Positions 1 to 64,000 are shown, counted from the first letter of the stretch. The stretch: 64,000 bases of DNA from a virus (IMGVR_UViG_3300017963_000203:62001-126000), one strand, 5' to 3'. Numbers and translations are program-made. The notes: generated by a model from the sequence alone, not told the origin.

Positions 1-2512
1 CACCGAAGTTCTGGACGAGGTACGGCTTCCCCGTCTTCTCGGCGATCTTCCCCGCGGACGCTTCGAGATACGCCCCGGGATTGGCCCGGCCAAGGACTCC
101 GGACGGATTGAAGAGGACGTCGAGGGGCTTGCCATCCTCGCCGTGATACATCTCCTTGTCCGGAAGGATCATCGTGACGATGCCCTTTCCGCCGTGCCTC
201 TGAGAGAGCTTGTCTCCGACCTCCAACGTCTCCTCGGTCTTCACATAGACGGTGATGAACTTTCGCGTCTTGACCACGTTCATCACCTCGGCCGGGTATT
301 CGCTGTCCCACCGAACCGACACATCCTGCCACTGGTGCTTCAGAGACCGGTGCAAACTGGCGTAGCTGAATTCCTCGTGGACCTTTATCTTTCTCACGGC
401 TGGAATCGCCACATCACCCATCTGGAGGACGGCGCCAGTCTTCACAATCCCGTTGGGGCCGTACTTCGACCGGTCCAACCCCTCGGCCTCAGCGGGGAAG
501 TGAGCCAGGAATACCGGAAGCCCCACGCTGATCGTAGAGTCCAGGTTCAGGGTCATCTCGTGTTTATGCACCGAGGTGAGTTTCTTGGCCGCAGTCTCCG
601 AGACGACGATACCGTCCTCGAAGTTGTACCCCTTGTAAGGCATGAATCCCGTTCGAAGGCTCTTCCCGAGAGCCAAGGCGCCGTTACGCGTGAAGTCGGA
701 ATCGGCCACCGGCTGACCCTTCCGCACACGGTCTCCCGTCTTCACAATCGCCTTCTCGTTCAGGAAAGCGTTCGAATTGAGCGGGTAGTGATCGTGGAGC
801 GGGACGGTGTACGTCTGCCCATCGTTCCCTTGAATCGTGATCTTCTTCGAAGTGACACGCTTCACCACACCGTCCACTGGAGCCTGGGGCACGATACGCT
901 CGCCAACAGCCGTCTCGTAGCCCCGCGCTCCGAACTTGGACTGAACGAGGGGCACGTCCGGGTCCTTCAACGGCACGGCCTGGGTGATGTGATGACTCGC
1001 CATGAGGATCCGGTTGGGGCTGTTCGTGTGAACGAAGGGGACGGCATTGGCCGCGAAACTGAGGATCTTGGAGGCGCTGTCCACGATGTAATCCACCTGA
1101 CGTGCGGGGATCATCTTGAACTCGCCTTTGTACCGGGCCTTGACCGGATCTCTCCGCGCTTTCGGCGGCGTCCTGGTGGTGTCGAACTCATCGTTGAACG
1201 CGAGCACCTTGTCCTCGAGGTCGAAGGCTTTCTTCGTCTCTCTCGCGCCCGTCTTGGCGTTGATCACCGTCAGCCCAATGTCGTTCCCGATCTTCTTGGA
1301 ACCGAGAGCGAGATGGGCATTGATGCCGATCTTGCTCGACTCTGGCGTCTGAACAGGGTCGAAGATCCCCAGGTGGCTCGGGTGCAGGGCACGGAGTCGG
1401 TCACTTACCGCGTGTACGGAGGAGATGCCTCCCTCGCCCATGGACGTGACCAGGGACTGCACGCCCACCATGTCGAGGGGATTATTCTGGTCGCTGTATC
1501 GAGAGAACTCGCTTGTGGTGAAGAACCGCTGCACGGGCTTGGTAAAAAGAGAAGGTGGAAGCACGTCGACCACTGACGGCCGGCGATCGATCTGGAATCG
1601 AATCGACCTCTCGGCTGTCGGTACGTTCTGCTCGAGCTTCTCGACGATGAAATCGTCCACCGAATGCAGGGACTTGTAGGCCAGGTTCTCAGTGTCGTCG
1701 GCCTTCACCTCTCCGCGAGCCAGAGCCAGGGCCTTCTCGCTCGAAGCCACAAGGACCTTGGGCTCGATGCGGCTGTATCGGGTCCCAAGCGTCAGCTTCG
1801 TGATGTTCGGATCCAGCGGTTTGCTGGCAAAGAACTTTCCGATGGCCTCGGCCAAGGCTTCCTGACCCTCCGGCTGGTCGGCGTAGGGTCGCATCTTTTT
1901 GTAGAGCTTCGCCAACTCAGCAGGGCGGTCGTACTTCCGATTCTCTTGGAGGATCTCGTCGCCCCAGATCTTCCGAAGGTCCACATCGGTGACGCCCAGA
2001 GCCTTGAGGATGGGGTAGAGGTAGACGTAGGTGGACTGGCCCACACGAATGCGGAAGACCTGCCGCACGCGGTCGAACTGGACTCGGTAACCGCCGCCCG
2101 CAGTGTTGATGAAGGTCTCCACGTTGTTGTCGGCCGTGTACCTGGTGTACGTCCCCGGCTTGAGCCGGATCTGGTTGACAATCTGGACTTCCTTGCCGCC
2201 GACGATGAAGGACTGCTTGCTCGTGAGATGCGGGACAGAGAGGATCGGGTGCCCCAACTGCCGGTCGAGAACCTTGTTGTTCTTGGTGTCCGTGATGACG
2301 ACATCACCAAGAAGCCTGGAGGCCAGGGTCCTCCCCGTGGTCTTATACTTCTTGTGAAGCTCCGGATCTCCATACATGTCGGGGCTCGTGTTCGCCCACC
2401 GGAGGTTGGAGACTGAGATCGTGTTCCGCTCACCACTGATGGGGAACATCCTCTCGACACGATCCTTCAGATTTCTGAGGAGAGCGGCGAATCTCTCCTG
2501 GCTTACGATCAT
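1..2512 (-). CDS. rpoB: Phage multisubunit RNA polymerase beta subunit (RpoB-like), partial at left edge
   Basis: Reading the minus strand from an ATG at 2512 (SD GAGGTGG just upstream) gives about 837 codons with no stop before the window edge. The gene encodes the beta subunit of a DNA-dependent RNA polymerase. Diagnostic RpoB motifs appear in order: SRYSDQNNPLD (about residue 335, the rifampicin region), HPSHLGIFDPVQTPES, NRILMASHHITQAVPL, GYNFEDGIVVSE (about 625) and SQRHGGKGIV (about 769) followed by DVLFNPSGVLGRANPG. Compared with a bacterial RpoB of ~1340 residues these motifs lie closer to the N-terminus, so lineage-specific insertions are missing, as in phage-encoded polymerases. In the rifampicin region the residues equivalent to E. 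coli H526, R529 and S531 appear to be V, S and T. The C-terminus and any beta-prime gene lie outside the window. Family assignment is firm; virion or non-virion polymerase type cannot be decided. Confidence 0.95.
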   Translation of the reverse strand, partial: MIVSQERFAALLRNLKDRVERMFPISGERNTISVSNLRWANTSPDMYGDPELHKKYKTTGRTLASRLLGDVVITDTKNNKVLDRQLGHPILSVPHLTSKQSFIVGGKEVQIVNQIRLKPGTYTRYTADNNVETFINTAGGGYRVQFDRVRQVFRIRVGQSTYVYLYPILKALGVTDVDLRKIWGDEILQENRKYDRPAELAKLYKKMRPYADQPEGQEALAEAIGKFFASKPLDPNITKLTLGTRYSRIEPKVLVASSEKALALARGEVKADDTENLAYKSLHSVDDFIVEKLEQNVPTAERSIRFQIDRRPSVVDVLPPSLFTKPVQRFFTTSEFSRYSDQNNPLDMVGVQSLVTSMGEGGISSVHAVSDRLRALHPSHLGIFDPVQTPESSKIGINAHLALGSKKIGNDIGLTVINAKTGARETKKAFDLEDKVLAFNDEFDTTRTPPKARRDPVKARYKGEFKMIPARQVDYIVDSASKILSFAANAVPFVHTNSPNRILMASHHITQAVPLKDPDVPLVQSKFGARGYETAVGERIVPQAPVDGVVKRVTSKKITIQGNDGQTYTVPLHDHYPLNSNAFLNEKAIVKTGDRVRKGQPVADSDFTRNGALALGKSLRTGFMPYKGYNFEDGIVVSETAAKKLTSVHKHEMTLNLDSTISVGLPVFLAHFPAEAEGLDRSKYGPNGIVKTGAVLQMGDVAIPAVRKIKVHEEFSYASLHRSLKHQWQDVSVRWDSEYPAEVMNVVKTRKFITVYVKTEETLEVGDKLSQRHGGKGIVTMILPDKEMYHGEDGKPLDVLFNPSGVLGRANPGAYLEASAGKIAEKTGKPYLVQNFG

Positions 2513-2574
2513 CTTCCACCTCGGTTTGTGTCGTTCTAACTATAGCGTAGGACGGCAGAAAATCGACCCAATCC

Positions 2575-2593
2575 GTCATAAGAATGGTGAAAG
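2575..2593 (+). promoter_or_regulatory. Repeated operon-start element, copy P1 (candidate phage promoter)
   Basis: The sequence is GTCATAAGAATGGTGAAAG, a full match to the repeated consensus GTCAYRAGA-N4-TG-[AG]AAG. It lies in the 90-bp divergent region between the rpoB-like gene and the first plus-strand gene, 28 bp from the ATG, and runs directly into the AGGAGG ribosome-binding site. Promoter function is inferred from position and recurrence. Confidence 0.6.
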
Positions 2594-2602
2594 GAGGTGT
2601 TC

Positions 2603-3052
2603 ATGGCCACGAAGAAGGACTCGAGCATCTTGCCGCTACCCAAGTGGTTCAAAGATGAAATGGCCAGGGAAAAGGAAAGAGAACAGCAAGAGAACTGGAA
2701 GAAAGCCTTCGAGATTCACGAGGCAAGGGCATCGACAAACCTGGACCGAGCACTCAGAGATGCGCCACAGAAGATCAGGGAGGTCGCCAGCCGAGACGAC
2801 GCACCCGAAGGTCTGCTTCAAACGGCCAAGAAGATCCTCAAGGCCGTGAAGATGCATGCCAAAGCGAACACGTGCATCCTCGTCGTCGGTGTCGCCGCGC
2901 TGACCTACCTCATCTCCCCCATCGATAGCATCCCCGACTTCATACCCGGAGTCGGACTGATGGACGACGCATTTCTTCTGGCGGCCGCGTGGGAAAGGAT
3001 CACCCACTGGTTCACAGACACGGACAAGATGAAACTCAGAAAACGATGGTGA
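2603..3052 (+). CDS. YkvA/DUF1232-family protein
   Basis: 149 residues. I chose the ATG at 2603 because AGGAGG sits 5 bp upstream; the in-frame GTG at 2597 overlaps that ribosome-binding site. The first ~90 residues are charged and helical. Residues ~92-130 carry the DUF1232/YkvA signature (YLISPIDSIPDFIP, then GLMDDAFLLAAAW), a short hydrophobic hairpin found in small bacterial proteins of unknown function and probably membrane-associated. The gene is first in an operon starting at the P1 element and is followed by a hairpin terminator. Its role in the phage is unknown. Confidence 0.8.
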   Translation: MATKKDSSILPLPKWFKDEMAREKEREQQENWKKAFEIHEARASTNLDRALRDAPQKIREVASRDDAPEGLLQTAKKILKAVKMHAKANTCILVVGVAALTYLISPIDSIPDFIPGVGLMDDAFLLAAAWERITHWFTDTDKMKLRKRW

Positions 3053-3075
3053 AGCGGCTCGTCGCCGCTTCTTTT
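3051..3075 (+). terminator. Intercistronic hairpin terminator T1
   Basis: GAAGCGGC and GCCGCTTC pair around a 5-nt loop and are followed by TTTT. The U-run leads directly into the next gene's ribosome-binding site, so this may attenuate rather than fully stop transcription. Confidence 0.75.
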
Positions 3076-3088
3076 AGGGGAGGAGCAA

Positions 3089-3301
3089 ATGAGGATTCCG
3101 GAGACCATATCCAAGATGAAACTACGGAAGCTCAGGTGTTGCGACTGCATTTCCTTCGATCGAAAGACGAAGAAGTATTGCTTCCTGCTCAAGACCAAAC
3201 GCCGGCCCGATCAGCCGGCATGCAACCGGATACGAGTGGAGGAGGAGAAATCATGCAAGAAGTCTGGATCGGAAACTACGCCCACCGACCGTTCCGGGTA
3301 A
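3089..3301 (+). CDS. Small Cys-rich protein, unknown
   Basis: 70 residues, starting at an ATG with GGGGAGGAG just upstream. Residues 17-46 contain a CC-x-C pair, a third Cys about 10 residues later and a fourth near an ACNR motif, suggesting a metal-binding knuckle; the rest is very basic. Its 3' end overlaps the next ORF by 49 bp. No family recognised. Confidence 0.6.
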   Translation: MRIPETISKMKLRKLRCCDCISFDRKTKKYCFLLKTKRRPDQPACNRIRVEEEKSCKKSGSETTPTDRSG

Positions 3302-3861
3302 CGGTCAAATTAGGCAAGATCGTGAAGGTGGAGGGCGACCTCGCCTGGGCGAAGGGAATGAGAATCCGCCATTTCAAGAGAACCGTCTGGAAGTACGGAG
3401 GGCCGAACCGTGTCGAGCGAGAACGAAGTACCAAAGACGCGAGCCGAAGTATCCCGGTCTCTCCACAAGATGGGGAGACTGAAAAAGCGCGCTCTCAAGA
3501 GGTCAGCCAAGAAGAGATCGAAGCAGCGCCGGCAGAGATCGAACGTGTCTTTCGTGGAAGGCACCACAATGACAAGGTGTCAAGTCTGCGGACACCTCCG
3601 GAGACAAGACCTTCCTTGCCACGAGTGCGGCGCCCCCGAATCTCGTCAGGAATGGGTCTGCGGAGAGCCCTCCGTGCCGCCAAGATCATGGGGTGCGAAG
3701 TGGACCACATCTGGGGCACTGGGGAGACGCGGATCTCGCACAGGCTGCTTCTCCAAGAAGACGGCAGCCGGCGAACAGTGGTTCTGAACCAGAGGAAGAA
3801 GGACGCTCCCCGCGCCCTGACCTCTTTTCTGACGCAACTCAAGGCGGCACTTCCGTCATAA
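3253..3861 (+). CDS. Hypothetical protein with overlapping internal ORF
   Basis: 202 codons open from an ATG with a GGAGGAGG ribosome-binding site. The N-terminus (MQEVWIGNYAHRPFRV, then a KLGKIVKVEGDL strand pattern) and the last ~70 residues (from GLRRALRAAKIMGCEVDHIW) look like real protein. The middle (about residues 55-130) looks like out-of-frame translation and coincides with a second ORF at 3410-3787. Either two small same-frame genes are fused by chance lack of a stop, or the region has a frameshift. No function assigned. Confidence 0.45.
   Translation: MQEVWIGNYAHRPFRVTVKLGKIVKVEGDLAWAKGMRIRHFKRTVWKYGGPNRVERERSTKDASRSIPVSPQDGETEKARSQEVSQEEIEAAPAEIERVFRGRHHNDKVSSLRTPPETRPSLPRVRRPRISSGMGLRRALRAAKIMGCEVDHIWGTGETRISHRLLLQEDGSRRTVVLNQRKKDAPRALTSFLTQLKAALPS
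3410..3787 (+). CDS. Basic zinc-ribbon protein (L32-like spacing)
   Basis: 125 residues from a GTG start with GGAGG 8 bp upstream. An N-terminal VPKTR and a highly basic stretch (about residues 20-46) precede a zinc ribbon CQVCG-x8-CHECG at about residues 57-74. The arrangement and CxxCG-x8-CxxCG spacing match bacterial ribosomal protein bL32, but this ORF has ~50 extra C-terminal residues and the spacing also occurs in other zinc ribbons. It overlaps the 3253 ORF in another frame. The good start site supports it being real. Confidence 0.5.
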   Translation: MSSENEVPKTRAEVSRSLHKMGRLKKRALKRSAKKRSKQRRQRSNVSFVEGTTMTRCQVCGHLRRQDLPCHECGAPESRQEWVCGEPSVPPRSWGAKWTTSGALGRRGSRTGCFSKKTAAGEQWF

Positions 3862-3873
3862 GAGTAGTGAAAG
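3855..3873 (+). promoter_or_regulatory. Repeated operon-start element, copy P2 (candidate phage promoter)
   Basis: GTCATAAGAGTAGTGAAAG, a full consensus match, begins inside the last codons of the upstream ORF. Unusually, terminator T2 lies between this element and the next gene (ATG 88 bp downstream), so any transcript starting here meets a hairpin first, a layout that could attenuate. Confidence 0.55.
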
Positions 3874-3898
3874 AAACGGCCCTCATGCTCCACCACCG

Positions 3899-3928
3899 GA
3901 AGCGGCTCGAAAGAGTCGCTTCTTTTTT
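3899..3928 (+). terminator. Hairpin terminator T2 in a leader
   Basis: GAAGCGGCTC pairs with GAGTCGCTTC (one G-U) around a GAAA tetraloop and is followed by six T. The next gene's GGAGGTG ribosome-binding site starts a few bases later. Confidence 0.8.
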
Positions 3929-3942
3929 GTCTGGAGGTGTCC

Positions 3943-4350
3943 ATGGGTTTCAAGACGTTCATCCTCGCACGCCGCTCTCAGTTCACCGGGAAAGTCAACG
4001 AGATGGCGTTGCCGCTCAGCCGCGATGAGTTCCTGGCCGCGTTCAAGAAGTGGCAGGAAGGCGCTCTCATCCAGAACGCATTTCCCACCCTCAACACCAT
4101 GCAGCGGGAGTTCATCAAGTCCGGTGTCACCCAGGAAGAGTGGGATGCGCATATCAACCCCATCGTTTGCCAGACCTGCAAGCGTCGGATGGATGAGGAC
4201 TACACGATCGGATGCCCAGAGTGCTTCGAGCACGAACACGCAGAGGAGGAAGAAGAGCATGACGGAGGAGAAAAAGGAGAGCCCGTCGATGGCGCGGGAT
4301 GTTCAGAAGAGGCTGGTCAGGATTCTGATGGCCGGCCTCAACTACCCTGA
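3943..4350 (+). CDS. Conserved phage hypothetical protein with zinc ribbon
   Basis: 135 residues; ATG at 3943 with GGAGGTG upstream. The N-terminal half has the pattern FKKWQEGALIQNAFPTLN followed by QREFIKSGVTQEEWD, which I recall from small tailed-phage proteins of unknown role. Next comes a Cys4 knuckle (CQTC, then CPEC) and an acidic tail. The last 92 bp overlap the next gene, so the acidic tail may be partly constrained by the other frame. Confidence 0.75.
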   Translation: MGFKTFILARRSQFTGKVNEMALPLSRDEFLAAFKKWQEGALIQNAFPTLNTMQREFIKSGVTQEEWDAHINPIVCQTCKRRMDEDYTIGCPECFEHEHAEEEEEHDGGEKGEPVDGAGCSEEAGQDSDGRPQLP

Positions 4351-4489
4351 CCTGCTCGACGATTTCGAGCGCCACTTCGTGCGAGACATGGCCCACGCTT
4401 TCCAACGGTTCGGGGCCAAGACCAAGGTTTCACCGAAACAGTTCACGATCCTGGAGAAGATCGGCCGCAAGATTTGCGTGATTGATTGA
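4259..4489 (+). CDS. Conserved phage hypothetical protein
   Basis: 76 residues; the ATG follows GAGGAGGA by 8 bp and lies inside the end of the preceding gene. The helical body (NYPDLLDDFERHFVRD, then VSPKQFTILEKIGRK) follows a layout common in small phage proteins of unknown function. Transcription likely ends at T3 directly downstream. Confidence 0.75.
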   Translation: MTEEKKESPSMARDVQKRLVRILMAGLNYPDLLDDFERHFVRDMAHAFQRFGAKTKVSPKQFTILEKIGRKICVID

Positions 4490-4492
4490 TAA

Positions 4493-4520
4493 AGAGCGGC
4501 GAGTTGCCGCTCTCTTTTTT
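4493..4520 (+). terminator. Hairpin terminator T3 abutting a ribosome-binding site
   Basis: AGAGCGGC pairs with GCCGCTCT around GAGTT, followed by C and six T. GGAGG of the next gene begins at the very next base (4521). Confidence 0.8.
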
Positions 4521-4532
4521 GGAGGACCGACG

Positions 4533-4703
4533 ATGGCAGCGATGGGATCTATCCAGTACGCCAGGCTCCAGGAAGCCCGGGATCTGATCAAGGATGGGCC
4601 CAAGATGGCGTTACCGCCATACTGGAAGACGCGTCAGAAACTCAAGGCAGTCCTCGTATGGACCCAAAACCTGATCGCAGAGAGAATAGAGAAAGGAGAG
4701 TGA
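4533..4703 (+). CDS. Small hypothetical protein
   Basis: 56 residues; ATG at 4533 with GGAGG 7 bp upstream, chosen over an in-frame ATG at 4482 that lies before the terminator. It is mostly helical and basic, ending in a likely amphipathic helix (LIAERIEKGE). The following gene starts 2 bp after its stop. Confidence 0.65.
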   Translation: MAAMGSIQYARLQEARDLIKDGPKMALPPYWKTRQKLKAVLVWTQNLIAERIEKGE

Positions 4704-4704
4704 C

Positions 4705-5232
4705 GTGAGCGATGATTGCCTTATGTGCCGGGGGCATTCCAGAGACGAAATCCTCAAGAGCATCCGGAGGATCGTAGTGGACGAGGGGAACACCCACCTC
4801 ATGATGATCCAAACCGGAGGCCCTAAGCTGGGCGCACCCGGGTACACTCCTGACTTCACCTACACGATTGGCATGTGGCACAACTTCGGCGCGCCTGAAC
4901 TCGTGATGTTTGCGGCGAACCCAGCCATGCTCAACACCGTCAGGGACAAGGTCAGGGAAGGCATGGTCATCCACCCGCACAAGAGGTACTCCGGGCTTGC
5001 CAAAGGCCTCGATACAGTGTTCGCGGAGATCCAGAAACCTGACCAGATCTTCGTGTTCACCAGGCTCTTCTACGCGAAGTACGGCTCGCCGGCCGACCGC
5101 AAGTTCCCTCGGATGCAGCTCGTCTGGCCCGACGAGTTCAACGTCTTCCCCTGGGAGGACGGGTTCAACGATCATTTCCGGCCGGCTCAGCTCGAGGTGG
5201 CCCAATGGCCTGAGAAAGGAGCGAAAGTATGA
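4705..5232 (+). CDS. DUF4262-family protein
   Basis: 175 residues from a GTG start with an AAGGAG site. The central pattern (YTIGMWHNFGAPELVMF, NPAMLNTV, then MQLVWPDEFNVFPWEDGF) matches DUF4262, a family of unknown biochemical function found in actinobacteria, proteobacteria and phages. The N-terminus has a CLMC pair. The gene overlaps the next ORF by ATGA, implying translational coupling. Confidence 0.8.
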   Translation: MSDDCLMCRGHSRDEILKSIRRIVVDEGNTHLMMIQTGGPKLGAPGYTPDFTYTIGMWHNFGAPELVMFAANPAMLNTVRDKVREGMVIHPHKRYSGLAKGLDTVFAEIQKPDQIFVFTRLFYAKYGSPADRKFPRMQLVWPDEFNVFPWEDGFNDHFRPAQLEVAQWPEKGAKV

Positions 5233-5534
5233 AGGAGCGGACGTTCGACCGGCCCCAGATCACCGATGCGGAGATCAAGACCGCCCTCAGTGAGATCGGG
5301 AGCAAGTCGGATCCATGGCGTCCAAGAGGATGGACTGGTAGGAAAGCAAAAAGGACCCCATCCTCTCCGGATGAGGTCCTTTTTTATCTCGATATGTCCC
5401 TCGTCAGACCATCACCGCCCCGGTCTGCCTGCGCTGTCGCCGGAAGATCGCCGCTGGAATGGCCGGTCTGGCCCGTACGGCGACGTCGTCTCCACCCCAA
5501 CCCTCTTCCGTTTCCGGAGGTGTGGCGATCATGA
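5229..5534 (+). CDS. Doubtful ORF running through a terminator
   Basis: The ATG overlaps the upstream stop (ATGA), and the first ~40 residues (MKERTFDRPQITDAEIKTA onward) look coding. No in-frame stop occurs before hairpin T4, and the remaining ~50 codons are antisense to the zinc-ribbon gene at 5404-5664. A true end shortly before T4, possibly reached by a +1 shift to the TAG at 5338, seems more likely than the full 101 residues. Confidence 0.35.
   Translation: MKERTFDRPQITDAEIKTALSEIGSKSDPWRPRGWTGRKAKRTPSSPDEVLFYLDMSLVRPSPPRSACAVAGRSPLEWPVWPVRRRRLHPNPLPFPEVWRS
5348..5385. terminator. Bidirectional hairpin terminator T4
   Basis: AAAAAGGACC pairs with GGTCCTTTTT, with an inner CATCC/GGATG stem. 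A- and T-runs on both sides let it act for both strands, and it lies between convergent genes. Confidence 0.85.
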
Positions 5535-5664
5535 CTTCGGCGCCGCAGAGCTCGCACTTGAGATGTCCGGGTTTCACGGAGAACAGCCTGTCCCCGCAAC
5601 CCGGACAGAGATTGGGTGTCGGCTTTCCGTTGAACGGAGCCTCTCCCCTGATTCCGGGTTCCAT
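5404..5664 (-). CDS. Small zinc-ribbon protein
   Basis: 86 residues on the minus strand. I chose the ATG at 5664 because AGGTG lies 4 bp upstream. Near the N-terminus is a clear double-CxxC ribbon (CPGCG, then CELCG, ~17 residues apart), and the C-terminus is basic. It is an isolated single-gene unit, divergent from the 5848 gene and ending at T4, so it has its own promoter in the AT-rich region 5665-5790. Nucleic-acid binding is plausible; function unknown. Confidence 0.75.
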   Translation of the reverse strand: MEPGIRGEAPFNGKPTPNLCPGCGDRLFSVKPGHLKCELCGAEVMIATPPETEEGWGGDDVAVRARPAIPAAIFRRQRRQTGAVMV

Positions 5665-5847
5665 GCTACACCTCATGAGTGCTAAAACGGGGCTCACCAA
5701 GAACCTCCGATTGATTTGCTGTTCTCACTATTAAAGTAACATAGAAAGCAAGCCACGCAAACCAAATTCGTGGCTATACGGAAAATAACCACACCTGTGT
5801 CATAAGACCTGTAGATGGAAATAAGGTTCGTTTTTTGGAGATGAGGC
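5665..5847. other. AT-rich divergent intergenic region
   Basis: 183 bp without a convincing ORF, clearly more AT-rich than its surroundings. It separates the divergent genes ending at 5664 and starting at 5848 and contains the P3 element. A hexamer pair resembling -35/-10 boxes for the minus-strand gene is only a weak match. Confidence 0.6.
5799..5817 (+). promoter_or_regulatory. Repeated operon-start element, copy P3 (weaker match)
   Basis: GTCATAAGACCTGTAGATG keeps the GTCATAAGA half exactly, but has TA instead of TG at positions 14-15. It lies 49 bp upstream of the ATG at 5848. Confidence 0.5.
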
Positions 5848-6174
5848 ATGACCGAGGAAGACAAGGAGAAGAACGCGATCAAAAAGACCAAGGAAATGCT
5901 GGAGGGCATGAAGGACCTCGGGAAGAAGATGAGAGAGGTCCAGGGCGCCCTGGAGGCATCTCTCGACCGACACAGGGACACGCTCCTGAAGGTGGACCAG
6001 CCGGGCGATCTCGAGGAGAAGGTCAACGCCCTTCTCGACATCAACGCCGGCCTTGCCCGGGCTCAAGCCATCGGAATGGGGATGACCCTGACGCAGCTCG
6101 ACTTGACGATGGAGCAGATGGGCAGCGTATTCGACCTCATGATCGACGACGAGGACGCCCCGGGCATCGGGTAG
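5848..6174 (+). CDS. Helical hypothetical protein
   Basis: 108 residues, first gene after P3, with TTGGAG upstream. Residues 1-75 are charged and heptad-like (coiled-coil tendency: EEDKEKNAIKK, then MREVQGALEASLDRH). The C-terminal part has a Met-rich amphipathic helix and an acidic end. No family recognised. Terminator T5 follows directly. Confidence 0.7.
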   Translation: MTEEDKEKNAIKKTKEMLEGMKDLGKKMREVQGALEASLDRHRDTLLKVDQPGDLEEKVNALLDINAGLARAQAIGMGMTLTQLDLTMEQMGSVFDLMIDDEDAPGIG

Positions 6175-6182
6175 GCATCAGG

Positions 6183-6208
6183 GGACCGCTTGACCGGCGG
6201 TCTCTTTT
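6183..6208 (+). terminator. Hairpin terminator T5
   Basis: GGACCGC pairs with GCGGTCT (one G-U) around TTGACCG, followed by CTTTT. The next gene's AAAGGAG site follows within ~10 bp. Confidence 0.7.
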
Positions 6209-6226
6209 ATCCGGAAAGGAGACGTC

Positions 6227-6997
6227 ATGGATTTCGACACCAAGGAGGGGATCGCTGAGGCGGTCCAGACGCTCGAAGGATTCGGCGAACTGCGCAGAAC
6301 GCGGCATCACGCGGCCTACGTCGACGAGCATCGGTTGAACGAGTTCGTCGTTCTCGGCCGATGGCTGCTCGACTCCTGCGGGAACTGCATGGGCGCCCCG
6401 ACGCCGTTCAACGTGTCCCCAGTACTCACCAAACAGGAGTTCTTCGAGGAGATCGGCAGGGACAACATGGTGGGCTTCGGGATGCCGACCAGCATTCCGG
6501 GCCACAAGGACATCTGCCCGTTCTGCAACCGCGGGTGGAGCATCCACAACGTCCACGACTGCTACCAGACCCACATCGGGCAGGCCTGGTTCACCTATCA
6601 CGCCCGGTGCTACCGGATCAAGCTCGCCAAGGAGACCCAAGGCGACCTGGAAGCGGCCTTCGACGTAGCCGGTCTCGGCCCTGCCTTCTTCATCCCCGTT
6701 CCTAACGAATACTATCCGGATCCCAACGCCATCTTCTACACCTACTGGTTCGACGTGTACACGTCCCTGGCCAGGTTCAAGGTTGGGTGGCGGAAGCGGG
6801 TCATCCATCTCGAGGTCGTGGACCCGACTGAGGGCTACGACACGGAGGAGCTGTTTCCCAAGGAGAGCACGACGAAGTTCGGCCAGGTGATCCACTGCTG
6901 GGGCTACACGAAGATGGCGCAGTACCTGGCCATGTTCCGGAGCGCCCTCATCGAGAAGAGGCTGCAACGTCTCTACCCAAGGAAGGAGGACTCATGA
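6227..6997 (+). CDS. Hypothetical protein with CxxC motifs
   Basis: 256 residues; ATG with AAAGGAG upstream. A CGNC pair (about residue 52) and a CPFCNRGW motif (about residue 103) followed by His/Cys residues suggest one bound zinc. The C-terminal half is rich in aromatic residues. It shares general style (aromatic-rich plus Cys pairs) with the next gene, which overlaps by ATGA, and both lead into the Thg1-like gene. Confidence 0.75.
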   Translation: MDFDTKEGIAEAVQTLEGFGELRRTRHHAAYVDEHRLNEFVVLGRWLLDSCGNCMGAPTPFNVSPVLTKQEFFEEIGRDNMVGFGMPTSIPGHKDICPFCNRGWSIHNVHDCYQTHIGQAWFTYHARCYRIKLAKETQGDLEAAFDVAGLGPAFFIPVPNEYYPDPNAIFYTYWFDVYTSLARFKVGWRKRVIHLEVVDPTEGYDTEELFPKESTTKFGQVIHCWGYTKMAQYLAMFRSALIEKRLQRLYPRKEDS

Positions 6998-7632
6998 TCG
7001 CCGTCGGCATGAAACTGAAGCCGAGGCCACACCTTCGCGACCGGGACGACTCGATCGCCATCGTCGAGCAGAAGCACTACGAGCTCGGCTGGTACATCAC
7101 GATCGACAACAACTTCGGTTCCTGGTACAAGACCGAGCAGCGCATCTGGTGCGACTTCGAAACGGTCCCCTGGGTGCAGAAGATTTTCCCGGAACCCGAA
7201 TCGAAACTGACCCCCGAAGAGAAGAAGGCCGTCGTCCATTTCTGCGTGCGCTGCCTCGGAAGCAGCGACAACAGCTCGTGGGGTGCGGCTGTCGGCCCCA
7301 GCTACTGCATGAACTGCGGAGCAGGCGGCACGATCGACATCCCGAGGTGGGCCGTGGAGTCCATCCGTGAACAGGCTTCGTGGGTGGGAAAGCGGTACTA
7401 CCCGCACAAGGAGGACCTCGAGACCAGAGAAGAGATCAGGCTGCTCAGGGCCCTGGCCCCCGACGACCCTCGGAGAACTGTCAAGCAGGATGAAAACAAT
7501 CCGCGGCGGTTCTACGCGGAGCAGCCCACCAAGACCGGGTCCACCGGCACGACCGTCGTAGCCGACAGCCTGGAGGAAGCTCGGGAGAAAGCGAAAGTCG
7601 CCCTCCCCTATTTGCCGCCCAAGGAGGAATAA
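6994..7632 (+). CDS. Hypothetical protein with zinc ribbon
   Basis: 212 residues, translationally coupled to the preceding gene through ATGA. A ribbon of two CxxC pairs (CVRC and CMNCG, ~18 residues apart) lies at about residues 88-110. The C-terminal ~50 residues (RRFYAEQPTKTGSTGTTVV onward) look like a separate small beta domain. Its stop overlaps the Thg1-like start (TAATG). Function unknown. Confidence 0.75.
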   Translation: MIAVGMKLKPRPHLRDRDDSIAIVEQKHYELGWYITIDNNFGSWYKTEQRIWCDFETVPWVQKIFPEPESKLTPEEKKAVVHFCVRCLGSSDNSSWGAAVGPSYCMNCGAGGTIDIPRWAVESIREQASWVGKRYYPHKEDLETREEIRLLRALAPDDPRRTVKQDENNPRRFYAEQPTKTGSTGTTVVADSLEEAREKAKVALPYLPPKEE

Positions 7633-8471
7633 TGCCGAGTCTCGGAGACCGGATGAAAACCTACGAGGAGCTGTGGGACAACAGACTCCTCCCGCTCGCC
7701 CCTGTCTGCGCCCGCATTGACGGACGCGCGTTCCACACCTGGACCAAGGGCTTGACCGAGCCCTACGACGACGATCTTCGCAACGCCTTCATGGACGTAG
7801 CCGGGCGCATGATCGAAGAGACCGGAGCTCGTGTGGCTCACACCTTCAGCGACGAGATCAATCTCGTCTTCGTGCAGGAATCCTGGAAGAGCCAGATCTT
7901 CTTCGACGGGCGCCACCAGAAGCTGTGCTCCGTCCTGGCCTCTATGGTCACGGGCCACTTCATGCAGTGGATCCCAGCGATCATGGATGGGAAAACAGTG
8001 GTGAAGATCCCCGCGTTCGATTGCCGCGTCTGGTCGGTCCCTGATCTCGACGAAGCCGCAAACTACATCCTCTGGAGAGAACGAGATGCAGAGCGTAACT
8101 CGATCCAGATGCTGGCGCAGTCCTGCTACAAGCACGCTGACCTACAAGGCAAGAGCAACGACGATCTTCAGGAGATGTGCTGGCAGAAGGGTCTCAACTG
8201 GAACGACGTGCCTGTTATGCACAAACGCGGCGCCATCCTGCGAAAGATCAGCGTGACCCGGAAGTTCACAGCAGAGGAGCTCGCTGATCTGCCCCCGCAG
8301 CACGAGGCGCGGCACAACCCGAATCTCCTGGTTCGCCGTCACAAGGTCGCCGCGCTGGACCTGAGGCCCCTCAGCAAGTACACCCACCAGGAGCGGGTGG
8401 ACTACCTTCTCGGAGATACCTACGAGGTGAACCTGGACGATGAATCCAGTGGCGAACCATCCAGGGATTGA
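7632..8471 (+). CDS. Thg1-like tRNA(His) guanylyltransferase / 3'-5' RNA polymerase
   Basis: 279 residues; ATG with AAGGAGG, overlapping the upstream stop. Thg1-family enzymes use two metal ions to add nucleotides to RNA 5' ends in the 3'-5' direction, classically G-1 of tRNA-His. Signatures: RIDGRAFH with metal ligand D30; FSDEINLVF with D74 and E75; FDCRVW; WRERDAERNSIQMLAQ; and LQGKSNDDLQEM with KRG downstream, all in family order and at near full family length. The phage tRNA-His gene at 37957-38027 has C73 but no encoded G-1, giving a natural candidate substrate. A tRNA-repair role like that of bacterial Thg1-like proteins is also possible. Confidence 0.93.
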   Translation: MPSLGDRMKTYEELWDNRLLPLAPVCARIDGRAFHTWTKGLTEPYDDDLRNAFMDVAGRMIEETGARVAHTFSDEINLVFVQESWKSQIFFDGRHQKLCSVLASMVTGHFMQWIPAIMDGKTVVKIPAFDCRVWSVPDLDEAANYILWRERDAERNSIQMLAQSCYKHADLQGKSNDDLQEMCWQKGLNWNDVPVMHKRGAILRKISVTRKFTAEELADLPPQHEARHNPNLLVRRHKVAALDLRPLSKYTHQERVDYLLGDTYEVNLDDESSGEPSRD

Positions 8472-8709
8472 TTCGGGCCTCGACCTGGTCCGAATGGGTC
8501 TGGCAGACAACTTCGGGATCGGCGAGGGAACCTACGCCGACTACACGGGCCACCTGACGCTCTTTGCCCTGAAAGACGGGGTTGCGGTTGCGAGATGGGC
8601 TCCGGACTACTGGAGGAAGGACGGGTACTTTCAGGCTGGTTGGTACTGCGTCCGGACCCACGTGCTGCTTCTCAGGGACGACTACTGGGCGGCAGAAGAG
8701 GTGGAGTGA
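8440..8709 (+). CDS. Small hypothetical protein
   Basis: 89 residues overlapping the end of the Thg1-like gene by 32 bp. It is aromatic and Asp-rich (ADNFGIGEGTYADYTG, then WYCVRTHVLLLRDDYW). It is the last gene of the left plus-strand block, ending at T6. No family recognised. Confidence 0.65.
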   Translation: MNPVANHPGIDSGLDLVRMGLADNFGIGEGTYADYTGHLTLFALKDGVAVARWAPDYWRKDGYFQAGWYCVRTHVLLLRDDYWAAEEVE

Positions 8710-8723
8710 TCCGCCTCTTTTTT
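8697..8723 (+). terminator. Hairpin terminator T6 at operon end
   Basis: AGAGGTGGA pairs with TCCGCCTCT around GTGA and is followed by a run of T. It overlaps the 3' end of the plus-strand gene and abuts the convergent minus-strand head operon. Confidence 0.85.
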
Positions 8724-9099
8724 AACCGCCCCACATCTCATCGATCAACGGATCGTCCTCTTCGCATCTCTCGATGAAATCGTCCTCAGGAAGATCCTCG
8801 ACGGGAATGTCGACCGCGACACGCCGAATGAACTTGATGTAGGTGAGCGTGGACATCCGGTTGGACTTCTCGCTCTCCGATACGATCTCGACGTTGGGGT
8901 CGTTGTGGAGATTCCGCCAGGTCTGTTTGTCCGTCTCGAATACGAGGTTGAGGACCTCGACATCGTGGACTTCTCGGAACTCCTGACCCTCCTCCTCGTC
9001 CTCATCCGAGAAGATGGACAGTGGCGTCGGCCGTGCGCGCTGGATGGCGTTGACGACCTCTGACATCGTGTCCGTCTCTCGCTTCTTCGGGAGAGCCAT
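8722..9099 (-). CDS. Hypothetical head-operon protein
   Basis: 125 residues, last gene of the head operon, starting at the portal stop codon (TGATG). It is acidic, with a run of Asp/Glu at residues ~33-40 and an acidic C-terminus ending in EMWGG. Position directly after portal suggests a head-assembly role, but no family is recognisable. Confidence 0.7.
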   Translation of the reverse strand: MALPKKRETDTMSEVVNAIQRARPTPLSIFSDEDEEEGQEFREVHDVEVLNLVFETDKQTWRNLHNDPNVEIVSESEKSNRMSTLTYIKFIRRVAVDIPVEDLPEDDFIERCEEDDPLIDEMWGG

Positions 9100-10982
9100 C
9101 AGATCCCCGCTTTCTCCGGATTCCTTGGCGGTTTCTGCTCAGGCAGCGCAGTGACGGCCTTCTTTGCGTTCTCGATGATCTTTACGCGCTGCTGTATGGC
9201 TCTGGCGAGCGTGGGATTGGTCTCCTGGAGTGTGAGGAGTTCCTGCTGCTTCATGTGGTCCGGTACGTTCTTCATGAAGTGTTCAGCCATGAGCCCGAGG
9301 ACGTTCGGAGCTGGTAGACGGCCTGCTCCGTTGTTCCCGGGAAAGGCTGCACCAGGCGCCGCAGGGTTGGGCTCGGCCTGCGGAGAGCCCCCCTCCTGCA
9401 TGGGCTGCCCCTGGGCCGCGGCCTGCTCGGACGCCGCTGCCTGTGCCTGCGCCTGGGCAGATATCTGCTCCTGCTGAAGCTGGAGCTGTGCGCGGCCAGC
9501 GATGAGCGTCTGCTCGGCCTGGAGCTTCGCTTGCTCCACGCCCTCCTCGTACATGTCCCGGAGACGCTGCTCGCGTTCGGCGCGCTTGTAGTCCTTCTCC
9601 TTGTCGTAGTCGAAGTCGAGCTGCTCGACTGTGGTGCGGTCGGAGATCGTGTTCGTCTGGCGCAGGGAGAGAGCGATTTGCTTCTGCTGCGCGTCATCGG
9701 CCATCTTGAAGTCCTGGTGACGGATGGAGATCTTCGGCAGACGGAGAAATCTCTGAAGCCTGGGGATGAGGAAGGTCTGCTCGAACCGCTCGAGGTCCTC
9801 GATCATGTTCAGGAAGAGGTTCTCGAGGACGCGCAGGGACACGGAAGCGCCCGACCACTGGAGGTTGCCGATCACGAACTCCACCGGAACGTCCAGGCCG
9901 CCGGCGATTTGCTGTCGGACCTGCTCCATGTCGTTGAAGACGTTCAGAGCTTTGGCATCCCCGCGAATGTTCTCGACTGTGGCGGGGAACGGGGCTGTGA
10001 AGATCGCGTTCGGATCTCGCCGCCACGTCCGGACCATGTCCTGCATGTTCGACGCCCACGTCTGAAGGTTGTAGTTCAGGTGGGGCGAAGCACCTGCCGG
10101 CGCAGCCGAAGGGATGAGAACGGTCAGAGGAAGGATGTGCTCGACGCTGATGGCCTCCTGGGCGCGTCGCAGGGTCTGGTAAAGCCACGAATCCTTGAAA
10201 ACGTGCAGGAGCGGAGGGATGGGGAAGTTCTCGTCCTCGGATGAAGGACCGAGCTCCTCGAACACGTAGACCTGATCCTCGTCGAGACCGAAGTTCTGGT
10301 TCTTCTTGATGGCTTCGAGAATCTCGTCGGGCGTCGTCTCGACCAGCACTCGGTTCCGCTTCGGATCTTCAATCTTTTTGGTGAGATATCTCGGGACCCG
10401 GTAGATGTATCGCTTGTAGCCGGTCCAGGGGTTGCTCTGGACCTCCATGTCCATCGGACGCCAGCGGATGATCTTGATCCGGGATCTGTTTCGGACCGTC
10501 ACGCACTCGGATTTGAACTCTCCCTTGTGATGGCACTTTGTGCATTGGGACATCCATCGGTGCCCCTCGTAGGTCCACTTGAGATTCTTGAGCGGATACT
10601 TCTCGTTACAGGCCGGACAAATCAAGAAGCGCTCGAAGGGATAGGCAATGGAAAGGTAGGCCACCCCGTAAACGCTCATGTCGAGCAGAGCCTCGATGGA
10701 CACGCGCTTGATGTTGATGTTGTCCTCGAGGAGCTTCTTCCAGATCTCCTTCGAATTCGAGTTCCCCTCGTAGATCAGCGGCGTCTGAACGTACGCCACC
10801 TTCTTCTTGAGGATGGGCTTAATCTCGGAGTGGGTCATGTACAGGTAGAGACACCACCTGTACAACTCCTTCATCGAGGGCGGAATGAACGCGCTCGACA
10901 GATCGAACGACGGGTGCGGATAGGTCATGACCGATTTACGGCCTGTCCTGGTCCGTTCTTTCAACGTCGCTACATCGCTCAT
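9099..10982 (-). CDS. Portal protein with embedded zinc ribbon
   Basis: 627 residues. Portal proteins form the dodecameric DNA gateway at one capsid vertex. Evidence: an N-terminal YP..SFDLSS then KELYRWC segment; a wing/stem region (RAQEAISVEHILPLTVLIP; LDVPVEFVIGNLQWSGASVSLRVLENLF); clip-like helices (RFEQTFLIPRLQRFL); and a Gln/Ala-rich coiled C-terminus (residues ~480-560), all typical of phage portals. Unusually, residues 122-150 form a Cys4 ribbon (C122, C125, C147, C150). It overlaps both neighbours by 1-4 bp, so translation is coupled. Confidence 0.88.
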   Translation of the reverse strand: MSDVATLKERTRTGRKSVMTYPHPSFDLSSAFIPPSMKELYRWCLYLYMTHSEIKPILKKKVAYVQTPLIYEGNSNSKEIWKKLLEDNINIKRVSIEALLDMSVYGVAYLSIAYPFERFLICPACNEKYPLKNLKWTYEGHRWMSQCTKCHHKGEFKSECVTVRNRSRIKIIRWRPMDMEVQSNPWTGYKRYIYRVPRYLTKKIEDPKRNRVLVETTPDEILEAIKKNQNFGLDEDQVYVFEELGPSSEDENFPIPPLLHVFKDSWLYQTLRRAQEAISVEHILPLTVLIPSAAPAGASPHLNYNLQTWASNMQDMVRTWRRDPNAIFTAPFPATVENIRGDAKALNVFNDMEQVRQQIAGGLDVPVEFVIGNLQWSGASVSLRVLENLFLNMIEDLERFEQTFLIPRLQRFLRLPKISIRHQDFKMADDAQQKQIALSLRQTNTISDRTTVEQLDFDYDKEKDYKRAEREQRLRDMYEEGVEQAKLQAEQTLIAGRAQLQLQQEQISAQAQAQAAASEQAAAQGQPMQEGGSPQAEPNPAAPGAAFPGNNGAGRLPAPNVLGLMAEHFMKNVPDHMKQQELLTLQETNPTLARAIQQRVKIIENAKKAVTALPEQKPPRNPEKAGI

Positions 10983-11596
10983 TTCTTGAATCCGATCGCC
11001 TTGGAGATCCTGGAGAAGGTTGCCGGCCTGATCTTGGGAATCTTACCGAACCTTATCTTAGGAGCCTTCGGCTCCGGCGGCTGCACATTGATGATAACGG
11101 GACCTTTGATCGTTCCGGGCTTTTTCTTCCGCTTCTTCCCGAACAATTCGCTCAGAGAGGCCGCAGCCTCGGCCGCCAGGAAAGCCGCGCCAACTCCGAT
11201 CGACCCCGTGCCCATGCCTCGGCCGAGTCGTGTTTTGGATGCAAAACGATGCGCTTTCGGCCCGAACTTGCCCATCTCAGCCAGCGCATGGGCACCCTCT
11301 CCAGCCAGTGCCGCGTAACCGATCGCCTGCGTCAGCGGGTGGTGGACGATACTCGCGAATGACGCGACTTTCTTCAGGGGGCGCACAGGCTTCGACGGAA
11401 CGGACGGCTTGGGCTGGAACTTCGGAAACCGTCTTTTGAGCATAGTCTCTATTCTTCCCGGGACCTGCTTGTCGAAGATTTCACTCAGACCGTGCTCGTA
11501 CTTGGCCTGAAGCGCGTCGAAACGCTTCTTCAGACGACCTTCCACGGAGGCCGCCTTGAACAGCTCGTCGATGAATCCTGCGATGAACGGGTTCAT
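10979..11596 (-). CDS. Virion-operon protein with GFIDEL tag
   Basis: 205 residues, very basic. It begins with the shared tag (MNPFIAGFIDELFKAAS). Residues ~100-150 are Ala/Gly-rich and hydrophobic (IGYAALAGEGAHALAEMG; GSIGVGAAFLAAEAAAS), perhaps one or two membrane-active helices, followed by KKRKKKP and a proline-rich tail. Basic, tagged proteins like this could be internal head proteins that bind DNA; this is inferred. It overlaps the portal gene by ATGA. Confidence 0.75.
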   Translation of the reverse strand: MNPFIAGFIDELFKAASVEGRLKKRFDALQAKYEHGLSEIFDKQVPGRIETMLKRRFPKFQPKPSVPSKPVRPLKKVASFASIVHHPLTQAIGYAALAGEGAHALAEMGKFGPKAHRFASKTRLGRGMGTGSIGVGAAFLAAEAAASLSELFGKKRKKKPGTIKGPVIINVQPPEPKAPKIRFGKIPKIRPATFSRISKAIGFKK

Positions 11597-11919
11597 GCCG
11601 TGCTCTTGATGAATTTGTGGTATCGACTGATAGCGCCCTTGAGACTCTTCGCATAGTTCAGGGCCCGATGCGTGTGAGTCTCAAACCATGTCTTTCCGTT
11701 GATGACCGCCTTGCTGACAGCCGGAGTCTTCTTCCGCTTCCCGTCCCTTCCGAAATGGAAGTTCCAGACGGCCTTGGACTTCATAACCTTTTTCCGCTCC
11801 TCCGGCGTCAACGGAACGCGGCTCTTCACGAAGGACTTCCAGTCCGGGTGTCCCTTCGGCGCCCCCGGCTTGGCGATCTTCTCGATCTCGTCCAAAAAGC
11901 CGTACATGAACGGATTCAT
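11593..11919 (-). CDS. Small basic virion-operon protein with GFLDEI tag
   Basis: 108 residues starting with the tag (MNPFMYGFLDEIEKIAK). The remainder is basic and helical (LTPEERKKVMKSKAVWNF; ALNYAKSLKGAISRYHKF). It overlaps both neighbours by 1-4 bp. No enzymatic motif. Confidence 0.75.
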   Translation of the reverse strand: MNPFMYGFLDEIEKIAKPGAPKGHPDWKSFVKSRVPLTPEERKKVMKSKAVWNFHFGRDGKRKKTPAVSKAVINGKTWFETHTHRALNYAKSLKGAISRYHKFIKSTA

Positions 11920-12158
11920 TACGCCGGACCTTGTCTCTGCGGAAGAGGCGTTGCCCCTCCGATGGTCTTCTTGGGGTTGAGGGGGTCCTTCATGATCCCC
12001 TCCTTGAGCGTCTTCTCATAGTTGGCCTTATCGAGCCCGGAGGTCTGGCCGATGAACCTCTCGAACGACTCCTTCGGCTGCTTGATGCCGGCAATCGTCT
12101 GTTGCTGGGCATACTTGCTAATCTCGTCCAGAAACCCCCGCATGAAAGCGGCGTTCAT
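11919..12158 (-). CDS. Small virion-operon protein with GFLDEI tag
   Basis: 79 residues beginning with the tag (MNAAFMRGFLDEISKYAQ). The body is helical, with a Pro/Gln-rich end (TPLPQRQGPA). It is the third consecutive tagged gene here; apart from the tag the three proteins look unrelated. Confidence 0.75.
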   Translation of the reverse strand: MNAAFMRGFLDEISKYAQQQTIAGIKQPKESFERFIGQTSGLDKANYEKTLKEGIMKDPLNPKKTIGGATPLPQRQGPA

Positions 12159-12790
12159 GCCGGCACCTCCTCACCCTTGGCCAGGCGTTCTCTGATGTAG
12201 ACCTCGATATCGTGGAGCTTACCCACTTGGACCATGACCGGATCGTGCTGCTGATGCTCCGGAATGGAGAGCTGAGTGAACCGCTCGATGTCCCAAACCT
12301 TGCGCACCTCTTGGGCCAGATCCTTCAACTCCCCGCTGTACGGTGGTTGGGCGAAAGCAAAGGAACGGTGGTAAACCAACAGACCTGCCTGATGACAGCA
12401 GCCTTGGACATAGGCAGCGACTTCCCTGGAAAATGAACGCACGGCAATGGCATTCGCCACAGTCAACCCATACCCGAGTTCCTCCGGAAGACAGACCTGG
12501 ATGTTCTCTACGTCCACATACCGGTCGTTGAACGCAAGGATGATCTTCTCGAAGACCGCGTAGTCGTCCCAGAACTCCCTGGTCATGAAAAATGTGCGGA
12601 GGGCGTTGATCTTGTCCCGGACTTCGTCGCTTACCTCGACCCCGAAGTCGTCCTGAATCTCCAGCCAGAGGGTCTGCGGGTCCCACTCGAGCCACGCCCC
12701 GTCGTACTTCCCGAACAGAATCCGACGGTAGACGTGAGGCGGGATGAACCGCTCACGGAACACGTTTTTCAGAGCCGAGATGTCTGCCAC
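12155..12790 (-). CDS. Head-operon protein, unknown
   Basis: 211 residues, mainly helical with many aromatic residues (VYRRILFGKYDGAWLEWD; FWDDYAVFEKIILAF). It has no tag, signal or catalytic motif. Position between a large virion protein and the tagged genes upstream of portal suggests a head or connector component. Confidence 0.7.
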   Translation of the reverse strand: MADISALKNVFRERFIPPHVYRRILFGKYDGAWLEWDPQTLWLEIQDDFGVEVSDEVRDKINALRTFFMTREFWDDYAVFEKIILAFNDRYVDVENIQVCLPEELGYGLTVANAIAVRSFSREVAAYVQGCCHQAGLLVYHRSFAFAQPPYSGELKDLAQEVRKVWDIERFTQLSIPEHQQHDPVMVQVGKLHDIEVYIRERLAKGEEVPA

Positions 12791-12800
12791 GATTCCTCGT

Positions 12801-13916
12801 CTACGATTCGTGTTTCACCGGAGGCACGTTGGGTGCTCCGGCCAGGTCCCGGTCCACTTCCTTGAGCTTGGCCCCGAGACTGATCCTCGCAGGCACCGCA
12901 GCGGGCTCCATGAGATCCCTCTTCACGTGCCCCACGTTGACCGTGGGAATGCGGTTCATCATGTGGGTGAGGATTCTCTTCTCCACCGTCCCGGCCTCTT
13001 TCAGGGTCTTTTCCGGGTCGTTGACGAACTTGGAGACGAAGAGCGGGTCGAAGATCTTCGCGAGCTCGACGTGCTTGGTGGCGAGCGTCTGGAGCTTCCA
13101 CTTCCGGATGTCTTCTTCCTTGCTCCCGATCTTTTCCATGGCGAGCCCACCGTAGACGGCGAGATACGGATCCCGCAGACCGTCGTCGTACCGGCTCTCG
13201 AGGCCGGCGAGCTTGTCGAAGGTCTCCAGAGCTTCTCGAATGGCCGTGTGTCCCTGGTGAACTACTGGAGCCATGACCTCGAGGAACGTGTCGGCCAGGT
13301 GCGCTGCGGCCCCCTCCTTCACGAGAGCGTGTCGAGCCTTCAACTCCTCGCGGAGGTAGGGGCCGTGCTTTTCCTTCTCGACGTAGTCCCAGATCCGCTC
13401 GTCGAGTCCCACTCCAGTGGCGCAGGCGATCTTGAACAGCTTGTTCGCCCGATCGTATCGCTCTTGTGGTGAAAGACCCGACATGACGTGCAGGAAATCG
13501 TCCTGGGCGCTCTTGGCGAGGAACTCGTGGTCGAGCGGTTGGATCTCTGGAGTCTCCTCGAGAACCACGTGGCCGCTGACTGGGCGTGGGAAAACGCCCG
13601 CCAGCCCGTAGGGCAAGTTCAGGTCGTGACGAAGATGTGCGCGTTTCAGGAAGTAGCCGGCTGCGTTCCGGAGGTTCTCCGGGAGATCGTCGGCCACCGC
13701 GCAGAAGTACCGCCCCGACAGGGCCGTGGCCGTCTTGTTGTAGACGGGCCAGCGACGCACGTCACCGTGGGCCGTGGCGATCTTCACAGCGAAATCCCTG
13801 TCCCGCAGGGACCCTATCTTCTCGAGAGGTACCAGGTCGAGATTCCTGGCCTCGATGTGGGCGATGAAGTCCAGGTCATCGTAAAAATCGAGGACCCTTC
13901 CGGCCACCTTGAACAT
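12801..13916 (-). CDS. Head-operon protein, unknown
   Basis: 371 residues, helical. The N-terminus (FKVAGRVLDFYDDLDFIAH) and the central RYFCAVADDLPENLRNAAGYFLKR pattern are not diagnostic to me. It could be an internal or core protein by position. Spacing to neighbours is 10-11 bp, consistent with one transcript. Confidence 0.7.
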   Translation of the reverse strand: MFKVAGRVLDFYDDLDFIAHIEARNLDLVPLEKIGSLRDRDFAVKIATAHGDVRRWPVYNKTATALSGRYFCAVADDLPENLRNAAGYFLKRAHLRHDLNLPYGLAGVFPRPVSGHVVLEETPEIQPLDHEFLAKSAQDDFLHVMSGLSPQERYDRANKLFKIACATGVGLDERIWDYVEKEKHGPYLREELKARHALVKEGAAAHLADTFLEVMAPVVHQGHTAIREALETFDKLAGLESRYDDGLRDPYLAVYGGLAMEKIGSKEEDIRKWKLQTLATKHVELAKIFDPLFVSKFVNDPEKTLKEAGTVEKRILTHMMNRIPTVNVGHVKRDLMEPAAVPARISLGAKLKEVDRDLAGAPNVPPVKHES

Positions 13917-13927
13917 GGGCTCCCTCC

Positions 13928-14509
13928 TTACATGCTGGCCGCTTCGACGGGCCCCACGCCGACCGACGGAGCACCCGGGGGCGCCTGCGGCGCTGACGAC
14001 GGCGCGCCTCCCATCGGGGATGCGCCTTGCTCGGGGGGCATACCCTGAGGCTGTTGGGCCGCGGCTGCGGCAGCCTCGGGCGGCACACCGCCAGCCTCGG
14101 GAGGAAGACCCCCCGCGGCGGCCGCGGTCGCCGGGTTCGGGGCCATCCCTTGCATGACCGACATCTCCCCCTGGATGCGGGCCATCTCTCGCTGCATCCG
14201 AATCATCTCCATCTTCTGGCGCATGTTGGTGACGATGCGCCGGAGACGGCGGTTCTCCTGGTGCAGCGGGTCGGCCTCCATCTCGTCGATGGGGTCCGGC
14301 GTTTCCAGATCCCTTCGGAGATCCTTCTCCAGCTTCTGGGCGTAGAGGCTGGCGAGCATGGGGAGGTTCGGGGGCGGCGCCTGCATGGTGTGCATGGCGA
14401 TTGCCTGGAGGACGGGGTTACCGCCCCCGTCGCCCCTGAAGCCATAGGCTCGCTTCTCCATCTCTGCCTGACCGTGTTCGGCCAGGATCTTGAGCATGGC
14501 GCTTTCCAT
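13928..14509 (-). CDS. Coiled-coil, Ala/Pro/Gln-rich protein (scaffold-like)
   Basis: 193 residues, first gene of the head operon. Residues ~75-120 form a Met/Gln/Glu/Arg-rich coiled coil (ENRRLRRIVTNMRQKMEM) and the C-terminal ~75 residues are low-complexity Ala/Pro/Gly/Gln. The N-terminus ends in QAEMEKRAY, faintly like the E-x-x-K-x-A end of the shared tag. Coiled-coil plus disordered tail ahead of portal resembles phage scaffolding proteins, but this is only by architecture. Confidence 0.65.
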   Translation of the reverse strand: MESAMLKILAEHGQAEMEKRAYGFRGDGGGNPVLQAIAMHTMQAPPPNLPMLASLYAQKLEKDLRRDLETPDPIDEMEADPLHQENRRLRRIVTNMRQKMEMIRMQREMARIQGEMSVMQGMAPNPATAAAAGGLPPEAGGVPPEAAAAAAQQPQGMPPEQGASPMGGAPSSAPQAPPGAPSVGVGPVEAASM

Positions 14510-14537
14510 GGAAACCTCAAAAATCGAACTTGGTTCC

Positions 14538-14556
14538 GTCAGGAGATAAGTGTCCA
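14538..14556 (+). promoter_or_regulatory. Repeated operon-start element, copy P9 (variant)
   Basis: GTCAGGAGATAAGTGTCCA keeps GTCA-x-RAGA and the TG at positions 14-15, with G replacing the fifth base. It lies 87 bp upstream of the ATG at 14625 on the plus strand, between divergent operons. Confidence 0.4.
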
Positions 14557-14560
14557 GAAG

Positions 14561-14588
14561 ATTCTACCCTGAAACGCTCTTTCGACAA
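14561..14588 (-). promoter_or_regulatory. Sigma70-like promoter for the head operon
   Basis: On the minus strand TTGTCG (14588-14583) and TAGAAT (14566-14561) are separated by 16 bp, matching TTGACA/TATAAT at 4 and 5 of 6 positions. It lies about 50 bp upstream of the first head-operon gene. It could be a host-polymerase promoter; this is a by-eye match. Confidence 0.4.
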
Positions 14589-14624
14589 GTACTGGAGAGG
14601 CGGCCGTGTTTGGAAGGAGGGGTC

Positions 14625-14798
14625 ATGGACCACTACCCGCCAGGCATCGCTCGGGGCCTCGAGTCGCTCATCGTGTTGCTCTTGGGCTCCGTGGCCGTAG
14701 TGGGCTACAGGCTCGGCACCGGTGAGCTACAGAGGGATTTGCAAACCTTTTTCAATCGTCACGATCGGAGAAGGCGCAGGCGTCTGCGGCAACCCTGA
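14625..14798 (+). CDS. Small single-pass membrane protein
   Basis: 57 residues; ATG at 14625 with AAGGAGGGG upstream. One hydrophobic segment (ESLIVLLLGSVAVVGYRLG, about residues 13-31) is followed by a very basic C-terminus (RHDRRRRRRLRQP). The shape fits small phage membrane proteins such as holin-like or superinfection factors, without proof. It stands alone between P9 and three RNA hairpins. Confidence 0.65.
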   Translation: MDHYPPGIARGLESLIVLLLGSVAVVGYRLGTGELQRDLQTFFNRHDRRRRRRLRQP

Positions 14799-14802
14799 CG
14801 TT

Positions 14803-14887
14803 GTCCATCCCTTCGGGGATGGGTTGGAGTCGTCGGTCCAGTGCGAGGCCTTCGGGCCGGGGAGGGTGGCGCGAGCCTCCCTCTTTT
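14803..14887 (+). ncRNA. Three-hairpin structured RNA ending in terminator T7
   Basis: Three stems follow the 14798 gene: CCATCCC-TTCG-GGGATGG (14805-14822), GGCC-TTCG-GGCC (14847-14858) and GAGGGTGGC-GCGA-GCCTCCCTC (from about 14861, one T-T mismatch) followed by a T-run. The first two have UUCG loops and the third a GNRA loop. The last is a terminator. The first two may form a small RNA or a 3'-protecting structure. Confidence 0.5.
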
Positions 14888-14900
14888 TACTCTGATTTCT

Positions 14901-14919
14901 GTCATAAGATGGTTGAAAG
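14901..14919 (+). promoter_or_regulatory. Repeated operon-start element, copy P4 (candidate phage promoter)
   Basis: GTCATAAGATGGTTGAAAG, full consensus, 28 bp before the ATG and running into AAAGGAGG. The upstream stretch TTTTTACTCTGATTTCT resembles that of P8. Confidence 0.6.
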
Positions 14920-14928
14920 GAGGCTGTT

Positions 14929-15480
14929 ATGATCGATTATGAACCCGCCACAGGCGCATACAAGCCTGAGGTCCTCCGGAAAAACACGGGACTCGCCGCC
15001 ACGTTCAGACACAGCTCATGGCCTTTCATCCTGGCGTGCAACCGGCACCATCTCGAGATCATGGAAAAGCACGGGACCGGTACCGAGGAGAAACGCGCCC
15101 GATGGTGCCGCAATCACATCGAGAGGAAGAAACAGGAGCGCAGGGATCTCGCCGCACATCTCTGGAAGATCAGGAAACACCTCGGAGCCCCGATGGCTCG
15201 AGTCTTCCTGACGGCCGTCAGAGCCCGCAAGGAGGCTGAGGACACAAACCTGACCACAGCGTTCCTGTGGAAGATGGGCAAGCGCCTGGGCGTCCAGTGG
15301 GACAAATGGGGTCAGCCTATCCTCAACGGCGAGCAGGAGGCCAGGGCCGATCGTCTCGTCGACGCGATCGTCCTCCGGAAGGTGAATCAGCAAATCCGGA
15401 AAGAAAGAGCCCGCGTCCGTCTCAGGCTGAAATACGCCGCAGACCGGGCGTTGCGTCAGGCGAAGGCCCACCTCAACTGA
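14929..15480 (+). CDS. Basic helical hypothetical protein
   Basis: 183 residues, the only gene between P4 and T8. It is strongly basic and helical (RWCRNHIERKKQERRDLAAH; RKERARVRLRLKYAADRA), suggesting nucleic-acid binding. No known domain. As a single-gene unit with its own start element and terminator it is probably expressed independently. Confidence 0.7.
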   Translation: MIDYEPATGAYKPEVLRKNTGLAATFRHSSWPFILACNRHHLEIMEKHGTGTEEKRARWCRNHIERKKQERRDLAAHLWKIRKHLGAPMARVFLTAVRARKEAEDTNLTTAFLWKMGKRLGVQWDKWGQPILNGEQEARADRLVDAIVLRKVNQQIRKERARVRLRLKYAADRALRQAKAHLN

Positions 15481-15485
15481 CCAGG

Positions 15486-15511
15486 AGAGCCGGGAAAACC
15501 CGGCTCTTTTT
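15486..15511 (+). terminator. Hairpin terminator T8
   Basis: AGAGCCGGG pairs with CCCGGCTCT around AAAA and is followed by TTTT. Element P5 starts 2 bp later. Confidence 0.9.
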
Positions 15512-15512
15512 A

Positions 15513-15531
15513 GTCATGAGAGTTGTGAAGG
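15513..15531 (+). promoter_or_regulatory. Repeated operon-start element, copy P5 (candidate phage promoter)
   Basis: GTCATGAGAGTTGTGAAGG, consensus match, directly behind T8 and 42 bp before the ATG at 15555. It heads the operon running to 21922. Confidence 0.6.
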
Positions 15532-15554
15532 ATTCTTTTTTCTACGGAGGATTG

Positions 15555-15764
15555 ATGACGAGAGTCTTGAACCTCAGCACGGGTGGTGAGACGGCGTATG
15601 ACCAGCACCCGGTTCGCGCTGTCATCCTGGCCCACCAGCAGTCCATGGGAAACTGGAACTGGTGGAGCCGTGGATACTTCGATATACCGGTCCTGGTAGG
15701 CCGCTTCACTGTGGCGTGTGGCGACTTTTGTGCTTTCAAGAGAAGACCAAGGAGGCATCGATGA
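15555..15764 (+). CDS. Small hypothetical protein
   Basis: 69 residues; ATG after ACGGAGG. It resembles short phage proteins with HQQSMGNWNWWSRGYFDI and a basic CAFKRRPRRHR tail. It overlaps the thymidylate-synthase-family gene by ATGA. Function unknown. Confidence 0.65.
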   Translation: MTRVLNLSTGGETAYDQHPVRAVILAHQQSMGNWNWWSRGYFDIPVLVGRFTVACGDFCAFKRRPRRHR

Positions 15765-17245
15765 GTTCTATCATCTTCCCGGCATTCCTTCCAAATCAGA
15801 TCATCTTGGGCAACCCCAAGTCCAACGTGGCCGTCATCTGCGGATGGGAGCCGCGCAACCTCTTCCACAAGGCCCTCCTGAAGGAAGACCCGTCGATCAT
15901 GGAAAAGATCGCCGGGATCGGCCAGATGTACACCGCCGGTCGCGGCGTGGACATACTGGTGCGAAACCTCCTTGCCAATCCGAGGATCAACACGCTCATC
16001 TTCACCGGCCGAGACAAATCAGGCGCGTCGGAGGACGCGATCGCCTTCTTCGACCAGGAACAAAACGGCCTCCTGAGCGAGTACAAAACGGCCTCCGGGG
16101 CCAAGTACTTCTGCGTGGACGACGCCCCGTCGGCTCGCGTCTGGGCGAATATCCCCATCCAGCTTCTCGAGAATCTCCGAAGCAGGATCACCATCGGCAC
16201 CATTCCGAGCAACCGGCCGGATGAGATCGTTCGCATGGCCAGAACCTTCTACGGCGTGGGACACCCCATCTCAGACGAGGCCGAAGTCATTCCGCCACCC
16301 GTAGCCGAAGCCAAGACCTTCCCCGCCCCCAACAGTGTTCAAGTTTTACGCGCCAAAACAGTCGGTGAAGGCTGGCTCGATCTCCTTCACCACATCCTCA
16401 CATACGGAAAAAGGAGCCCTACGCACTACGATCAGGACCAACTCGAGATTCTGAACCTGGTCATGGTTATCACGGACCAGGAGGCGCATCCGGAGAGAAT
16501 TCCGACCTACCTCCCGTTCACGCTCGACAAGATCAATGCCTACTGTGTGGGCCTCCTATCAGGAGAGAAAGACGAAGGCGTCACGTACACCTATGGGAAT
16601 CGGATTCGTGCTCACTTCGGCGTGGATCAGCTCATGCGCGTGTCCCAGAAGCTCGCCAAGGATCGAGACTCTCGGAGTGTGGTCATCAACCTTTGGGACG
16701 CCACGGTCGAACAAGGCGGTTCTCCGTGCCTGAACCACATCTGGTTCCGCATCCTCGAAGGCAAACTCTTCATGACGGCCACGATCCGGTCCAACGACAT
16801 GTTCCTGGGCTGGCCGGAGAACAGCTATGGGCTCCGGTTCCTCCAGGACTGGGTGCGCTGCATGGTCCTCAAGCTCGAAGGTGAGTACCAGGATGACAAG
16901 GGTCTGGGCATGGGCGACCTGGTGATCGTCTCTCAGAGTGCGCACCTCTATGAGGACTGCTGGGGCCCTGCGAAGGAGATCGTGGACAAGTACCGCCGCT
17001 ACCAGGAATGGCACGACGAGAAAGGTCAGTGGACCTTCGAGTCGAAGAATCAGGACGCCGGAGGAAGGCCGACACCCTTCGATGTCGTTGCCACGCTCCA
17101 CTCGCCGAGCGGAGAGTTCCTCACGTCCATCGAGGGTACCGCCCACAAGATTCGCCGTGAGATCGCTCGTCGCGGTCTTATCTCGGACGTGGGCCACGCG
17201 CTTTACGTCGGGCAGATGCTTGAGAAGGCTTCGAGGAGGAAGTGA
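15761..17245 (+). CDS. Thymidylate-synthase-family enzyme with N-terminal extension domain
   Basis: 494 residues; ATG at 15761 preceded by AAGGAGG. ThyA-family enzymes methylate or hydroxymethylate deoxynucleotide monophosphates. The C-terminal half has the fold signatures: YGNRIRAHFGVDQL, NLWDATVEQGGSPC with the likely nucleophile Cys near residue 323, and RSNDMFLGWPENSYGL matching the nucleotide-binding RSND motif. Residues ~1-170 (NPKSNVAVICGW; NTLIFTGRDKSG) resemble the DUF4346 / MtrA-like domain that accompanies archaeal-type thymidylate synthases. The product could be dTMP or a modified base precursor. Standard bacterial ThyA is ~265 residues, so the N-terminal domain is a true extension. 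Confidence 0.8.
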   Translation: MSSIIFPAFLPNQIILGNPKSNVAVICGWEPRNLFHKALLKEDPSIMEKIAGIGQMYTAGRGVDILVRNLLANPRINTLIFTGRDKSGASEDAIAFFDQEQNGLLSEYKTASGAKYFCVDDAPSARVWANIPIQLLENLRSRITIGTIPSNRPDEIVRMARTFYGVGHPISDEAEVIPPPVAEAKTFPAPNSVQVLRAKTVGEGWLDLLHHILTYGKRSPTHYDQDQLEILNLVMVITDQEAHPERIPTYLPFTLDKINAYCVGLLSGEKDEGVTYTYGNRIRAHFGVDQLMRVSQKLAKDRDSRSVVINLWDATVEQGGSPCLNHIWFRILEGKLFMTATIRSNDMFLGWPENSYGLRFLQDWVRCMVLKLEGEYQDDKGLGMGDLVIVSQSAHLYEDCWGPAKEIVDKYRRYQEWHDEKGQWTFESKNQDAGGRPTPFDVVATLHSPSGEFLTSIEGTAHKIRREIARRGLISDVGHALYVGQMLEKASRRK

Positions 17246-17592
17246 TGGGAATAAGTTTCAGCCACTGTGACCGCGATGCCGATTCAAGTTACTCCTGCTT
17301 CCATCGCTTCAGATCGAGACTCGCCAGGGAGATCGGGATTGACCTCGACGCCATGGTCGGATTCGGTGGCATAGCTTCCTGGTCGATACACAACGATCCG
17401 CTGATTCCGTTCCTCAATCACGACGACAACTGCGGCAGCCTCGAGCCAGAGGTTTGCGCCACTGTCGCGCCCAGACTTGAGGAGGTCGTCTCCGGATGGC
17501 CGCGATACGACACCGACAAGGAGAGGGCGTTCGAAATCGCCCGCGGGATGCGGAAGGCAGCAGAACGTGGAGAGAGGTTTCGCTTTCTATAG
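17245..17592 (+). CDS. Hypothetical protein
   Basis: 115 residues from the ATG at 17245, which shares a base with the upstream stop (the in-frame GTG at 17242 is a less likely start). The middle contains FGGIASWSIHNDPLIPFLNHDD, a pattern I recall from phage and bacterial small proteins, then a helical basic end (IARGMRKAAERGERF). Function unknown. Confidence 0.7.
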   Translation: MGISFSHCDRDADSSYSCFHRFRSRLAREIGIDLDAMVGFGGIASWSIHNDPLIPFLNHDDNCGSLEPEVCATVAPRLEEVVSGWPRYDTDKERAFEIARGMRKAAERGERFRFL

Positions 17593-17603
17593 GAGGAACG
17601 CTG

Positions 17604-17810
17604 ATGCTCCGAGTAAAAAAGGACGCAAGAATCATATCCGGAGACGGAAAACACGTAGGAAAGGCCACAGGAGGTGGCTACGCCTGCCGCTTGGAGGGAT
17701 GCCGCGGCTGGCGGATCAGAGTCCGTTGGAGAGACGGCTCCGTCACCTTCCCCTGCTCCAAGGGGATGCTGCTGAAGAACGACCCCGTCGACTTCGGGAG
17801 GATCTTGTGA
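17604..17810 (+). CDS. Small basic hypothetical protein
   Basis: 68 residues; ATG after AGGAGGAA. A Cys pair (CRLEGC) and a third Cys (CSKG) lie in a basic beta-rich sequence. The stop overlaps the next gene's GTG start. Confidence 0.6.
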   Translation: MLRVKKDARIISGDGKHVGKATGGGYACRLEGCRGWRIRVRWRDGSVTFPCSKGMLLKNDPVDFGRIL

Positions 17811-18637
17811 GGAAGCCAAGAACCAGGAAGGCCATGATCGCCTACCTGACCAATCACTTTCGTTACTACACCGGCAACTCGTGGAACCGGTCCTCGAGCT
17901 ACGCCGCCAACGTCAAGATTCACCGGATCATGCCGGACGACCTCGACGGCTACGACTTCCTCCAGACCGAAGAGGCCTTCAGAGAGGGTAAAGACATCAT
18001 CCGGGAGTTCGAAGAGCGCCACAAGTACGAGTGGCAGATCTTCAGTAACGGCCGCTCCAGCGGCTACCTCGTACTCTACACGGGCGGAATGAGGCCGTCC
18101 GGGTACAAACGCCACTGCATCGCCTGCGGCCAGCAGAACTACCGCAGGGGAGTCCCACCCAAACCCGACGACCTGACGGATAAGGAGTGGGAGTGCTATC
18201 AGTACGTTCTCTTCAAGCATCACTGGGTCCTCGACGTCTACCCGAACCAGGAAGAGATCGCGAAGCTCGGGCTCTCCCAGGAGAGAATCCACGAGATCGC
18301 GAAGCGGGCGAAGGAGGATGTGAGGAAGAACGGGGAGGTGGGGGTCAACGTGTGCGGGCGGTGCAACGCCGAGGGCACTCTCCAGGACTACGCCAGGACC
18401 CACATGACCACCTTCTCGTACCCGTACAAGGGCGTGGACGACGGGGAAGACTTCGAGTCCTGGGATACCGACTCGCTGAAATGGCGCGTCGACGTGGTGT
18501 GGGACTTCGACAAGACCGTCGAGAAGGCGGTCAAGTCTTTCATCGACTTCGTGCGATCGCACAAGGTCGTGGAGCGGCAGATCATGGTCCCCAAGACCAT
18601 CCACGTGGCCGTACCGGCCGGAGAGGAGGTGGGATGA
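17807..18637 (+). CDS. Hypothetical protein with two Cys pairs
   Basis: 276 residues. The GTG at 17807 has GGGAGG 6 bp upstream and couples to the previous stop; a downstream ATG at 17834 is possible. CIACGQ near residue 104 and CGRCNAEG near residue 182 suggest a split zinc site. The region between is Tyr/Trp-rich. No family recognised. Confidence 0.65.
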   Translation: MRKPRTRKAMIAYLTNHFRYYTGNSWNRSSSYAANVKIHRIMPDDLDGYDFLQTEEAFREGKDIIREFEERHKYEWQIFSNGRSSGYLVLYTGGMRPSGYKRHCIACGQQNYRRGVPPKPDDLTDKEWECYQYVLFKHHWVLDVYPNQEEIAKLGLSQERIHEIAKRAKEDVRKNGEVGVNVCGRCNAEGTLQDYARTHMTTFSYPYKGVDDGEDFESWDTDSLKWRVDVVWDFDKTVEKAVKSFIDFVRSHKVVERQIMVPKTIHVAVPAGEEVG

Positions 18638-19134
18638 GGAGGTTCATGAAGGAGACGCTCGAGAAACAGCGCAACAAGGTCGGGAGCGTGAAGTTCAAGA
18701 ACTACATCGTGAGAGAAGATCGAGGAGGTCAATTCGTGGAGCGAGAAGACTTACAGTTTCTGGGGGAGTCCATCATCACCATCAAGGGCACCAACCGCTG
18801 CCTGGGCGACCTCATTCACTTCGAAGGGAAGGGCACCTTCTGCCCCAACAACGGCCGCGTTCCTGTGACCAAGGAGGAGGCCGAAGTTCACAACAAGGTG
18901 TTCGACCAGGCGAAGATCGAAGGGCTCGACAAGAACTGCGAGGTCGGACAGGGGGCCATGTTCTACTGGGACAAGGAGAACGTGAAGACGTTCCTCGGGA
19001 CCCGGGTGAACGAGGGCCACGTGGTCATGTCGGGCACGACCCGAAAAACCGTCTACTTCGGCCGGAAGGGCATGAAGTTCAAAGGCGTCCTGCGAAAGAA
19101 CGTAGATTGCTTCTGGGCCAGGAGGGTTTCATGA
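18634..19134 (+). CDS. Hypothetical protein
   Basis: 166 residues; ATG overlaps the preceding stop (ATGA). A basic N-terminal helix is followed by a beta-rich body (ITIKGTNRCLGDLIHFEGKG; VVMSGTTRKTVYFGRKGMKF) with three Cys. No recognised domain. Confidence 0.65.
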   Translation: MRRFMKETLEKQRNKVGSVKFKNYIVREDRGGQFVEREDLQFLGESIITIKGTNRCLGDLIHFEGKGTFCPNNGRVPVTKEEAEVHNKVFDQAKIEGLDKNCEVGQGAMFYWDKENVKTFLGTRVNEGHVVMSGTTRKTVYFGRKGMKFKGVLRKNVDCFWARRVS

Positions 19135-19328
19135 GCGATAACGACCGCAACCCGGACGATGAGTACGTGCTTCCAGTGGGACGCGCTGGGATCCGCGGGA
19201 AGCGTCTGATGGATGTTTCCCTCAGGGATCTCGATTCGCTCCTGGGCTGGCTCGAGGATAAGGGCGCCCGGACCGACGTACAGGAGGTCCTCGCCCGCTA
19301 CCTGAAGGACAACCAATATGACCGATAA
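19131..19328 (+). CDS. Small protein, DUF3820-like pattern
   Basis: 65 residues, ATGA-coupled. LPVGRAGIRGKRLMDVS then LDSLLGWLED resembles the short fold of DUF3820 and exonuclease-X C-terminal segments (fG..kGk.l.dlp..yl.wl). The similarity is suggestive only. Confidence 0.6.
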   Translation: MSDNDRNPDDEYVLPVGRAGIRGKRLMDVSLRDLDSLLGWLEDKGARTDVQEVLARYLKDNQYDR

Positions 19329-19785
19329 ACAGCACGTCGCGCTGACAAGGTGCTACTTCTGTGGCGAATCGGACCGTATCCTCCTCGCCACCAGGTACAA
19401 CCAGAAGGGGGAGCCCCTGAAGGATCTGGGGCCCATGCACGGCAAGGTCGTCGACATGGAGCCTTGCCCACAATGCAAGGAGTACATGGAGCAGGGCGTC
19501 ATCCTCATCGGTATCGATGACGCCAAATCTGAGCCGAACTGGTTCAAGGAGAGAATCCCCAACCCCTACCGGACCGGTGCATGGTCCGTGATCAAGGAAG
19601 AGGCATTCGATCGTCTACCGCTCTGCGGCCCTGAAGCCGATCGGATCAAGGAATTCGCCAAGAAGCAGCGGTTCATGTTCGTGGAGCACCAGGTCCTCGT
19701 GAACCTGGGCATCGTCAAGGAGAAGCCCGATGAAGGTGAAATGCAACAGAGCGGAGGAGTGCCAGAAGAGGTTCCCGGATCGTGA
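19318..19785 (+). CDS. Conserved phage protein with zinc knuckles
   Basis: 155 residues, overlapping the preceding gene by 11 bp. CYFCGESDRILLATR, then GKVVDMEPCPQCKEYMEQG and ILIGI form a pattern I recognise from a phage-specific family of unknown function; the two CxxC pairs probably bind one zinc. The C-terminal ~60 residues are helical. Confidence 0.78.
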   Translation: MTDKQHVALTRCYFCGESDRILLATRYNQKGEPLKDLGPMHGKVVDMEPCPQCKEYMEQGVILIGIDDAKSEPNWFKERIPNPYRTGAWSVIKEEAFDRLPLCGPEADRIKEFAKKQRFMFVEHQVLVNLGIVKEKPDEGEMQQSGGVPEEVPGS

Positions 19786-20512
19786 TTGCGGTGCTTGGCA
19801 CGTCCACGACTCCAGCCAATGCGAGCCCTGCCCATTCTCGCAGCCCGGGGATGCGAAGTGCGTGCCGGCACTACCCGATCCGCATGAGGTCGGCTTCGGT
19901 GAGTGGATCGCCGAACTGATCGCATGCGGCATGAACAACCAAGAGATTCTGACCTACCTGGAACCCGACTCTCGAGAAGAAGACCTGGTGGCGCTTGTCC
20001 GCACGCTCATGACCAAACGACAGGAGCCCGAGGAAAAGCCGTACGACTCCTACAACGATACACGGCTGCACATCAACCGCGTCCGAGAGCTGCTCGGCCA
20101 GGTCCGATCCGATCTCGACAGGCGAGGACTCATTCATGACGATACAAAACTCAGACCGCCAGAAAAGGCGATCTTCGACGAGTTCACGCCCAAGTTGCGA
20201 GGAGCGACCTACGGCAGCGATGAGTACAAGGGCTTTCTGAAGGCCATGAAACCTGCCCTCGACCACCACTACGCCGTGAGCAGGCATCACCCGGAACACT
20301 TCGAGGCCGGAGTGGCGTCTATGAATCTCGTCGATCTGATCGAGATGCTGGCCGACTGGAGGGCTGCGTCCGAGCGCCACGCCAACGGCAACCTCTACCG
20401 AAGCATCCAGATCAACGCCGATCGTTTCGGCATGTCGGGCTGGCTCAAGGACTGCCTGCTCCACACGGCCGAAGATCTCGGCTGGTGGGACGGCGTGATT
20501 CCGGAGGACTGA
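19730..20512 (+). CDS. DUF5662-family protein with Cys-rich N-terminus
   Basis: 260 residues; AGGAGAAG upstream; overlaps the previous gene by 56 bp. Residues ~1-45 are Cys-rich (CNRAEECQKRF; CGAWHVH; CEPCPF). Residues ~105-255 match DUF5662: HINRVRELLGQV, LIHDDTKLRPPE, LDHHYAVSRHHPEHF and LIEMLADWRAASERH. The conserved His and Asp residues resemble an HD-type metal site, so a phosphohydrolase activity is possible but unproven. Confidence 0.78.
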   Translation: MKVKCNRAEECQKRFPDRDCGAWHVHDSSQCEPCPFSQPGDAKCVPALPDPHEVGFGEWIAELIACGMNNQEILTYLEPDSREEDLVALVRTLMTKRQEPEEKPYDSYNDTRLHINRVRELLGQVRSDLDRRGLIHDDTKLRPPEKAIFDEFTPKLRGATYGSDEYKGFLKAMKPALDHHYAVSRHHPEHFEAGVASMNLVDLIEMLADWRAASERHANGNLYRSIQINADRFGMSGWLKDCLLHTAEDLGWWDGVIPED

Positions 20513-20814
20513 TGGACTTCAATGAGATCCTGTCTCGCCTCGACATCCTGGAGAAGCGGCTGGTCAAGGGCGTGAAGGACAACATGCGTATCCAGAGCAT
20601 TCACCTGAAAATCTTCCCTGACGGAAGCGGCATGGTGGATGCCGACTGGAGCAAGTGCACGGAGGAGATGTGCAGAGAGGAGTCCCTCCTCCACGCCATC
20701 TTCACCACGGAGAGTGCCCTTTTCGAGTTCTCGAGTATCCAGGAGCTCGGGGCCTGGCTCAGGGACATGACCCCGAAGGAGGAAGATGGAACGGATAAAG
20801 GCGGCAGCAATTAG
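20512..20814 (+). CDS. Hypothetical protein
   Basis: 100 residues; ATG shares its A with the preceding stop, with GGAGGACTG upstream. A helical N-terminus (LSRLDILEKRL) is followed by a beta-rich middle and a second helix. It overlaps the next gene by 29 bp. Unknown function. Confidence 0.65.
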   Translation: MDFNEILSRLDILEKRLVKGVKDNMRIQSIHLKIFPDGSGMVDADWSKCTEEMCREESLLHAIFTTESALFEFSSIQELGAWLRDMTPKEEDGTDKGGSN

Positions 20815-21076
20815 GCTCAAGGACGGTCGCGTGTTCACCGGCAAGTGCCACGGAAACATCATCCAGAGCTTCCCGGGGAAGGTAGACCGGCAAGACACCG
20901 TTGGATCGCAGCACGGGTTCGTGACGTCCGACGGTCGCTTCGTGGATCGGCAGGACGCAAGAGACGTCGCCGTCGCTGCGGGCCAGGTTCCAGAAGGAAT
21001 AGGTGTCCTGTACTCCGAGGACCTGATGACCTTCGACAGCAACTACCTCAAGGAGGACGAGGATGGGGGTGACTAA
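20786..21076 (+). CDS. Conserved phage hypothetical protein
   Basis: 96 residues. IKAAAIRLKDGRVFTGKCH and GFVTSDGRFVDRQDARDVA followed by AAGQ are a recurrent pattern in tailed-phage genomes, in small single-domain proteins with no known activity. AAGGAGGAAG precedes the ATG. Confidence 0.75.
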   Translation: MERIKAAAIRLKDGRVFTGKCHGNIIQSFPGKVDRQDTVGSQHGFVTSDGRFVDRQDARDVAVAAGQVPEGIGVLYSEDLMTFDSNYLKEDEDGGD

Positions 21077-21320
21077 TTTCAAGAACATGATCGGCGACGA
21101 GCTGCGAGCTGTGGGAATCGCCCCGAGCGGCGCCCTCTTCCCCATCCGGTCGGCCGACAGCGTGCGCGGCTATCAGCTCGCCGCGATCATCGTGGGGATC
21201 AGGCACCGTGCCTGGTTCAAGGAAAACGAGAAGTCCCTGCGCCTTTCCCTCCCCGGCAAAGGGGAGGGCGGCCAGGTCATCATCTTCGGCGACGCCGACT
21301 CGATGACGGAGGTCTTCTGA
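21063..21320 (+). CDS. Small hypothetical protein
   Basis: 85 residues, overlapping the preceding gene by 14 bp and sharing one base with the next (ATGTC after TGA). Basic and beta-rich; no Cys and no known motif. Confidence 0.6.
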   Translation: MGVTNFKNMIGDELRAVGIAPSGALFPIRSADSVRGYQLAAIIVGIRHRAWFKENEKSLRLSLPGKGEGGQVIIFGDADSMTEVF

Positions 21321-21922
21321 TGTCAGAGGAAAAGAAAAGCAAGATCGACCAGGTCGGGGACCTCCTCGAGGAGGGCCTCGAGAGCGGAGAGATCGAGAAG
21401 GTCGACGTGGTCATGGACGAGCACTCATACTCCTTGAAGAACCAAGAGCCTCCCGACACTACGGCCCCCGACGACCACCCCATCCACCACAAGCACGACA
21501 CCGACCTGGTCCTCAAAGACGGGGTTCGCTCCGTCTGGATCGAGGTTGGCGACCTCGTCGTCTACTTGCGCCGGACGTTCACGACCGATCCGTCCGACCC
21601 CGAGAAGGAGGTCCCCCTGGGCGTGGCCGTGGACATCACACCAATGGTCTGCGCTGAAGAGACTCTCGACTGTTGCTCGGCCACGTTCGAGGACGCCAAG
21701 GACTTCGAATGCAAGAACTGTGGCAAATACACCGGGGGCGTCGACTACGACTTCTGCGAGGACTGCGATCCCAGACAGCCCTGCGGCCATCCGGAGAGCG
21801 CCATCGAAGGTTCGGAGGATGGAACAAACTACTGCGGCCTGTGCGCCGCGGAAGCGGCCAACCGTCCTGACGAGACCAGTCTCGGCATCGAACGCATGAG
21901 GGACGGCAACGCTGAAGGATAA
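21320..21922 (+). CDS. Acidic zinc-ribbon protein
   Basis: 200 residues, last gene of the operon that starts at P5. The N-terminal ~60 residues are acidic and likely disordered. A beta-rich middle precedes a Cys-rich segment (CKNCGK, CEDCD, CGHPE, CGLC) that could hold two zinc ions. Function unknown. It ends 6 bp before the T9 hairpin. Confidence 0.7.
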   Translation: MSEEKKSKIDQVGDLLEEGLESGEIEKVDVVMDEHSYSLKNQEPPDTTAPDDHPIHHKHDTDLVLKDGVRSVWIEVGDLVVYLRRTFTTDPSDPEKEVPLGVAVDITPMVCAEETLDCCSATFEDAKDFECKNCGKYTGGVDYDFCEDCDPRQPCGHPESAIEGSEDGTNYCGLCAAEAANRPDETSLGIERMRDGNAEG

Positions 21923-21928
21923 CCAGAG

Positions 21929-21967
21929 ACGCTCTCACTTCTGTCACAAGAGAGGTGAGAGCGTTTT
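21929..21967 (+). terminator. Hairpin T9 with operon-start element in its loop
   Basis: ACGCTCTCAC and GTGAGAGCGT are perfectly complementary (10 bp) and followed by TTTT. The 16-nt loop contains GTCACAAGA of element P6, so termination and the start element overlap physically. Confidence 0.8.
21943..21961 (+). promoter_or_regulatory. Repeated operon-start element, copy P6
   Basis: GTCACAAGAGAGGTGAGAG matches the consensus, with C at position 5. It sits inside the T9 hairpin loop and right arm, 52 bp before the ATG at 21995. Confidence 0.5.
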
Positions 21968-21994
21968 CATTTACATCGAGTGGAGGCAAAAACG

Positions 21995-22297
21995 ATGGAT
22001 TGGCCGAAAGACATGCCGTTTCCAGTCTACTTCAAAGCATGGCACATGCGTGAAGCCAGGAGACTCGGTGCAGAGCGATATTGCCGCGCGAACAACATCA
22101 ATTTCGACTGGGAATTCATGCACACGTTTCGCCGCATGATGCTGAGACAAACAGGTCCACGACCCTTGGGGAACCATCTCGATCTCCTCGAAGAGGCCAT
22201 GTACGAGACGGAGTGCCGGACGTTCATTCTTTCAGCCAACCTCATCAACGCTCTCCGCGATACTCGGCCCAGAGACATCGACGCCTCCCTCCTCTAA
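21995..22297 (+). CDS. N-terminal part of a gene split by an in-frame TAA
   Basis: 100 residues from an ATG with TGGAGGC upstream. The helical sequence (FKAWHMREARRLGAERYCR; EFMHTFRRMMLRQTGP) ends at TAA 22295-22297. The same frame then continues open for 263 codons with convincing coding sequence and no start codon for 30 codons. The TAA is one base from AAA, CAA or GAA. I treat this as the front of one larger gene. Confidence 0.7.
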   Translation: MDWPKDMPFPVYFKAWHMREARRLGAERYCRANNINFDWEFMHTFRRMMLRQTGPRPLGNHLDLLEEAMYETECRTFILSANLINALRDTRPRDIDASLL

Positions 22298-22387
22298 ACG
22301 CCGTTCGACCTGTTCTACGTCGACTTCTCGGCCGTCGAAATTCCATCCGGGAATCCGGAGAACAGGTTCTCACAGACTGTTCGCGGC

Positions 22388-23086
22388 GTGATAACCCTCG
22401 GCCGAAATGGCCACGCAAACCGCAGAATCTGCGAAGAGAATGATCTCGATCCCAACGACGGGATCATTGGATTCTTCATCGAACACGCCCCGGGTGACTA
22501 CGACGGCCCCGGCGGAAGTGCAGCACCATGGACGGGAAGTCTCGCATCGTGGAGAGTCCACAACGGTGTCTACTCCCTCGAACATGCCATCAGCAACATC
22601 GAAGGAACAACGGAAGACACAGACCTCATACGAGTGGCATGGAACGTCTGGGCCCAGGCAATCCTCTACATTAACTCGGTGAATCGAGACGAACGAGAGG
22701 AGTACCTGGAGGAACGGCTGGTCCCACGACTAAGAGGAAAGAAGGGACGAGCACGCCGAGACCTGAAACGTCGCATCGAGGACAGCGGCCGCGTCTTCCG
22801 TCTCGGCCACTACATCCACATTCCCCAGGGCAGCGAGGGCGAGAAGAGAGCCCACCAAGGAGGTCACGTGAACGTGCGCTTCCTGGTTCGGGGCCACTGG
22901 CACACCTACTGGACCGGATCAAACCGGTTCGGTAATCGTCGACAGGTTCTGAAGTGGCTCAAGCCCTATTGGAAGGGCCCAGAGACTGCCGACACCGTCC
23001 ACGGCACCTATGTGGTCAAGGAGACCGAAAATGACCGAGGAAGAGATTCAGAACCACAAGGAGAAGATAGACCGGATGAGCCGTGA
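22388..23086 (+). CDS. C-terminal part of the split gene
   Basis: 232 codons from a GTG at 22388 that has no ribosome-binding site; the open frame really begins at 22298, right after the TAA. The interval 22298-22387 translates sensibly (TPFDLFYVDFSAVEIPSGN), arguing that it was or is translated. The C-terminus (HVNVRFLVRGHWHTYWTG, WLKPYWKGPE, VVKE) follows a pattern seen in phage and plasmid proteins of unknown function. It is either a readthrough product or a nonsense-mutated remnant. Confidence 0.55.
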   Translation: MITLGRNGHANRRICEENDLDPNDGIIGFFIEHAPGDYDGPGGSAAPWTGSLASWRVHNGVYSLEHAISNIEGTTEDTDLIRVAWNVWAQAILYINSVNRDEREEYLEERLVPRLRGKKGRARRDLKRRIEDSGRVFRLGHYIHIPQGSEGEKRAHQGGHVNVRFLVRGHWHTYWTGSNRFGNRRQVLKWLKPYWKGPETADTVHGTYVVKETENDRGRDSEPQGEDRPDEP

Positions 23087-23234
23087 GGAGATGTGTCGTC
23101 TCTGGCGGTTCGCCCCGGCAGGCCACCCGTACTTCGTGACCGGGACCGAACTCACGGAGTACTTCGACAAGAGGTTTAAGGAGCTCGGCGGATTCAGTCC
23201 GGCGATCTCCAAGAAGATTGGATGGCGACAATGA
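23031..23234 (+). CDS. Conserved small phage protein
   Basis: 67 residues; ATG at 23031 overlapping the previous ORF by 56 bp. SREEMCRLWRFAPAGHPYF, then FDKRFKELGGFSPAISKKI is a widespread phage pattern without known function. Confidence 0.7.
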   Translation: MTEEEIQNHKEKIDRMSREEMCRLWRFAPAGHPYFVTGTELTEYFDKRFKELGGFSPAISKKIGWRQ

Positions 23235-23572
23235 CCAAGGAAGAGATGATCGCCGTCGTCGTGGACGGCCACATGGACGACGTCGAGGGGTGGCTCCTTA
23301 ACGACAGGGAGTCCCTCCGAGCGTGGTTGCAGGAGAGCCTCGGGCTCATGACCATGTCCGCGAAGGAGATCAGGTCCAAGTTCAGCGCCTACTTCGACGA
23401 CCAGGCGGACGAGATCGGGGCTGACGTGGCCGCCCTTCTGAAGGACATCTACGACGAGGCGGACCACATCGACGGCACCGAAGCCCCTCGACGGGAAGAG
23501 GTGTCCCTCGAGAACGCGAGGAACATCAAGAGGTGGGCCAAAGAGGCCATCGAGAAGCTGGAGGAGCTATGA
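23222..23572 (+). CDS. Acidic helical hypothetical protein
   Basis: 116 residues; starts at the ATG at 23222 or the nearby ATG at 23231. All-helical and acidic (WLLNDRESLRAWLQESLG; ARNIKRWAKEAIEKLEE). It couples to the next gene through an overlapping stop/start. Unknown. Confidence 0.65.
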   Translation: MATMTKEEMIAVVVDGHMDDVEGWLLNDRESLRAWLQESLGLMTMSAKEIRSKFSAYFDDQADEIGADVAALLKDIYDEADHIDGTEAPRREEVSLENARNIKRWAKEAIEKLEEL

Positions 23573-24261
23573 ACCATCCTATCCACTGCGGAAACTGCCA
23601 ATGGACCGGCGACCTGGACGGCGATGACTACGTCGTTCTGGACGAGGTCCCCGACCTGGGAACGCGCCTATCCCCCGGATGCGAGTGCCCCGCCGGCGAG
23701 TGTCCGGCGTGCGGCTGCCTCGTCTTCCTCGGTGAGCTGCCCACGCCCAAGGAGATGACCGTCTCCGAAGCGCTCGAACTCCTGAAGACGAAGATCAAGA
23801 CCGACGACAACGCTTGGGACGCGATGGACGTCATCTCTCGCGTCTTCGCTACAGCGACCAAACGGTTCCGATGCCCGGCGTGCGGCGGTTCCCATTTCGG
23901 GAGTGCGATCGGCGACGACGGCAAGATGACCAGGAACTGCCACTCTTGCCGTGGAGCGAAGAAATTCACTTGGACCGAAGACGAGGACGACAAGTATTTC
24001 CGCTGGGAAATAACGCTGCCCACCGGCGAACTTCTGGACCAACCCAGGGAAGTGAGCACAAGACCGGGCGTCAGCAAGTACGTGGGAACCTATTCACACC
24101 GTCACGGCGTGGACCTGATCAGTTTCCGCTCCAGGAAGCCGATCGAGGAACTCGACGCCGACGAGGTGGCGAAGGCTCTCAAGCTCGACTGGGAACCGGA
24201 CCGTGATGAATATCTGTCGTTCTTCTACGCGAACGGCATCGACTTCCCCGTGATCGATTGA
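23569..24261 (+). CDS. Zinc-ribbon hypothetical protein
   Basis: 230 residues; ATG overlaps the previous stop with GGAGGAG upstream. It has three Cys clusters: HCGNC near the start, CECPAGECPACGC (~residues 38-50), and CPACGGSH ... CHSCRG (~104-126). The last resembles the CxxC ribbons of DnaJ-type and RNA-binding proteins. A C-terminal domain of ~90 residues has no match I know. Confidence 0.7.
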   Translation: MNHPIHCGNCQWTGDLDGDDYVVLDEVPDLGTRLSPGCECPAGECPACGCLVFLGELPTPKEMTVSEALELLKTKIKTDDNAWDAMDVISRVFATATKRFRCPACGGSHFGSAIGDDGKMTRNCHSCRGAKKFTWTEDEDDKYFRWEITLPTGELLDQPREVSTRPGVSKYVGTYSHRHGVDLISFRSRKPIEELDADEVAKALKLDWEPDRDEYLSFFYANGIDFPVID

Positions 24262-24271
24262 GGAGGAACCA

Positions 24272-24793
24272 TTGTCTGGACTATACAACATGCTGATGGG
24301 GCACAACCCGGCCTTCGGGCTTCTCTGCGCCATGGTTGGCATCACACGAGACACCGCACAATTCATGGGCCGTGTGCGAGACGCATGGATCTCGGAGGAT
24401 GCCAAGACCATCGGCGTTCTCCACCGAAACTACGGCGAAGACGGAGAATTCGCCAACCAGAATGCGGCCAAACTCCCGAATTTCCGGGAGCAACAGGCTT
24501 GTGATGACTCCACGTATCAGGTCTGGTTGTTCGACGTGCCACCTGAGGGAGAGGAGATTGCCAAACAGATCGCTGAACACTCGGACAACACGCCTTGCTG
24601 GGAGCGATACACGCAGGCTATAGTGGACATGAGAGCCGGCAAGGAGACGCCCCAGACCAAGCACATGATGGACGTCGGCAAAAAGATCATGGGCGGCCTG
24701 TCAGAATCCCTGAAAGACGGGGAGTCTCGGACGGTGGAGACGGAGGATGGTGGTATCGACATTATCGCCCCGGGCGGGGGAGGCGCGTCATGA
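24272..24793 (+). CDS. Hypothetical protein with TTG start
   Basis: 173 residues. The TTG at 24272 is chosen because AGGAGG lies 5 bp upstream; the first in-frame ATG codes residue 7. The helical N-terminus (FGLLCAMVGITRDTAQFMGRVRDAWI) and a DVPPEGEE-containing middle are followed by a Gly-rich end (APGGGGAS). I recall similar phage proteins but no function. Confidence 0.7.
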   Translation: MSGLYNMLMGHNPAFGLLCAMVGITRDTAQFMGRVRDAWISEDAKTIGVLHRNYGEDGEFANQNAAKLPNFREQQACDDSTYQVWLFDVPPEGEEIAKQIAEHSDNTPCWERYTQAIVDMRAGKETPQTKHMMDVGKKIMGGLSESLKDGESRTVETEDGGIDIIAPGGGGAS

Positions 24794-25179
24794 GACTGAG
24801 AGAAGGGATGCTCGTGCGGACGAGCTACGAGACAGGTCCGTACGAGATCCTTTCGATCACGCGCGGATGCACCTGTCCTGAATACCTCGATGAACTCGAG
24901 ATGGACGAACCACCGCCATCCAGACCCCACATCCACCTCATCTGCATCAAACCAAGCGGTTCCAAACGGAACAAGTTTTACCTGGGCGGCTACGATGAAG
25001 AAACACTGGAATCCGTCTGGACAAAATACACACGACCGGACTCAGCCATCCCTCACGACCGGCTATACGTCGTATCGCCACGAGAGGTTTTCACGCAACT
25101 CCTCCTGTTCCCGAGGCCCAATGAAGAAGCAAGCACTCGCGCTCGCTTACGGGAAAGGCGGCGTTCTGCTCGGAGATGA
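24790..25179 (+). CDS. Hypothetical protein
   Basis: 129 residues, ATGA-coupled to the preceding gene. A beta-rich N-terminus (LREGMLVRTSYETGPYEI) with CTCPEY, then a basic C-terminus (RARLRERRRSARR). A translation of this kind (R-G-C-T-C-P) is common in phage small proteins. Unknown role. Confidence 0.65.
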   Translation: MRLREGMLVRTSYETGPYEILSITRGCTCPEYLDELEMDEPPPSRPHIHLICIKPSGSKRNKFYLGGYDEETLESVWTKYTRPDSAIPHDRLYVVSPREVFTQLLLFPRPNEEASTRARLRERRRSARR

Positions 25180-25183
25180 TCAC

Positions 25184-26020
25184 ATGAACGACGAACTTCT
25201 CCTCGATGAGAGGACCCCACGCCTGAAGGCGTTCGACGCCATCATCGTCAACTCTTCTGCTGGAAAAGACAGCCAGTGTGCCCTCGAGACCGTGGCACGT
25301 CTGCGAGCAAAGCAGAAAGTCTTCCCGCCCATCATTGTGAGCCACCAGGATCTTGGCCACATGGAGTGGCCCGACTCGAAGGCTCTGGCCGCCAGACAGA
25401 CCCAGCAGTACGGATTCCGATTCGAGGTCAGCAAGTACAGGAATCGCTACGGCGACTACCTCAACTTGCTCGAGTACGTAGAAGCCAGGAAGAAGTGGCC
25501 CGACAACAAGAACAGGTTCTGCACCAGCGAGTTCAAACGCGGACCGGGCTCCCGTGTGGTGACAAAGATCTCGAAGGAACTCCGGACATCCGGAATCCAA
25601 CGACCCAGGATTCTCCACGTCTTCGGATTTCGGTCGGAGGAATCCCCGGCACGCAAGAAGAAGGTCGTCTTCGAAGAGAACAGACGACTCAGCCGTGGGA
25701 CACAGGAGGTGTGGGACTGGCTGCCGATCCACCACTGGAAAGAGGACCGCGTCTGGGACACCATCCATGACGAGGAACTCCCCCATCACCCGGCCTACGA
25801 CCTGGGAATGCCACGTCTCTCATGCGTCTTCTGCATCTTCGCGCCGAGGGCGGCGCTCATCATCGCCGGCAAACACATGCCTGGTCTCCTCGAGAGGTAC
25901 GTAGCCCTCGAGAAAAGAATCCAGCACGATTTTCGTCATAAGATGCCGCTCCGTGAAATCCTTCAGGCCGTACAAGACGGCGAAACCCCGATGTGCACGG
26001 ATGGCGCCTGGAACATGTAG
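25184..26020 (+). CDS. PAPS-reductase-family PP-loop protein
   Basis: 278 residues; ATG at 25184 with GGAG 8 bp upstream, in preference to longer in-frame starts that overlap the upstream gene. The PP-loop ATP-binding motif SSAGKDS is at residues 24-30, followed by SHQDLGHMEWP, the RFCTSEFKRGP motif and a late LSCVFCIFA Cys pair, as in phosphoadenosine-phosphosulfate reductase / DndC-like phage proteins. Such proteins adenylate substrates or act in sulfur transfer, for example to DNA or tRNA; the phage substrate is unknown. No DndB, DndD or DndE homologue is visible next to it. Confidence 0.82.
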   Translation: MNDELLLDERTPRLKAFDAIIVNSSAGKDSQCALETVARLRAKQKVFPPIIVSHQDLGHMEWPDSKALAARQTQQYGFRFEVSKYRNRYGDYLNLLEYVEARKKWPDNKNRFCTSEFKRGPGSRVVTKISKELRTSGIQRPRILHVFGFRSEESPARKKKVVFEENRRLSRGTQEVWDWLPIHHWKEDRVWDTIHDEELPHHPAYDLGMPRLSCVFCIFAPRAALIIAGKHMPGLLERYVALEKRIQHDFRHKMPLREILQAVQDGETPMCTDGAWNM

Positions 26021-26028
26021 GAGACACC

Positions 26029-26742
26029 ATGAATCGAAAGCAATGGACGACGCTGATGGACGGCGACGACCTCATCCTCGCCCACAAGATCGGAGACACC
26101 GGCTACTGGTGGGTCCTCTCCACCACTGATCTGGTATCGTGCTGCGGAGAGGAGGAGGCTGCCGAAATCTCTGGCAGCAAACGGATGCCCATCATGGGCG
26201 ACCTTGACCTCGTCCCCGGGAAGGGGGTGGTCTCGGAAGAGCAACAGGCCAAGGTACTGGAATCATGCGGATGGGAGGGTGCACCAGACACAGAGGAGGC
26301 TTGGGTTGAGATGGCGCGGTCCTATGGGCTCAAGGTTCCGGTGAACCACGCCTATGGAGCGACGAACGAGAGCGCCATTAAAAAGGCCCTCAAGGAAGCG
26401 TGTGTGGATCTCGACGGCAATGTGGATCACCACCTCGACCGCACCGTCAACAGAATCGGTCAGACAGGTCGGGAAAGTCTGGCCGGCGACATGCAGTCCT
26501 GCCTCAAGCGCGCTCGCTGTCGCGAAGACGCGTCTGACGAGCAACGGCTGGTGGCCCAAATATCAGGCCCCCGTGTGCGCCAGGTCAGGCAGAGCAACCT
26601 CACCTCCGAATGCTGGAACGTCCAGGTTTGGGGCCTGGAACGGTACGACGAGTGCGAATTCAAGGGAACTTCGGAGTGCGGTGGCCAGGAGATCCGAAAG
26701 ACGGGAAAGAACAAGAAGGGACACAAAGTCCCGATTTCCTGA
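26029..26742 (+). CDS. Hypothetical protein
   Basis: 237 residues; ATG after TAGGAG. The N-terminus (LMDGDDLILAHKIGDTGYWWV) is beta-rich, with a CC pair; the middle is helical; the C-terminus is Cys- and Lys-rich (ECEFKGTSECGG; KTGKNKKGHK). Not recognised. Confidence 0.65.
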   Translation: MNRKQWTTLMDGDDLILAHKIGDTGYWWVLSTTDLVSCCGEEEAAEISGSKRMPIMGDLDLVPGKGVVSEEQQAKVLESCGWEGAPDTEEAWVEMARSYGLKVPVNHAYGATNESAIKKALKEACVDLDGNVDHHLDRTVNRIGQTGRESLAGDMQSCLKRARCREDASDEQRLVAQISGPRVRQVRQSNLTSECWNVQVWGLERYDECEFKGTSECGGQEIRKTGKNKKGHKVPIS

Positions 26743-26753
26743 GAGGAGGCGCC

Positions 26754-27074
26754 ATGCGAGGAAAGGGCTGGCAAGGTCACAACATCTTTCGTTTCTGGAG
26801 AGTCGAGACGAGCCTCGGAGTCTTCGTACCCCTGACCAGGGAAGGAAAATTCATCGTCCCGGTGCTCGAGTTTGACAAGATCGGAAAAGATGGCGACTTC
26901 ACCAAACCATACACCTACACGCTTGAGTACATGGACTACAGATACGACCCGAACCTCGCCATGGTGAGCCGCAACGACGTGCCCGAGAGCATCAAGGACT
27001 ACTTCCGGGAGTTCTGCCGGAGCGGCGAGGAGAAGCGTGAGGGCGTGAAGCAGGAGGAGGTGGGTGTCTCATGA
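26754..27074 (+). CDS. Hypothetical protein
   Basis: 106 residues; GAGAGGAGG precedes the ATG. Aromatic and beta-rich (NIFRFWRVETSLGVFVPL; YTYTLEYMDYRYDP) with an acidic end. The next gene overlaps by ATGA. Confidence 0.65.
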   Translation: MRGKGWQGHNIFRFWRVETSLGVFVPLTREGKFIVPVLEFDKIGKDGDFTKPYTYTLEYMDYRYDPNLAMVSRNDVPESIKDYFREFCRSGEEKREGVKQEEVGVS

Positions 27075-27397
27075 AGAAGCTGGCACCGCCATACGAGTAC
27101 CTCGGAGAAGACGACTGGTCTCGCAAGCTGTTCAAGACCAACACAGGCGTGACCCTGGTCGACGTGGACGGCGAGCTCTACACCATCGCAAGATACGCCG
27201 AGTTCGGGGAGGGTTGGGGGGAGCCTGACCATCCGACAGGAATCGAGACCCCTTCGACGGAACCGCACTACGACGCTGTTTGGGTCGATGCGCCGATGCC
27301 CGTGGACTACACGTGCTGTTGCGGCCTCTCCGTACACCCATCGAAGAGAAACCCGGAGGCAATTCACATTTCGGACTGCCCATACAAGGAGGTGTGA
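27071..27397 (+). CDS. Small hypothetical protein with Cys cluster
   Basis: 108 residues, ATGA-coupled. The N-terminal half resembles phage proteins with TLVDVDGELYTIARYAEFG. The end carries a CCCG cluster and DCPYKEV, a possible metal site. Unknown. Confidence 0.65.
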   Translation: MKKLAPPYEYLGEDDWSRKLFKTNTGVTLVDVDGELYTIARYAEFGEGWGEPDHPTGIETPSTEPHYDAVWVDAPMPVDYTCCCGLSVHPSKRNPEAIHISDCPYKEV

Positions 27398-27399
27398 CG

Positions 27400-27843
27400 G
27401 TGTTCGTGAAAGACACAAAGCGTGGCTATACGGCGGATGGCCAGCAGAAGGCTTCGGGAAAGTTCCTGATGCTCTTCCAGGACCCGCTCCACGAAGGGCT
27501 TCGACCTCCGCTCCGGGCCTGTGTCCGGTCCGTGCACCTGCGCCAGCTCGGTCACTTCATGATGGGGGTCGTCAACTTGGCCGGCCAGGAGATCAGCCTG
27601 TCCGGGTCCTACGGGAGCGATGGCCTGCCCATCTACCTGAACCACAAGGTGAGTCACGAGGCTATCACAGCCGACGGCATCAAGAATCTGTGGGAGCAGC
27701 TCACGCCGCTTCCCCAGGAGTTGCAGGACGCCTTTTGGGAAGGCGGCGGACACAACTGCGCGGGCAAGGAGGCCGGGGCTATGCTCGAGTGGGCCCTGAC
27801 GAACTTCAAAGAGCTCACGAAACCAATCAGGAGATCATTATGA
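27400..27843 (+). CDS. Conserved hypothetical protein
   Basis: 147 residues from the GTG at 27400 with AAGGAGGT upstream. GKFLMLFQDPLHEG, then RQLGHFMMGVVNLAGQEISLSGSYGSDGLP is consistent with a compact alpha/beta protein of a phage-conserved type. Overlaps the next start by 4 bp. Function unknown. Confidence 0.68.
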   Translation: MFVKDTKRGYTADGQQKASGKFLMLFQDPLHEGLRPPLRACVRSVHLRQLGHFMMGVVNLAGQEISLSGSYGSDGLPIYLNHKVSHEAITADGIKNLWEQLTPLPQELQDAFWEGGGHNCAGKEAGAMLEWALTNFKELTKPIRRSL

Positions 27844-28130
27844 GCTTCTATGCAGTCTACCACTCCCTGGACGGGAAGACGCTCGTCGGAGGCGTGATCG
27901 ACAGCGAGACGTCAAGGTTCCAGCGACGAGAGGACGTTGAGACCCGTATCTCGTCGATCAAGGAGGTCAACGCTGGTCGCAAGATTCGCTTCCAAATCAT
28001 CGAGTCCGAACTGCCCCCGGAGATCTTCCACCACTGCAACGACGTGCCGGCGACCTGCGTGGGGTGCGTGTGTTCCGGCTGCGGGAAGCTTTTGACCGAC
28101 GCGGACGCCGAAGCCGCAGCGAGGAGGTGA
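27840..28130 (+). CDS. Small hypothetical protein with zinc-like Cys pairs
   Basis: 96 residues; ATG overlapping the preceding stop. The last third has HHC, then CVGCVCSGCGK, a likely zinc-binding turn. The N-terminal part begins FYAVYHSLDGKTLVGGV. Unknown. Confidence 0.62.
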   Translation: MSFYAVYHSLDGKTLVGGVIDSETSRFQRREDVETRISSIKEVNAGRKIRFQIIESELPPEIFHHCNDVPATCVGCVCSGCGKLLTDADAEAAARR

Positions 28131-28134
28131 GCAC

Positions 28135-28368
28135 GTGAATCTCTCTGTGAAGCATCTGCGGATCAACCCGTACAACCAGAACCCGGAGGAAGTTCCGGAG
28201 GGCACGGAATACGGGTTCTGGCGCATCGTGGAGCACACTGGGGCCGGGTGGTTCGAGTGGGACGGTCTGTACAAGACCAAGGAGGAGGCCGAAACCGCTA
28301 TGAAGAAGGCCCTTGAAGCGGAGGAACGCAAGCATGGACCCGAACGAGTGTCTGAAGAAAATCGATGA
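28135..28368 (+). CDS. Small hypothetical protein
   Basis: 77 residues from a GTG following GAGGAGGTG. A short beta sheet (GFWRIVEHTGAGWFEWDGLY) and a C-terminal charged helix resemble small phage proteins of the WGxxx type. Unknown. Confidence 0.6.
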   Translation: MNLSVKHLRINPYNQNPEEVPEGTEYGFWRIVEHTGAGWFEWDGLYKTKEEAETAMKKALEAEERKHGPERVSEENR

Positions 28369-28531
28369 CTTCCTCCGCGCCTACAAATCGGGCGACGAGG
28401 TGGACCAGTGGTGCCGTGACCTCATGGAGTGGCTCGACAAGGGCGGCTTCGAACCCGACTGGAACGAGTACGAGTGGGGCACGAACTATTTCAAGTGCCG
28501 CCGAATCGAAGAAGCAAGAGCCGGGAGGTGA
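28334..28531 (+). CDS. Small conserved phage protein
   Basis: 65 residues; ATG with GGAGG 10 bp upstream, overlapping the previous gene by 35 bp. DPNECLKKIDDFLRAY followed by CRDLMEWLDKGGFEPDW is a pattern recurrent in phage small proteins. Unknown function. Confidence 0.65.
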   Translation: MDPNECLKKIDDFLRAYKSGDEVDQWCRDLMEWLDKGGFEPDWNEYEWGTNYFKCRRIEEARAGR

Positions 28532-28533
28532 TC

Positions 28534-28953
28534 GTGTCCAAGCGTTTCTGTCCGATCTGTCACGTCGAAATCGACATCTTGTGGTCGGTCGAAGGGTGTC
28601 ACGGTGACGAGGTCATCATCGGAGTGTGCAAGGAACACGGCGCCGTGAAGCCCATTCTGGAGGAAAAGCAGCCTATGATCATCGGTCACGCCGGCGACAA
28701 GGCCTATCTGGATGGAATCTCCGGAATGGTGCCTTGCATCGTTCTGAAGGTGACTCCTGAGGAAGTCCTCGTGAGAATGGACGCCAAGAAGGGGGTCCTG
28801 TCCTGGCACGGAATCCAGGAGTACGGGGATTGGAATGAGGAGGTGTCTTGGACGCACAACCAGGTGGTGCCAGAACGTGCTGTTCGTTGGCCGGACGGCA
28901 AGAACTCGTTTCATCCGAGGATCATGCCCTACAAGTGGGAGGTGACCTCATGA
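28534..28953 (+). CDS. Zinc-ribbon hypothetical protein
   Basis: 139 residues from a GTG with GGGAGGTG upstream. CPICHVEID near the N-terminus, a later VCKEHG, then a beta-rich C-terminus. Couples to the next gene via ATGA. Unknown. Confidence 0.62.
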   Translation: MSKRFCPICHVEIDILWSVEGCHGDEVIIGVCKEHGAVKPILEEKQPMIIGHAGDKAYLDGISGMVPCIVLKVTPEEVLVRMDAKKGVLSWHGIQEYGDWNEEVSWTHNQVVPERAVRWPDGKNSFHPRIMPYKWEVTS

Positions 28954-29273
28954 CCAGAGTCGCCAAAGCCACCTGCCATCTCTGCGGGATCGACTACACG
29001 TGGCTTATGAGCGGGCGATGGTTCCGCGGAACGAAGGATACCTGTGATCGATCCAGCACGCTGTGCCCGGACTGTTACGAGAAGGTCATGGCGGGAATAG
29101 CAAAATGGTGCCAGGAGCGATCTCAGAATGACTGGAACGGCTTCGTGGATCACCTCGCCAACCAGAAGAGAATGCCGCTCCAGGCCATCCTGGTCGTGCT
29201 CGACGCGCTCGACAAGTTCTGCCCAGAGTGCTTCGATGCTGAGCGCCCATGCTTCTGTTCGAGGGATGACTGA
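28950..29273 (+). CDS. Zinc-ribbon hypothetical protein
   Basis: 107 residues, ATGA-coupled. It has three Cys pairs: CHLCG, CPDCYEKV and CPECF with a terminal CFC. A helix in between (ILVVLDALDKF) may pack on the ribbon. Unknown. Confidence 0.65.
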   Translation: MTRVAKATCHLCGIDYTWLMSGRWFRGTKDTCDRSSTLCPDCYEKVMAGIAKWCQERSQNDWNGFVDHLANQKRMPLQAILVVLDALDKFCPECFDAERPCFCSRDD

Positions 29274-29710
29274 TGGAAAAACGATTCGTGTACTCCTGTC
29301 CCAACTGTGGTTCGACAGAAGTCCAGCTACGCTATCCCGTGTGGGTGGATGCGAATAACATCGACGACAAGGAGAAATGGGAGTTGGATTTCGAGGCTTC
29401 ACCAGAAAAGGACAGCGACTCCGGCTACTGCATGGAGTGCGGCAACACAGAACTCCTGAAGAAGGAGGTGGTCGACGAGCCGGAACTGATAGGAGGACCT
29501 GTGAAAGCGGAAACAAGATTTGTCTGTAAACACTGCTCGAAAGAAAACTGTCTCGAGCACTGCCAGGAGACCGAAGACGGAAAACATGAGGCGGACCCGC
29601 AGAGCGCGACCGTCCCGGCCGGCTCCGAGTTCCTGGTGGACTACACGTGCAAGCACTGTGGTCAATCCGGCTCCCTGGCCGTAGACGAGAAGGACATCAT
29701 GTGGGAGTGA
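29273..29710 (+). CDS. Tandem zinc-ribbon protein, possibly two products
   Basis: 145 residues; shares one base with the preceding stop. CPNCG, CMECG, CKHCSK, and CKHCGQ indicate two or more ribbons. A GTG at 29501 (residue 77) has AGGAGG 4 bp upstream and would give a 69-residue product carrying only the C-terminal ribbon, so an internal start is plausible. Confidence 0.65.
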   Translation: MEKRFVYSCPNCGSTEVQLRYPVWVDANNIDDKEKWELDFEASPEKDSDSGYCMECGNTELLKKEVVDEPELIGGPVKAETRFVCKHCSKENCLEHCQETEDGKHEADPQSATVPAGSEFLVDYTCKHCGQSGSLAVDEKDIMWE

Positions 29711-29723
29711 GAGGGGGTGTTGC

Positions 29724-30143
29724 ATGGGAGGAAGCCTGAACCACATCCTGGGGGTCGACGGCGAATTCACGATGGTGTGCATCGACAACCTTGGCGACGC
29801 CTACGAGGCCTTGAAGGAGTGCTTCGACCTCATCGTGATTCTTTCCGAAGGGGATTGCAGCCACGTGTCAGCCGCCTGTCGGCGTCTCGGAATCGTAGAC
29901 CCGTACCGAAAGGAAGATCGCCTCGACGACGAGCCCATGCCCGAACCCATGGCAGTTCCGGAGCGCGTTCGGGTCAGATCTCAGACCGCATGGCCTCCCC
30001 ACGAGATCCTCCGACGCCTCGTCGACCTTGCCGAATACACGCTCATTGACCAGAGCTGTGATCGACACGGACACGAGGTCGACCGCGCGGCCGTAGACGC
30101 CGCCAAGGAACTCCTGAGAGACATGGGTCATCCAATCTACTGA
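29724..30143 (+). CDS. Hypothetical protein
   Basis: 139 residues, last gene of the P6 operon. LGDAYEALKECFDLIVILSEGDCSHV and a C-terminal DRHGHEVDRAAVDAAKELL helix. No recognised family. Terminator T10 starts 2 bp before its stop codon ends. Confidence 0.62.
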   Translation: MGGSLNHILGVDGEFTMVCIDNLGDAYEALKECFDLIVILSEGDCSHVSAACRRLGIVDPYRKEDRLDDEPMPEPMAVPERVRVRSQTAWPPHEILRRLVDLAEYTLIDQSCDRHGHEVDRAAVDAAKELLRDMGHPIY

Positions 30144-30164
30144 GAGCCGAAAGGCTCTCTTTTT
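30142..30164 (+). terminator. Hairpin terminator T10
   Basis: GAGAGCC pairs with GGCTCTC around GAAA and is followed by TTTTT. It overlaps the upstream stop codon, and P7 lies 14 bp downstream. Confidence 0.88.
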
Positions 30165-30177
30165 ACACCCCCTTTCT

Positions 30178-30196
30178 GTCATGAGAACTATGGAAG
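30178..30196 (+). promoter_or_regulatory. Repeated operon-start element, copy P7 (candidate phage promoter)
   Basis: GTCATGAGAACTATGGAAG, consensus match, 30 bp before the ATG of the XRE-type gene and running into GGGAGG. The upstream stretch is TTTTTACACC then a pyrimidine run. Confidence 0.6.
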
Positions 30197-30207
30197 GGAG
30201 GCGTTTG

Positions 30208-30468
30208 ATGATCGTGGATCTCAAGGCCATGCGTATCGGTGCCGGGTTCAAGCAACAAGACATCGGCGATCGACTCGGAATCACACAGAGCCAGGTCAGC
30301 CGGTACGAGAAGAACCCAGGAGCAATCTCGCTCAGACTGCTCACGCTGTGGGTGAGCGCCTGCGGAGGCCGCATCACCATCGGATACCACTGCCCAGAAG
30401 AAATCATTACAGTTCCTGGGAAGTGGGTGACCCGTGAGTTGACCCCTCACAAACCCGGAGAGCCGTAG
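30208..30468 (+). CDS. XRE/Cro-type helix-turn-helix regulator
   Basis: 86 residues; ATG at 30208 with GGGAGG 6 bp upstream, chosen over an in-frame ATG at 30181 inside the start element. A classic HTH occupies residues ~7-45: AGFKQQDIGDRLGITQSQVS then RYEKN. It is probably a DNA-binding regulator. It is the only gene between P7 and terminator T12, and its stop lies in the T12 stem, so it is set apart as an independently controlled cistron. Confidence 0.85.
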   Translation: MIVDLKAMRIGAGFKQQDIGDRLGITQSQVSRYEKNPGAISLRLLTLWVSACGGRITIGYHCPEEIITVPGKWVTRELTPHKPGEP

Positions 30469-30480
30469 GCTCTCTTTTTT
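30458..30480 (+). terminator. Hairpin terminator T12 abutting a ribosome-binding site
   Basis: GAGAGCC pairs with GGCTCTC around a 3-nt loop, followed by six T and directly by CTGGAGGTGAG of the next gene. It overlaps the regulator stop codon. No start element follows, so the genes to 36968 depend on readthrough. Confidence 0.85.
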
Positions 30481-30491
30481 CTGGAGGTGAG

Positions 30492-30737
30492 ATGAAGACC
30501 GATTATCCATACATGACGTTCACCGAGGTCACCAATCCCGGGAAGAAAACGAAAATCTGGGAGATCGCCAGCAAGAGCAACGGAGGTCTCCTGGGACGCA
30601 TCAAGTGGTATGGGGCCTGGCGCCAGTACTGCTTCTTCCCTGAGCCGGACACCATCTTTAACATTGGCTGCCTCGCTGACATCGACGCATTCATTCACGA
30701 TGCGATGAGGGATTGGAGGAAAGAACGTGGAGCGTGA
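30492..30737 (+). CDS. Conserved phage hypothetical protein
   Basis: 81 residues. NPGKKTKIWEIASKSNGGLLG followed by IKWYGAWRQYCFFPEPD is a pattern I know from many phage and prophage small proteins, function unknown. GGAGGTG precedes the ATG. Confidence 0.78.
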   Translation: MKTDYPYMTFTEVTNPGKKTKIWEIASKSNGGLLGRIKWYGAWRQYCFFPEPDTIFNIGCLADIDAFIHDAMRDWRKERGA

Positions 30738-31518
30738 AACACCGAAAAACCGACCCAGGAAAGGACAAGACCCGTTCGAGAAGTTCAAGGAGGCCTACCC
30801 GGCCACATTCAAGGTCGGTGACGACCATGTGCTACATGAGGAGTTCCTTCATGAGCGGCTACGCTTCGCCTTCGACCAAGGCAGGCAGTCAGCGGCCCAG
30901 CCGGCGGAAAGCATCGGCATGTGGACCGAGCGCATGGCGAGCGCCACGAAGATGCTCGACAAGTTGGGCGAAATGTCCGGCGTAGCCAAGACCGTCGACA
31001 TCAACTTCGCCATCGAAGCCGCCCTCTCCCTCAAGAAGCTCGCGAACGAACTCTACTCGGAGGTCAAACGCCTCGGAGTCCCAGCCACCGAGGAAGAGAT
31101 CGCCAGGCACCTCGACGTCTATGGCAACGCGTTCATCTTCGAAGGTCACCTCCTCAACCCGGCGAGAATGGTCATCAAGCTCGTCAAGGAGCGGGCCGGC
31201 GTGACAGCCCCGACGAACTACGAAGTGGTGCGGCGTGTAAAAATCGGAAGACCGTGGCCGAGTAAAACCCTCGAAGAAGAGGCCGTGGACATCATTCGCG
31301 AGTTCCACGATCTCTACTTCGAGGACGGAAAGCCCAAACTCCCTCCGACGGACCTGGCCGGAATCCATAGAGATGGCCTGGCCATGATAAAGATTCTGAA
31401 CCGGGTTCATCGCCTCCTCGAAGGAGAAGACCTAACGGAGGTTCCGGGCATGTCGGGCAACGACCTCGGCGCACTCATGCCAGATTGTAAGGACTACACC
31501 TACAAGGAGGAGGAATGA
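30727..31518 (+). CDS. Helical hypothetical protein
   Basis: 263 residues from a GTG overlapping the previous gene by 11 bp. Mostly helical: SLKKLANELYSEVKRLG; IDIIREFHDLYF-like segments. The beginning is basic and proline-rich. No catalytic motif. Coupled to the next gene by ATGA. Confidence 0.65.
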   Translation: MERETPKNRPRKGQDPFEKFKEAYPATFKVGDDHVLHEEFLHERLRFAFDQGRQSAAQPAESIGMWTERMASATKMLDKLGEMSGVAKTVDINFAIEAALSLKKLANELYSEVKRLGVPATEEEIARHLDVYGNAFIFEGHLLNPARMVIKLVKERAGVTAPTNYEVVRRVKIGRPWPSKTLEEEAVDIIREFHDLYFEDGKPKLPPTDLAGIHRDGLAMIKILNRVHRLLEGEDLTEVPGMSGNDLGALMPDCKDYTYKEEE

Positions 31519-31736
31519 CTGACGAGATCGAAGTTCAGGTGAACGGACGAACGTACTTGAAGACTGCTGACCACACCGCCCTCGTCATCGTCAAGTCCGA
31601 CCGACTCGATGAAGGCCAGGAGCTTCAGGTCCGATTCACCCAAGAAGGGATTGTCGCCGACCTGGTCGAGGATGGCCTGGTCGTTCAGACCTTCTCCAAC
31701 ATGTACGACGAGTTCGTGGAGGGCCTTCTGCGATGA
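31515..31736 (+). CDS. Small beta-rich hypothetical protein
   Basis: 73 residues, ATGA-coupled on both sides. Strand-rich sequence (ALVIVKSDRLDEGQELQVRF). Unknown. Confidence 0.6.
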   Translation: MTDEIEVQVNGRTYLKTADHTALVIVKSDRLDEGQELQVRFTQEGIVADLVEDGLVVQTFSNMYDEFVEGLLR

Positions 31737-31951
31737 GAATCAAGATCTACATCGAGACCGGGAACGCAGCCTTCGACGGAGATCCCCTTCCAGAGATCAG
31801 GAGAATCCTGGCGACGATTCCGAACAAGATCCAGGAGCAAATGGCGAGACCGCCGTCTGCCTGCAACGCGCCAGAAGCCGCCGACTGGCTGTACGACGTC
31901 AACGGGAATAAGGCCGGGCGCATCAACGTGGACACGAGATGGAGGGGATGA
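31733..31951 (+). CDS. Small conserved hypothetical protein
   Basis: 72 residues, ATGA-coupled. KIYIETGNAAFDGDPLPEIRRILATI and WLYDVNGNKAGRI form a pattern seen repeatedly in phage genomes (IeTdNaAF ... EiarIL ... D.NGN.vG), function unknown. Confidence 0.72.
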   Translation: MRIKIYIETGNAAFDGDPLPEIRRILATIPNKIQEQMARPPSACNAPEAADWLYDVNGNKAGRINVDTRWRG

Positions 31952-31952
31952 A

Positions 31953-32522
31953 GTGACTAATGGTGACAGAAAGCAGCGGCGAACCCGGTGCCACAAGCAC
32001 CCCGACATGCTCACCGAAGATAGATGCCCCCGTTGTGAGGTCGAGCGGCTGAAGAAGCTGAACGAGGACCTTCGGGCAGTGGCCGGCATCCACGGACAAA
32101 AAGCCACCGTCTACGTCTCCTACCAGTGGCGAAAGGTCCTGGCCCCACTCTTACAGATACTCGCGCTCCCGGAGAGGGAGGGTGAGTGGAACGACCCGAA
32201 GGTCCACATCGGGAAGGGGTCGGGGAGCGGAGACCGCGCCATCAAAATGCCCAAGGACCTGGCCGAAAAGATCGCCGAGATCGCCGATGAGATGGACAAG
32301 GAGTATGTCAAGGCCCTCCTCCAAGGATACAACGACGGCCTTCAGATCGTTTCCTCGTCCATGGGCGAGGTGTTCGACCGAATGACCAAGCACAGGGTCA
32401 AGCTGGACGCGAAGAGGCTGAAGAAGCTCTTCGCCAAGGACAAGTGCTACCGCGGCGAGTTCAACATCGCCAGAGACGCTCTCCAGAAAGAACTGTTCGC
32501 CATCTTCGACAAGGAGGACTGA
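31953..32522 (+). CDS. Hypothetical protein with N-terminal Cys/His knuckle
   Basis: 189 residues from a GTG. CHKHPDMLTEDRCPRCEVERL near the N-terminus suggests zinc; the rest is helical, with IAEIADEMDKEYVKALLQGY and a basic C-terminal half. Unknown role. Confidence 0.63.
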   Translation: MTNGDRKQRRTRCHKHPDMLTEDRCPRCEVERLKKLNEDLRAVAGIHGQKATVYVSYQWRKVLAPLLQILALPEREGEWNDPKVHIGKGSGSGDRAIKMPKDLAEKIAEIADEMDKEYVKALLQGYNDGLQIVSSSMGEVFDRMTKHRVKLDAKRLKKLFAKDKCYRGEFNIARDALQKELFAIFDKED

Positions 32523-32523
32523 C

Positions 32524-32730
32524 GTGGACAGAGAGCCCGACCAGTGGACGAGGAAGACTCCGATCACCTTTCAAGAGCTCGCTGATCTTCGCAAGAAGGC
32601 CGTAGAAGCTCTCGACGAGACCGTAGGGTCACCGGTCTCATTCACCTGCGACAACTGCCCATGGGCCACGGTATGCACCCTGGTCTTCGATGGGTACAAC
32701 ACCAACGGAGACTGCCTTTGGGAGAAATGA
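32524..32730 (+). CDS. Small hypothetical protein with Cys motif
   Basis: 68 residues from a GTG 1 bp after the previous stop. A helix (FQELADLRKKAVEALDE) is followed by CDNCPWATVC. Possible metal site; unknown. Confidence 0.58.
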   Translation: MDREPDQWTRKTPITFQELADLRKKAVEALDETVGSPVSFTCDNCPWATVCTLVFDGYNTNGDCLWEK

Positions 32731-32731
32731 G

Positions 32732-32899
32732 ATGTCGTACGAAAATGATTTGGCCTGCAACGAGTGTGGGAGTGAAAAAGACGTGAAAACCGTGCAGATG
32801 CGCCGCCCGGGAAAGGCCACCGGATTCGTCCCGCAGAAGACACGCCTCTGCCGCAAATGCAGAGACAAGAACCACGGGAGATGGAGGTATTGGCGGTGA
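32732..32899 (+). CDS. Small zinc-ribbon protein
   Basis: 55 residues; ATG 1 bp after the preceding stop with GGGAGAAA upstream. CNECGSEKDVKTVQ then CRKCRDKN is a compact Cys4 ribbon with basic ends, consistent with nucleic-acid binding. Confidence 0.62.
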   Translation: MSYENDLACNECGSEKDVKTVQMRRPGKATGFVPQKTRLCRKCRDKNHGRWRYWR

Positions 32900-33087
32900 A
32901 GATGCACAAATCCATCACGCAAGACCGCGTTATCGCGGCGGTCCACGAGGATGACTGTATCGGCTTCTGCATCGACTGCGGAGCCGAGACCAGCGGCGTA
33001 GAACCCGACGCCAAGGGGTATCCGTGCGACGAGTGCGGATCGAACGCCGTGTACGGAGCCGAACAGCTTCTCTTCGAGTTTCTGTAG
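32896..33087 (+). CDS. Conserved phage zinc-ribbon protein
   Basis: 63 residues from the GTG at 32896 (GGAGGT 8 bp upstream), overlapping the previous stop. GFCIDCGAETSGVEPDAKGY, then CDECG and VYGAEQLLFEFL follow a widely distributed phage zinc-ribbon pattern. Function unknown. Confidence 0.75.
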   Translation: MKMHKSITQDRVIAAVHEDDCIGFCIDCGAETSGVEPDAKGYPCDECGSNAVYGAEQLLFEFL

Positions 33088-33095
33088 GAGGAATC

Positions 33096-33506
33096 GTGGA
33101 CGCAGAAGAACCAAGAAAAATCGAGAATCTCAAAGACCTGGCGGAAGAGCTCGGGTCCGACGAGACAGAAGCAAGCATGAGCCGGCGCGTATACAAAGGA
33201 ACAAGTTGTGGAGCATGGCTTGCTCACACGTCAAACGGCGTCCGCGTTGGCTCCATCGTCGAAGGAACCGACCAGTGCGCAAATCCCGTCGAACTGAGTT
33301 TCCCGTTCACGGACAAGGAATTCTGGGCGGCCTTGGATGACATCGAGAAGCAGTGCGATGCCATCTGGAAGGACACGCACGGATGTGAGAAGTGCTGGCC
33401 CAACGGGACCGTCGACCAGTACGGAAATACATTTGAACCGGGTGAAATCGGAGCCCCTGTCAATCCCGACTGTCCGGGATGCGGCGGCGACGGGATCATC
33501 CTGTGA
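33096..33506 (+). CDS. Conserved hypothetical protein with Cys-rich end
   Basis: 136 residues from a GTG after TAGGAGGAA. SCGAWLAHTSNGVRVGSIVE, then FPFTDKEFWAALDDIEKQC is a recurrent phage pattern. The end adds CEKCWPNG and CPGCGGDG, a DnaJ-like Cys repeat. Unknown. Confidence 0.7.
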   Translation: MDAEEPRKIENLKDLAEELGSDETEASMSRRVYKGTSCGAWLAHTSNGVRVGSIVEGTDQCANPVELSFPFTDKEFWAALDDIEKQCDAIWKDTHGCEKCWPNGTVDQYGNTFEPGEIGAPVNPDCPGCGGDGIIL

Positions 33507-33516
33507 AGGAGGACCG

Positions 33517-33897
33517 ATGCGAACAGACCCAGATAAATTCATGCTGACGATCTTCTTCGTTGCCATGCTGCTCATGCTCGTTGGATCATGCGCCGAGAAA
33601 AAACCAAACGGGAAGATCGAGGTATCCGCGCCAGCCGTGACCGTTCAGGCGCCCACGCCAATCGTGCTTCCAGCACCCGTGGCGGACTTCGACCCTACGA
33701 CCCTCATCAAGAAGACGCTGATGGACCAACGGCCTGAGATCAAGGACTACTTCATCGAGTGGGGGTCAGACAGTCCAACGAACGTCTATTTCCAGGGAAC
33801 CTTCGACCTATACGGAGACAAATACGAATACATCGGCACCTGTAAAAAGATGAACACTGGTTGGAAGGTCTGGAACATCGCTATGAAAAAGGAGTGA
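33517..33897 (+). CDS. Small lipoprotein
   Basis: 126 residues; ATG at 33517 with AAGGAGG upstream. Residues 9-25 form a signal segment (MLTIFFVAMLLMLVGSC) ending in a lipobox-like VGSC, so C25 would be lipidated and the protein membrane-anchored. A Pro-rich linker (APAVTVQAPTPIVLPAPV) leads to an ~75-residue soluble domain. Candidate roles are superinfection exclusion or a spanin-like protein; neither is shown. Confidence 0.78.
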   Translation: MRTDPDKFMLTIFFVAMLLMLVGSCAEKKPNGKIEVSAPAVTVQAPTPIVLPAPVADFDPTTLIKKTLMDQRPEIKDYFIEWGSDSPTNVYFQGTFDLYGDKYEYIGTCKKMNTGWKVWNIAMKKE

Positions 33898-33899
33898 CC

Positions 33900-34253
33900 A
33901 TGGCCACCATCGAGATTCACGAGCCCATGATCATCACGGCGCGTCTTCTACCCGGAGTGAGAATCGAGGACGCATTCATTTCGGTCGAGCCCACCGGAAA
34001 CCGGGGTGAGTACGGGAAACCCGTCTGGCGCTGGTTCATCGACCTCCCTGACGGCGAATTCAAGGGAGACGACCTGGCCGGCTGGGGCGACCACAAGGCC
34101 ATGATGGAGACGCTCCTTGCCTTCCTCGAAGCCGCCGCAGAGTCATACCCCGACGGCGAAAATGCTGACCTGTTCCCGGCTCCCGTCGTGGCGTGGGCCC
34201 ACCAGAACTCGGACGAGATCTCAATCTTGCGCATGGAGCTGGAAGGAGAGTGA
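33900..34253 (+). CDS. Hypothetical protein
   Basis: 117 residues; AAGGAGTG before the ATG. PMIITARLLPGVRIEDAFI and VWRWFIDLPDGEFKGDDL are beta-rich; the C-terminal half is helical and acidic. Shares a base with the next start. Unknown. Confidence 0.65.
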   Translation: MATIEIHEPMIITARLLPGVRIEDAFISVEPTGNRGEYGKPVWRWFIDLPDGEFKGDDLAGWGDHKAMMETLLAFLEAAAESYPDGENADLFPAPVVAWAHQNSDEISILRMELEGE

Positions 34254-34618
34254 TGAGCCGTTATCTCAGATCGATCCAGGAAGAATACGACGAACACGGA
34301 AACTACAGGCCCGGAAGCTCTCGAGAGGGCGACATCTTCCACGGAATCATCGAACGACCGAAACCGAAGCGCTGCCATCCTGGAGCCAAGGGGCCATGCT
34401 CTATGGGTCTCGAGACTCTCGAGAAAATCTCGGACGAAAGGAGGCCACTTGGAGAGAATGGCTTCATACGCACCGAGACCTCCAGGATGCGGTGCTTCTG
34501 CGGTCAAATCTGGATCTGCCGACTGATCACGGTCGTGAATCAGTTTGGCACTCTCCCGCCAACCCCTATCTGGGAGATAGAACGAAAAACATCATCGGTC
34601 GTGGCAGGAGAAAGGTGA
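34253..34618 (+). CDS. Hypothetical protein
   Basis: 121 residues. The N-terminal part (MSRYLRSIQEEYDEHGNYRP) looks coding; the C-terminal ~35 residues look less protein-like (ICRLITVVNQFGTLPPTP). Followed by a 22-bp gap. Unknown and of moderate confidence. Confidence 0.5.
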   Translation: MSRYLRSIQEEYDEHGNYRPGSSREGDIFHGIIERPKPKRCHPGAKGPCSMGLETLEKISDERRPLGENGFIRTETSRMRCFCGQIWICRLITVVNQFGTLPPTPIWEIERKTSSVVAGER

Positions 34619-34640
34619 GAGCACTACTTCGGAGGATGAC

Positions 34641-34850
34641 ATGCCCAATGAGGAGTTTGGAGACGTGGAGCGGCGGTGTCCGCACTGCAAGAGGAAGATC
34701 TTCGTGCCCGAGCCCATAGGCGGTTTCGCTCGCTTCGCGTGTGCGCACTGCCAGCGGAGCATCACGGTGTGCCTCGTCGTGAGGAGGTGCCCTCACTGTA
34801 ATAAGGAGATCGGGAGCCACGTTGCTGTGCGAAAGGGGGCGTTGCTATGA
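34641..34850 (+). CDS. Small double zinc-ribbon protein
   Basis: 69 residues with CPHCKRKIFV, CAHCQRS, and CPHCNKE. Three CxxC pairs suggest one or two zinc ribbons of the kind found in nucleic-acid-binding proteins. Overlaps the next gene by 4 bp. Confidence 0.68.
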   Translation: MPNEEFGDVERRCPHCKRKIFVPEPIGGFARFACAHCQRSITVCLVVRRCPHCNKEIGSHVAVRKGALL

Positions 34851-35146
34851 CCAGATGCAAGCACACCTGCCCGAGATGTGACGGAAAAGGATCTATCGCA
34901 GGGTTCGGGTGTGGCCCGACCGCCTGCATGAAGCCCATCGTGATGCCCTGCCGGTTGTGCAACCAGACCGGTGAGATCGACGACGAAAAGATCGACTGGA
35001 TCCGACGCGGCCGCATCATGCGGCAAAAACGCGTGCACGGGAGGGTCTACAAGACCATTCGAACCGCTGCCGAGGAGCGCGGTATCAGTGTGGCGGACTA
35101 CTCGAGGATGGAGGCCGGCATCATCGAACCGGACAAGGAGGACTGA
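34847..35146 (+). CDS. Zinc-binding protein with HTH-like C-terminus
   Basis: 99 residues, ATGA-coupled. CPRCDGKGSI and CRLCNQTGEID are DnaJ-like CxxCxGxG repeats. Residues ~55-95 (TAAEERGISVADYSRMEAG) look like an XRE-type helix-turn-helix. The combination occurs in phage proteins and suggests a DNA-binding regulator. Confidence 0.68.
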   Translation: MTRCKHTCPRCDGKGSIAGFGCGPTACMKPIVMPCRLCNQTGEIDDEKIDWIRRGRIMRQKRVHGRVYKTIRTAAEERGISVADYSRMEAGIIEPDKED

Positions 35147-35148
35147 CC

Positions 35149-35406
35149 ATGCGGTTCAAGTTTTCAGACCCAGCGGGAACGATCAAGAAGGTCCGCAGGG
35201 CCACTCCCGAAGAATGGAAGAACGTCGTCGAGGGCGAGGTCCGCTACGGAGGAATCGTCGAGGAAGAGTGGGCCGATATCGTTCCCGAGGACCGAGACGG
35301 CGACGTCACGATCATGGTGACGACCAAGGGCAAGTATTACGTCGTCTCCCAGAACTACGAGGGCCACGGCATGCTCTCGATCGTGGAGGAGGTGCCCGGA
35401 TCATGA
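35149..35406 (+). CDS. Small hypothetical protein
   Basis: 85 residues, starting 2 bp after the preceding stop with AAGGAGG upstream. Charged beta-rich protein (IMVTTKGKYYVVSQNYEG). Unknown. Confidence 0.6.
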   Translation: MRFKFSDPAGTIKKVRRATPEEWKNVVEGEVRYGGIVEEEWADIVPEDRDGDVTIMVTTKGKYYVVSQNYEGHGMLSIVEEVPGS

Positions 35407-35756
35407 GCGAATGGCTCGGAAAAGGCTGCAAATACCAGTGCTGCCAGTGGGAGGAGAACGAGGAGACAGGAGGGCCTAACTACAAGGACAACCTGCCGAC
35501 CCTGATCTTCTGCAACCACCCAGAAAACCCGGAGGACACGGAGGGGAACTGCACAGGAGAGAATTGTCCGTTGCCCGAAGGGCCGAACGTGCTCGTACTC
35601 GTGATGGACGGATCCGACCACACCGACTACGAGACGACAGGGTGCTGCTCCCAATTCGGCCGGCGATGCAATTCGTGCGGAGGCTGGATGCACTACCAGC
35701 CGATCTACGGGGGATACTACTACCAGTGCGAGACATGCAAGAAGACCGACGTATGA
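35403..35756 (+). CDS. Cys-rich hypothetical protein
   Basis: 117 residues, ATGA-coupled, with about 13 Cys. CKYQCCQWE, CNHPEN, CTGENCP, GCCSQFGRRCNSCGGW and CETCKK make it a likely multi-zinc protein. I recall phage proteins with the N-terminal EGNC..ENCP pattern, function unknown. Confidence 0.65.
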   Translation: MSEWLGKGCKYQCCQWEENEETGGPNYKDNLPTLIFCNHPENPEDTEGNCTGENCPLPEGPNVLVLVMDGSDHTDYETTGCCSQFGRRCNSCGGWMHYQPIYGGYYYQCETCKKTDV

Positions 35757-35763
35757 GGTGGAC

Positions 35764-36654
35764 ATGCCTGAAATCTGCTACAAGCCAAAGAAATTTGGGA
35801 AGAAAAAACTGGCCATCATCAACCTCGCCCGACAATTCGTTGCCGACTACCAGGCACAGGGTTTCGATCTCACCATCCGTCAGCTCTTCTACAAGTTCGT
35901 CTCCGAAGGCCTCCTGCCCAATACGGAACGGACCTACAAGAACCTGATCGTCACGGTGTCGGAGGCCCGCATGGCCGGCCTTCTCGATTGGGACGCGATC
36001 GTAGATCGTACCCGAAAGAAGGAGGGTCAGACGCACTGGAGCAGTCCGAAGGACATCGTGGATGCGGCCGTGCAGAGCTACCGCATCGACAAGTGGGGTA
36101 ACCAGCCGATCCGCATCGAAGTGTGGGTGGAGAAACGCGCACTCATCGAGGTCGTTGGAAGCGCAGCCTATCCACTCGACGTGGACTACTTCTCCTGCAA
36201 TGGGTACACAAGCCAAAGTGCAATGTGGCGCGCTGCCCGAAGGCTCCGTGAGCACGAAGACGCCGGCCAGGAAACCGTCGTCCTTCACCTCGGTGACCAC
36301 GACCCGTCGGGCGTCGACATGAGTCGAGACATCCAGGAACGCCTGTGGCTGTTCGGCTCCGATGCAAGTGTCCGGCGCATCGCTCTGACCATCGACCAGG
36401 TCAACGCGCTGAACCCGCCGCCCAACCCGACCAAGGCCACGGACTCCAGAGCCGACAGTTACGTGGCTATGTACGGACATGAGTGCTGGGAACTCGATGC
36501 GCTCGAACCGAAATACATCGTTGACCTGGTCACCCAAGAAATCTTGAAACTACGCGATCCGGCCCTGTGGGACAAAGCCGTCGACCACGAGAACCACGAA
36601 ATCGGAATTCTCGAAGAAGCGGCAAAGATCATCGAAAGGAAATTGGAGGAGTAG
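35764..36654 (+). CDS. TopoVI-A/Spo11-like Toprim protein
   Basis: 296 residues; ATG at 35764 with GAGGTG upstream (an earlier GTG is within the site). The N-terminal winged-helix segment has TIRQLFYKFVSEGLLPNTER, with a Tyr (residue 43) placed like the catalytic Tyr of topoisomerase VI A / Spo11. The Toprim domain follows: VWVEK (E123), SCNGYTSQSAMWRAARRL, and LHLGDHDPSG (D178, D180) for metal binding, then NPPPNPTKATDSRA and CWELDALEP. Homologues occur widely in phages and bacteria with unknown activity; DNA cleavage or topoisomerase-like function is inferred. No topoVI-B partner is visible. Confidence 0.83.
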   Translation: MPEICYKPKKFGKKKLAIINLARQFVADYQAQGFDLTIRQLFYKFVSEGLLPNTERTYKNLIVTVSEARMAGLLDWDAIVDRTRKKEGQTHWSSPKDIVDAAVQSYRIDKWGNQPIRIEVWVEKRALIEVVGSAAYPLDVDYFSCNGYTSQSAMWRAARRLREHEDAGQETVVLHLGDHDPSGVDMSRDIQERLWLFGSDASVRRIALTIDQVNALNPPPNPTKATDSRADSYVAMYGHECWELDALEPKYIVDLVTQEILKLRDPALWDKAVDHENHEIGILEEAAKIIERKLEE

Positions 36655-36656
36655 CG

Positions 36657-36968
36657 ATGGCAATGAAAAAGGCCCCTGGACCCGAGCCCGAGAAGGTGGC
36701 GTCCGAAATCGAGAAGCTCAAGGAAATGGCCCCGAAGATCCGGCAGACGGACGCGTTCGGGGGTGACAACCGAGCCAAGATCGACGCCCAGATCCAGGTC
36801 CTCGAGGAAGAGATGGACGAGGACGACATCTACGACGAGTGGAACGACGACGAGGACCCCGACAGCACCTACGACATCGTCTCGTGTGCGCGGGACGCGA
36901 TGGAGTGGCGCGACGGCGACCGCAAGGAGAGTCCCTCCAGCGAGTGGAAGAACCTGGTTCAGGAGTAG
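36657..36968 (+). CDS. Acidic hypothetical protein
   Basis: 103 residues; TTGGAGGAG upstream. Very acidic, with an EEEMDEDD run and NDDEDPD. Helical N-terminal half. Last gene before T13. It could be a DNA-mimic or assembly protein by charge only. Confidence 0.6.
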   Translation: MAMKKAPGPEPEKVASEIEKLKEMAPKIRQTDAFGGDNRAKIDAQIQVLEEEMDEDDIYDEWNDDEDPDSTYDIVSCARDAMEWRDGDRKESPSSEWKNLVQE

Positions 36969-36974
36969 CCAGAT

Positions 36975-36997
36975 GAGGGCCGAAAGGCTCTCATTTT
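36975..36997 (+). terminator. Hairpin terminator T13
   Basis: GAGGGCC pairs with GGCTCTC (one G-U) around GAAA and is followed by ATTTT. P8 lies 14 bp downstream. Confidence 0.8.
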
Positions 36998-37010
36998 ACG
37001 CCGATTTTCC

Positions 37011-37029
37011 GTCATGAGAATGATGGAAA
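37011..37029 (+). promoter_or_regulatory. Repeated operon-start element, copy P8 (candidate phage promoter)
   Basis: GTCATGAGAATGATGGAAA, full consensus, 30 bp before the ATG at 37041 and running into AAAGGAGG. Its upstream stretch, TTTTACGCCGATTTTCC, is the best-conserved 5' half. Confidence 0.6.
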
Positions 37030-37040
37030 GGAGGTGTCTC

Positions 37041-37457
37041 ATGAAGAGCACCATCGAAAGGAAGACTTCACCGAAACGTAAGGTGGAGATTCATCACGTT
37101 CAACTCGGTAATCCGTTCGACACGAACGGAGCGCGTCTCTTCGAGGCGTTCCACGTGGCCGACGTCTTCTTCCCCAGGACCGGGCCCCGCCCCATCTTCC
37201 TCTACAACCGCCACGGCGTTCCCTACGTCGCCCTCGGCCAGCGGTGCGCCATCGCCCCGGACTTCCCGGAGATGCAGGAGGAGGATCGCTCCTACGGCTA
37301 CTCCACCGCGTCCCTCCCCGTCGCCTACGACCCCAGCGTCGGGGGCTACGACATGGAGAAGCAGATGGGCGTCTCCAGGCGGTGGTTGAAAAACCACTGG
37401 TGGATGGAGGAGGTGGAGCACCTCAACCCGGAACCGCTCAAGACCAACAAGCGGTGA
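37041..37457 (+). CDS. Hypothetical protein
   Basis: 138 residues; GGAGGTG upstream. A beta-rich middle (RPIFLYNRHGVPYVALG) and a Tyr/Gly-rich segment, ending with a Trp-rich helix (RWLKNHWWMEEVEHL). It is a single-gene unit between P8 and T14. Unknown. Confidence 0.7.
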   Translation: MKSTIERKTSPKRKVEIHHVQLGNPFDTNGARLFEAFHVADVFFPRTGPRPIFLYNRHGVPYVALGQRCAIAPDFPEMQEEDRSYGYSTASLPVAYDPSVGGYDMEKQMGVSRRWLKNHWWMEEVEHLNPEPLKTNKR

Positions 37458-37464
37458 CCAACGA

Positions 37465-37489
37465 GAGAGCCGTGACCCGGCTCTCTTTT
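37465..37489 (+). terminator. Hairpin terminator T14 at end of the plus-strand block
   Basis: GAGAGCCG pairs with CGGCTCTC around TGACC and is followed by TTTT. Confidence 0.88.
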
Positions 37490-37545
37490 CGTTTTACGCT
37501 GATATAGCAAGTGCTATAGCACCTTTTATAAAACCTTTTATATGG
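37490..37545. other. AT-rich convergent junction with inverted repeats
   Basis: Between the plus-strand operon end and the tRNA cluster. TATAGCA-AG-TGCTATA (37503-37518) and GTGCTATAGCAC (37511-37522) are overlapping inverted repeats. TTTTACGCTGAT (37492 onward) copies the upstream half of the P8 element without GTCAT. It may hold the minus-strand terminator for the tRNA transcript. Confidence 0.5.
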
Positions 37546-37629
37546 CGGAGGCCGGAGGGCTCGAACCTCACACCTTTCGGCGCGCGCCGGGTAGCAACCG
37601 GGCCTCAGCCCATGCCGAGTTCAGCCTCC
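37543..37629 (-). tRNA. tRNA-Ser(GCU)
   Basis: Acceptor GGAGGCT/GGCCTCC with G73 and an encoded CCA. Anticodon loop TTGCTAC gives GCU. A long variable arm (GCGCGCCGAAAGGTG region) and G73 fit serine. Stem imperfections: C-C at 27-43 and a mismatch at the outer T-stem pair. Confidence 0.75.
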
Positions 37630-37630
37630 T

Positions 37631-37658
37631 TTGTTATTCATTTGTTATTCATTTGTTA
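37631..37658. repeat. Short tandem repeat
   Basis: Two exact copies of TTGTTATTCAT followed by a partial third (TTGTTA), between two serine tRNA genes. Confidence 0.8.
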
Positions 37659-37725
37659 CCTGACACTGTTGATTTCCTCGAAAAACGCAGTGGGACACAG
37701 ACTTACGTGAAGAACACACCTGTCA

Positions 37726-37743
37726 CCCCCGGGGGGGCGGGGG
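37726..37743. other. G/C homopolymer run
   Basis: Five C, seven G, C, five G in the spacer between the two serine tRNAs; prone to slippage or quadruplex-type structure. The rest of the 37659-37745 spacer holds nothing recognisable. Confidence 0.6.
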
Positions 37744-37745
37744 TC

Positions 37746-37836
37746 TGGCGGCGGGCGGAGGAGTCGAACCCCTGCCGCGAAGCGACCACCGGTTTTCAAG
37801 ACCGGCCCCCGGGCCCAGCGCCGAGGCTCACCCGCC
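37746..37836 (-). tRNA. tRNA-Ser(UGA)
   Basis: Acceptor GGCGGGT/GCCCGCC (one T-G), G73 and encoded CCA. Anticodon stem CCGGT/ACCGG around CTTGAAA gives UGA. Long variable arm (GGTCGCTTCGCGGC). A well-formed class II serine tRNA. Confidence 0.9.
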
Positions 37837-37872
37837 ATACGCGACCGAGGGGTCAGCTTCCGGACGCCACCC

Positions 37873-37946
37873 CACCAGCAGTCGGATTTGAACCGACGAC
37901 CTCAGGCTCACGTGACCTGCGCTCTACCAGACTGAGCTACACTGTT
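37873..37946 (-). tRNA. tRNA, anticodon CGU by position (identity uncertain)
   Basis: D-stem GCTC/GAGC and T-stem GTCGG/CCGAC are good. The acceptor AACAGTG/TGCTGGT has an A-G mismatch at pair 2 and two wobbles. The anticodon arm CAGGT-CACGTGA-GCCTG gives CGU (Thr) if numbered normally, but position 33 is A instead of the near-universal U. No CCA encoded. It may be decayed or non-standard. Confidence 0.6.
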
Positions 37947-37956
37947 CGGTCGCTGA

Positions 37957-38027
37957 GGTGACCGATCGGAGTTGAACCGACGTCTCGAGGGCCACAACCT
38001 CGCGCTCTTCCGTTGAGCTACGGCCAC
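37957..38027 (-). tRNA. tRNA-His(GUG) without encoded G-1
   Basis: Acceptor GTGGCCG/CGGTCAC, discriminator C73, anticodon arm CGAGG-TTGTGGC-CCTCG giving GUG. The base before G1 is T, directly after the CCA of the upstream tRNA-Leu(CAG), so G-1 is not genomic. Bacterial tRNA-His genes normally encode G-1. No CCA encoded. See the Thg1-like gene at 7632-8471. Confidence 0.88.
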
Positions 38028-38028
38028 A

Positions 38029-38112
38029 TGGTGCTGGAGGTGGGAGTCGAACCCACATACCCGAAGGCGCCGGGTCTGAGCCGGCTGTGTCTGCCAGTTG
38101 CACCACTCCAGC
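38029..38112 (-). tRNA. tRNA-Leu(CAG)
   Basis: Acceptor GCTGGAG/CTCCAGC, A73 and encoded CCA. Anticodon arm GCCGG-CTCAGAC-CCGGC gives CAG. Variable arm GCCTTCGGGTAT of class II type. Confidence 0.9.
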
Positions 38113-38120
38113 ATTCTTGA

Positions 38121-38202
38121 TGGCCGAGGCGGGAGTCGAACCCGCAATCCCGAAGGCACACGCCCCTCAGACGTGCGTGTATGCCAGTTCCACCACTCGG
38201 CC
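38121..38202 (-). tRNA. tRNA-Leu(GAG)
   Basis: Acceptor GGCCGAG/CTCGGCC, A73, no CCA. Anticodon arm CACGT-CTGAGGG-GCGTG gives GAG. Variable arm TGCCTTCGGGAT. Confidence 0.88.
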
Positions 38203-38205
38203 AGA

Positions 38206-38278
38206 TACGGGCGGGGGGATTCGAACCCCCATCCCCCGGGTTTGAACCGGTCGCGTCTGCCAGTTGCGCCACGCCCGC
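38206..38278 (-). tRNA. tRNA-Leu(CAA)-like with short variable arm
   Basis: Acceptor GCGGGCG/CGCCCGT, A73. D-region TGGCGCAACTGGCAGACGC is typical of leucine tRNAs, and the loop TTCAAAC gives CAA. The variable region is only GGAT, whereas leucine tRNAs are class II. Pair 27-43 is A-G. No CCA. Confidence 0.78.
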
Positions 38279-38281
38279 TGA

Positions 38282-38355
38282 TCGGGGTAGCCGGATTCGA
38301 ACCGGCGATCTCCTGCTCCCAAGGCAGGCGCCCTACCAGGCTGGGCTATACCCCG
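38282..38355 (-). tRNA. tRNA-Pro(UGG)
   Basis: Acceptor CGGGGTA/TACCCCG, A73. Anticodon arm CCTGC-CTTGGGA-GCAGG gives UGG. Good D and T arms, no CCA. C1-G72 fits bacterial proline tRNA identity. Confidence 0.92.
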
Positions 38356-38360
38356 ATGAA

Positions 38361-38446
38361 TGGGGTGTGGAGGAATCGAACCTCCTGGCCAGCCACCCTG
38401 CATTAACGGCCAACGGATTTACAGTCCGCCGCAGGGAACACACCCC
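38361..38446 (-). tRNA. tRNA-Tyr(GUA)-like with abnormal D arm
   Basis: Acceptor GGGGTGT/ACACCCC, A73; anticodon arm GCGGA-CTGTAAA-TCCGT gives GUA; T-stem GGAGG/CCTCC. Only 10 nt (GTTCCCTGCG) lie between acceptor and anticodon stems, too few for a D arm. The 27-nt variable region (stem TGGCC/GGCCA) contains GCAGGG, complementary to CCCTGC of the D region. Confidence 0.7.
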
Positions 38447-38709
38447 GAAGGATCCCCAAGGGATCTTGCCGCGCGGTCAAGGGATCAGGGCAAAGAGACC
38501 GGCGGCTATAGACTCGGGTAGAGGTGTGGCGAGGGTAGGGAATGAGATGAACTGAGTAAGAGGCTCAAGATGTGAAAGCCTGCGTTCATCTATCTGCCCA
38601 CACGGGTAAGAAAGGCGTCTGGAAAACCAGGCGGGATTAGAACCCGCTACGCTTCCGATGTCATCATTATCTCCGTCACCCACAACGAGTCAAGGCACTT
38701 TACTCTCTT
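38447..38709. other. Intergenic region between tail operon and tRNAs
   Basis: 263 bp with no convincing ORF. It holds a GATCCC-CAA-GGGATC hairpin (38451-38465) next to tRNA-Tyr and a tRNA 3'-end-like fragment (separate entry). Nothing else recognised. Confidence 0.6.
38620..38647 (-). other. tRNA T-arm plus CCA-like fragment
   Basis: On the minus strand GCGGG-TTCTAAT-CCCGC is a canonical T arm, followed by CTGGTTT, T and CCA. No matching 5' acceptor, D arm or anticodon arm lies upstream. It may be a degraded tRNA remnant or a captured tRNA 3' end. Confidence 0.4.
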
Positions 38710-41700
38710 TTACACCAGGGTCCGACGAAGGACGTCGAACATCGGCGGCACCGTCGAAGGGGCCGTCACGCGCAACTCGATCTCTCCGGCGGCACCGTTG
38801 GTCCACTGGACGGTCACCAATCCTGCACCGAGATCGACCACGCTGATGAGCGTGCCGTTGGTGATGGACCAGTTCGCTAAGTCCGGTACTGGCGTAGCCG
38901 GGTCGAGCTGGAGGTTGTGGGTGATGGCTGCGAACGGCGTGGTCTCGTCGGGGTACGGGTCGAACTTGTTCGTGATGTACGGCTGGCCGGCACCCTTCTC
39001 CCCCACGAAGGCCGTCGAGAGCGTCGCCAGAACGGTCAGCGTGCTGTCCAGGAGCTGAATGTCGAAGGGGAGGCCCACGTAGCCACCAGGCAGGTAGAGC
39101 GTCCCCACGATCCACTCGCTGGTCATACTCGATATAACCATCGGGATCGTCTGGGAGGACCCGATGGGAACGAGTTCGCTCGTCACGGCGCGAACCACGG
39201 TCACGCTGTCGAAGTCCGTCCCCAGGATGGTGAAGTTCACCGTCACGTACCCCTCGACACCCGTGGGGGCAAAGGACGCAGGAACAGGAGTGACGGACAC
39301 GGCGCTGATGGTGAAGTCCGTGATGGACGGGAAACTGTTTCCACCCGGCGTATCGACGCCCAGAGTGATGGCATCGTTCGCCCCGCCTGTGACGTCTCCC
39401 ACGCCCCTCCAGAAGCCGTTGGACTGGATGTCCCAGTGGTCGAGGTTGAAGTTGGAGAAGGCAGGCGTTATGGGCCCGGGTACGTTGCTATCGGGGACGA
39501 AGAGGTTCTGTCCCACGAGCTCGATGATCCTGGCGGCGCCCGTCGTCGGAGGCTTCACGACCATGTTCACCTTCGGGATCGGTTCGGCCAACACCGTGCC
39601 GCCAATGGTGGCACTGCTCAGATCAGGCGCTGGATTGTCGAGCTGAAGCGTGAACGGATCGCCTCCGGTGTTCTGAGGAGCATCGAGCTGAATCTGAACC
39701 TCGGTGTCCGAGATGAAGACCAAGTCGTGGACCGTGACGGTGCCGGCAACGATGCCGGCGGTGATGCCTGCCCGAAAGCCGGTGCCCGTGATCCTGGCGA
39801 TGATGTTGTTCCTGCCCTCGATGAGAGGCCGCGCCACGTACTCGAGCGCCGTGATGGTGATCGACGGGAAGGTGCACGTCCCGATCGGAATGAGGCCGGT
39901 GGTTCCGAGACGGTTCTTCACGACCAGGTTGAACGTATCCGCGCCCGGCCCGGCGTCCTCGAGGATCTCGTAGTCGAGCTTCAAGCCGTCGAACGGGACG
40001 ATCACCGGGTTGGTGACCACCATCTTCTCGCCGGCCTGGATGTAGGCCTCGAGGTCCTGACCGTAGAAGACGTTGCCCGGACCCGCGATGGACAGAACTC
40101 CGGTGGCCCCTGGGCTGAGATCGCCGATGGACACCACACCCGCCGGAGTGGGCTCTACGAGAATCGGCGACGTGGTTCCTTCAGCCTGCTGCGTGACGTC
40201 GAGCTGATTTTTGGTCTGAAGGACGTGAAGCCCCACGCCCGTGAGTCCCGCGGGCAGGCGCACCTTGAACTCCACATAGTCCTGCGTCCACTCGAACCCC
40301 CACATGTCTTCGTAGGGAATCGGCGTTCCGCTGATGTCCGCCTCGACGAACCGCAGCACGTTCTCTGCCAACGGCGTGTTGTAGAGCCGCACGAGGACGT
40401 CCTGGCCCTCTACAGGCTCCGTGGGCGTTCCGTCGATGGACGTTTCGATGATGGTACCCAGGAAGGGGTTGAGGTCGCCCACGATCAGGATTGGCTGCGT
40501 GACGCCGCTGTTGGACTCCATTCCCGATGGGTTGATGACCTTCGCCTTGATCGGGAAGCCCAGAGGTGATCCGATCAGGATCTGACAGGTAATCGTGGTG
40601 TCGTCCACCACGGCCACCGACGCCGGAACCACCGAATCTGGCGCGTCCACCCACACATCGGCGCCCGTGTCGAAATGGTCGCCCCGAATGGTGACGTCCA
40701 CCACGTCCGTGGTCTCGATGGCGAACGGAGGGGGAGGAGCGGCCGCAGGAGGTCCGTTCGTGACGAACGCTCCTCTGAGGTACGGGGCGAGCTCTTTCAC
40801 TTCCCGGTTCGCCGTATCGCTGAAGAGGCCCGTCGGATCCTGAACCACCACGTCCAACGTGTTTCCGTAGGGCGGGTCCTGATTCGGGGTGATGATGTCC
40901 ACCTGCATCTGGTTGCTGGCGATGAGGCGCTTCCTCTCCACCACGGAGACGGTCCCCGTAACGGCCAGCTCGCCGCCCAAGGTCTTCGGGAACGGAGGGT
41001 CGTCCGTGTAATTGTCCAGGCTGATGATGAGCCGCTGACGAAGCCCCTCACCGATGTCCGTCCTGAGAACGCCGTCCCGATCGAAGATCTCGATTCCGGT
41101 GATCGTGGGGCCGATCTGCTTCGGGCTCACGATGGGGATGTTGACCAGGCTGTTCGCCAAATCGGTGGCCTGGTAGACGCTGATGGTGGGTGTGGTGCCA
41201 CCGCTGCTGTTCTCGGCCGTCTGCCCGCTCACGGTCACGCCACGGAGGTTCACCTCCACGCGGTAGTCCGAGAGCACTCCGTCCGGGTCGTTCACTGTCC
41301 AGTCCGTGTTGACCTCAGGCGTCATGTTGTCGATGGGGATCTCGCGAATGAACTCGCTGCCTTCGTCGACATCGGTGGGACCGGTATCTCCGCTCGGCGG
41401 GAAACCCATCACTGAACAGGGCATGACCATGCCGTTCTCGAGCAGAACTCCCTGCCATGGATCGTCCACGCAGGCGATCGCCTTCGACTTGAGGCCGTCA
41501 CCCAGATCCACCGGAGCCCCGATCTGTGGGCCGATCCCACCGCAGCAGAGATCGGTCGGTGGAGGGTCGAATGGAACGGGCTCGTTCCCGGGGTCCGGGT
41601 AGTTCGTGGTGTACTCTTCGAGGACGTTGGCCTTGGAGTCGATGGTCAGCCAGGCCATCTCCACGTCCCACGTAGCGCTCTCCACGACGTTCCAGGCCCA

Positions 41701-42708
41701 CCCGAAGCCGATGGAGCCGAAGGGAGGCTCCTGGAGGCTCAGCAGGGTCGCCGTGAGCTGCGGGAAGTACGGAGAGGCCGTCCCCGCCGGCAGAATCCAG
41801 ATCGGCGCGCGCTTGTGGTAGTACCAGACGCCGCCGTTGTTGTCGACGCTAAACTCGTGGCATCCCCGGAAGAACTGCTCGGCCTCGTTGAACGTGAGGC
41901 CCTCCGCGTGGTCCTGCTTCAGCAGATGGGTGTCGTTGTCCGAGACTTCCGCGATGGCCTGCCTCGTGACGCTGTACGTCCCGCCCTGCTTGGACAGAAT
42001 GAGGATCATCTTGATCCCGCAGGTCTGGATGTAAGGCGTGGCCGCACCCAGGAGGTGTGTCGAGTACAGGGCCATGACCATCATGATCGAGTCACCGTCC
42101 GCAAGACCGTCGGCGGTCAATCTCGTGACGTGATAGGTGACCCGCTGACACTCCATGTGCGGAATCTGACAGCGCACCACAGCAGCGTACCGCTCGGTCG
42201 CCGGGTATCCCATGGACCAGGGGGCGAGGTAGCCGCTGTGGCCGCTCGCCTGGACGTCGGACACCCCGGAGTCGCTCTGGACGAACCAGTCCATCTGAGC
42301 AAGCCGAGTCCCGAGTTCGGTCGTGAAATTCTCCGTGTAGTGAACGGGTGGGTGCGGATCGTCTCCTGCACCTCCGCCGCCCCCACCACCCCCACTTCCA
42401 CCACACGTGATGTCAGCGCAGTAGGTGGTCTCGACGAAGGTGAGCCTCGCGACGATGTCAGCAAGGTCGATCTCGATCTGAGCGTGGGTCTTGGTCCCGG
42501 CGTCGGTGAGGTCGTCATGGGAGATTTGCGGGCCCTGTCCGGGCAGCCCGTTGTGAATGTGGCCAGTACCGCCAGGCTGGTTCGATCCCAGACCGGCAAA
42601 CACGGCGTCGAGAGCCCGCCAGTTCGGGTTCGCAAGCGTGTGCCAGGTCCCGGGGGCCTCACCCGCGTAAGGCACGTTCAGGTTCAAATTGGCAGTGACG
42701 TCAGCCAT
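38710..42708 (-). CDS. Large tail-fibre/adhesin protein with IPT/TIG-like domains
   Basis: 1332 residues, last protein gene of the virion operon. The first ~90 residues (NVPYAGEAPGTWHTLANPNW; HDDLTDAGTKTHAQIE) resemble fibre attachment segments; a poly-Gly linker lies at ~103-113; a beta-rich domain covers ~125-370. At least three IPT/TIG-like immunoglobulin repeats begin near residues 669 (VDVTIRGDHFDTGADVWV), 966 (NNIIARITGTGFRAG) and 1154 (VTVNFTILGTDFDSV). Such proteins extend from the tail and bind the host surface. It starts on the stop of the preceding tagged gene. Confidence 0.82.
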   Translation of the reverse strand: MADVTANLNLNVPYAGEAPGTWHTLANPNWRALDAVFAGLGSNQPGGTGHIHNGLPGQGPQISHDDLTDAGTKTHAQIEIDLADIVARLTFVETTYCADITCGGSGGGGGGGGAGDDPHPPVHYTENFTTELGTRLAQMDWFVQSDSGVSDVQASGHSGYLAPWSMGYPATERYAAVVRCQIPHMECQRVTYHVTRLTADGLADGDSIMMVMALYSTHLLGAATPYIQTCGIKMILILSKQGGTYSVTRQAIAEVSDNDTHLLKQDHAEGLTFNEAEQFFRGCHEFSVDNNGGVWYYHKRAPIWILPAGTASPYFPQLTATLLSLQEPPFGSIGFGWAWNVVESATWDVEMAWLTIDSKANVLEEYTTNYPDPGNEPVPFDPPPTDLCCGGIGPQIGAPVDLGDGLKSKAIACVDDPWQGVLLENGMVMPCSVMGFPPSGDTGPTDVDEGSEFIREIPIDNMTPEVNTDWTVNDPDGVLSDYRVEVNLRGVTVSGQTAENSSGGTTPTISVYQATDLANSLVNIPIVSPKQIGPTITGIEIFDRDGVLRTDIGEGLRQRLIISLDNYTDDPPFPKTLGGELAVTGTVSVVERKRLIASNQMQVDIITPNQDPPYGNTLDVVVQDPTGLFSDTANREVKELAPYLRGAFVTNGPPAAAPPPPFAIETTDVVDVTIRGDHFDTGADVWVDAPDSVVPASVAVVDDTTITCQILIGSPLGFPIKAKVINPSGMESNSGVTQPILIVGDLNPFLGTIIETSIDGTPTEPVEGQDVLVRLYNTPLAENVLRFVEADISGTPIPYEDMWGFEWTQDYVEFKVRLPAGLTGVGLHVLQTKNQLDVTQQAEGTTSPILVEPTPAGVVSIGDLSPGATGVLSIAGPGNVFYGQDLEAYIQAGEKMVVTNPVIVPFDGLKLDYEILEDAGPGADTFNLVVKNRLGTTGLIPIGTCTFPSITITALEYVARPLIEGRNNIIARITGTGFRAGITAGIVAGTVTVHDLVFISDTEVQIQLDAPQNTGGDPFTLQLDNPAPDLSSATIGGTVLAEPIPKVNMVVKPPTTGAARIIELVGQNLFVPDSNVPGPITPAFSNFNLDHWDIQSNGFWRGVGDVTGGANDAITLGVDTPGGNSFPSITDFTISAVSVTPVPASFAPTGVEGYVTVNFTILGTDFDSVTVVRAVTSELVPIGSSQTIPMVISSMTSEWIVGTLYLPGGYVGLPFDIQLLDSTLTVLATLSTAFVGEKGAGQPYITNKFDPYPDETTPFAAITHNLQLDPATPVPDLANWSITNGTLISVVDLGAGLVTVQWTNGAAGEIELRVTAPSTVPPMFDVLRRTLV

Positions 42709-43028
42709 TACTCACCCATCTCTTGTAGCTTCTTTCCGAGACTGCTCAGGAGACCCTTACCCCGCTTCTTGATGTACTTCCTGCCTCCCTCGGCCGCGGG
42801 AGATGCAGCGACCTCCCCGCCGCCTGATGAAGCCGCCTCGACGCCTTTCTGAACGAGGTCAGGGTCCTGGAGCGCTTCACGCACCTTCTTCTTGCCCTGT
42901 TCGAGGATGTCGCCCGCAGCGGACTGCGCCGACGGCTTGACGTGCTTTTTCACGGCCTCGCTGAAGACGTCGCCCCAGCCGGCCTGCTTGGAAAGCTCGT
43001 CGAGAAAACCGTGCATGAATGCGTTCAT
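42708..43028 (-). CDS. Small virion-operon protein with GFLDEL tag
   Basis: 106 residues starting with MNAFMHGFLDELSKQAG. The remainder is helical and Lys/Ser/Gly-rich (SSGGGEVAASPAAEGGRKYI) with a basic end. It sits between two fibre genes. No other domain. Confidence 0.75.
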   Translation of the reverse strand: MNAFMHGFLDELSKQAGWGDVFSEAVKKHVKPSAQSAAGDILEQGKKKVREALQDPDLVQKGVEAASSGGGEVAASPAAEGGRKYIKKRGKGLLSSLGKKLQEMGE

Positions 43029-43035
43029 ACCACCC

Positions 43036-44652
43036 TCAGACGTTGATGCGGAACTTCTGCTTCTCTATTTTACCCTGAGATTCGAGATCTTGGATCGTGA
43101 CCTGCTCCTGGCGAGGCACACAGAACCGCCACTGGATGTGGGCCGCTGGAATATGGAGTACAACCACGGCGTCCTGGATCAAATAGGCACCGAAACGTCC
43201 GTACCGGTCGATGTCGCACCACCACTGGTCCCGGGAGAGGATTCGGTCGTGGACGATCTGACCCCGATCGTAGGGCGCCACGAAGAATTTGGCAATGGCT
43301 GCTTCCGGATACTGATCGATCGGAAGCCTCACGCGCCCCTCCACGAAGCACATGGGCGCGTCGATGAAATCCACTTCCTTCACCGTGATGGTCTTGTAGA
43401 GAACCATCGTGTAGTCCGTACCGTCCGGCTGCGGATTCTGGGAGTGCATGGCCCGGTAGATGAGCCACTTGTAGTAGCGCATCTGGTGCGGACTTCCCGG
43501 CTCCGTGTCCACGAACTGGGTGAAGTTAGTGCGGCCGAGGACCTCTTCGTAGGGGATGCCGTACTGGTCGTTGTAGAGTTTCTCCACATCGATCCAGGTG
43601 AGGACCCGGCTGAAAACGATGACCTCGTCGATGAGACCGGCGAAGCACTCCCCCGACCCGTTCCCGCCGATGTAGAAATCCTCGGAGGTGAAGGCCACAT
43701 TGGCTGTCTCGTCGATCTCGACGGAGGCCACCTCCACGCCGTCCAAGTACAGCCGTGCCATGCCGTCTCGATCGAAGGTCCCGACGAGATGGTGCCACTG
43801 CCCGTCGTTCAGGTTCCGCTCGTACTGGACGTACCGGCTGTTCAACGGGCCGTTGATGACCAGGGAGGCGTAGTACTCCGTGCCGATCTTGTCGATGTAA
43901 ATTCCGTAGCCCTGCCCGGTGACCGACGAGATCTTGCCGGCAACGAGCCCTGTGTCGAAGAGCGCGGTAACCGTGACCCACGCGCTGATGGAGAAGTCCT
44001 GGTTTGCTGCGAAGGAAAGCTTCGATGGATTGGTGCTGGAGAGCCAGGAGGCACCGGCGAACCTGGCGCACCCGCCGATGATTCCGCTGGCCGACAGGAG
44101 TTCTACCACGCCCGTAGCTGCGAGATTCGCGTCCGGGGACACATCGTCATCGAAATCCTCGTCGATGGGCCAGAAAGCCGTGGTCCACGTCTCGGGCACG
44201 AACTGAACCTGATCTCTCTCCGTCAGACCATAGCGCTCATCGATACGACGGATCTCGTAGAACAAGGGGTCCACGGTATTCCTGCCACTCTCGACCACCT
44301 CGGGCGGATCCCACTGAAGGAGGACACCGCTGGTGGCGTCCCCGGTGGAGGGCTGAAAGGAAACGCGGGCCGTGCGCTGATTCAGAACGGTGGTCCCGAT
44401 GGTCCCGACGTAGCTCAGGGAGATGACGGTGTCCGGCGTCTTGGCCGGATCACTCACGTCATAGCCGTACCGGACGTAGTAGATGCCTCCGAAAACCGTC
44501 TCCACGCGTTCGAGGTCATCGATGCTGTAGGAGTCGATTTCCAGCCCGAGGGCATTCAGCACTTTGAGGTCAATCGTGTTGACCACCCGGCCCCGTCCTG
44601 AGACAGGGTCGGGGAATGAGATCTTCAGATCGACTGTTCCAGGATCAGGCAT
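43036..44652 (-). CDS. Fibre protein with LamG / concanavalin-like domain
   Basis: 538 residues. Residues ~160-365 match a LamG-type carbohydrate-binding fold: FSISAWVTV, WHHLVGTFDRDGMARLYLDG, FYIGG and LIDEVIVFSRVLTWIDVEKL. The N-terminal ~150 residues are beta-rich with a fibronectin-like feel (VLLQWDPPEVV). Likely binds cell-surface glycans at the tail tip or on a fibre. It overlaps the preceding gene by 8 bp. Confidence 0.82.
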   Translation of the reverse strand: MPDPGTVDLKISFPDPVSGRGRVVNTIDLKVLNALGLEIDSYSIDDLERVETVFGGIYYVRYGYDVSDPAKTPDTVISLSYVGTIGTTVLNQRTARVSFQPSTGDATSGVLLQWDPPEVVESGRNTVDPLFYEIRRIDERYGLTERDQVQFVPETWTTAFWPIDEDFDDDVSPDANLAATGVVELLSASGIIGGCARFAGASWLSSTNPSKLSFAANQDFSISAWVTVTALFDTGLVAGKISSVTGQGYGIYIDKIGTEYYASLVINGPLNSRYVQYERNLNDGQWHHLVGTFDRDGMARLYLDGVEVASVEIDETANVAFTSEDFYIGGNGSGECFAGLIDEVIVFSRVLTWIDVEKLYNDQYGIPYEEVLGRTNFTQFVDTEPGSPHQMRYYKWLIYRAMHSQNPQPDGTDYTMVLYKTITVKEVDFIDAPMCFVEGRVRLPIDQYPEAAIAKFFVAPYDRGQIVHDRILSRDQWWCDIDRYGRFGAYLIQDAVVVLHIPAAHIQWRFCVPRQEQVTIQDLESQGKIEKQKFRINV

Positions 44653-45730
44653 CGTTGGTTTCTTCGGCCAACCCTTCGTCGAGGATGTTGATCCTCGTCG
44701 GGTGCTTCAGGGACACGTCTCCGGACAGAAGGAACTCCACGGGGTGCTGGTCCGCGTCGGAGAGAACCGCGGCCAGCTCGGCCACTTGGGCCAGGGTATA
44801 GGCCGTGGGGCCGAGAGTCGGGAACCGCACGGTCACGAACCCGTTCTGGCCGATGACACCGCCCGTTTCGTGATTCACGTCCAGCGTGTTGAGCTGGACC
44901 TGGTCGAACAACCCCGACGTGTGAACGACAGCCCCCGAAACCACACAGTCGTTACGGAAGCCCGTGGACGGATCGAAGAGACCCATGGGGCTGTCCGTCG
45001 TGTACTTGTTCAGACAGAACGAGTACCCGTTGGTCGGAGGCGCGAGAGTCGAGCGCGTCTCCGTGTGGACGAGGCGCGCGGCCGCCCACACCCCGGGCTG
45101 GTGCACCCAGATCTGGAACCCGGTCCTCGTGAAGACGAAGGCCACGTTAATCGGGTACTGCCTCGTCGGGTCCGTGGGATGAGACGCCAGCCACGCCGAA
45201 TCGGGGATGTCGATGAACTGGCCGTTGGAACCCCCGCGCACCACCTGGACGCGCCCCGGACGGAACCGGAGGTAGACCGAGTTGTCCGGAACCTGCACGG
45301 TCGTGTACTTGAGGGACCAGGTCGTGGGCGTGACCACGTTGTCCACCGTGAAGGCGTACTCCTGGAGCCCCGCCAGCCACTCGACGTTGTCCGACATGAT
45401 GAACTTGGTGTGCCACATGTCGCCCACGTTGCCGGCGATGGCTGGCTTGTAGATCACGCCATCGGTGTCGTAGGCCGGAGGCACGAGCGGTCCGGCGATG
45501 ACGATGCAGTTCCTGTTGAGGAACGCCGCCTGGCTCACGCCAGCGCCCACCGCGGCCCACTTGGTGGTGTCGATCGGGCCCGGGGTCAGGGGATCGACCA
45601 CCAGCGGGTCCGGAGCGAATTCGCCCGGAAGGGTGGCCACGCCGAGGGCGTCCTTGAGGTAGCTCAGGATCTGCCCGTTGCTGACGCTCGCCCCGCTGAA
45701 GTCCACCAGGGCGTCTCTCACTCGTGCCAT
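44645..45730 (-). CDS. Virion protein, unknown (tail/fibre)
   Basis: 361 residues, beta-rich, with two alternating styles: an N-terminal SNGQILSYLKDALGVATLPG and a central lectin-like stretch (TTWSLKYTTVQVPDNSVYLRF; GYSFCLNKYTTDSPMGLFD). Flanked by fibre genes. No firm family. Confidence 0.7.
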   Translation of the reverse strand: MARVRDALVDFSGASVSNGQILSYLKDALGVATLPGEFAPDPLVVDPLTPGPIDTTKWAAVGAGVSQAAFLNRNCIVIAGPLVPPAYDTDGVIYKPAIAGNVGDMWHTKFIMSDNVEWLAGLQEYAFTVDNVVTPTTWSLKYTTVQVPDNSVYLRFRPGRVQVVRGGSNGQFIDIPDSAWLASHPTDPTRQYPINVAFVFTRTGFQIWVHQPGVWAAARLVHTETRSTLAPPTNGYSFCLNKYTTDSPMGLFDPSTGFRNDCVVSGAVVHTSGLFDQVQLNTLDVNHETGGVIGQNGFVTVRFPTLGPTAYTLAQVAELAAVLSDADQHPVEFLLSGDVSLKHPTRINILDEGLAEETNDA

Positions 45731-45746
45731 GTCTCAGCCTCCTGTG

Positions 45747-45763
45747 GCTATACGACGTATAGC
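45747..45763 (-). repeat. Intercistronic inverted repeat
   Basis: GCTATAC-GAC-GTATAGC, a perfect 7-bp stem with a 3-nt loop between the stop of the 45764 gene and the ribosome-binding site of the next gene. No U-run follows, so it is more likely an mRNA stability or processing element than a terminator. Confidence 0.55.
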
Positions 45764-46753
45764 TTAATCGTGGAAGATCTCGATCTCCATTCCCGCCTGG
45801 AGAATGACCCGGGTTGCGATGTTGAGGAACCGGATCGTGTTCGGGTCGGGGAAGACGTAGTCGTTGCCGACCCCGTACAGCATCTTCACCCCCTCCACGT
45901 ACACGAAGGACGTGAGATCCATGCTCGTGATCGGGTTGGCGAGGGCGAAGTTCTGAGGCGTCCCGGGAACGCCGCTCACGCCCACAACCTGAACCTCGTG
46001 GAAAGGCCACGGCCACGTGCTTGCCGCAGCCATCGTGATGCCCGTCTTGCCACCGCCCAGATCCGTGACCGTGAAATTGGGTCCGAACTTGACCGTGTTG
46101 GTGTTCGGGAAGAGCACCCCGCCGTTGTCCTCGACCGTGATATTGGCCCCGACCACGATGCCGGCGAGGACGTCCTCGAGGGTGGGGCCGATGTACCGGT
46201 AGCCCTTGACCCAGAAGGGCGGCGTCAGCCCGGCAACGACCGGGTCGTTCTCGAAGGTCAGGATGCCCGACTGGTGGTCGAACAGCGGTCCCGAGACGTG
46301 CGTCCAAGGGATCTGGGCCCCAGGAACTCCCACGTTGTCCTCGTGAATCGTCAGCTCCCACAGTTTCCCGTACTTGGGGGGCACCCAGTCTTCGAGGCGC
46401 GGGTCGGTCTCGACGCCCGGATTGCCGCCGCCGTCGATGGTGGCGAGCCAGCAGAATGTCGCGCCCACGTCCGTTCGCTGGACCATCTGCCAGACGCCCT
46501 GCTCACCGGGAGGTGCTGGGAAAGACTGGTAGACCTCGATGTCGGTCGTGTCCAGGGCCGGCGGCGAGGCGGGCAAGTCCTGTCCCCAGATCTCGTCGAC
46601 CTTGTAGATCACCCGGCTCGGCAGAGGCGCCGTCGGGTCGAAGCGTTCGCGCTCCTCCCACGGAGTCTTGTTGATCCCCGTGTGCCCGAAGCCGAAGAAC
46701 AGCTTCCCCACGATCTGGAGAAGGTGCTCGTGATAGTCGGTGAATACGGCCAT
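45764..46753 (-). CDS. Virion protein, unknown (tail/fibre)
   Basis: 329 residues. The N-terminal part (FTDYHEHLLQIVGKLFFGFGHTG) is amphipathic; the middle holds NITVEDNGGVLFPNTNTVKF then FTVTDLGGGKTGITM, a short beta-helical repeat style common in tail fibres; the C-terminus has VYVEGVKMLYGVGNDYVF. Role inferred from operon position. Confidence 0.7.
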   Translation of the reverse strand: MAVFTDYHEHLLQIVGKLFFGFGHTGINKTPWEERERFDPTAPLPSRVIYKVDEIWGQDLPASPPALDTTDIEVYQSFPAPPGEQGVWQMVQRTDVGATFCWLATIDGGGNPGVETDPRLEDWVPPKYGKLWELTIHEDNVGVPGAQIPWTHVSGPLFDHQSGILTFENDPVVAGLTPPFWVKGYRYIGPTLEDVLAGIVVGANITVEDNGGVLFPNTNTVKFGPNFTVTDLGGGKTGITMAAASTWPWPFHEVQVVGVSGVPGTPQNFALANPITSMDLTSFVYVEGVKMLYGVGNDYVFPDPNTIRFLNIATRVILQAGMEIEIFHD

Positions 46754-46762
46754 CGTGGCCTC

Positions 46763-47011
46763 CTATTCTTTGTTCCGCTTCAACCTGAACCCGTAGGTAT
46801 AAGGGCCAGCCACAACTCCGGCAAGACGGGCAGGATCTGTGAGAGCCCGCTTCGGACTCGTTGTCTTTCCACGTCCTGCGAGCCTGCGCTCGGCCGAGAC
46901 CGACGTGTCCCTGGTACCGCGCCGAAACTTGGCTCCCTGGTACTTCAGGAAACGGCCCACCGATGCCTGCTTTTCCAGCTCGTCCAGAAATCCGTACATG
47001 AGAGCGTCCAT
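46763..47011 (-). CDS. Small basic virion-operon protein with GFLDEL tag
   Basis: 82 residues. The ATG at 47011 overlaps the upstream stop (TAATG) and begins MDALMYGFLDELEKQAS; the longer open frame upstream is antisense noise from the overlapping fibre gene. Very basic body (FRRGTRDTSVSAERRLAGRG). Confidence 0.75.
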   Translation of the reverse strand: MDALMYGFLDELEKQASVGRFLKYQGAKFRRGTRDTSVSAERRLAGRGKTTSPKRALTDPARLAGVVAGPYTYGFRLKRNKE

Positions 47012-50000
47012 TACCCAATCTCCTCGATGGCGTAGATCACGGGCGTCGTCGCGCGATACGTCACCCGGAGAATCAGCATCTCGCCAGCATCGACCGTGGA
47101 CAACCCGTTGCCCGTCCAGTCGATCTCGACGTAAGGCGTGCCGCCTGGCCCCACCACGTCCACGATGGCGCCCACCCGGCACCCGTCACCGTCGGCGAAG
47201 TTGCCGCCGCCAAGGGACAGCTTGGACAGGTCGAGCCACCCGCTGAAGTATCCTGTCTTGTGCCCCGGAAACTTGATCTCGAGGTTGACCTGACCCGTCG
47301 GCGTGCCGCCCCCGCCGAAGTAGGACTGGCCGATCTGAGCCGACGTGATGCCCCAAATGCGGAACTTTCCGTGACTCCTGGGCTCGTCCTTGAACACGAA
47401 CGCTCGGTCGTAGATGGCCGCACCCGTGCCGGCGAAGTCGTTCCCATAGTCGCGTCCTGCGGCCTGAACCGGTTTGTACGATCCGAAGTTGTAGTTGAGC
47501 TGAGGCCAGGTGAGCGCACCCTCCTGCGGATTGGTGTTGAAGGGGCCGTGTGCCACACGAGGGTTCACCTGGAGCTGACCGGGCTCGCCGCCCCCGTCGC
47601 CCCACGGAGCCACACCGACGTAGAGGGGTGTGCTGCTGTGCCAGTGGAAGGTCTCGCGGACCATGACCGGCACCCACTCGTACTGGGACCACTTGGGATC
47701 GTCCTTGTTGAGCCGGTACCGCTCGTCCTCGAAGAACTCGGCCTTGTCTCGAGTATCGGCCGACTCCAGCGTGTAGAGCACCATCTCTCCAGCCGCCGTG
47801 GTGATCGGAGAGGCCTGAGCATAGGCATGAACGGACTCCGGTCGCATGTGGACAACCTGGAGATACGCGTTCGGAACGCTCTGCTCCACCGAGTAGTCCT
47901 TGACCGGACGTCCGGTGGGAAAGGCCGCAACCGACGGATTGTCCGCGGCTCCCGGCGGCGAGGACACGCCGACCATGTCCGAGATGTCGATCTTCTTCGC
48001 CTCCTGCCACTGGTTCGTGACAGGATCCTTGATCGCCACCTCGAAGGGCTTCTGGTAGTACGTGTCCTGGAACAAGTTGGTCACCGAGAAGTCGATGAGC
48101 AACTCGTTGTCGCCCGAGTAGTGCTCGATGCCCGACACGAACACCGTTCGACCCGGCGCGTCTCCGGTCACGATGCTCGGAAGGGCGTAACCGCCAGCGG
48201 AAGGAGTGGGAGTGCTGTCGAGGAACACCTCGAACTTGCCGCTCGTTCCGGTGAACGGGGGGACCGGCGGTGCCACATTCAGCTCGATGGTGTTGTATCC
48301 CCGCACGACGCCAAGCGCCGGATCCGGCGTCACCAGGTCCACATTCACCTGGACCTTGATGAAGAACCCACCTCCTGACGGAATGGAAGAGGTGATCGTC
48401 AGATACGGGTTGAGAGGACCAGGCGCCGCACCAGGAGGAATGGGTGCCGATGTCGCTCCGATCAGGATGCCGTTGACGACGAGCGAAAGAGTCTCCGCGC
48501 CGCCACCCACCACCCAGAACTCCATGGCCGTCTCGATGATGGCCGGAGCCGGAGCGTCGTTGACGTTGTGCACGTAGCCGGGCTCGCTTCCTGGGCCGAA
48601 CTTGGGGTCGTAGACGATGGCGGCCGCACTGGCCAGGAAGGCGGCCTCTCGATGGATGCCGCTGACCTCGACCCAGCCCACGTCCGGGTCCAGGCCTGTA
48701 AGCGCCGTTCCGAGGGCAACACCGAGCGCCTCGTTCAACCGGTCGATGGCGTCGGGGATCGTCGCGTTCTTGTCCAGGACCACGTAGCCGTCGGAGAAGG
48801 TTCCGTCTCCCGGCTCTCCGAGAAGAAGATCCTCGCCAGTGTGGCCGTGAAGGCGCGTAAGCCTCTTGCCGATGAGCTCGAGGAACCGGCCGTAATCGAC
48901 CTCCGAAACGAGTCCCTTGGCAACCACGGCTTCCTTGGCTTGGATGGGAATGACGGTCCGAATCACGAGGTTGCCGTCCTGGACGTTGGCCTCGATCTCG
49001 ATGAACTCGCCTTCCTTGATCTCGAGGTCGCCGGCACCGGCCGCGGGAACCTCGTTGATGGTCCTCACGCTGTCCGGGGCCGTGAACCGGACACGCTTGT
49101 TGATCTGGTCAGCCTCGATGTTCAGCCCGTTCTGGCCCTGGAACTGGATGACCTGGTCTTCCGGCTCGACGATCTGCTCTCCGACTTGGATGCCGGCGAC
49201 AAACGGCGCGCCCTTGATGAGGGCAATGACGTCGGCGTCCACCTCTCCCAAGACGTTTCCGAACTTGATGAACGCCTCGGGATCGATGTCGTGCAGCTCT
49301 TCGCGCTCGCCGTAGCGCATGCACCAGGGCGGTGCCGGAATCTTGTTGTCCGGGTTTGGGTTGTACTCGAAAACGAACGTGAGGTTGAACCCGATGGGAG
49401 AGCCCCCGCCGTCCTGGCCCGTGTGGAAACCCCCGGGATCTACTTGATACGGATTGGCGTTGGGGTCGATCTCCACACCGTTCGCATCCTTGATCGACAC
49501 GATCGTGAGTGGGTTGCCATTCCCGTCGTGGGGTTCGTCTTCGCTGTCGCAGTCCACGAGGCGGAACCAGTTCCTGGCCATGGACGCGTCTGTCTCTCCT
49601 GTGCGGCCGACGAAGCACCCCTTGGTGCTCACCAGGGTGTAGGAGACCTGATAGGTTCCAGGGCCGCCCGTCACACTGGAGATCGTCATCTTCAGAGGAT
49701 TGGCGAAGTAGAGCAAGTCGTTGGCCATGCTGTCCAGCACATCCCGCAGGCCCTCGTCCGCGGCTGCGTGGAACGGAAACAGGCCGAGCCAGTCCTCTAC
49801 GAGGATGTCACGGGAGAGATGGAGGTACGGGTCGTCCACATCCCGGAAGAAGTGCTTCTGCACCTTCTCGGGCGTGGCGTTACCGCTCAGATAGTCCTGG
49901 ATGAGCTCGAAGACCTTCGGGTCGAGGAGGAAGTCGTAGGCGCGCGTGAACCCGTAGGGGCGGACATCCACAGACACATCAGCGACCACTGAATTGGGCA

Positions 50001-50238
50001 CCGAATCGGTGAGACGAATGCGGAAGGTGTGCAGCCCGACTTCGCTCTCCACGACGGCACCTGCGGGCGCCTGGAGAGTGTCACCGACGAGGCTCATTCC
50101 GGCAGGTGGTGTCCCGAAGCCTCCAACGATTGACCAGGCGTAGGGCGGCGTCCCCCCAAGTGCTTGGAGTTGAAAGCTATAGAGAAGAGTCGCCATCGCC
50201 GGCGGCAGACTCTGTGAGACGATTGTCAACGGATCCAT
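47011..50238 (-). CDS. Large fibre/baseplate protein with N-terminal He_PIG-type Ig domain
   Basis: 1075 residues. Residues ~5-95 match the He_PIG putative Ig fold (SQSLPPAMATLLYSFQLQAL, then GGTPPYAWSI and PAGMSL). The rest is a long beta-rich body with segments like HTGEDLLLGEPGDGTFSDGY and NATIPDAIDRLNEALG typical of phage fibre repeats. Likely a structural fibre or baseplate arm. Its start overlaps the glutaredoxin-like gene by 62 bp. Confidence 0.78.
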   Translation of the reverse strand: MDPLTIVSQSLPPAMATLLYSFQLQALGGTPPYAWSIVGGFGTPPAGMSLVGDTLQAPAGAVVESEVGLHTFRIRLTDSVPNSVVADVSVDVRPYGFTRAYDFLLDPKVFELIQDYLSGNATPEKVQKHFFRDVDDPYLHLSRDILVEDWLGLFPFHAAADEGLRDVLDSMANDLLYFANPLKMTISSVTGGPGTYQVSYTLVSTKGCFVGRTGETDASMARNWFRLVDCDSEDEPHDGNGNPLTIVSIKDANGVEIDPNANPYQVDPGGFHTGQDGGGSPIGFNLTFVFEYNPNPDNKIPAPPWCMRYGEREELHDIDPEAFIKFGNVLGEVDADVIALIKGAPFVAGIQVGEQIVEPEDQVIQFQGQNGLNIEADQINKRVRFTAPDSVRTINEVPAAGAGDLEIKEGEFIEIEANVQDGNLVIRTVIPIQAKEAVVAKGLVSEVDYGRFLELIGKRLTRLHGHTGEDLLLGEPGDGTFSDGYVVLDKNATIPDAIDRLNEALGVALGTALTGLDPDVGWVEVSGIHREAAFLASAAAIVYDPKFGPGSEPGYVHNVNDAPAPAIIETAMEFWVVGGGAETLSLVVNGILIGATSAPIPPGAAPGPLNPYLTITSSIPSGGGFFIKVQVNVDLVTPDPALGVVRGYNTIELNVAPPVPPFTGTSGKFEVFLDSTPTPSAGGYALPSIVTGDAPGRTVFVSGIEHYSGDNELLIDFSVTNLFQDTYYQKPFEVAIKDPVTNQWQEAKKIDISDMVGVSSPPGAADNPSVAAFPTGRPVKDYSVEQSVPNAYLQVVHMRPESVHAYAQASPITTAAGEMVLYTLESADTRDKAEFFEDERYRLNKDDPKWSQYEWVPVMVRETFHWHSSTPLYVGVAPWGDGGGEPGQLQVNPRVAHGPFNTNPQEGALTWPQLNYNFGSYKPVQAAGRDYGNDFAGTGAAIYDRAFVFKDEPRSHGKFRIWGITSAQIGQSYFGGGGTPTGQVNLEIKFPGHKTGYFSGWLDLSKLSLGGGNFADGDGCRVGAIVDVVGPGGTPYVEIDWTGNGLSTVDAGEMLILRVTYRATTPVIYAIEEIG

Positions 50239-50473
50239 TCAGCAACTCCGGGAAGTCCCTCAGCCTGTCGAGAATCTGGGTCCCCACCAAGAGCACCGGC
50301 GGGTCACCCGGTATCTTGAGCGCCGGATACCCCTTTATGAAAGGCTTCTCCACGATCGTCGGTTTACGAATCACCAACGGTATACCCCGCGTAGTGAAAA
50401 AATCAACGATTTGCGGGAGGATGCGCTCGCAGTACGCGCAGGTGTCTATGTAAAAATAGACGCACCACTGCAT
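50177..50473 (-). CDS. Glutaredoxin/thioredoxin-like protein
   Basis: 98 residues. CVYFYIDTCAYCERILPQI carries the redox-active CxxC after the first strand, and GYPALKI supplies the cis-Pro position. Length and order fit a glutaredoxin-like fold. It would reduce or isomerise disulfides; embedded in the tail operon, it might act on Cys-containing virion proteins. The C-terminal ~20 residues lie in the overlap with the next gene. Confidence 0.8.
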   Translation of the reverse strand: MQWCVYFYIDTCAYCERILPQIVDFFTTRGIPLVIRKPTIVEKPFIKGYPALKIPGDPPVLLVGTQILDRLRDFPELLNGSVDNRLTESAAGDGDSSL

Positions 50474-51294
50474 CAGACCCCCCTATTGTGGAGGAAGTCC
50501 CGTGCAACCTGAATGGAGGCCCGGCCATAGTCGGACGTGATCTCCTTGCCGGCACGCACAGGTTTGGTCGTGACCATGAAGAGATCGTCGCCCTCGCGAA
50601 CCAACTTCATGTTCGGTCGACCGGAGTGATTCACCTTCTTGGCGTGGGGTGTCTGCTCATAGTCGTCGTCGGGCCGCCCCGTGCTCGAGACTTGTCGCAT
50701 GCCCAAGCCGATGTTCATCCCTTTGGGAAGCGGGGACGTGGTGAAGAGGCCCTCTCCGTGGATCTTGGAGGGTCGGACTCGAAGAGCCCCGGTCTTCTTG
50801 AGCATCTTCATCTTGGCAGATCCGGAACGGATAGCAGCCTTCCGCCTCTCAAGGCTTTTCTCTTTGAACTTGGCCTTGATTTGCTCTTTGGCCCGTCGCT
50901 GACGCGCAATCTGTTTTCGGGCCCTGTTTGCCCACTTAGGCGCGTCAACTGCCTGCCTGGCCAAAAGCGTGCCCATACCAGCATCCGGGAGGACGAGACT
51001 GGCCGGGAGCGCAGCAAGACCCGCCACGCGTGCAGCCTTGGAGGGCTTGGCCGTCCGCATCCGCATGATCATTCGCTGAATGGGCTTGTCCTTCACCTCG
51101 CGGAGCTTCTTCGCCACACGTTTCCTGGCAGACGGCATGTCTCGCCAGCCCCGAACAGGGATCGTTTTGAATGGCTGGTGCTCATGACGACCCTTCTGTA
51201 TGGCGAGCTCCTCAGAGAGGTCGTCCTGGGCCTTCTTGGAGAGCTGGACGTCCAGCTCGTCCAAGAGGCCGGTCATGAAGGCTTGATGGTTCAC
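50473..51294 (-). CDS. SET-domain protein with virion tag
   Basis: 273 residues. It begins with the tag (MNHQAFMTGLLDELDVQL). A basic linker (residues ~50-165) precedes a SET lysine-methyltransferase-like domain at ~169-258: IHGEGLFTTSPLPKG, VNHSGRPNMKL (N222, H223, S224; P227, N228) and RAGKEITSDYG (D255, Y256), equivalent to GxGxF, NHSCxPN and GEELxxDY. SET enzymes use S-adenosylmethionine to methylate lysines. The substrate could be a virion or host protein. The Cys of NHSC is Gly here, so the usual post-SET zinc link is absent. Confidence 0.83.
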   Translation of the reverse strand: MNHQAFMTGLLDELDVQLSKKAQDDLSEELAIQKGRHEHQPFKTIPVRGWRDMPSARKRVAKKLREVKDKPIQRMIMRMRTAKPSKAARVAGLAALPASLVLPDAGMGTLLARQAVDAPKWANRARKQIARQRRAKEQIKAKFKEKSLERRKAAIRSGSAKMKMLKKTGALRVRPSKIHGEGLFTTSPLPKGMNIGLGMRQVSSTGRPDDDYEQTPHAKKVNHSGRPNMKLVREGDDLFMVTTKPVRAGKEITSDYGRASIQVARDFLHNRGV

Positions 51295-51584
51295 AGCGCC
51301 GCGCCCTCCTTCTTGATTCCCTCAAGGAAAGTCACGACCTCGTCGTAGGGGATGAGCATCTTCCACTGTTCGCCCTGCGGCGTTCCGATGGGCCCGGCGT
51401 TCGCGGCGTCGAGCTTCATGAAGTACTCCTCGGTCCAGAACTGCATGGGGGCGATCATGCAATACTTCACACCGTCGATCTCTCGCATTCCGATGAACTT
51501 GATTTCACGGCTGGCAATCTGACGCTCGCCTGTTCGAGAGACGTACCCGCCAGGAGGTACACGGTCCTTCATCCGGACGCTCAT
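51291..51584 (-). CDS. Hypothetical protein in virion operon
   Basis: 97 residues, coupled to its neighbours by 4-bp overlaps. A beta-rich core (EIKFIGMREIDGVKYCMIAPM) and a C-terminal helix. Unknown. Confidence 0.65.
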   Translation of the reverse strand: MSVRMKDRVPPGGYVSRTGERQIASREIKFIGMREIDGVKYCMIAPMQFWTEEYFMKLDAANAGPIGTPQGEQWKMLIPYDEVVTFLEGIKKEGAAL

Positions 51585-51754
51585 CTTGCCTCCTCATTTG
51601 GACCACGATCCAGACATGACTGCGTGGCCCGTGCCCCTTCCTCGAAGATTTTCTTGATCGTCTCGAGATCCTCTCTCGAGAAACGGCCCTCTCGCATGGC
51701 AGCCATGATCCTGTCCACAGAGGTCTTGATGATCTCGGCCGCGATATTTGGCAT
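51581..51754 (-). CDS. Small helical protein in virion operon
   Basis: 57 residues from an ATG at 51754 to a TGA that overlaps the next start (ATGA). Helical (MPNIAAEIIKTSVDRIMAAM; RFSREDLETIKKIFEEG). It fills the gap between annotated ORFs, and the exact stop/start coupling supports it being translated. Confidence 0.65.
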   Translation of the reverse strand: MPNIAAEIIKTSVDRIMAAMREGRFSREDLETIKKIFEEGARATQSCLDRGPNEEAR

Positions 51755-51773
51755 TTCCAAAGCCTCGAATTGA

Positions 51774-52568
51774 TCAGGGCAACGAAACGTACTCCTTCAA
51801 AGTCTCACGATCAACCTTGAGAATGACCAGATCGCCTGCGCGCCTGGAGACCTCGATCGTCATGACCTTCTCTCCGTCGTACACGTCGATCACCCTGGCC
51901 GGCTCCGAGTCGTCGCCCACACAGATCGGTTCTCTGATCGATTCGATCCTGTTCTCGAGATCCTTCACCTTCCCGCCGAGCTCGTGAAGCATCCGGCGAA
52001 AACTCTTGGGAGGGTCAAGAGGGCGCCCTTCCTCGGCCGCCACGAACTGCTCGACGAGTTCGGCCATGTCCTGGCTCCCATTGGCCACGGACTGGACGAG
52101 GACATCGTTGAAGGTCTTGGTGTCCACGTAGATCTTCATCGAATCCCGGTCGGTGCGAAGGATGAACGCCATCCGAGACCCCATCGTCTCGAAACCCACG
52201 ACCTTCATCGGATTGTCGAGGTCCCCAACCTCCTCGGGAATCTCCGCGCTCCGGATACGGCGCTTCATCACCTTGGACATGAGTCGCTCGACTTCCAGAT
52301 CGCCCCGGGCCACCGACTTGAAGAGATCGAGGAGACCTTCGTCCAGGATGATGGCGTCCTTCGCCAGCATGATGGGCTGTTTGGTCTCTGGGCACATCGC
52401 CCAATGCGTGTAGGTTCCGTCCACGGTCTCGATGGGGTCCCCCTTAAGCAAGGTGAATTCCAGATCATGCTCGCCGCCGCATCGTGCGCATCGCCTGATC
52501 GAAATCGTCCTCGCCCGCCTCTTGGCTTCGTCCTGGGCGCGCTTCTCCTGTTCGTTCGGATCTACCAT
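51774..52568 (-). CDS. Hypothetical protein with N-terminal zinc ribbon
   Basis: 264 residues. RRCARCGGEHDLEF and a later MCPETKQPIML form a Cys pair site. The middle is helical (LLDLFKSVARGDLEVERLM), with a coiled coil near residues 200-225 (ELGGKVKDLENRIESI). It could be a regulator or assembly factor. Confidence 0.66.
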   Translation of the reverse strand: MVDPNEQEKRAQDEAKRRARTISIRRCARCGGEHDLEFTLLKGDPIETVDGTYTHWAMCPETKQPIMLAKDAIILDEGLLDLFKSVARGDLEVERLMSKVMKRRIRSAEIPEEVGDLDNPMKVVGFETMGSRMAFILRTDRDSMKIYVDTKTFNDVLVQSVANGSQDMAELVEQFVAAEEGRPLDPPKSFRRMLHELGGKVKDLENRIESIREPICVGDDSEPARVIDVYDGEKVMTIEVSRRAGDLVILKVDRETLKEYVSLP

Positions 52569-52578
52569 TCGACGTCTC

Positions 52579-52758
52579 CTAATTGGGGCTCATTTCCGTA
52601 TTTCTACCTGCCAGATACTCCTCCACCTTTTTGGAGAGGCATGTGGCGCAGTAGTGTACGCCCCCCCACACAACGTCCCTGAGCGTAGGAGCGCCGCAGT
52701 CTGGACACCGGCCCTCGGTGGGGAGATCAGATCTTCTCGCAGAATCGGAACGAGACAT
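52579..52758 (-). CDS. Small zinc-ribbon protein
   Basis: 59 residues from an ATG at 52758 inside the 3' end of the preceding fibre gene (32-bp overlap). CPDCG and YCATC, 17 residues apart, define a Cys4 ribbon. It is short but has the same Cys architecture as the plus-strand zinc-ribbon proteins. Confidence 0.62.
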   Translation of the reverse strand: MSRSDSARRSDLPTEGRCPDCGAPTLRDVVWGGVHYCATCLSKKVEEYLAGRNTEMSPN

Positions 52759-53989
52759 ACGGAGGAAGAACCACAGCGTTCACTGGAGTGAACGTATGTT
52801 TGTGGGCGTCGGGCCAGTAAAGCGCCAAGCCTCCCGGGAGGACCTCGTTCTGCTCCGTGCTTCTCTTGAAGTCCTCGACTTCCTTCGCGTTCAACGGATT
52901 GAACGACCACGTCACACCGTGGCCTCCGAACCAAGCGAGGGACTTCTTCCGAATGGACCAGTCACCCAGCGCTACGTCTCCCGGGCCTGGTGGGATTCCC
53001 TGATCGTTGAAATCCGGAGATTGAATGCGGCGTTGCACGTCGGGTTCGTCGCTGAGGAACTCTTCTACGGGCTCACCTACCATGCCGTCACGCTGGTGGA
53101 TGAAGTGCTCGTCGTCCCCCAGGGTCTGCCGCAATTCCGGCTTCTTGTTGGCGAGGACGCCCTCGCTGATGGTCGGGTATTCTTCGGTCCCTCCGCTCAG
53201 TACGTTGGGATCGCCGAACGTCTGATAGAGCATGTGCTCGTCAGCCTCAGGTACCGAACGGAAACCAGCGGGAATTTCGTCGCCTTCCCACAGAATAACG
53301 GCCCCTCGAGGGAGCGCCACGTCTCCTGGATTTTCGGAGTAGGGGAGACTCAGGTCGAATCGACCGAGAGCAAAGGACAGTCCGGCCACACCCATGGAGT
53401 ATCCGCGACGCCCCCTCACCTTCAGGCGCACAACGATCTTCTCCATGTCCAGAGGACATTCCTCGATGGCGTGCATCACACGGCGGTACGACCCGATCTG
53501 ACTCGCGAAGAACGGGAAGCTCTCGTCGGTCTTGGACCCGAAATCGTACTCGGGCCACACCTTGACCTCGCCCTCGATCTTCGTGGCCGAGAAAGCGAAC
53601 GTAGCGGGCATGCCACGGAACTGATTGATGACGTCGATCTCCTGCTCGAGCGTGACCGTTGCGTCCTTGTAGAACGTGATACGCAGGAGATGGCCGCTGT
53701 CGTAAGACCGCCTACGAACACCGGTGACGATGTCGATAGGGTCGAAGTCCACTGCTCCAGCCTCTTCCGAATCGGCCGAGATGGACCAGTTGCCAACTGC
53801 GTACTTCTGCGCAGAAGTGCCCACAAGTATGGATACGTCCGCAGGAGTGAGCACATCGGCGATGGTTATACGTGGTGTGACCGACGGGTAGCTCTTCGCA
53901 GACGCCTCCCTCGCAATCCTGGCGAAGTTCCCATTCTTCAACCAGTTGTTCGAGTGATTCCTGCCGGCTGCTGAGAGGATGTCGGTCAT
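52727..53989 (-). CDS. Collar-type tail fibre, paralogue 3
   Basis: 420 residues. The N-terminal NNWLKNGNFARIAR is shared in style with the two upstream fibre genes. Residues ~225-260 carry a tail-collar-like motif (LPRGAVILWEGDEIPAGFRSV), followed by a His-rich region (DDEHFIHQRDG; DAHKHTF) and an aromatic end (YVSFRFCEKI). Tail-collar proteins form trimeric fibre tips with metal-binding His. Confidence 0.75.
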   Translation of the reverse strand: MTDILSAAGRNHSNNWLKNGNFARIAREASAKSYPSVTPRITIADVLTPADVSILVGTSAQKYAVGNWSISADSEEAGAVDFDPIDIVTGVRRRSYDSGHLLRITFYKDATVTLEQEIDVINQFRGMPATFAFSATKIEGEVKVWPEYDFGSKTDESFPFFASQIGSYRRVMHAIEECPLDMEKIVVRLKVRGRRGYSMGVAGLSFALGRFDLSLPYSENPGDVALPRGAVILWEGDEIPAGFRSVPEADEHMLYQTFGDPNVLSGGTEEYPTISEGVLANKKPELRQTLGDDEHFIHQRDGMVGEPVEEFLSDEPDVQRRIQSPDFNDQGIPPGPGDVALGDWSIRKKSLAWFGGHGVTWSFNPLNAKEVEDFKRSTEQNEVLPGGLALYWPDAHKHTFTPVNAVVLPPYVSFRFCEKI

Positions 53990-56571
53990 TCTTTCACACA
54001 GAGCTTGACGACACGGGCCCGAGGACGGGAGTAGCCCCCAGTGCCCACGTAATTATGACCATGACCGGCGCACACCGGGGGAAGATTCGCATCCAGGTTC
54101 AAGTTGGGGACGTAGGCGTTGGACGGCCGAATGGTGCCGAGCCCCTCTGAGGGCTCGACTCGATGGTTGTGCTCTTCAGCACCGATCTCTGAGAGGCCAG
54201 GCTCGTCAGCATCCATCTTGAGATAGCCCGTCTTGATGATCCTGGCCGCCTTCTGGCCGTAGTAACTGAACGCCGTTCTCCAATCTCCCTGGAGGTCGAT
54301 GTAGGTCAGCGTCTGGCCGTCCGTAACGGGCCTCGCCTCCACCAGAGGCAGAGGTTCACCGAGCCGTCTGGGATCGTAGAGGGCGATGCGGCGGATGTTC
54401 CTGTAGAGGTCCCTGAGCGTGGCGATGGCCGACAGAATTCCGAAGGGTGACGGCACGATGGACCAGAGACTGAGGTCCGTGGCCAGGCTCTGGTAGCTCG
54501 ACGGGTACGTCTGGTACGGGCCCACAGGATCGAGCCTCGATCCTTTCTCGTAGGCCACGAACTCCGGCGCCACCCGCACGCCCACGATGAGGATGTTGTA
54601 GAGCGCATCGGGCTCCCCAGGACGGGTGGGGACGAAGGTAGCACCCAGAGGATCCTTGTTCACCTGGAGGAACATGCCCGGGACGAGCGCCGGCTTGAGA
54701 AGGCCTATGTTCACGTAGTCGAACCTGGGAGGCCGAGGCGGGGGCGACGGCAGCGTGGTGTCGATGAGCGTGATACGGACCCGGTCGATCTTGATGCGAA
54801 GTCTGTACCTCGGCGGAGCCGGCGTATCGCGCTTCACGATCTCGGCCAGCACCCTCGACGTGGCCCACGGATAGGAAGAGAATTCGTCCTGGCTCGAGAC
54901 AGCCACAGGCAACTGCGTGTCATCGAAAGCGAGCGTAGTCACGTCCTTGGTCGAGTCGTAGCTGATGCTCGTGTACTGGATGTCGTCGGTCTTCCAGATC
55001 ACATTGGACGGACTCTCCGTATCGCCAGGATACCCGACTACCTCCTTGTAACCTGGGGGGCACGTAGAGCCGCCCGTGTAGGCGATGATCGTCCCCTTGG
55101 GGACCATCCCTCCGTCCGGAGATGCCGTGAAGTCGAGCTGATCGAACTCCGTGGTGGAGAGAGTCTCGTTGGTGTGCGCCTTCCCCGTGAAGTCCCCACG
55201 GTACATGACGAAGTGGCTCACGGAGATCGTGACGGCGCCCTGGGGCTTGGTCAACCTGATCCTCGGGAGTCCCGGGATGGGGAGAGGCCGATCGGCCACG
55301 AGTTTGTAGATATACCGGTTGTAGTTCGATCCGTCGCTCACCGGGAAGTACCGGACGAGCTGAAAGCGCATGGAGTCGATGACCTCTGCCAGCCCCTGCG
55401 ACTCTCCCTCTTCCTTGATGAACTGAAGATCGATCCACCACCCGGCAGGGGCGAACCCGCCACCCCAAGCCAAGGCCGTGAAGGCGAGCGTAAGCTCGTA
55501 TCGGCATCCCGGGACAGGGATCTCGGCGTTGAGGGGGATCGCTGGCGCGAACGCCCATGACGTGATTGGCCGGGTGGTGGTGGCTCCCGTTACAGGCAGA
55601 GGACGTCCCACCTTGGAGATCGAGAGAACCTGGACACCGTTCTGCGTCGAGATGGACATGATCTGACCGTAGGCCCAGTGTGGGGCCACAGATACGAAGT
55701 AGTCCCCTGGCGAGACATTCAGCGTTCCGCCGATCACACGCACGGAGTAGGTAGCGTCCCCCTCCTGCCCACGCGTGTAGACGAGACCGCCCACATCCCC
55801 GTCCTGGGCGATGAGTGGAAGGTCGCCGTCCTCCGGCACCGCAGTGATCTCCGTGTCCGTGACCTTGGAGATTACGTAATGTCCGGAGTACTGGTCGTCG
55901 TTCGCCCACAACGTGACGGTACTCCCCTTTTCAGGACGCTTCCGCACCACGAAGTGAACGATGCTGTCCGCGAAGTCGTCGTCCGGATCGGGGTTGCTGA
56001 GGCCCAGGTCAGCCGCTGTGATCGGCGTACTGTCCTGTTTGACCACCTGAAAGGAACGGAAGTCCACGCCCCGGTCAGTCCGGTCCTCGGACTGGATCAC
56101 CAGATTCATGGGATCGCCGTTCGCCTTGATCCAGGTGAGCACGGTCCCTCGGCGGATCACCACCGATTTGTCGATGAGGATGCGCAGGAGACCGTTGAGG
56201 TTCAGCACAGCCGTGTACGCCGTTGCCCAGTCTACGTCTTCCACCCAGAAGTCGCCGTCCTGGCGTTGCGGGATGAGGATGGCGCTCTTCTTGACGGGGA
56301 TGGCCGTCATGAACGGGATGTACCGGAGAATGGGGTAGGTGAAGAGGTCGTTGCGGTTGAGACGGCAGTTGACGTGGCCCGTAGCCGCCATACCGTACTT
56401 GGGCTCGCCCTTCTTCACGGAACTGTCGTTCTCGAAGTCCTGGCGGTACTGGACGTGACGAAGGACAGTGGAATAGGCGTCGTAGTCGGGCTTCCAGTAG
56501 GCCACGCCCTGTACGAAGTTCCCGTTGGGGATGAGAGAATCGGCGCTCGAGATGTCTTGTACGGTGCTCAT
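53986..56571 (-). CDS. Collar-type tail fibre, paralogue 2
   Basis: 861 residues. It starts SADSLIPNGNFVQGVAYW, has a beta-rich body, a collar-like MVPKGTIIAYTGGSTCPPGYK near residue 480, and ends with a His-containing tip (AEEHNHRVEPSEGLG; CAGHGHNYVG). It overlaps both neighbouring fibre genes by ATGA. Confidence 0.78.
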   Translation of the reverse strand: MSTVQDISSADSLIPNGNFVQGVAYWKPDYDAYSTVLRHVQYRQDFENDSSVKKGEPKYGMAATGHVNCRLNRNDLFTYPILRYIPFMTAIPVKKSAILIPQRQDGDFWVEDVDWATAYTAVLNLNGLLRILIDKSVVIRRGTVLTWIKANGDPMNLVIQSEDRTDRGVDFRSFQVVKQDSTPITAADLGLSNPDPDDDFADSIVHFVVRKRPEKGSTVTLWANDDQYSGHYVISKVTDTEITAVPEDGDLPLIAQDGDVGGLVYTRGQEGDATYSVRVIGGTLNVSPGDYFVSVAPHWAYGQIMSISTQNGVQVLSISKVGRPLPVTGATTTRPITSWAFAPAIPLNAEIPVPGCRYELTLAFTALAWGGGFAPAGWWIDLQFIKEEGESQGLAEVIDSMRFQLVRYFPVSDGSNYNRYIYKLVADRPLPIPGLPRIRLTKPQGAVTISVSHFVMYRGDFTGKAHTNETLSTTEFDQLDFTASPDGGMVPKGTIIAYTGGSTCPPGYKEVVGYPGDTESPSNVIWKTDDIQYTSISYDSTKDVTTLAFDDTQLPVAVSSQDEFSSYPWATSRVLAEIVKRDTPAPPRYRLRIKIDRVRITLIDTTLPSPPPRPPRFDYVNIGLLKPALVPGMFLQVNKDPLGATFVPTRPGEPDALYNILIVGVRVAPEFVAYEKGSRLDPVGPYQTYPSSYQSLATDLSLWSIVPSPFGILSAIATLRDLYRNIRRIALYDPRRLGEPLPLVEARPVTDGQTLTYIDLQGDWRTAFSYYGQKAARIIKTGYLKMDADEPGLSEIGAEEHNHRVEPSEGLGTIRPSNAYVPNLNLDANLPPVCAGHGHNYVGTGGYSRPRARVVKLCVKE

Positions 56572-57578
56572 ACTCGTTTGCAGAAAAGAAAGGCCCGGTA
56601 GATGGGCTCCGTATTGTTCGACCCCTGGTCCCCACTCAGTTCGTGCGTGTGATCCCGTGCCGGGTCTGCCTTAGACCCCGCATCCTCGTCCATTCCCGTC
56701 ACCACACGTGCCTCGTCACTGCCCAGAAGAGAGCGTCGAGGCCACCCTGACGGCGGGTACATCTTCTGGTTCAACTCGTGTGTGTGATGCAGCGCGCCAC
56801 CGCTCTCACCCGGAACACCCTCTCGAGGGAAGACATCATCCTGAGAAACGGGAGCAAACCCAGGAGGGGCGACGGTCCCCATGCACATGACGATTGCTCC
56901 TCGGGGGAAGACGGCTGCGGCGGGGTCTCCGGTGTAGGGGAGATCATTGTACGCTCCTGTCGCCAGCATCATGTTGCCAATGTGAACCTCGACCGCCTGA
57001 GAGCGCCCCTTGCGCTGGAACTGGGCTGCCACGATACCGAGGCGCACGTTGGCCGCCTCGAACGTACCCGTGAACCGACGCCACGTGCCGCTCGAAAAGG
57101 ACGGATCGAGCTCCTCGTACTCGTCGGCCGGATCACTCACATTATAGTTCCGAGTGAATCCGACGCTGACAGCCCCCTGCACCACACGCAACGAAAAGGA
57201 CACCGTGATGGGGCCCTGATAGACGAGGTTTCCTTCGGTGGCGTAGTAGCCGTAGGTGGACATCTCGCCGGCGTCGACAGGAACTGCGTGGTCAAGGACG
57301 GCGCCGAAGGCCAGCGTAAGGTCCTGTCCAACGGTCACCGGATCACTCTTGGGCAAGATGAACTTGAGGTAGTTGAACGGAGCACCAGCCACGTCCGGGA
57401 CCTCGCCAAACACCTGCTCCCAGGTATTGACAGCTCCCGGCGCGATCGCTTTCCTGATCGCCCCGCCCACCGAATAAAACGGCGGGGTGGCTCCTTCAGG
57501 ATCCTGAAAGTCCAACCCGCCGTTCTTGAACAGATTCGGGACGCTCAGGACATCTCCATAGTGCCTGCTGATGCCCAT
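56568..57578 (-). CDS. Collar-type tail fibre, paralogue 1
   Basis: 336 residues. SVPNLFKNGGLDFQDP near the N-terminus; collar-like VFPRGAIVMCMGTVAPPGF at ~220; His-rich tip (ALHHTHELNQKM; ARDHTHELSGDQGSNN) and a CKRV end. The HTHEL repeats are typical of His-lined metal channels in fibre tips. Confidence 0.78.
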   Translation of the reverse strand: MGISRHYGDVLSVPNLFKNGGLDFQDPEGATPPFYSVGGAIRKAIAPGAVNTWEQVFGEVPDVAGAPFNYLKFILPKSDPVTVGQDLTLAFGAVLDHAVPVDAGEMSTYGYYATEGNLVYQGPITVSFSLRVVQGAVSVGFTRNYNVSDPADEYEELDPSFSSGTWRRFTGTFEAANVRLGIVAAQFQRKGRSQAVEVHIGNMMLATGAYNDLPYTGDPAAAVFPRGAIVMCMGTVAPPGFAPVSQDDVFPREGVPGESGGALHHTHELNQKMYPPSGWPRRSLLGSDEARVVTGMDEDAGSKADPARDHTHELSGDQGSNNTEPIYRAFLFCKRV

Positions 57579-57587
57579 TCCGTCTCC

Positions 57588-58613
57588 TTACCGACCCCCG
57601 AAGGGCCCCCACCCCTCTCGCATTTTCTTGCCGACTCTGGCTCCGAGAGCTCCGCCGAGGGCTCCGCCCAGGCCTCCTTGCGCAGCACGACGCAGTCGCT
57701 TGCCCTTCTTGGCCGTGAGAAGACCACCGAGAGCGCCTCCGATGGATCCCCCGGCCGCGGAAGCCGTCTCGTCACTGGTCTTCTCGACACGCCTGGCGGC
57801 ACCCTTCAGCCCAGCCTTCAGCCCTCGTTTGGCCTTGCGCCCCATCCTCGCGAGACGACTCGCCAGAGCGGCCCTCGGCCCTGTCTTGGCACCGCTGACC
57901 GACTGTTCCTTCGGAGGCTCGGTCTTGAGGGCCTCACGGCTCCGCTCCCGCCATCTCTTGCCGCCGGCGATGAAGTCGGAGCGGCTTTCCCCGGGAAAGT
58001 CGCTCTTCTTGGGCGACCTTCCGGCGAGCCGACCCACCTCGTGCGCCATGATGCGATGACCGGCGTATTCGCCGGCTTTTCCCTTCACAGGATGCTTGTC
58101 GGCATTGCCCAGGCGAAGGGCGGAAGGCAGCTTGGCTTCCTTCTCCATGGAGGTGTCGAATCCGTTGAAGAACGCCTCTTCGGCCTGCTTGCCGAAGCCA
58201 CGACCCTTCTGCGCCTTGAAGCGCGGGTCCTGCGTTCCGGAACCCTTGGGTCCGGTGTCCTTGGGATTGGCCTTGGTCGAGGGATCTCGGCGAGCGGCCT
58301 CGATCTTGGCGAGAATGCCCGCGCCGCGGCCGCCGCCTCCGGGGCCTCCGGGTACGCCCATCGGGCCACGACCCCTGCCCCTGGCCAGTCCTCGGCCCTT
58401 CCCCTTGCTGCGAATCTTCTCGCCCGGGGTCGCGCACGCCATGTCGTCGGCCTCGGCCTTCTTGGGCATGCCCATCGGGCCTTTGCCCTTGCCCCGGGCC
58501 AAGCCCTTGCCTTTGCCCTTGCTGCGAATCTTCTCGCCCGGGGTCGCGCACGCTCCCGCCTTTTCCAGTTCGTCCAGCAGCCCGTGATAGAATGCTTGGG
58601 TCATCGAGTCCAT
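57588..58613 (-). CDS. Possible internal-start product of the 946-residue ORF
   Basis: An in-frame ATG at 58613 (Met606) is preceded by AGGAGGAGAC, as strong a ribosome-binding site as any in the window. It would give a 341-residue protein beginning MDSMTQAFYHGLLDELEKAG, i.e. with the tag at its N-terminus like the six stand-alone tagged genes. Nested in-frame products are known for phage assembly proteins. Translation from here is inferred. Confidence 0.5.
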   Translation of the reverse strand: MDSMTQAFYHGLLDELEKAGACATPGEKIRSKGKGKGLARGKGKGPMGMPKKAEADDMACATPGEKIRSKGKGRGLARGRGRGPMGVPGGPGGGGRGAGILAKIEAARRDPSTKANPKDTGPKGSGTQDPRFKAQKGRGFGKQAEEAFFNGFDTSMEKEAKLPSALRLGNADKHPVKGKAGEYAGHRIMAHEVGRLAGRSPKKSDFPGESRSDFIAGGKRWRERSREALKTEPPKEQSVSGAKTGPRAALASRLARMGRKAKRGLKAGLKGAARRVEKTSDETASAAGGSIGGALGGLLTAKKGKRLRRAAQGGLGGALGGALGARVGKKMREGWGPFGGR

Positions 58614-60428
58614 GTCTCCTCCTGATTCTTTGGCCGCCTTCGGGAACTGCGGCAGATTCTTCTTCATGGCCTGCGGATCAGCCACCGAAGGCGGCTTCAC
58701 CTTACCTTTAGGATACGCCCTACGCAACTTCGAGAGCGTGGGCGGCCCAGCCTGGGCCGCAGTCTTCTTGATGTTCTTCTTCGGTTTGGGGCCGAGTCGG
58801 TTGGCGATCGCCGTTGCCCCGAGAGTACCGCCGATGAGACCCACAGGCATGCCGATGATGAAGGCCGAGTCGGGATTGCTCTTGGCCCAGTTCATGAGTC
58901 CCTTGCCGGCGCGCCTGGGCATCGTACGGAGACGATCGATCCATTCCCTCTTGTTGAGAAGCGCCTGACCCTTCCGAAGCGCCTTCTGAGACGATGCCGC
59001 CGATCGAAGATCCTTGGACGAGCCACCAAACCTCGCCGCAGCCACATTCGCCCAATGCTTCCGGTTCATGCGGTCGAGCTGGCTCTGAGGCGGACCGAAG
59101 ATCTTCCGACCGAGGCGCCGCTTGATGCCAACCCATTTTGCCGACTTCTCGATCTCGTCCACCAGGCCGTGAATGAACGACGCCTTCTTCTTGAGCCTCG
59201 AAAGAGACGGCACGACCGTCCCACGCCGAGTCTCAGACTGCTCCTTGCTGATGAAGGGTTTCATGTGCTTCATTGTCCCGTGTCGCCGTTTTTCCGACTG
59301 CGCCGTCTGGAGAATGTTTCTCAGGCCGCTCAGGCCCTCCGTCTTCTGCCTCTCCCTCGTCTCCATGATCCGCCTGGCCGGACTCGGATCTTTGAAATGA
59401 TGGACCGGCATCTTCAGCCCACGTAAGCCGTGACGGACCTGGCTGGTGCCGCGACGCCCGCCAAAAACCGTGTGGGGCGGGATGTCCAGCTTGCCGGCCG
59501 ACTCGAGCTTCCTCTTGATCGCCTTCTTGGGATCCTCGAAGTCGAAGCTCTTCTCGCTGTACGCAGCGCGGTAGATCCTTTTACGATCCGCGGGCTTGAG
59601 CTTAGACCACATCTTCTCCCACTTGACGGCAGCACCCTTCTCGAGTTTATCAGCCGCCTCACGTTCGCCTTTCTCCTGGGACGACGCTTCGTTCTTCACC
59701 AGACGCTTGAGGAGTTGGCGAAACTCGCCGGAATGGACCTGTTCCTCTTCAGCCACGTCCCGCATGAGCGGGGCCACCACATCATCGCGAGTGTAGTCCG
59801 CGATCTGGTTGTAGAGCGACGTGGCCTCCTCTTCAGCGGACAGGGCGAGACGCACGGCACTGACGATTTCTTCATGGGTGAGGGGATCTCCCGGCTTCTT
59901 GCCCGGGAACGGCCGAGTGAAGTCCACGCCGATCTTTTCGAGTTCGGAAAACAGGCCGTAGAAGAATGCCGCCCTCTTCTCGAGTTTCTTCTCCATCTTG
60001 AGGAGCGCCGGGTAGTATCCCGTGCCGAGTTCCTTGACATGGTCAGCCACGATTTTCTTGGCAACAGTCGGGCTGGGCGTGTGCTCCTTCTCGACCTTCA
60101 CGCCCGTCCGCATCTGCGCAGGAGACATGGGTGGAACCTTGCCGCCCGATTTCCCTTTGCTAACGATGTCGGACAGTACGCGGTAGACCGTGGCCTCGGC
60201 CTTGTGGACGTTGAAGCCGTTCTCCTCGGCCCACTCGTGGAACTGGTCGTCGCTGGGACGTGGATGCTTCTGGAGAAACTTGATGACCTGCTGCTCAGAC
60301 GGAGCGGCCCCCTTGGCTTTCTCCTCATCCTCGTCGGCCTTCTTACCCATGCCCTTGGGACCGAAACGAGCACGCTCCTGGAACGACAGGACACGACGCT
60401 TCAGACGACGTGCTTCTTCTCTGTTCAT
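57588..60428 (-). CDS. Polyprotein-like virion protein with ferritin-like domain and four internal tags
   Basis: 946 residues, very basic overall. The shared virion tag occurs internally at ~155-168 (FFYGLFSELEKIGV), 418-431 (FIHGLVDEIEKSAK), 613-626 (FYHGLLDELEKAGA) and, degenerate, 753-766 (FFNGFDTSMEKEAK), dividing the chain into about five modules. Module 2 carries a ferritin-like two-helix domain (~182-243): EIVSAVRLALSAEEEATSLY and VAEEEQVHSGEF (E199-E201; E229, H232 as ExxH). Module 4 contains a Gly/Lys-rich duplication (CATPGEKIRSKGKGKGLARG and again). The last ~40 residues are Gly/Ala/Lys-rich, possibly membrane-active. A strong ribbon site lies before Met606. It may be cleaved during assembly. 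Confidence 0.8.
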   Translation of the reverse strand: MNREEARRLKRRVLSFQERARFGPKGMGKKADEDEEKAKGAAPSEQQVIKFLQKHPRPSDDQFHEWAEENGFNVHKAEATVYRVLSDIVSKGKSGGKVPPMSPAQMRTGVKVEKEHTPSPTVAKKIVADHVKELGTGYYPALLKMEKKLEKRAAFFYGLFSELEKIGVDFTRPFPGKKPGDPLTHEEIVSAVRLALSAEEEATSLYNQIADYTRDDVVAPLMRDVAEEEQVHSGEFRQLLKRLVKNEASSQEKGEREAADKLEKGAAVKWEKMWSKLKPADRKRIYRAAYSEKSFDFEDPKKAIKRKLESAGKLDIPPHTVFGGRRGTSQVRHGLRGLKMPVHHFKDPSPARRIMETRERQKTEGLSGLRNILQTAQSEKRRHGTMKHMKPFISKEQSETRRGTVVPSLSRLKKKASFIHGLVDEIEKSAKWVGIKRRLGRKIFGPPQSQLDRMNRKHWANVAAARFGGSSKDLRSAASSQKALRKGQALLNKREWIDRLRTMPRRAGKGLMNWAKSNPDSAFIIGMPVGLIGGTLGATAIANRLGPKPKKNIKKTAAQAGPPTLSKLRRAYPKGKVKPPSVADPQAMKKNLPQFPKAAKESGGDMDSMTQAFYHGLLDELEKAGACATPGEKIRSKGKGKGLARGKGKGPMGMPKKAEADDMACATPGEKIRSKGKGRGLARGRGRGPMGVPGGPGGGGRGAGILAKIEAARRDPSTKANPKDTGPKGSGTQDPRFKAQKGRGFGKQAEEAFFNGFDTSMEKEAKLPSALRLGNADKHPVKGKAGEYAGHRIMAHEVGRLAGRSPKKSDFPGESRSDFIAGGKRWRERSREALKTEPPKEQSVSGAKTGPRAALASRLARMGRKAKRGLKAGLKGAARRVEKTSDETASAAGGSIGGALGGLLTAKKGKRLRRAAQGGLGGALGGALGARVGKKMREGWGPFGGR
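58413..58553 (-). repeat. In-gene direct repeat
   Basis: Two copies of a ~90-bp unit, offset by 114 bp, encode CATPGEKIRSKGKG followed by a Gly/Arg/Lys stretch and GPMG. The start of each copy is nearly identical at DNA level. Confidence 0.75.
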
Positions 60429-60475
60429 GCTGAACGCCTCGTGAAGGATGCTAAACGCGTTGCAGGCTTCGCCGC

Positions 60476-60505
60476 GCTTCCGCGCGGGTGGGCTATCGCG
60501 GAAGC
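60476..60505. repeat. Intercistronic inverted repeat
   Basis: GCTTCCGCG and CGCGGAAGC (9 bp, 12-nt loop) overlap the stop codon of the 60493 gene and the 64-bp gap before the polyprotein gene. No U-run follows. Possible mRNA processing or partial termination site. Confidence 0.55.
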
Positions 60506-61092
60506 ACCGTCAGTTTCAGGTTGTTGTCGATGGAAAGGAGCCCACGCCTGCCGTTGGGCGCCGTGAACAGGAATCCGTCACCCTCTCCGAGCAACTCCAC
60601 AGCCACCTGGTCGCCTTGGCGCAGCACGATGACCCTGTCCGTCCTCTCGGCCGGCGTGGACGTGTGCGGTACGCGGAAGCGAATGATCTGGCTCGAGTTT
60701 ACGTGGTAGACGCGAACAACGTCCGTGTCCACCTCGTCAAAGTAGAGCAGCGCAGCGTTGCTGGGATTGAAGGAAGACGGAAAGGCAGCGCCCGCACGCG
60801 TGAGCGCATCGTTGATCGTGGTCAGACTCGGTATAGCCACCATCTCGCCCGTGTTGGGGTCCACGACGGCGACCTCGAGCTGCTTCACACCCATGAGGTA
60901 ATTGAAATCGAGCGTGACTTCGACGTAATCCGCGCTCCAGGAGAGGATGCCGGACGTATCAGCCAGGCCGATGATCTGCTCCTTACCCGTCTCCGCGCTT
61001 GCGAACCGGTGGATGTCACCCTCGGTGGGGATCTTTTCGAAGAGCCCTGGTACAGGCTCGCCGTCGACCGTCACTTGCTTCGGATAGGGCAT
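60493..61092 (-). CDS. Virion protein, unknown
   Basis: 199 residues, beta-rich (YVEVTLDFNYLMGVKQLEVAV; VVRVYHVNSSQIIRFRVP). Located between a large fibre gene and the polyprotein gene. A small fibre or baseplate component by position. Confidence 0.7.
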   Translation of the reverse strand: MPYPKQVTVDGEPVPGLFEKIPTEGDIHRFASAETGKEQIIGLADTSGILSWSADYVEVTLDFNYLMGVKQLEVAVVDPNTGEMVAIPSLTTINDALTRAGAAFPSSFNPSNAALLYFDEVDTDVVRVYHVNSSQIIRFRVPHTSTPAERTDRVIVLRQGDQVAVELLGEGDGFLFTAPNGRRGLLSIDNNLKLTVLPR

Positions 61093-61101
61093 CGATCAGC
61101 C

Positions 61102-63480
61102 TCACTCGATGATCGGGAACTGCGGGAATACCTCCCACTCCAAGTCCAGTTTAACGAAACCGGACGAAATGGCACGTCCGGTCACCACCAAGCCCTGGGG
61201 CGTGGCTGTCAGCGTGATCTGATCCACGTTCTGGGAGCGATTGGACTCATCTCCCGACACCTCACGGGCGATCAGGGCTGCGTCTTTGCTCAGACCAACG
61301 TGCTTCACCGCGCCGAACTGGGCGCAGGCGCTCACGTCGTCGCCCTCGAGGACCCGTCCAGACGAGATCACACGCCCTCGTTCGTAGTAGGGGAGCAGCC
61401 TGGTGCGCGCGTAGGGGTCGTAGGTGTAGGGGAGACGGGAATACGAGCCCATGGCCGCCCGGGCGTTCCTCACGTAGACCTCGGAGTCGCCCGTTGTCTG
61501 TCGCAGGATGACGATGAGACCCACGGCGTAGGTGTTCTCGCTGATCGCGAGGCTCGACTCGATGAGGAGCGTGCCGTCTGCCGTGGTGGCGCCCTTCTCG
61601 TCCCTCTGGATGAGCGTGAAGGTACCCGTCTCGTCCCTGGAGTAGAATCCGATGCCCACGCCGATGGCTTCGCGGGCCGTAGCCTTGTAGTCGATGGCGA
61701 AGGTGATCTTCTGCCCCTGCATCTCGGCCGTCACGGGAATCCGGTACTCGAGGTGATTGACGAAGCCAGGGTCGCCGCCCTTTCCCTCCCAGTAGAGAGC
61801 CGTGTCGATGGCGTCCGAGATCCCCGCTGAGAGTGCTGCCTCGCTGTAGACGACTCTTCGGATGTTCCTCGAGGCACCCTCGAACTGGATCTTGGTGAAC
61901 TGCCACCCGTCCGCAGCGAAGACGTCCGTGCCAGCGTCGATGTCGGCCTCGTCCACGCTCACGGCATACTGGATGTCAGCCGGGTTGTCGGAATCGGGCT
62001 CGAGTTCGTTCTCGTCGTTCCTGCTCCACCACCTGAAATTGCCATTGGAGATGAGGTTGGGGATGGAGTGAAGGAGGTTGGTGACGCCCAGCTCGGCGAT
62101 CACGCGCTGGTTCAGCGTCTCGGGGTCCAGATTGAGATACGCGCCGTAGCTGAAGATCTTCTGGATTGTGTTGAGAACAAACGCGTCCTTGGGGATGCGG
62201 AATCGAACGTACAGGCGGTTCCCGCCCCCGGCCGGGATGGTGATGATGGTGTTAGCCGAGAAACCCTGGTTCGTGAACCCGGAGTACTTGCTCACCGTCG
62301 AGTAATCGAAGGAGAGGTTGGGCACGTCCGTGTCGATGATCATCATGAAATGCGTGAGCGTCGAGATGGGCGTACCGCTGAGCAGGTCGTTGGTCACGAT
62401 GGTCACGTCGTCGTCCGGAGAGGACGTCCCGATCCACTCGAAGGTGAGGCTGGTGTCGGCACGATCGATGAAGGTGCGCAGAAGCGTCTCGTAACCCGTG
62501 GGGCCGCTCACCGTGGTCAGGTCGATGAAGTCGTCGTTCTCGAGCACATCCACGCGCACGTTCTGGAATACGCTCGTGATGAGTTCCATGTTGTAGCTGG
62601 TGCGCTCGAACTGCGGTGTGAGCTGCCTGGCGAAGGGGAACCGTACGTCCTCGAGGCGCGTCAGCTTCGCCGATCCGCTGACCTTCGTGGCCTCTCCGAT
62701 GCACAGGGGCAACGTGTCGGCCCCATACCCTCCGAGCGTATCGGGATCGGACGAGTAGCTCACCACGCTGACCTCTCGGTCGTCCGTGATCCCGAAGAGA
62801 AAGTACCTCGTCTCTCCCTCGTCCATGGTGCTGTCGTCGATCTCCTCGCTGTACCCGCCGAGCCAGCGGATGATGGAGGACTTGTCGGCGTTGGGAAAGA
62901 TTCCGGGGTAGACGAAGATGCGCTTGGTGTTCGCGAAGTCGATCTCCGGCTTGAGAGCCGCCATGTCCACGGGCTGGACGAAATCGGCCTCAGGAGCCTG
63001 AACGATGTCGTCTGGATCCACACGCACCTGTGCCTGACCACCCGTGGCCTGCTGCGCGCGCACGTACACCCATCCGAGCACCACCTGGAACTGGTTTTCG
63101 ACCGAGGGAACGACTGGATCGTCGCTCAAGTTCTCCTGGTTCCTGCCCTTGATGACCTTGTAGGTGGCCGGCACGCTCGTATCGGGCGTGAACATGTACT
63201 CGCACACCACCAAGTCGATGCGCGTCCTCACGCTGTCCGCGGGAAGGATGCGCACGGCGTTCACGAGATCGGCCGTCTCCTCCACGATCACACCCCCGGA
63301 CGTGACCAGAACGGAGCGCGCAGCCGTTCCCCTGACGATGTCGAGCCGATCGGGATAGCCTGCGTTCACCCGGAGCTTGAACCCGGAATAGACGCCGGCA
63401 TGGACCGTCTCGATGAATCGACGGTTGTGAAGCCTGGAGGTGTCCAGGCCGTGGTACTTGTGGAGAATGTTCTGCGTCAT
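61102..63480 (-). CDS. Large tail fibre/baseplate protein
   Basis: 792 residues. The N-terminal ~180 residues (HKYHGLDTSRLHNRRFIETV; RTRIDLVVCEYMF; VLGWVYVRA) follow a pattern of fibre-base proteins. The middle has a NGNFRWW stretch, as in the three collar-type fibres, and a C-terminal beta-rich domain. Likely connects fibres to the baseplate. Overlaps the upstream gene by ATGA. Confidence 0.75.
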   Translation of the reverse strand: MTQNILHKYHGLDTSRLHNRRFIETVHAGVYSGFKLRVNAGYPDRLDIVRGTAARSVLVTSGGVIVEETADLVNAVRILPADSVRTRIDLVVCEYMFTPDTSVPATYKVIKGRNQENLSDDPVVPSVENQFQVVLGWVYVRAQQATGGQAQVRVDPDDIVQAPEADFVQPVDMAALKPEIDFANTKRIFVYPGIFPNADKSSIIRWLGGYSEEIDDSTMDEGETRYFLFGITDDREVSVVSYSSDPDTLGGYGADTLPLCIGEATKVSGSAKLTRLEDVRFPFARQLTPQFERTSYNMELITSVFQNVRVDVLENDDFIDLTTVSGPTGYETLLRTFIDRADTSLTFEWIGTSSPDDDVTIVTNDLLSGTPISTLTHFMMIIDTDVPNLSFDYSTVSKYSGFTNQGFSANTIITIPAGGGNRLYVRFRIPKDAFVLNTIQKIFSYGAYLNLDPETLNQRVIAELGVTNLLHSIPNLISNGNFRWWSRNDENELEPDSDNPADIQYAVSVDEADIDAGTDVFAADGWQFTKIQFEGASRNIRRVVYSEAALSAGISDAIDTALYWEGKGGDPGFVNHLEYRIPVTAEMQGQKITFAIDYKATAREAIGVGIGFYSRDETGTFTLIQRDEKGATTADGTLLIESSLAISENTYAVGLIVILRQTTGDSEVYVRNARAAMGSYSRLPYTYDPYARTRLLPYYERGRVISSGRVLEGDDVSACAQFGAVKHVGLSKDAALIAREVSGDESNRSQNVDQITLTATPQGLVVTGRAISSGFVKLDLEWEVFPQFPIIE

Positions 63481-64000
63481 GTAGCTCTCCTTTTGAGCAG
63501 ACGCGCAAGCCCGTACGCTGCTGCACCGCCCAGGGCCGCCTTTCCGGCCAGGTCCGCTCTCCGCTGATGAAAGCCTCGGTGGTACGTGCCCAGAGCCCTG
63601 CTCTTGATGTCCTTCCGGCCTCGCACGTACTTCCAGGCACGCTCTTCAGGAGCGATGACCTTCTCGTGGTACTCGGGCTTCCACACGAGCTGCGCGAGTC
63701 GGCTGATTGTACTTCCGTGGCCCGGGTCCTTGCCCGCCTCGAGATCCCGAAGATGCCCGATCTCGTGCTCCACCGTGGCCTTGGCCGCTTTCTCGGGGAG
63801 AACCAGAATGTCCGTGTCGCCCACGCGCACGGCCAGCGCGTTCATGCTGTGCCGGATGATCCCCCTGGCGATGGCCAGGAACTCCTTCTTGTGCTCAGGA
63901 GGAATCTTCACCTTCTGTAGAAGCCTGGAAAGATCCTGGTCGGACGTGACGATGATCGGTGGCTTGCGAAGAGGCTTCTTCTTCAGATTGGCGAGGACCC
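63477..64000 (-). CDS. Zinc-metallopeptidase-like virion-operon protein, partial at right edge
   Basis: The frame is open to the window edge, so the true start lies outside; the GTG at 63911 is only an internal candidate. HEIGH (in VEHEIGHLRDLEAG) is a zincin HExxH site, with a plausible third ligand in APEERAW ~45 residues later. The C-terminus is basic with a short Ala/Gly hydrophobic stretch (LAGKAALGGAAAYGLARLL). Possible roles are a peptidoglycan or prohead-type protease, or a degraded peptidase fold. Confidence 0.65.
   Translation of the reverse strand, partial: VLANLKKKPLRKPPIIVTSDQDLSRLLQKVKIPPEHKKEFLAIARGIIRHSMNALAVRVGDTDILVLPEKAAKATVEHEIGHLRDLEAGKDPGHGSTISRLAQLVWKPEYHEKVIAPEERAWKYVRGRKDIKSRALGTYHRGFHQRRADLAGKAALGGAAAYGLARLLKRRAT

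Follow-up and report, generated by a model that had tools for sequence, protein, structure and literature searches.

Why should proteins with little else in common, encoded among the late genes of one virus, carry the same short peptide? The question is raised by a window of 64,000 nucleotides, positions 62001–126000 of the IMG/VR virus record G000 (130,894 bp), in which an earlier note had described a shared motif close to the start of six minus-strand proteins and read it as a signal for virion incorporation, scaffold docking or maturation. We consider it likely that this peptide, here called the tag, is a two-part propeptide, one half serving for targeting and the other as a substrate site for the phage's own maturation protease. 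The tag is defined as F-x-x-G-[FL]-x-D-E (the first eight residues) followed by phi-x-K-x-[AG] (the last five), where phi is L, F, I or M. Genes were taken simply as the longest ORFs, and positions are those of the window unless G000 is named.

The tag in the late genes of G000

All six ORFs singled out in the earlier note are present on the minus strand, their starts are as given there, and in each of them the motif begins at residue 4–6. They are ORF 10979–11596 (205 aa, basic with hydrophobic stretches, and with LKKVA as a further site at residue 74), with the tag FIAGFIDELFKAA at 11549–11587; ORF 11593–11919 (108 aa), with FMYGFLDEIEKIA at 11872–11910; ORF 11919–12158 (79 aa), with FMRGFLDEISKYA at 12108–12146; ORF 42708–43028 (106 aa), with FMHGFLDELSKQA at 42981–43019; ORF 46763–47011 (82 aa, basic), with LMYGFLDELEKQA at 46964–47002; and ORF 50473–51294 (273 aa), with FMTGLLDELDVQ and then the site LSKKA at 51229–51279. 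Two of them depart from the proposed consensus: the copy in the ORF starting at 47011 has Leu in first place, and the ORF starting at 51294, which opens with GTG, has FMTGLLDELDVQLSKKA as its motif, K-x-A following further on. The ten copies of which the note spoke are made up by four internal ones in a 946-aa minus-strand ORF (57588–60428), with F codons at 59966, 59177, 58592 and 58172. Thus, the description of the tag as N-terminal is right for six copies but too narrow, since it is also found inside fused proteins, where one module meets the next.

A position-weight scan of the whole record located further tags beyond the window (G000 coordinates 31994, 32326, 33318, 33468, 42030, 51256 and 51613) and weaker matches at G000 46135 and 37430; every convincing copy is on the minus strand and in late genes. 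The plus-strand ORFs have no copy. Across the late proteins encoded by the 130.9-kb record, the strict pattern was observed 12 times and the loose pattern 17 times, against 0.0 expected from shuffled proteins in both cases. The tag in G000 is real. The bodies behind it look, as had been supposed, unrelated, with no family common to the tagged proteins in PHROGs or Pfam, and the SET domain noted earlier is recognised by Pfam in the C-terminal part of the 273-aa protein (E=4.9e-7). On visual inspection the tag was not taken for a signal peptide or a membrane anchor, since it lacks a long hydrophobic run.

The phi-x-K-x-A signal and the predicted head-maturation protease

The 52 late proteins of G000 contain 85 copies of phi-x-K-x-A, against 19.9 expected from shuffles. 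With the tags masked the excess is still 80 against 19.1, and the tag is therefore one presentation of a commoner signal. The head block is the richest (49 vs 7.7), a smaller excess is seen in other late blocks, and the plus-strand genes show none (5 vs 4). A late protein of 371 aa that has no tag (12801–13916, minus strand) contains six sites; the portal protein (phrog_64; 9099–10982, minus strand) contains none. Shuffling preserves composition but not secondary structure, which is addressed by controls in the same late proteins: the excess was gone when K was replaced by R or E, the order reversed or the spacing shifted, although one neighbouring spacing, [LFIM]K.A, was weakly raised, and phi.E.A was at expectation. 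The first half of the tag is coupled to the second, in that an F..G element stands exactly eight residues ahead of phi in 14 of 23 cases in G000; other phages have a shorter form, F..G-phi-x-K-x-A, with an offset of four (for example, MFSTGFKKIA).

Which enzyme might act on such sites? The ORF at G000:46284–47819 lies between the genes for the terminase (51943–53907) and the major capsid protein (42838–44028). Its product matches the head-maturation protease family phrog_18299 (E=2e-4), as do its homologues gp222 of Salmonella phage Arash (2e-6), annotated only as a structural protein, and gp19 of Bacillus phage G (2.6e-19); a further homologue is found in Vibrio phage D69. In an alignment of six sequences, H131 and S191 are invariant within the conserved core. 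On the strength of the family match, the gene position and the conserved His and Ser, we predict that this ORF encodes the head-maturation (prohead) protease. Pfam and NCBIfam did not recognise the protein, a profile comparison (hhalign) with T4 gp21 was not significant, no sequence match was obtained among solved structures, and an AlphaFold2 model built from six close sequences was discarded (pLDDT 33).

The protease itself bears the signal. K40/A42 and K260/A262, at the two edges of the core, are invariant in the alignment of six, and phi-x-K-x-A flanks the core at both ends in phage G too, although its protease is only about 30% identical. The N-side site is present in 63 of 73 proteases (about 8% expected by chance) and the C-side site in 68 (about 5%); some of the apparent misses keep K-x-A and lack the hydrophobic residue, and L016 and L017 were counted as misses because they contain inteins, which disturb the anchor on which the count relied. 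The capsid protein, for which a model of the G000 type has the HK97 fold (pTM 0.75; PDB matches, best E 3e-8), carries the signal at a fixed place: in 65 of 77 sequences the K of K-x-[AG] lies 12–13 residues ahead of the conserved K/R-x-R-E region of the N-arm, and it is the flanks that vary, not the distance. The capsid proteins of Arash and D69 have a K-x-A site ahead of the N-arm; that of phage G has none there.

Because the motif was picked after G000 had been inspected, the independent tests are 85 loci of related phages, a further set of loci taken from bacterial assemblies, and a search with the tag pattern. Of 400 phi.X.Y motifs, phi.K.A was the most over-represented in 80 of the 85 loci, nearly all of which had been picked by homology to the G000 protease and many of which, being near-duplicates in IMG/VR, make the count overstate the number of independent lineages. 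Pooled over the 85, phi.K.A occurs 2632 times against 587.5 expected (z of 84, vs 14 for the next motif), and it was also the top motif in five of seven loci from bacterial assemblies. The same method recovered the known [LI]-x-E in T4 head proteins (46 vs 22.6) and S-x-E in phiKZ (47 vs 32); phi.K.A was not significantly in excess in the former (5 vs 2.8) nor in excess in the latter (8 vs 7.4). Nor was there an excess in Mycobacteriophage I3, Stormageddon and MTATph1, with more distant proteases that lack both brackets, in Erwinia Y3, where the C-side bracket is absent and the N side has K-x-A-like letters (VSKTA, LPKAA), or in Rctr197k.

In Arash, whose virion proteome has been measured (PMC10585845), phi-x-K-x-A is at expectation in the early region (25 vs 26.1) and in marked excess in the head block (32 vs 6.1). 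Within the early region, gp97 has the most sites (five) and is represented in virions by 1060 spectra; gp100, with MEKQAS at its N-terminus, is represented by 471 (PMC10585845). Several rows of Table 2 for Arash give 100% coverage from two unique peptides; since such values cannot show processing, coverage was set aside both for and against cleavage. Arash (gp222/gp226), D69 and phage G (gp19) thus resemble G000 in protease family, K-x-A brackets and phi-x-K-x-A excess, the last being weaker in phage G (16 vs 6.0); the FxxG[FL]xDE tag was not found in the regions examined of these three phages. The tag is a lineage-level elaboration of the far more widespread signal phi-x-K-x-A.

Tags in other contigs and at module joints

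Searched alone in IMG/VR, the tag pattern matched 23 stretches, several of which, lying in short or shadow frames or away from a start, were judged to be chance or unrelated matches. Convincing tags occur in eight contigs besides a near relative of G000, and six of the eight encode the protease (E 1e-57 to 1e-83). In the other two (17.8 and 61 kb, with one tagged protein in common) the protease was not seen; the 61-kb contig has an excess of phi.K.A in the region of the tag. In G001, two clusters together hold about ten tagged proteins. The domains next to tags include HNH, SET, rubrerythrin-like and DUF5661 domains; NlpC/P60-like, ligase-like and glycine-zipper features were assigned only by visual inspection. 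A search of the open-licence literature on DUF5661 found nothing.

The 946-aa ORF looks like a putative polyprotein. Pfam places a DUF5661 domain at residues 105–148 and a rubrerythrin-like domain at 193–264, and the protein has ten phi-x-K-x-A sites and four internal tags: FFYGLFSELEKIG (59928–59966, minus strand, as are the others), preceded by LEKRA and with DUF5661 immediately upstream; FIHGLVDEIEKSA (59139–59177), preceded by LKKKA; FYHGLLDELEKAG (58554–58592); and FFNGFDTSMEKEA (58134–58172), preceded by FGKQA. The order DUF5661, K-x-[AG], tag is shared with G001. A 146-aa protein of contig G005 consists of an N-terminal MPFKSKAQ module, VKRA, a tag and then a domain 53% identical to the body of the G000 protein 11593–11919, which is itself tagged at its N-terminus. 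Overall, K-x-[AG] stands just upstream of six of ten internal tag-like matches in G000 and is absent from four. Its presence before most internal tags fits precursors that are cut on both sides of the tag, which would then mark the joint of two modules in a fused precursor that the protease would separate.

A proposed removable propeptide and its rivals

That phi-x-K-x-A is the cleavage site of the head-maturation protease seems to us very probable, judging from the distribution and context of the motif. The prohead proteases of phiKZ and SPN3US recognise S-x-E and A-x-E (PMC5694885, PMC10052503), and the G000 signal resembles theirs in its P3-x-P1 form, in the Ser favoured at P1' and in the predicted occurrence of several cuts per propeptide and of protease self-cleavage; it differs in having Ala instead of Glu at P1, Lys at P3 and a hydrophobic residue at P5. 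Over 2061 unique phi-x-K-x-A sites, Pro is nearly excluded from P2 (0.03x) and Ser is enriched at P1' (3.2x). Considered alongside the analogous P3-x-P1 motifs in phiKZ and SPN3US, these preferences lead us to predict a cut after Ala. The enzyme would probably cleave after the Ala or Gly of phi-x-K-x-[AG], with a proposed specificity of L/M/F/I at P5, often E at P4, K at P3, A at P1 and S/E/A at P1'.

Since the protease-type end of the tag is met again in dozens of viral sequences related to this one, the tag probably directs proteins into the forming head and is afterwards clipped off. F-x-x-G-[FL]-x-D-E most likely recruits proteins that are otherwise unrelated to the head during its assembly, in the manner of the T4 capsid-targeting sequence (CTS), and the protease would remove the tag after assembly; the tagged proteins would be internal to the head or ejected. 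By analogy with T4, then, we lean towards a removable head-targeting propeptide, with somewhat less assurance than for the cleavage site. As with the CTS and gp21 of T4, a short, mostly N-terminal peptide is found on several unrelated (predicted head) proteins and ends in a (predicted) maturation-protease site, and late proteins with multiple sites adjoin the protease and capsid genes. In contrast to T4, the site is phi-x-K-x-A and not [LI]-x-E, the protease shows no significant similarity to gp21, and tags are also internal. Because of the different specificity and the lack of significant protease similarity we do not claim membership of the T4 family. The T4-like part of the earlier note's reading holds in its logic, and is strengthened by the protease-type end of the tag and by the co-occurrence of tag and protease in unrelated contigs.

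Alternatively, phi-x-K-x-A and the tag could be a docking motif for scaffold, capsid or protease that stays in the virion uncut. Cleavage is so far a prediction, the constant position in the capsid protein might reflect binding there, and several proteins have many copies, as multivalent docking would show; up to ten sites in some proteins is more than expected if all were cut in a protein retained in the virion. However, mere docking is hard to reconcile with sites on both sides of the protease core, maintained as far as phage G, with the protease-like preferences at P2 and P1', with a P3-x-P1 form like that of SPN3US and its relatives (PMC10052503), or with internal tags that usually have a site on each side, and we regard it as unlikely. 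Less likely again is that the shared N-termini are relics of recent duplication or recombination and have no common function. The tags of G001 are indeed nearly identical (MN.FE.GFFDEL.KIA) and sit in two clusters of neighbouring genes, but the tag DNA differs among the G000 copies, the same pattern with its fixed-offset coupling to K-x-A recurs on unrelated bodies in distant contigs, the tag co-occurs with the protease, and internal copies lie at module joints.

The earlier note had also invoked encapsulin cargo-loading peptides, and a retained tag, bound to the capsid protein on its inner face, would account for a short peptide common to unrelated proteins, some of them enzymatic (SET, rubrerythrin-like), and for a shell protein with the HK97 fold. 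Encapsulin peptides are retained, in shells with neither DNA packaging nor a maturation protease, whereas G000 is a tailed phage with portal, terminase and predicted maturation protease, and its tag ends in a protease-type site and occurs internally; the analogy is not supported, and we consider it very improbable. Lastly, that the excess is a by-product of amphipathic helices, whose formers L, E, K and A are common in the late proteins, hardly deserves credence, being already contradicted by the substitution, order and spacing controls, by the gap between phi.K.A and the next pooled motif and by the early genes of Arash.

We thus return to the propeptide and its protease. The reported proteases of T4, phiKZ and SPN3US cut after Glu, so a specificity for Lys at P3 and Ala at P1 would be a clear departure; no earlier description of a K-x-A head-protease motif was found in the open-licence literature, and one elsewhere is possible. 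Tentatively, and at odds that we put slightly below even, we suggest that Arash, D69 and, distantly, phage G belong to a broad clade of large tailed phages, most of them uncultivated, which may mature their heads by an undescribed specificity, phi-[E]-K-x-A|[SEA]. In several lineages of this clade the FxxG[FL]xDE-K-x-A tag may load into the head, for delivery to the host, membrane-active proteins and enzymes (SET, HNH, ligase-like, rubrerythrin-like), some of them as polyproteins that are punctuated by tags and cut apart within the prohead. If so, a motif of five residues would make it possible to read from sequence, throughout a phage clade, which head proteins are cleaved, many late proteins now called hypothetical would be explained as protease substrates, and a short peptide would be at hand that may load foreign cargo into the heads of large phages.

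Probable protease and putative substrates in Arash

At 19863-22102 of its locus L018, Salmonella phage Arash encodes gp222 and gp223, which existing annotation describes as structural proteins only; the first probably acts as the head-maturation protease, the second probably as a scaffold or core protein. Eight φ-x-K-x-A motifs (φ = L/F/I/M), the predicted cleavage site, lie within the 255 residues of gp223, and eight more within the 289 residues of gp242 (11466-12335 of the Arash locus L163), whose gene lies far outside the head block and for which the published virion proteome records 550 spectra.

Portal and SET-domain proteins of the window

Around residues 120-155 of the portal protein (9099-10982), a pair of CxxC motifs (CPAC...CTKC) is arranged as in a zinc ribbon; the sole Pfam match, to a cytochrome-like family, fell below threshold. 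The tagged late protein at 50473-51294 bears a SET (lysine methyltransferase-type) domain and is possibly an internal or ejected protein.

Protease relatives and their possible hosts

Judged by sequence, the protease genes of two related phages contain in-frame inteins, three in L016 (2730-7598) and one in L017 (4978-7590). Among phages with more distant proteases, I3 (L101), Rctr197k (L157) and Stormageddon (L158) show a mild excess of φ-x-R-x-A (z about 3-4, uncontrolled), which could possibly reflect a shifted protease specificity. Since the protease relatives L151, L152 and L155 sit within Desulfovibrio piger and Bilophila assemblies, there is a hint that the Desulfovibrionaceae are among the hosts of the clade.
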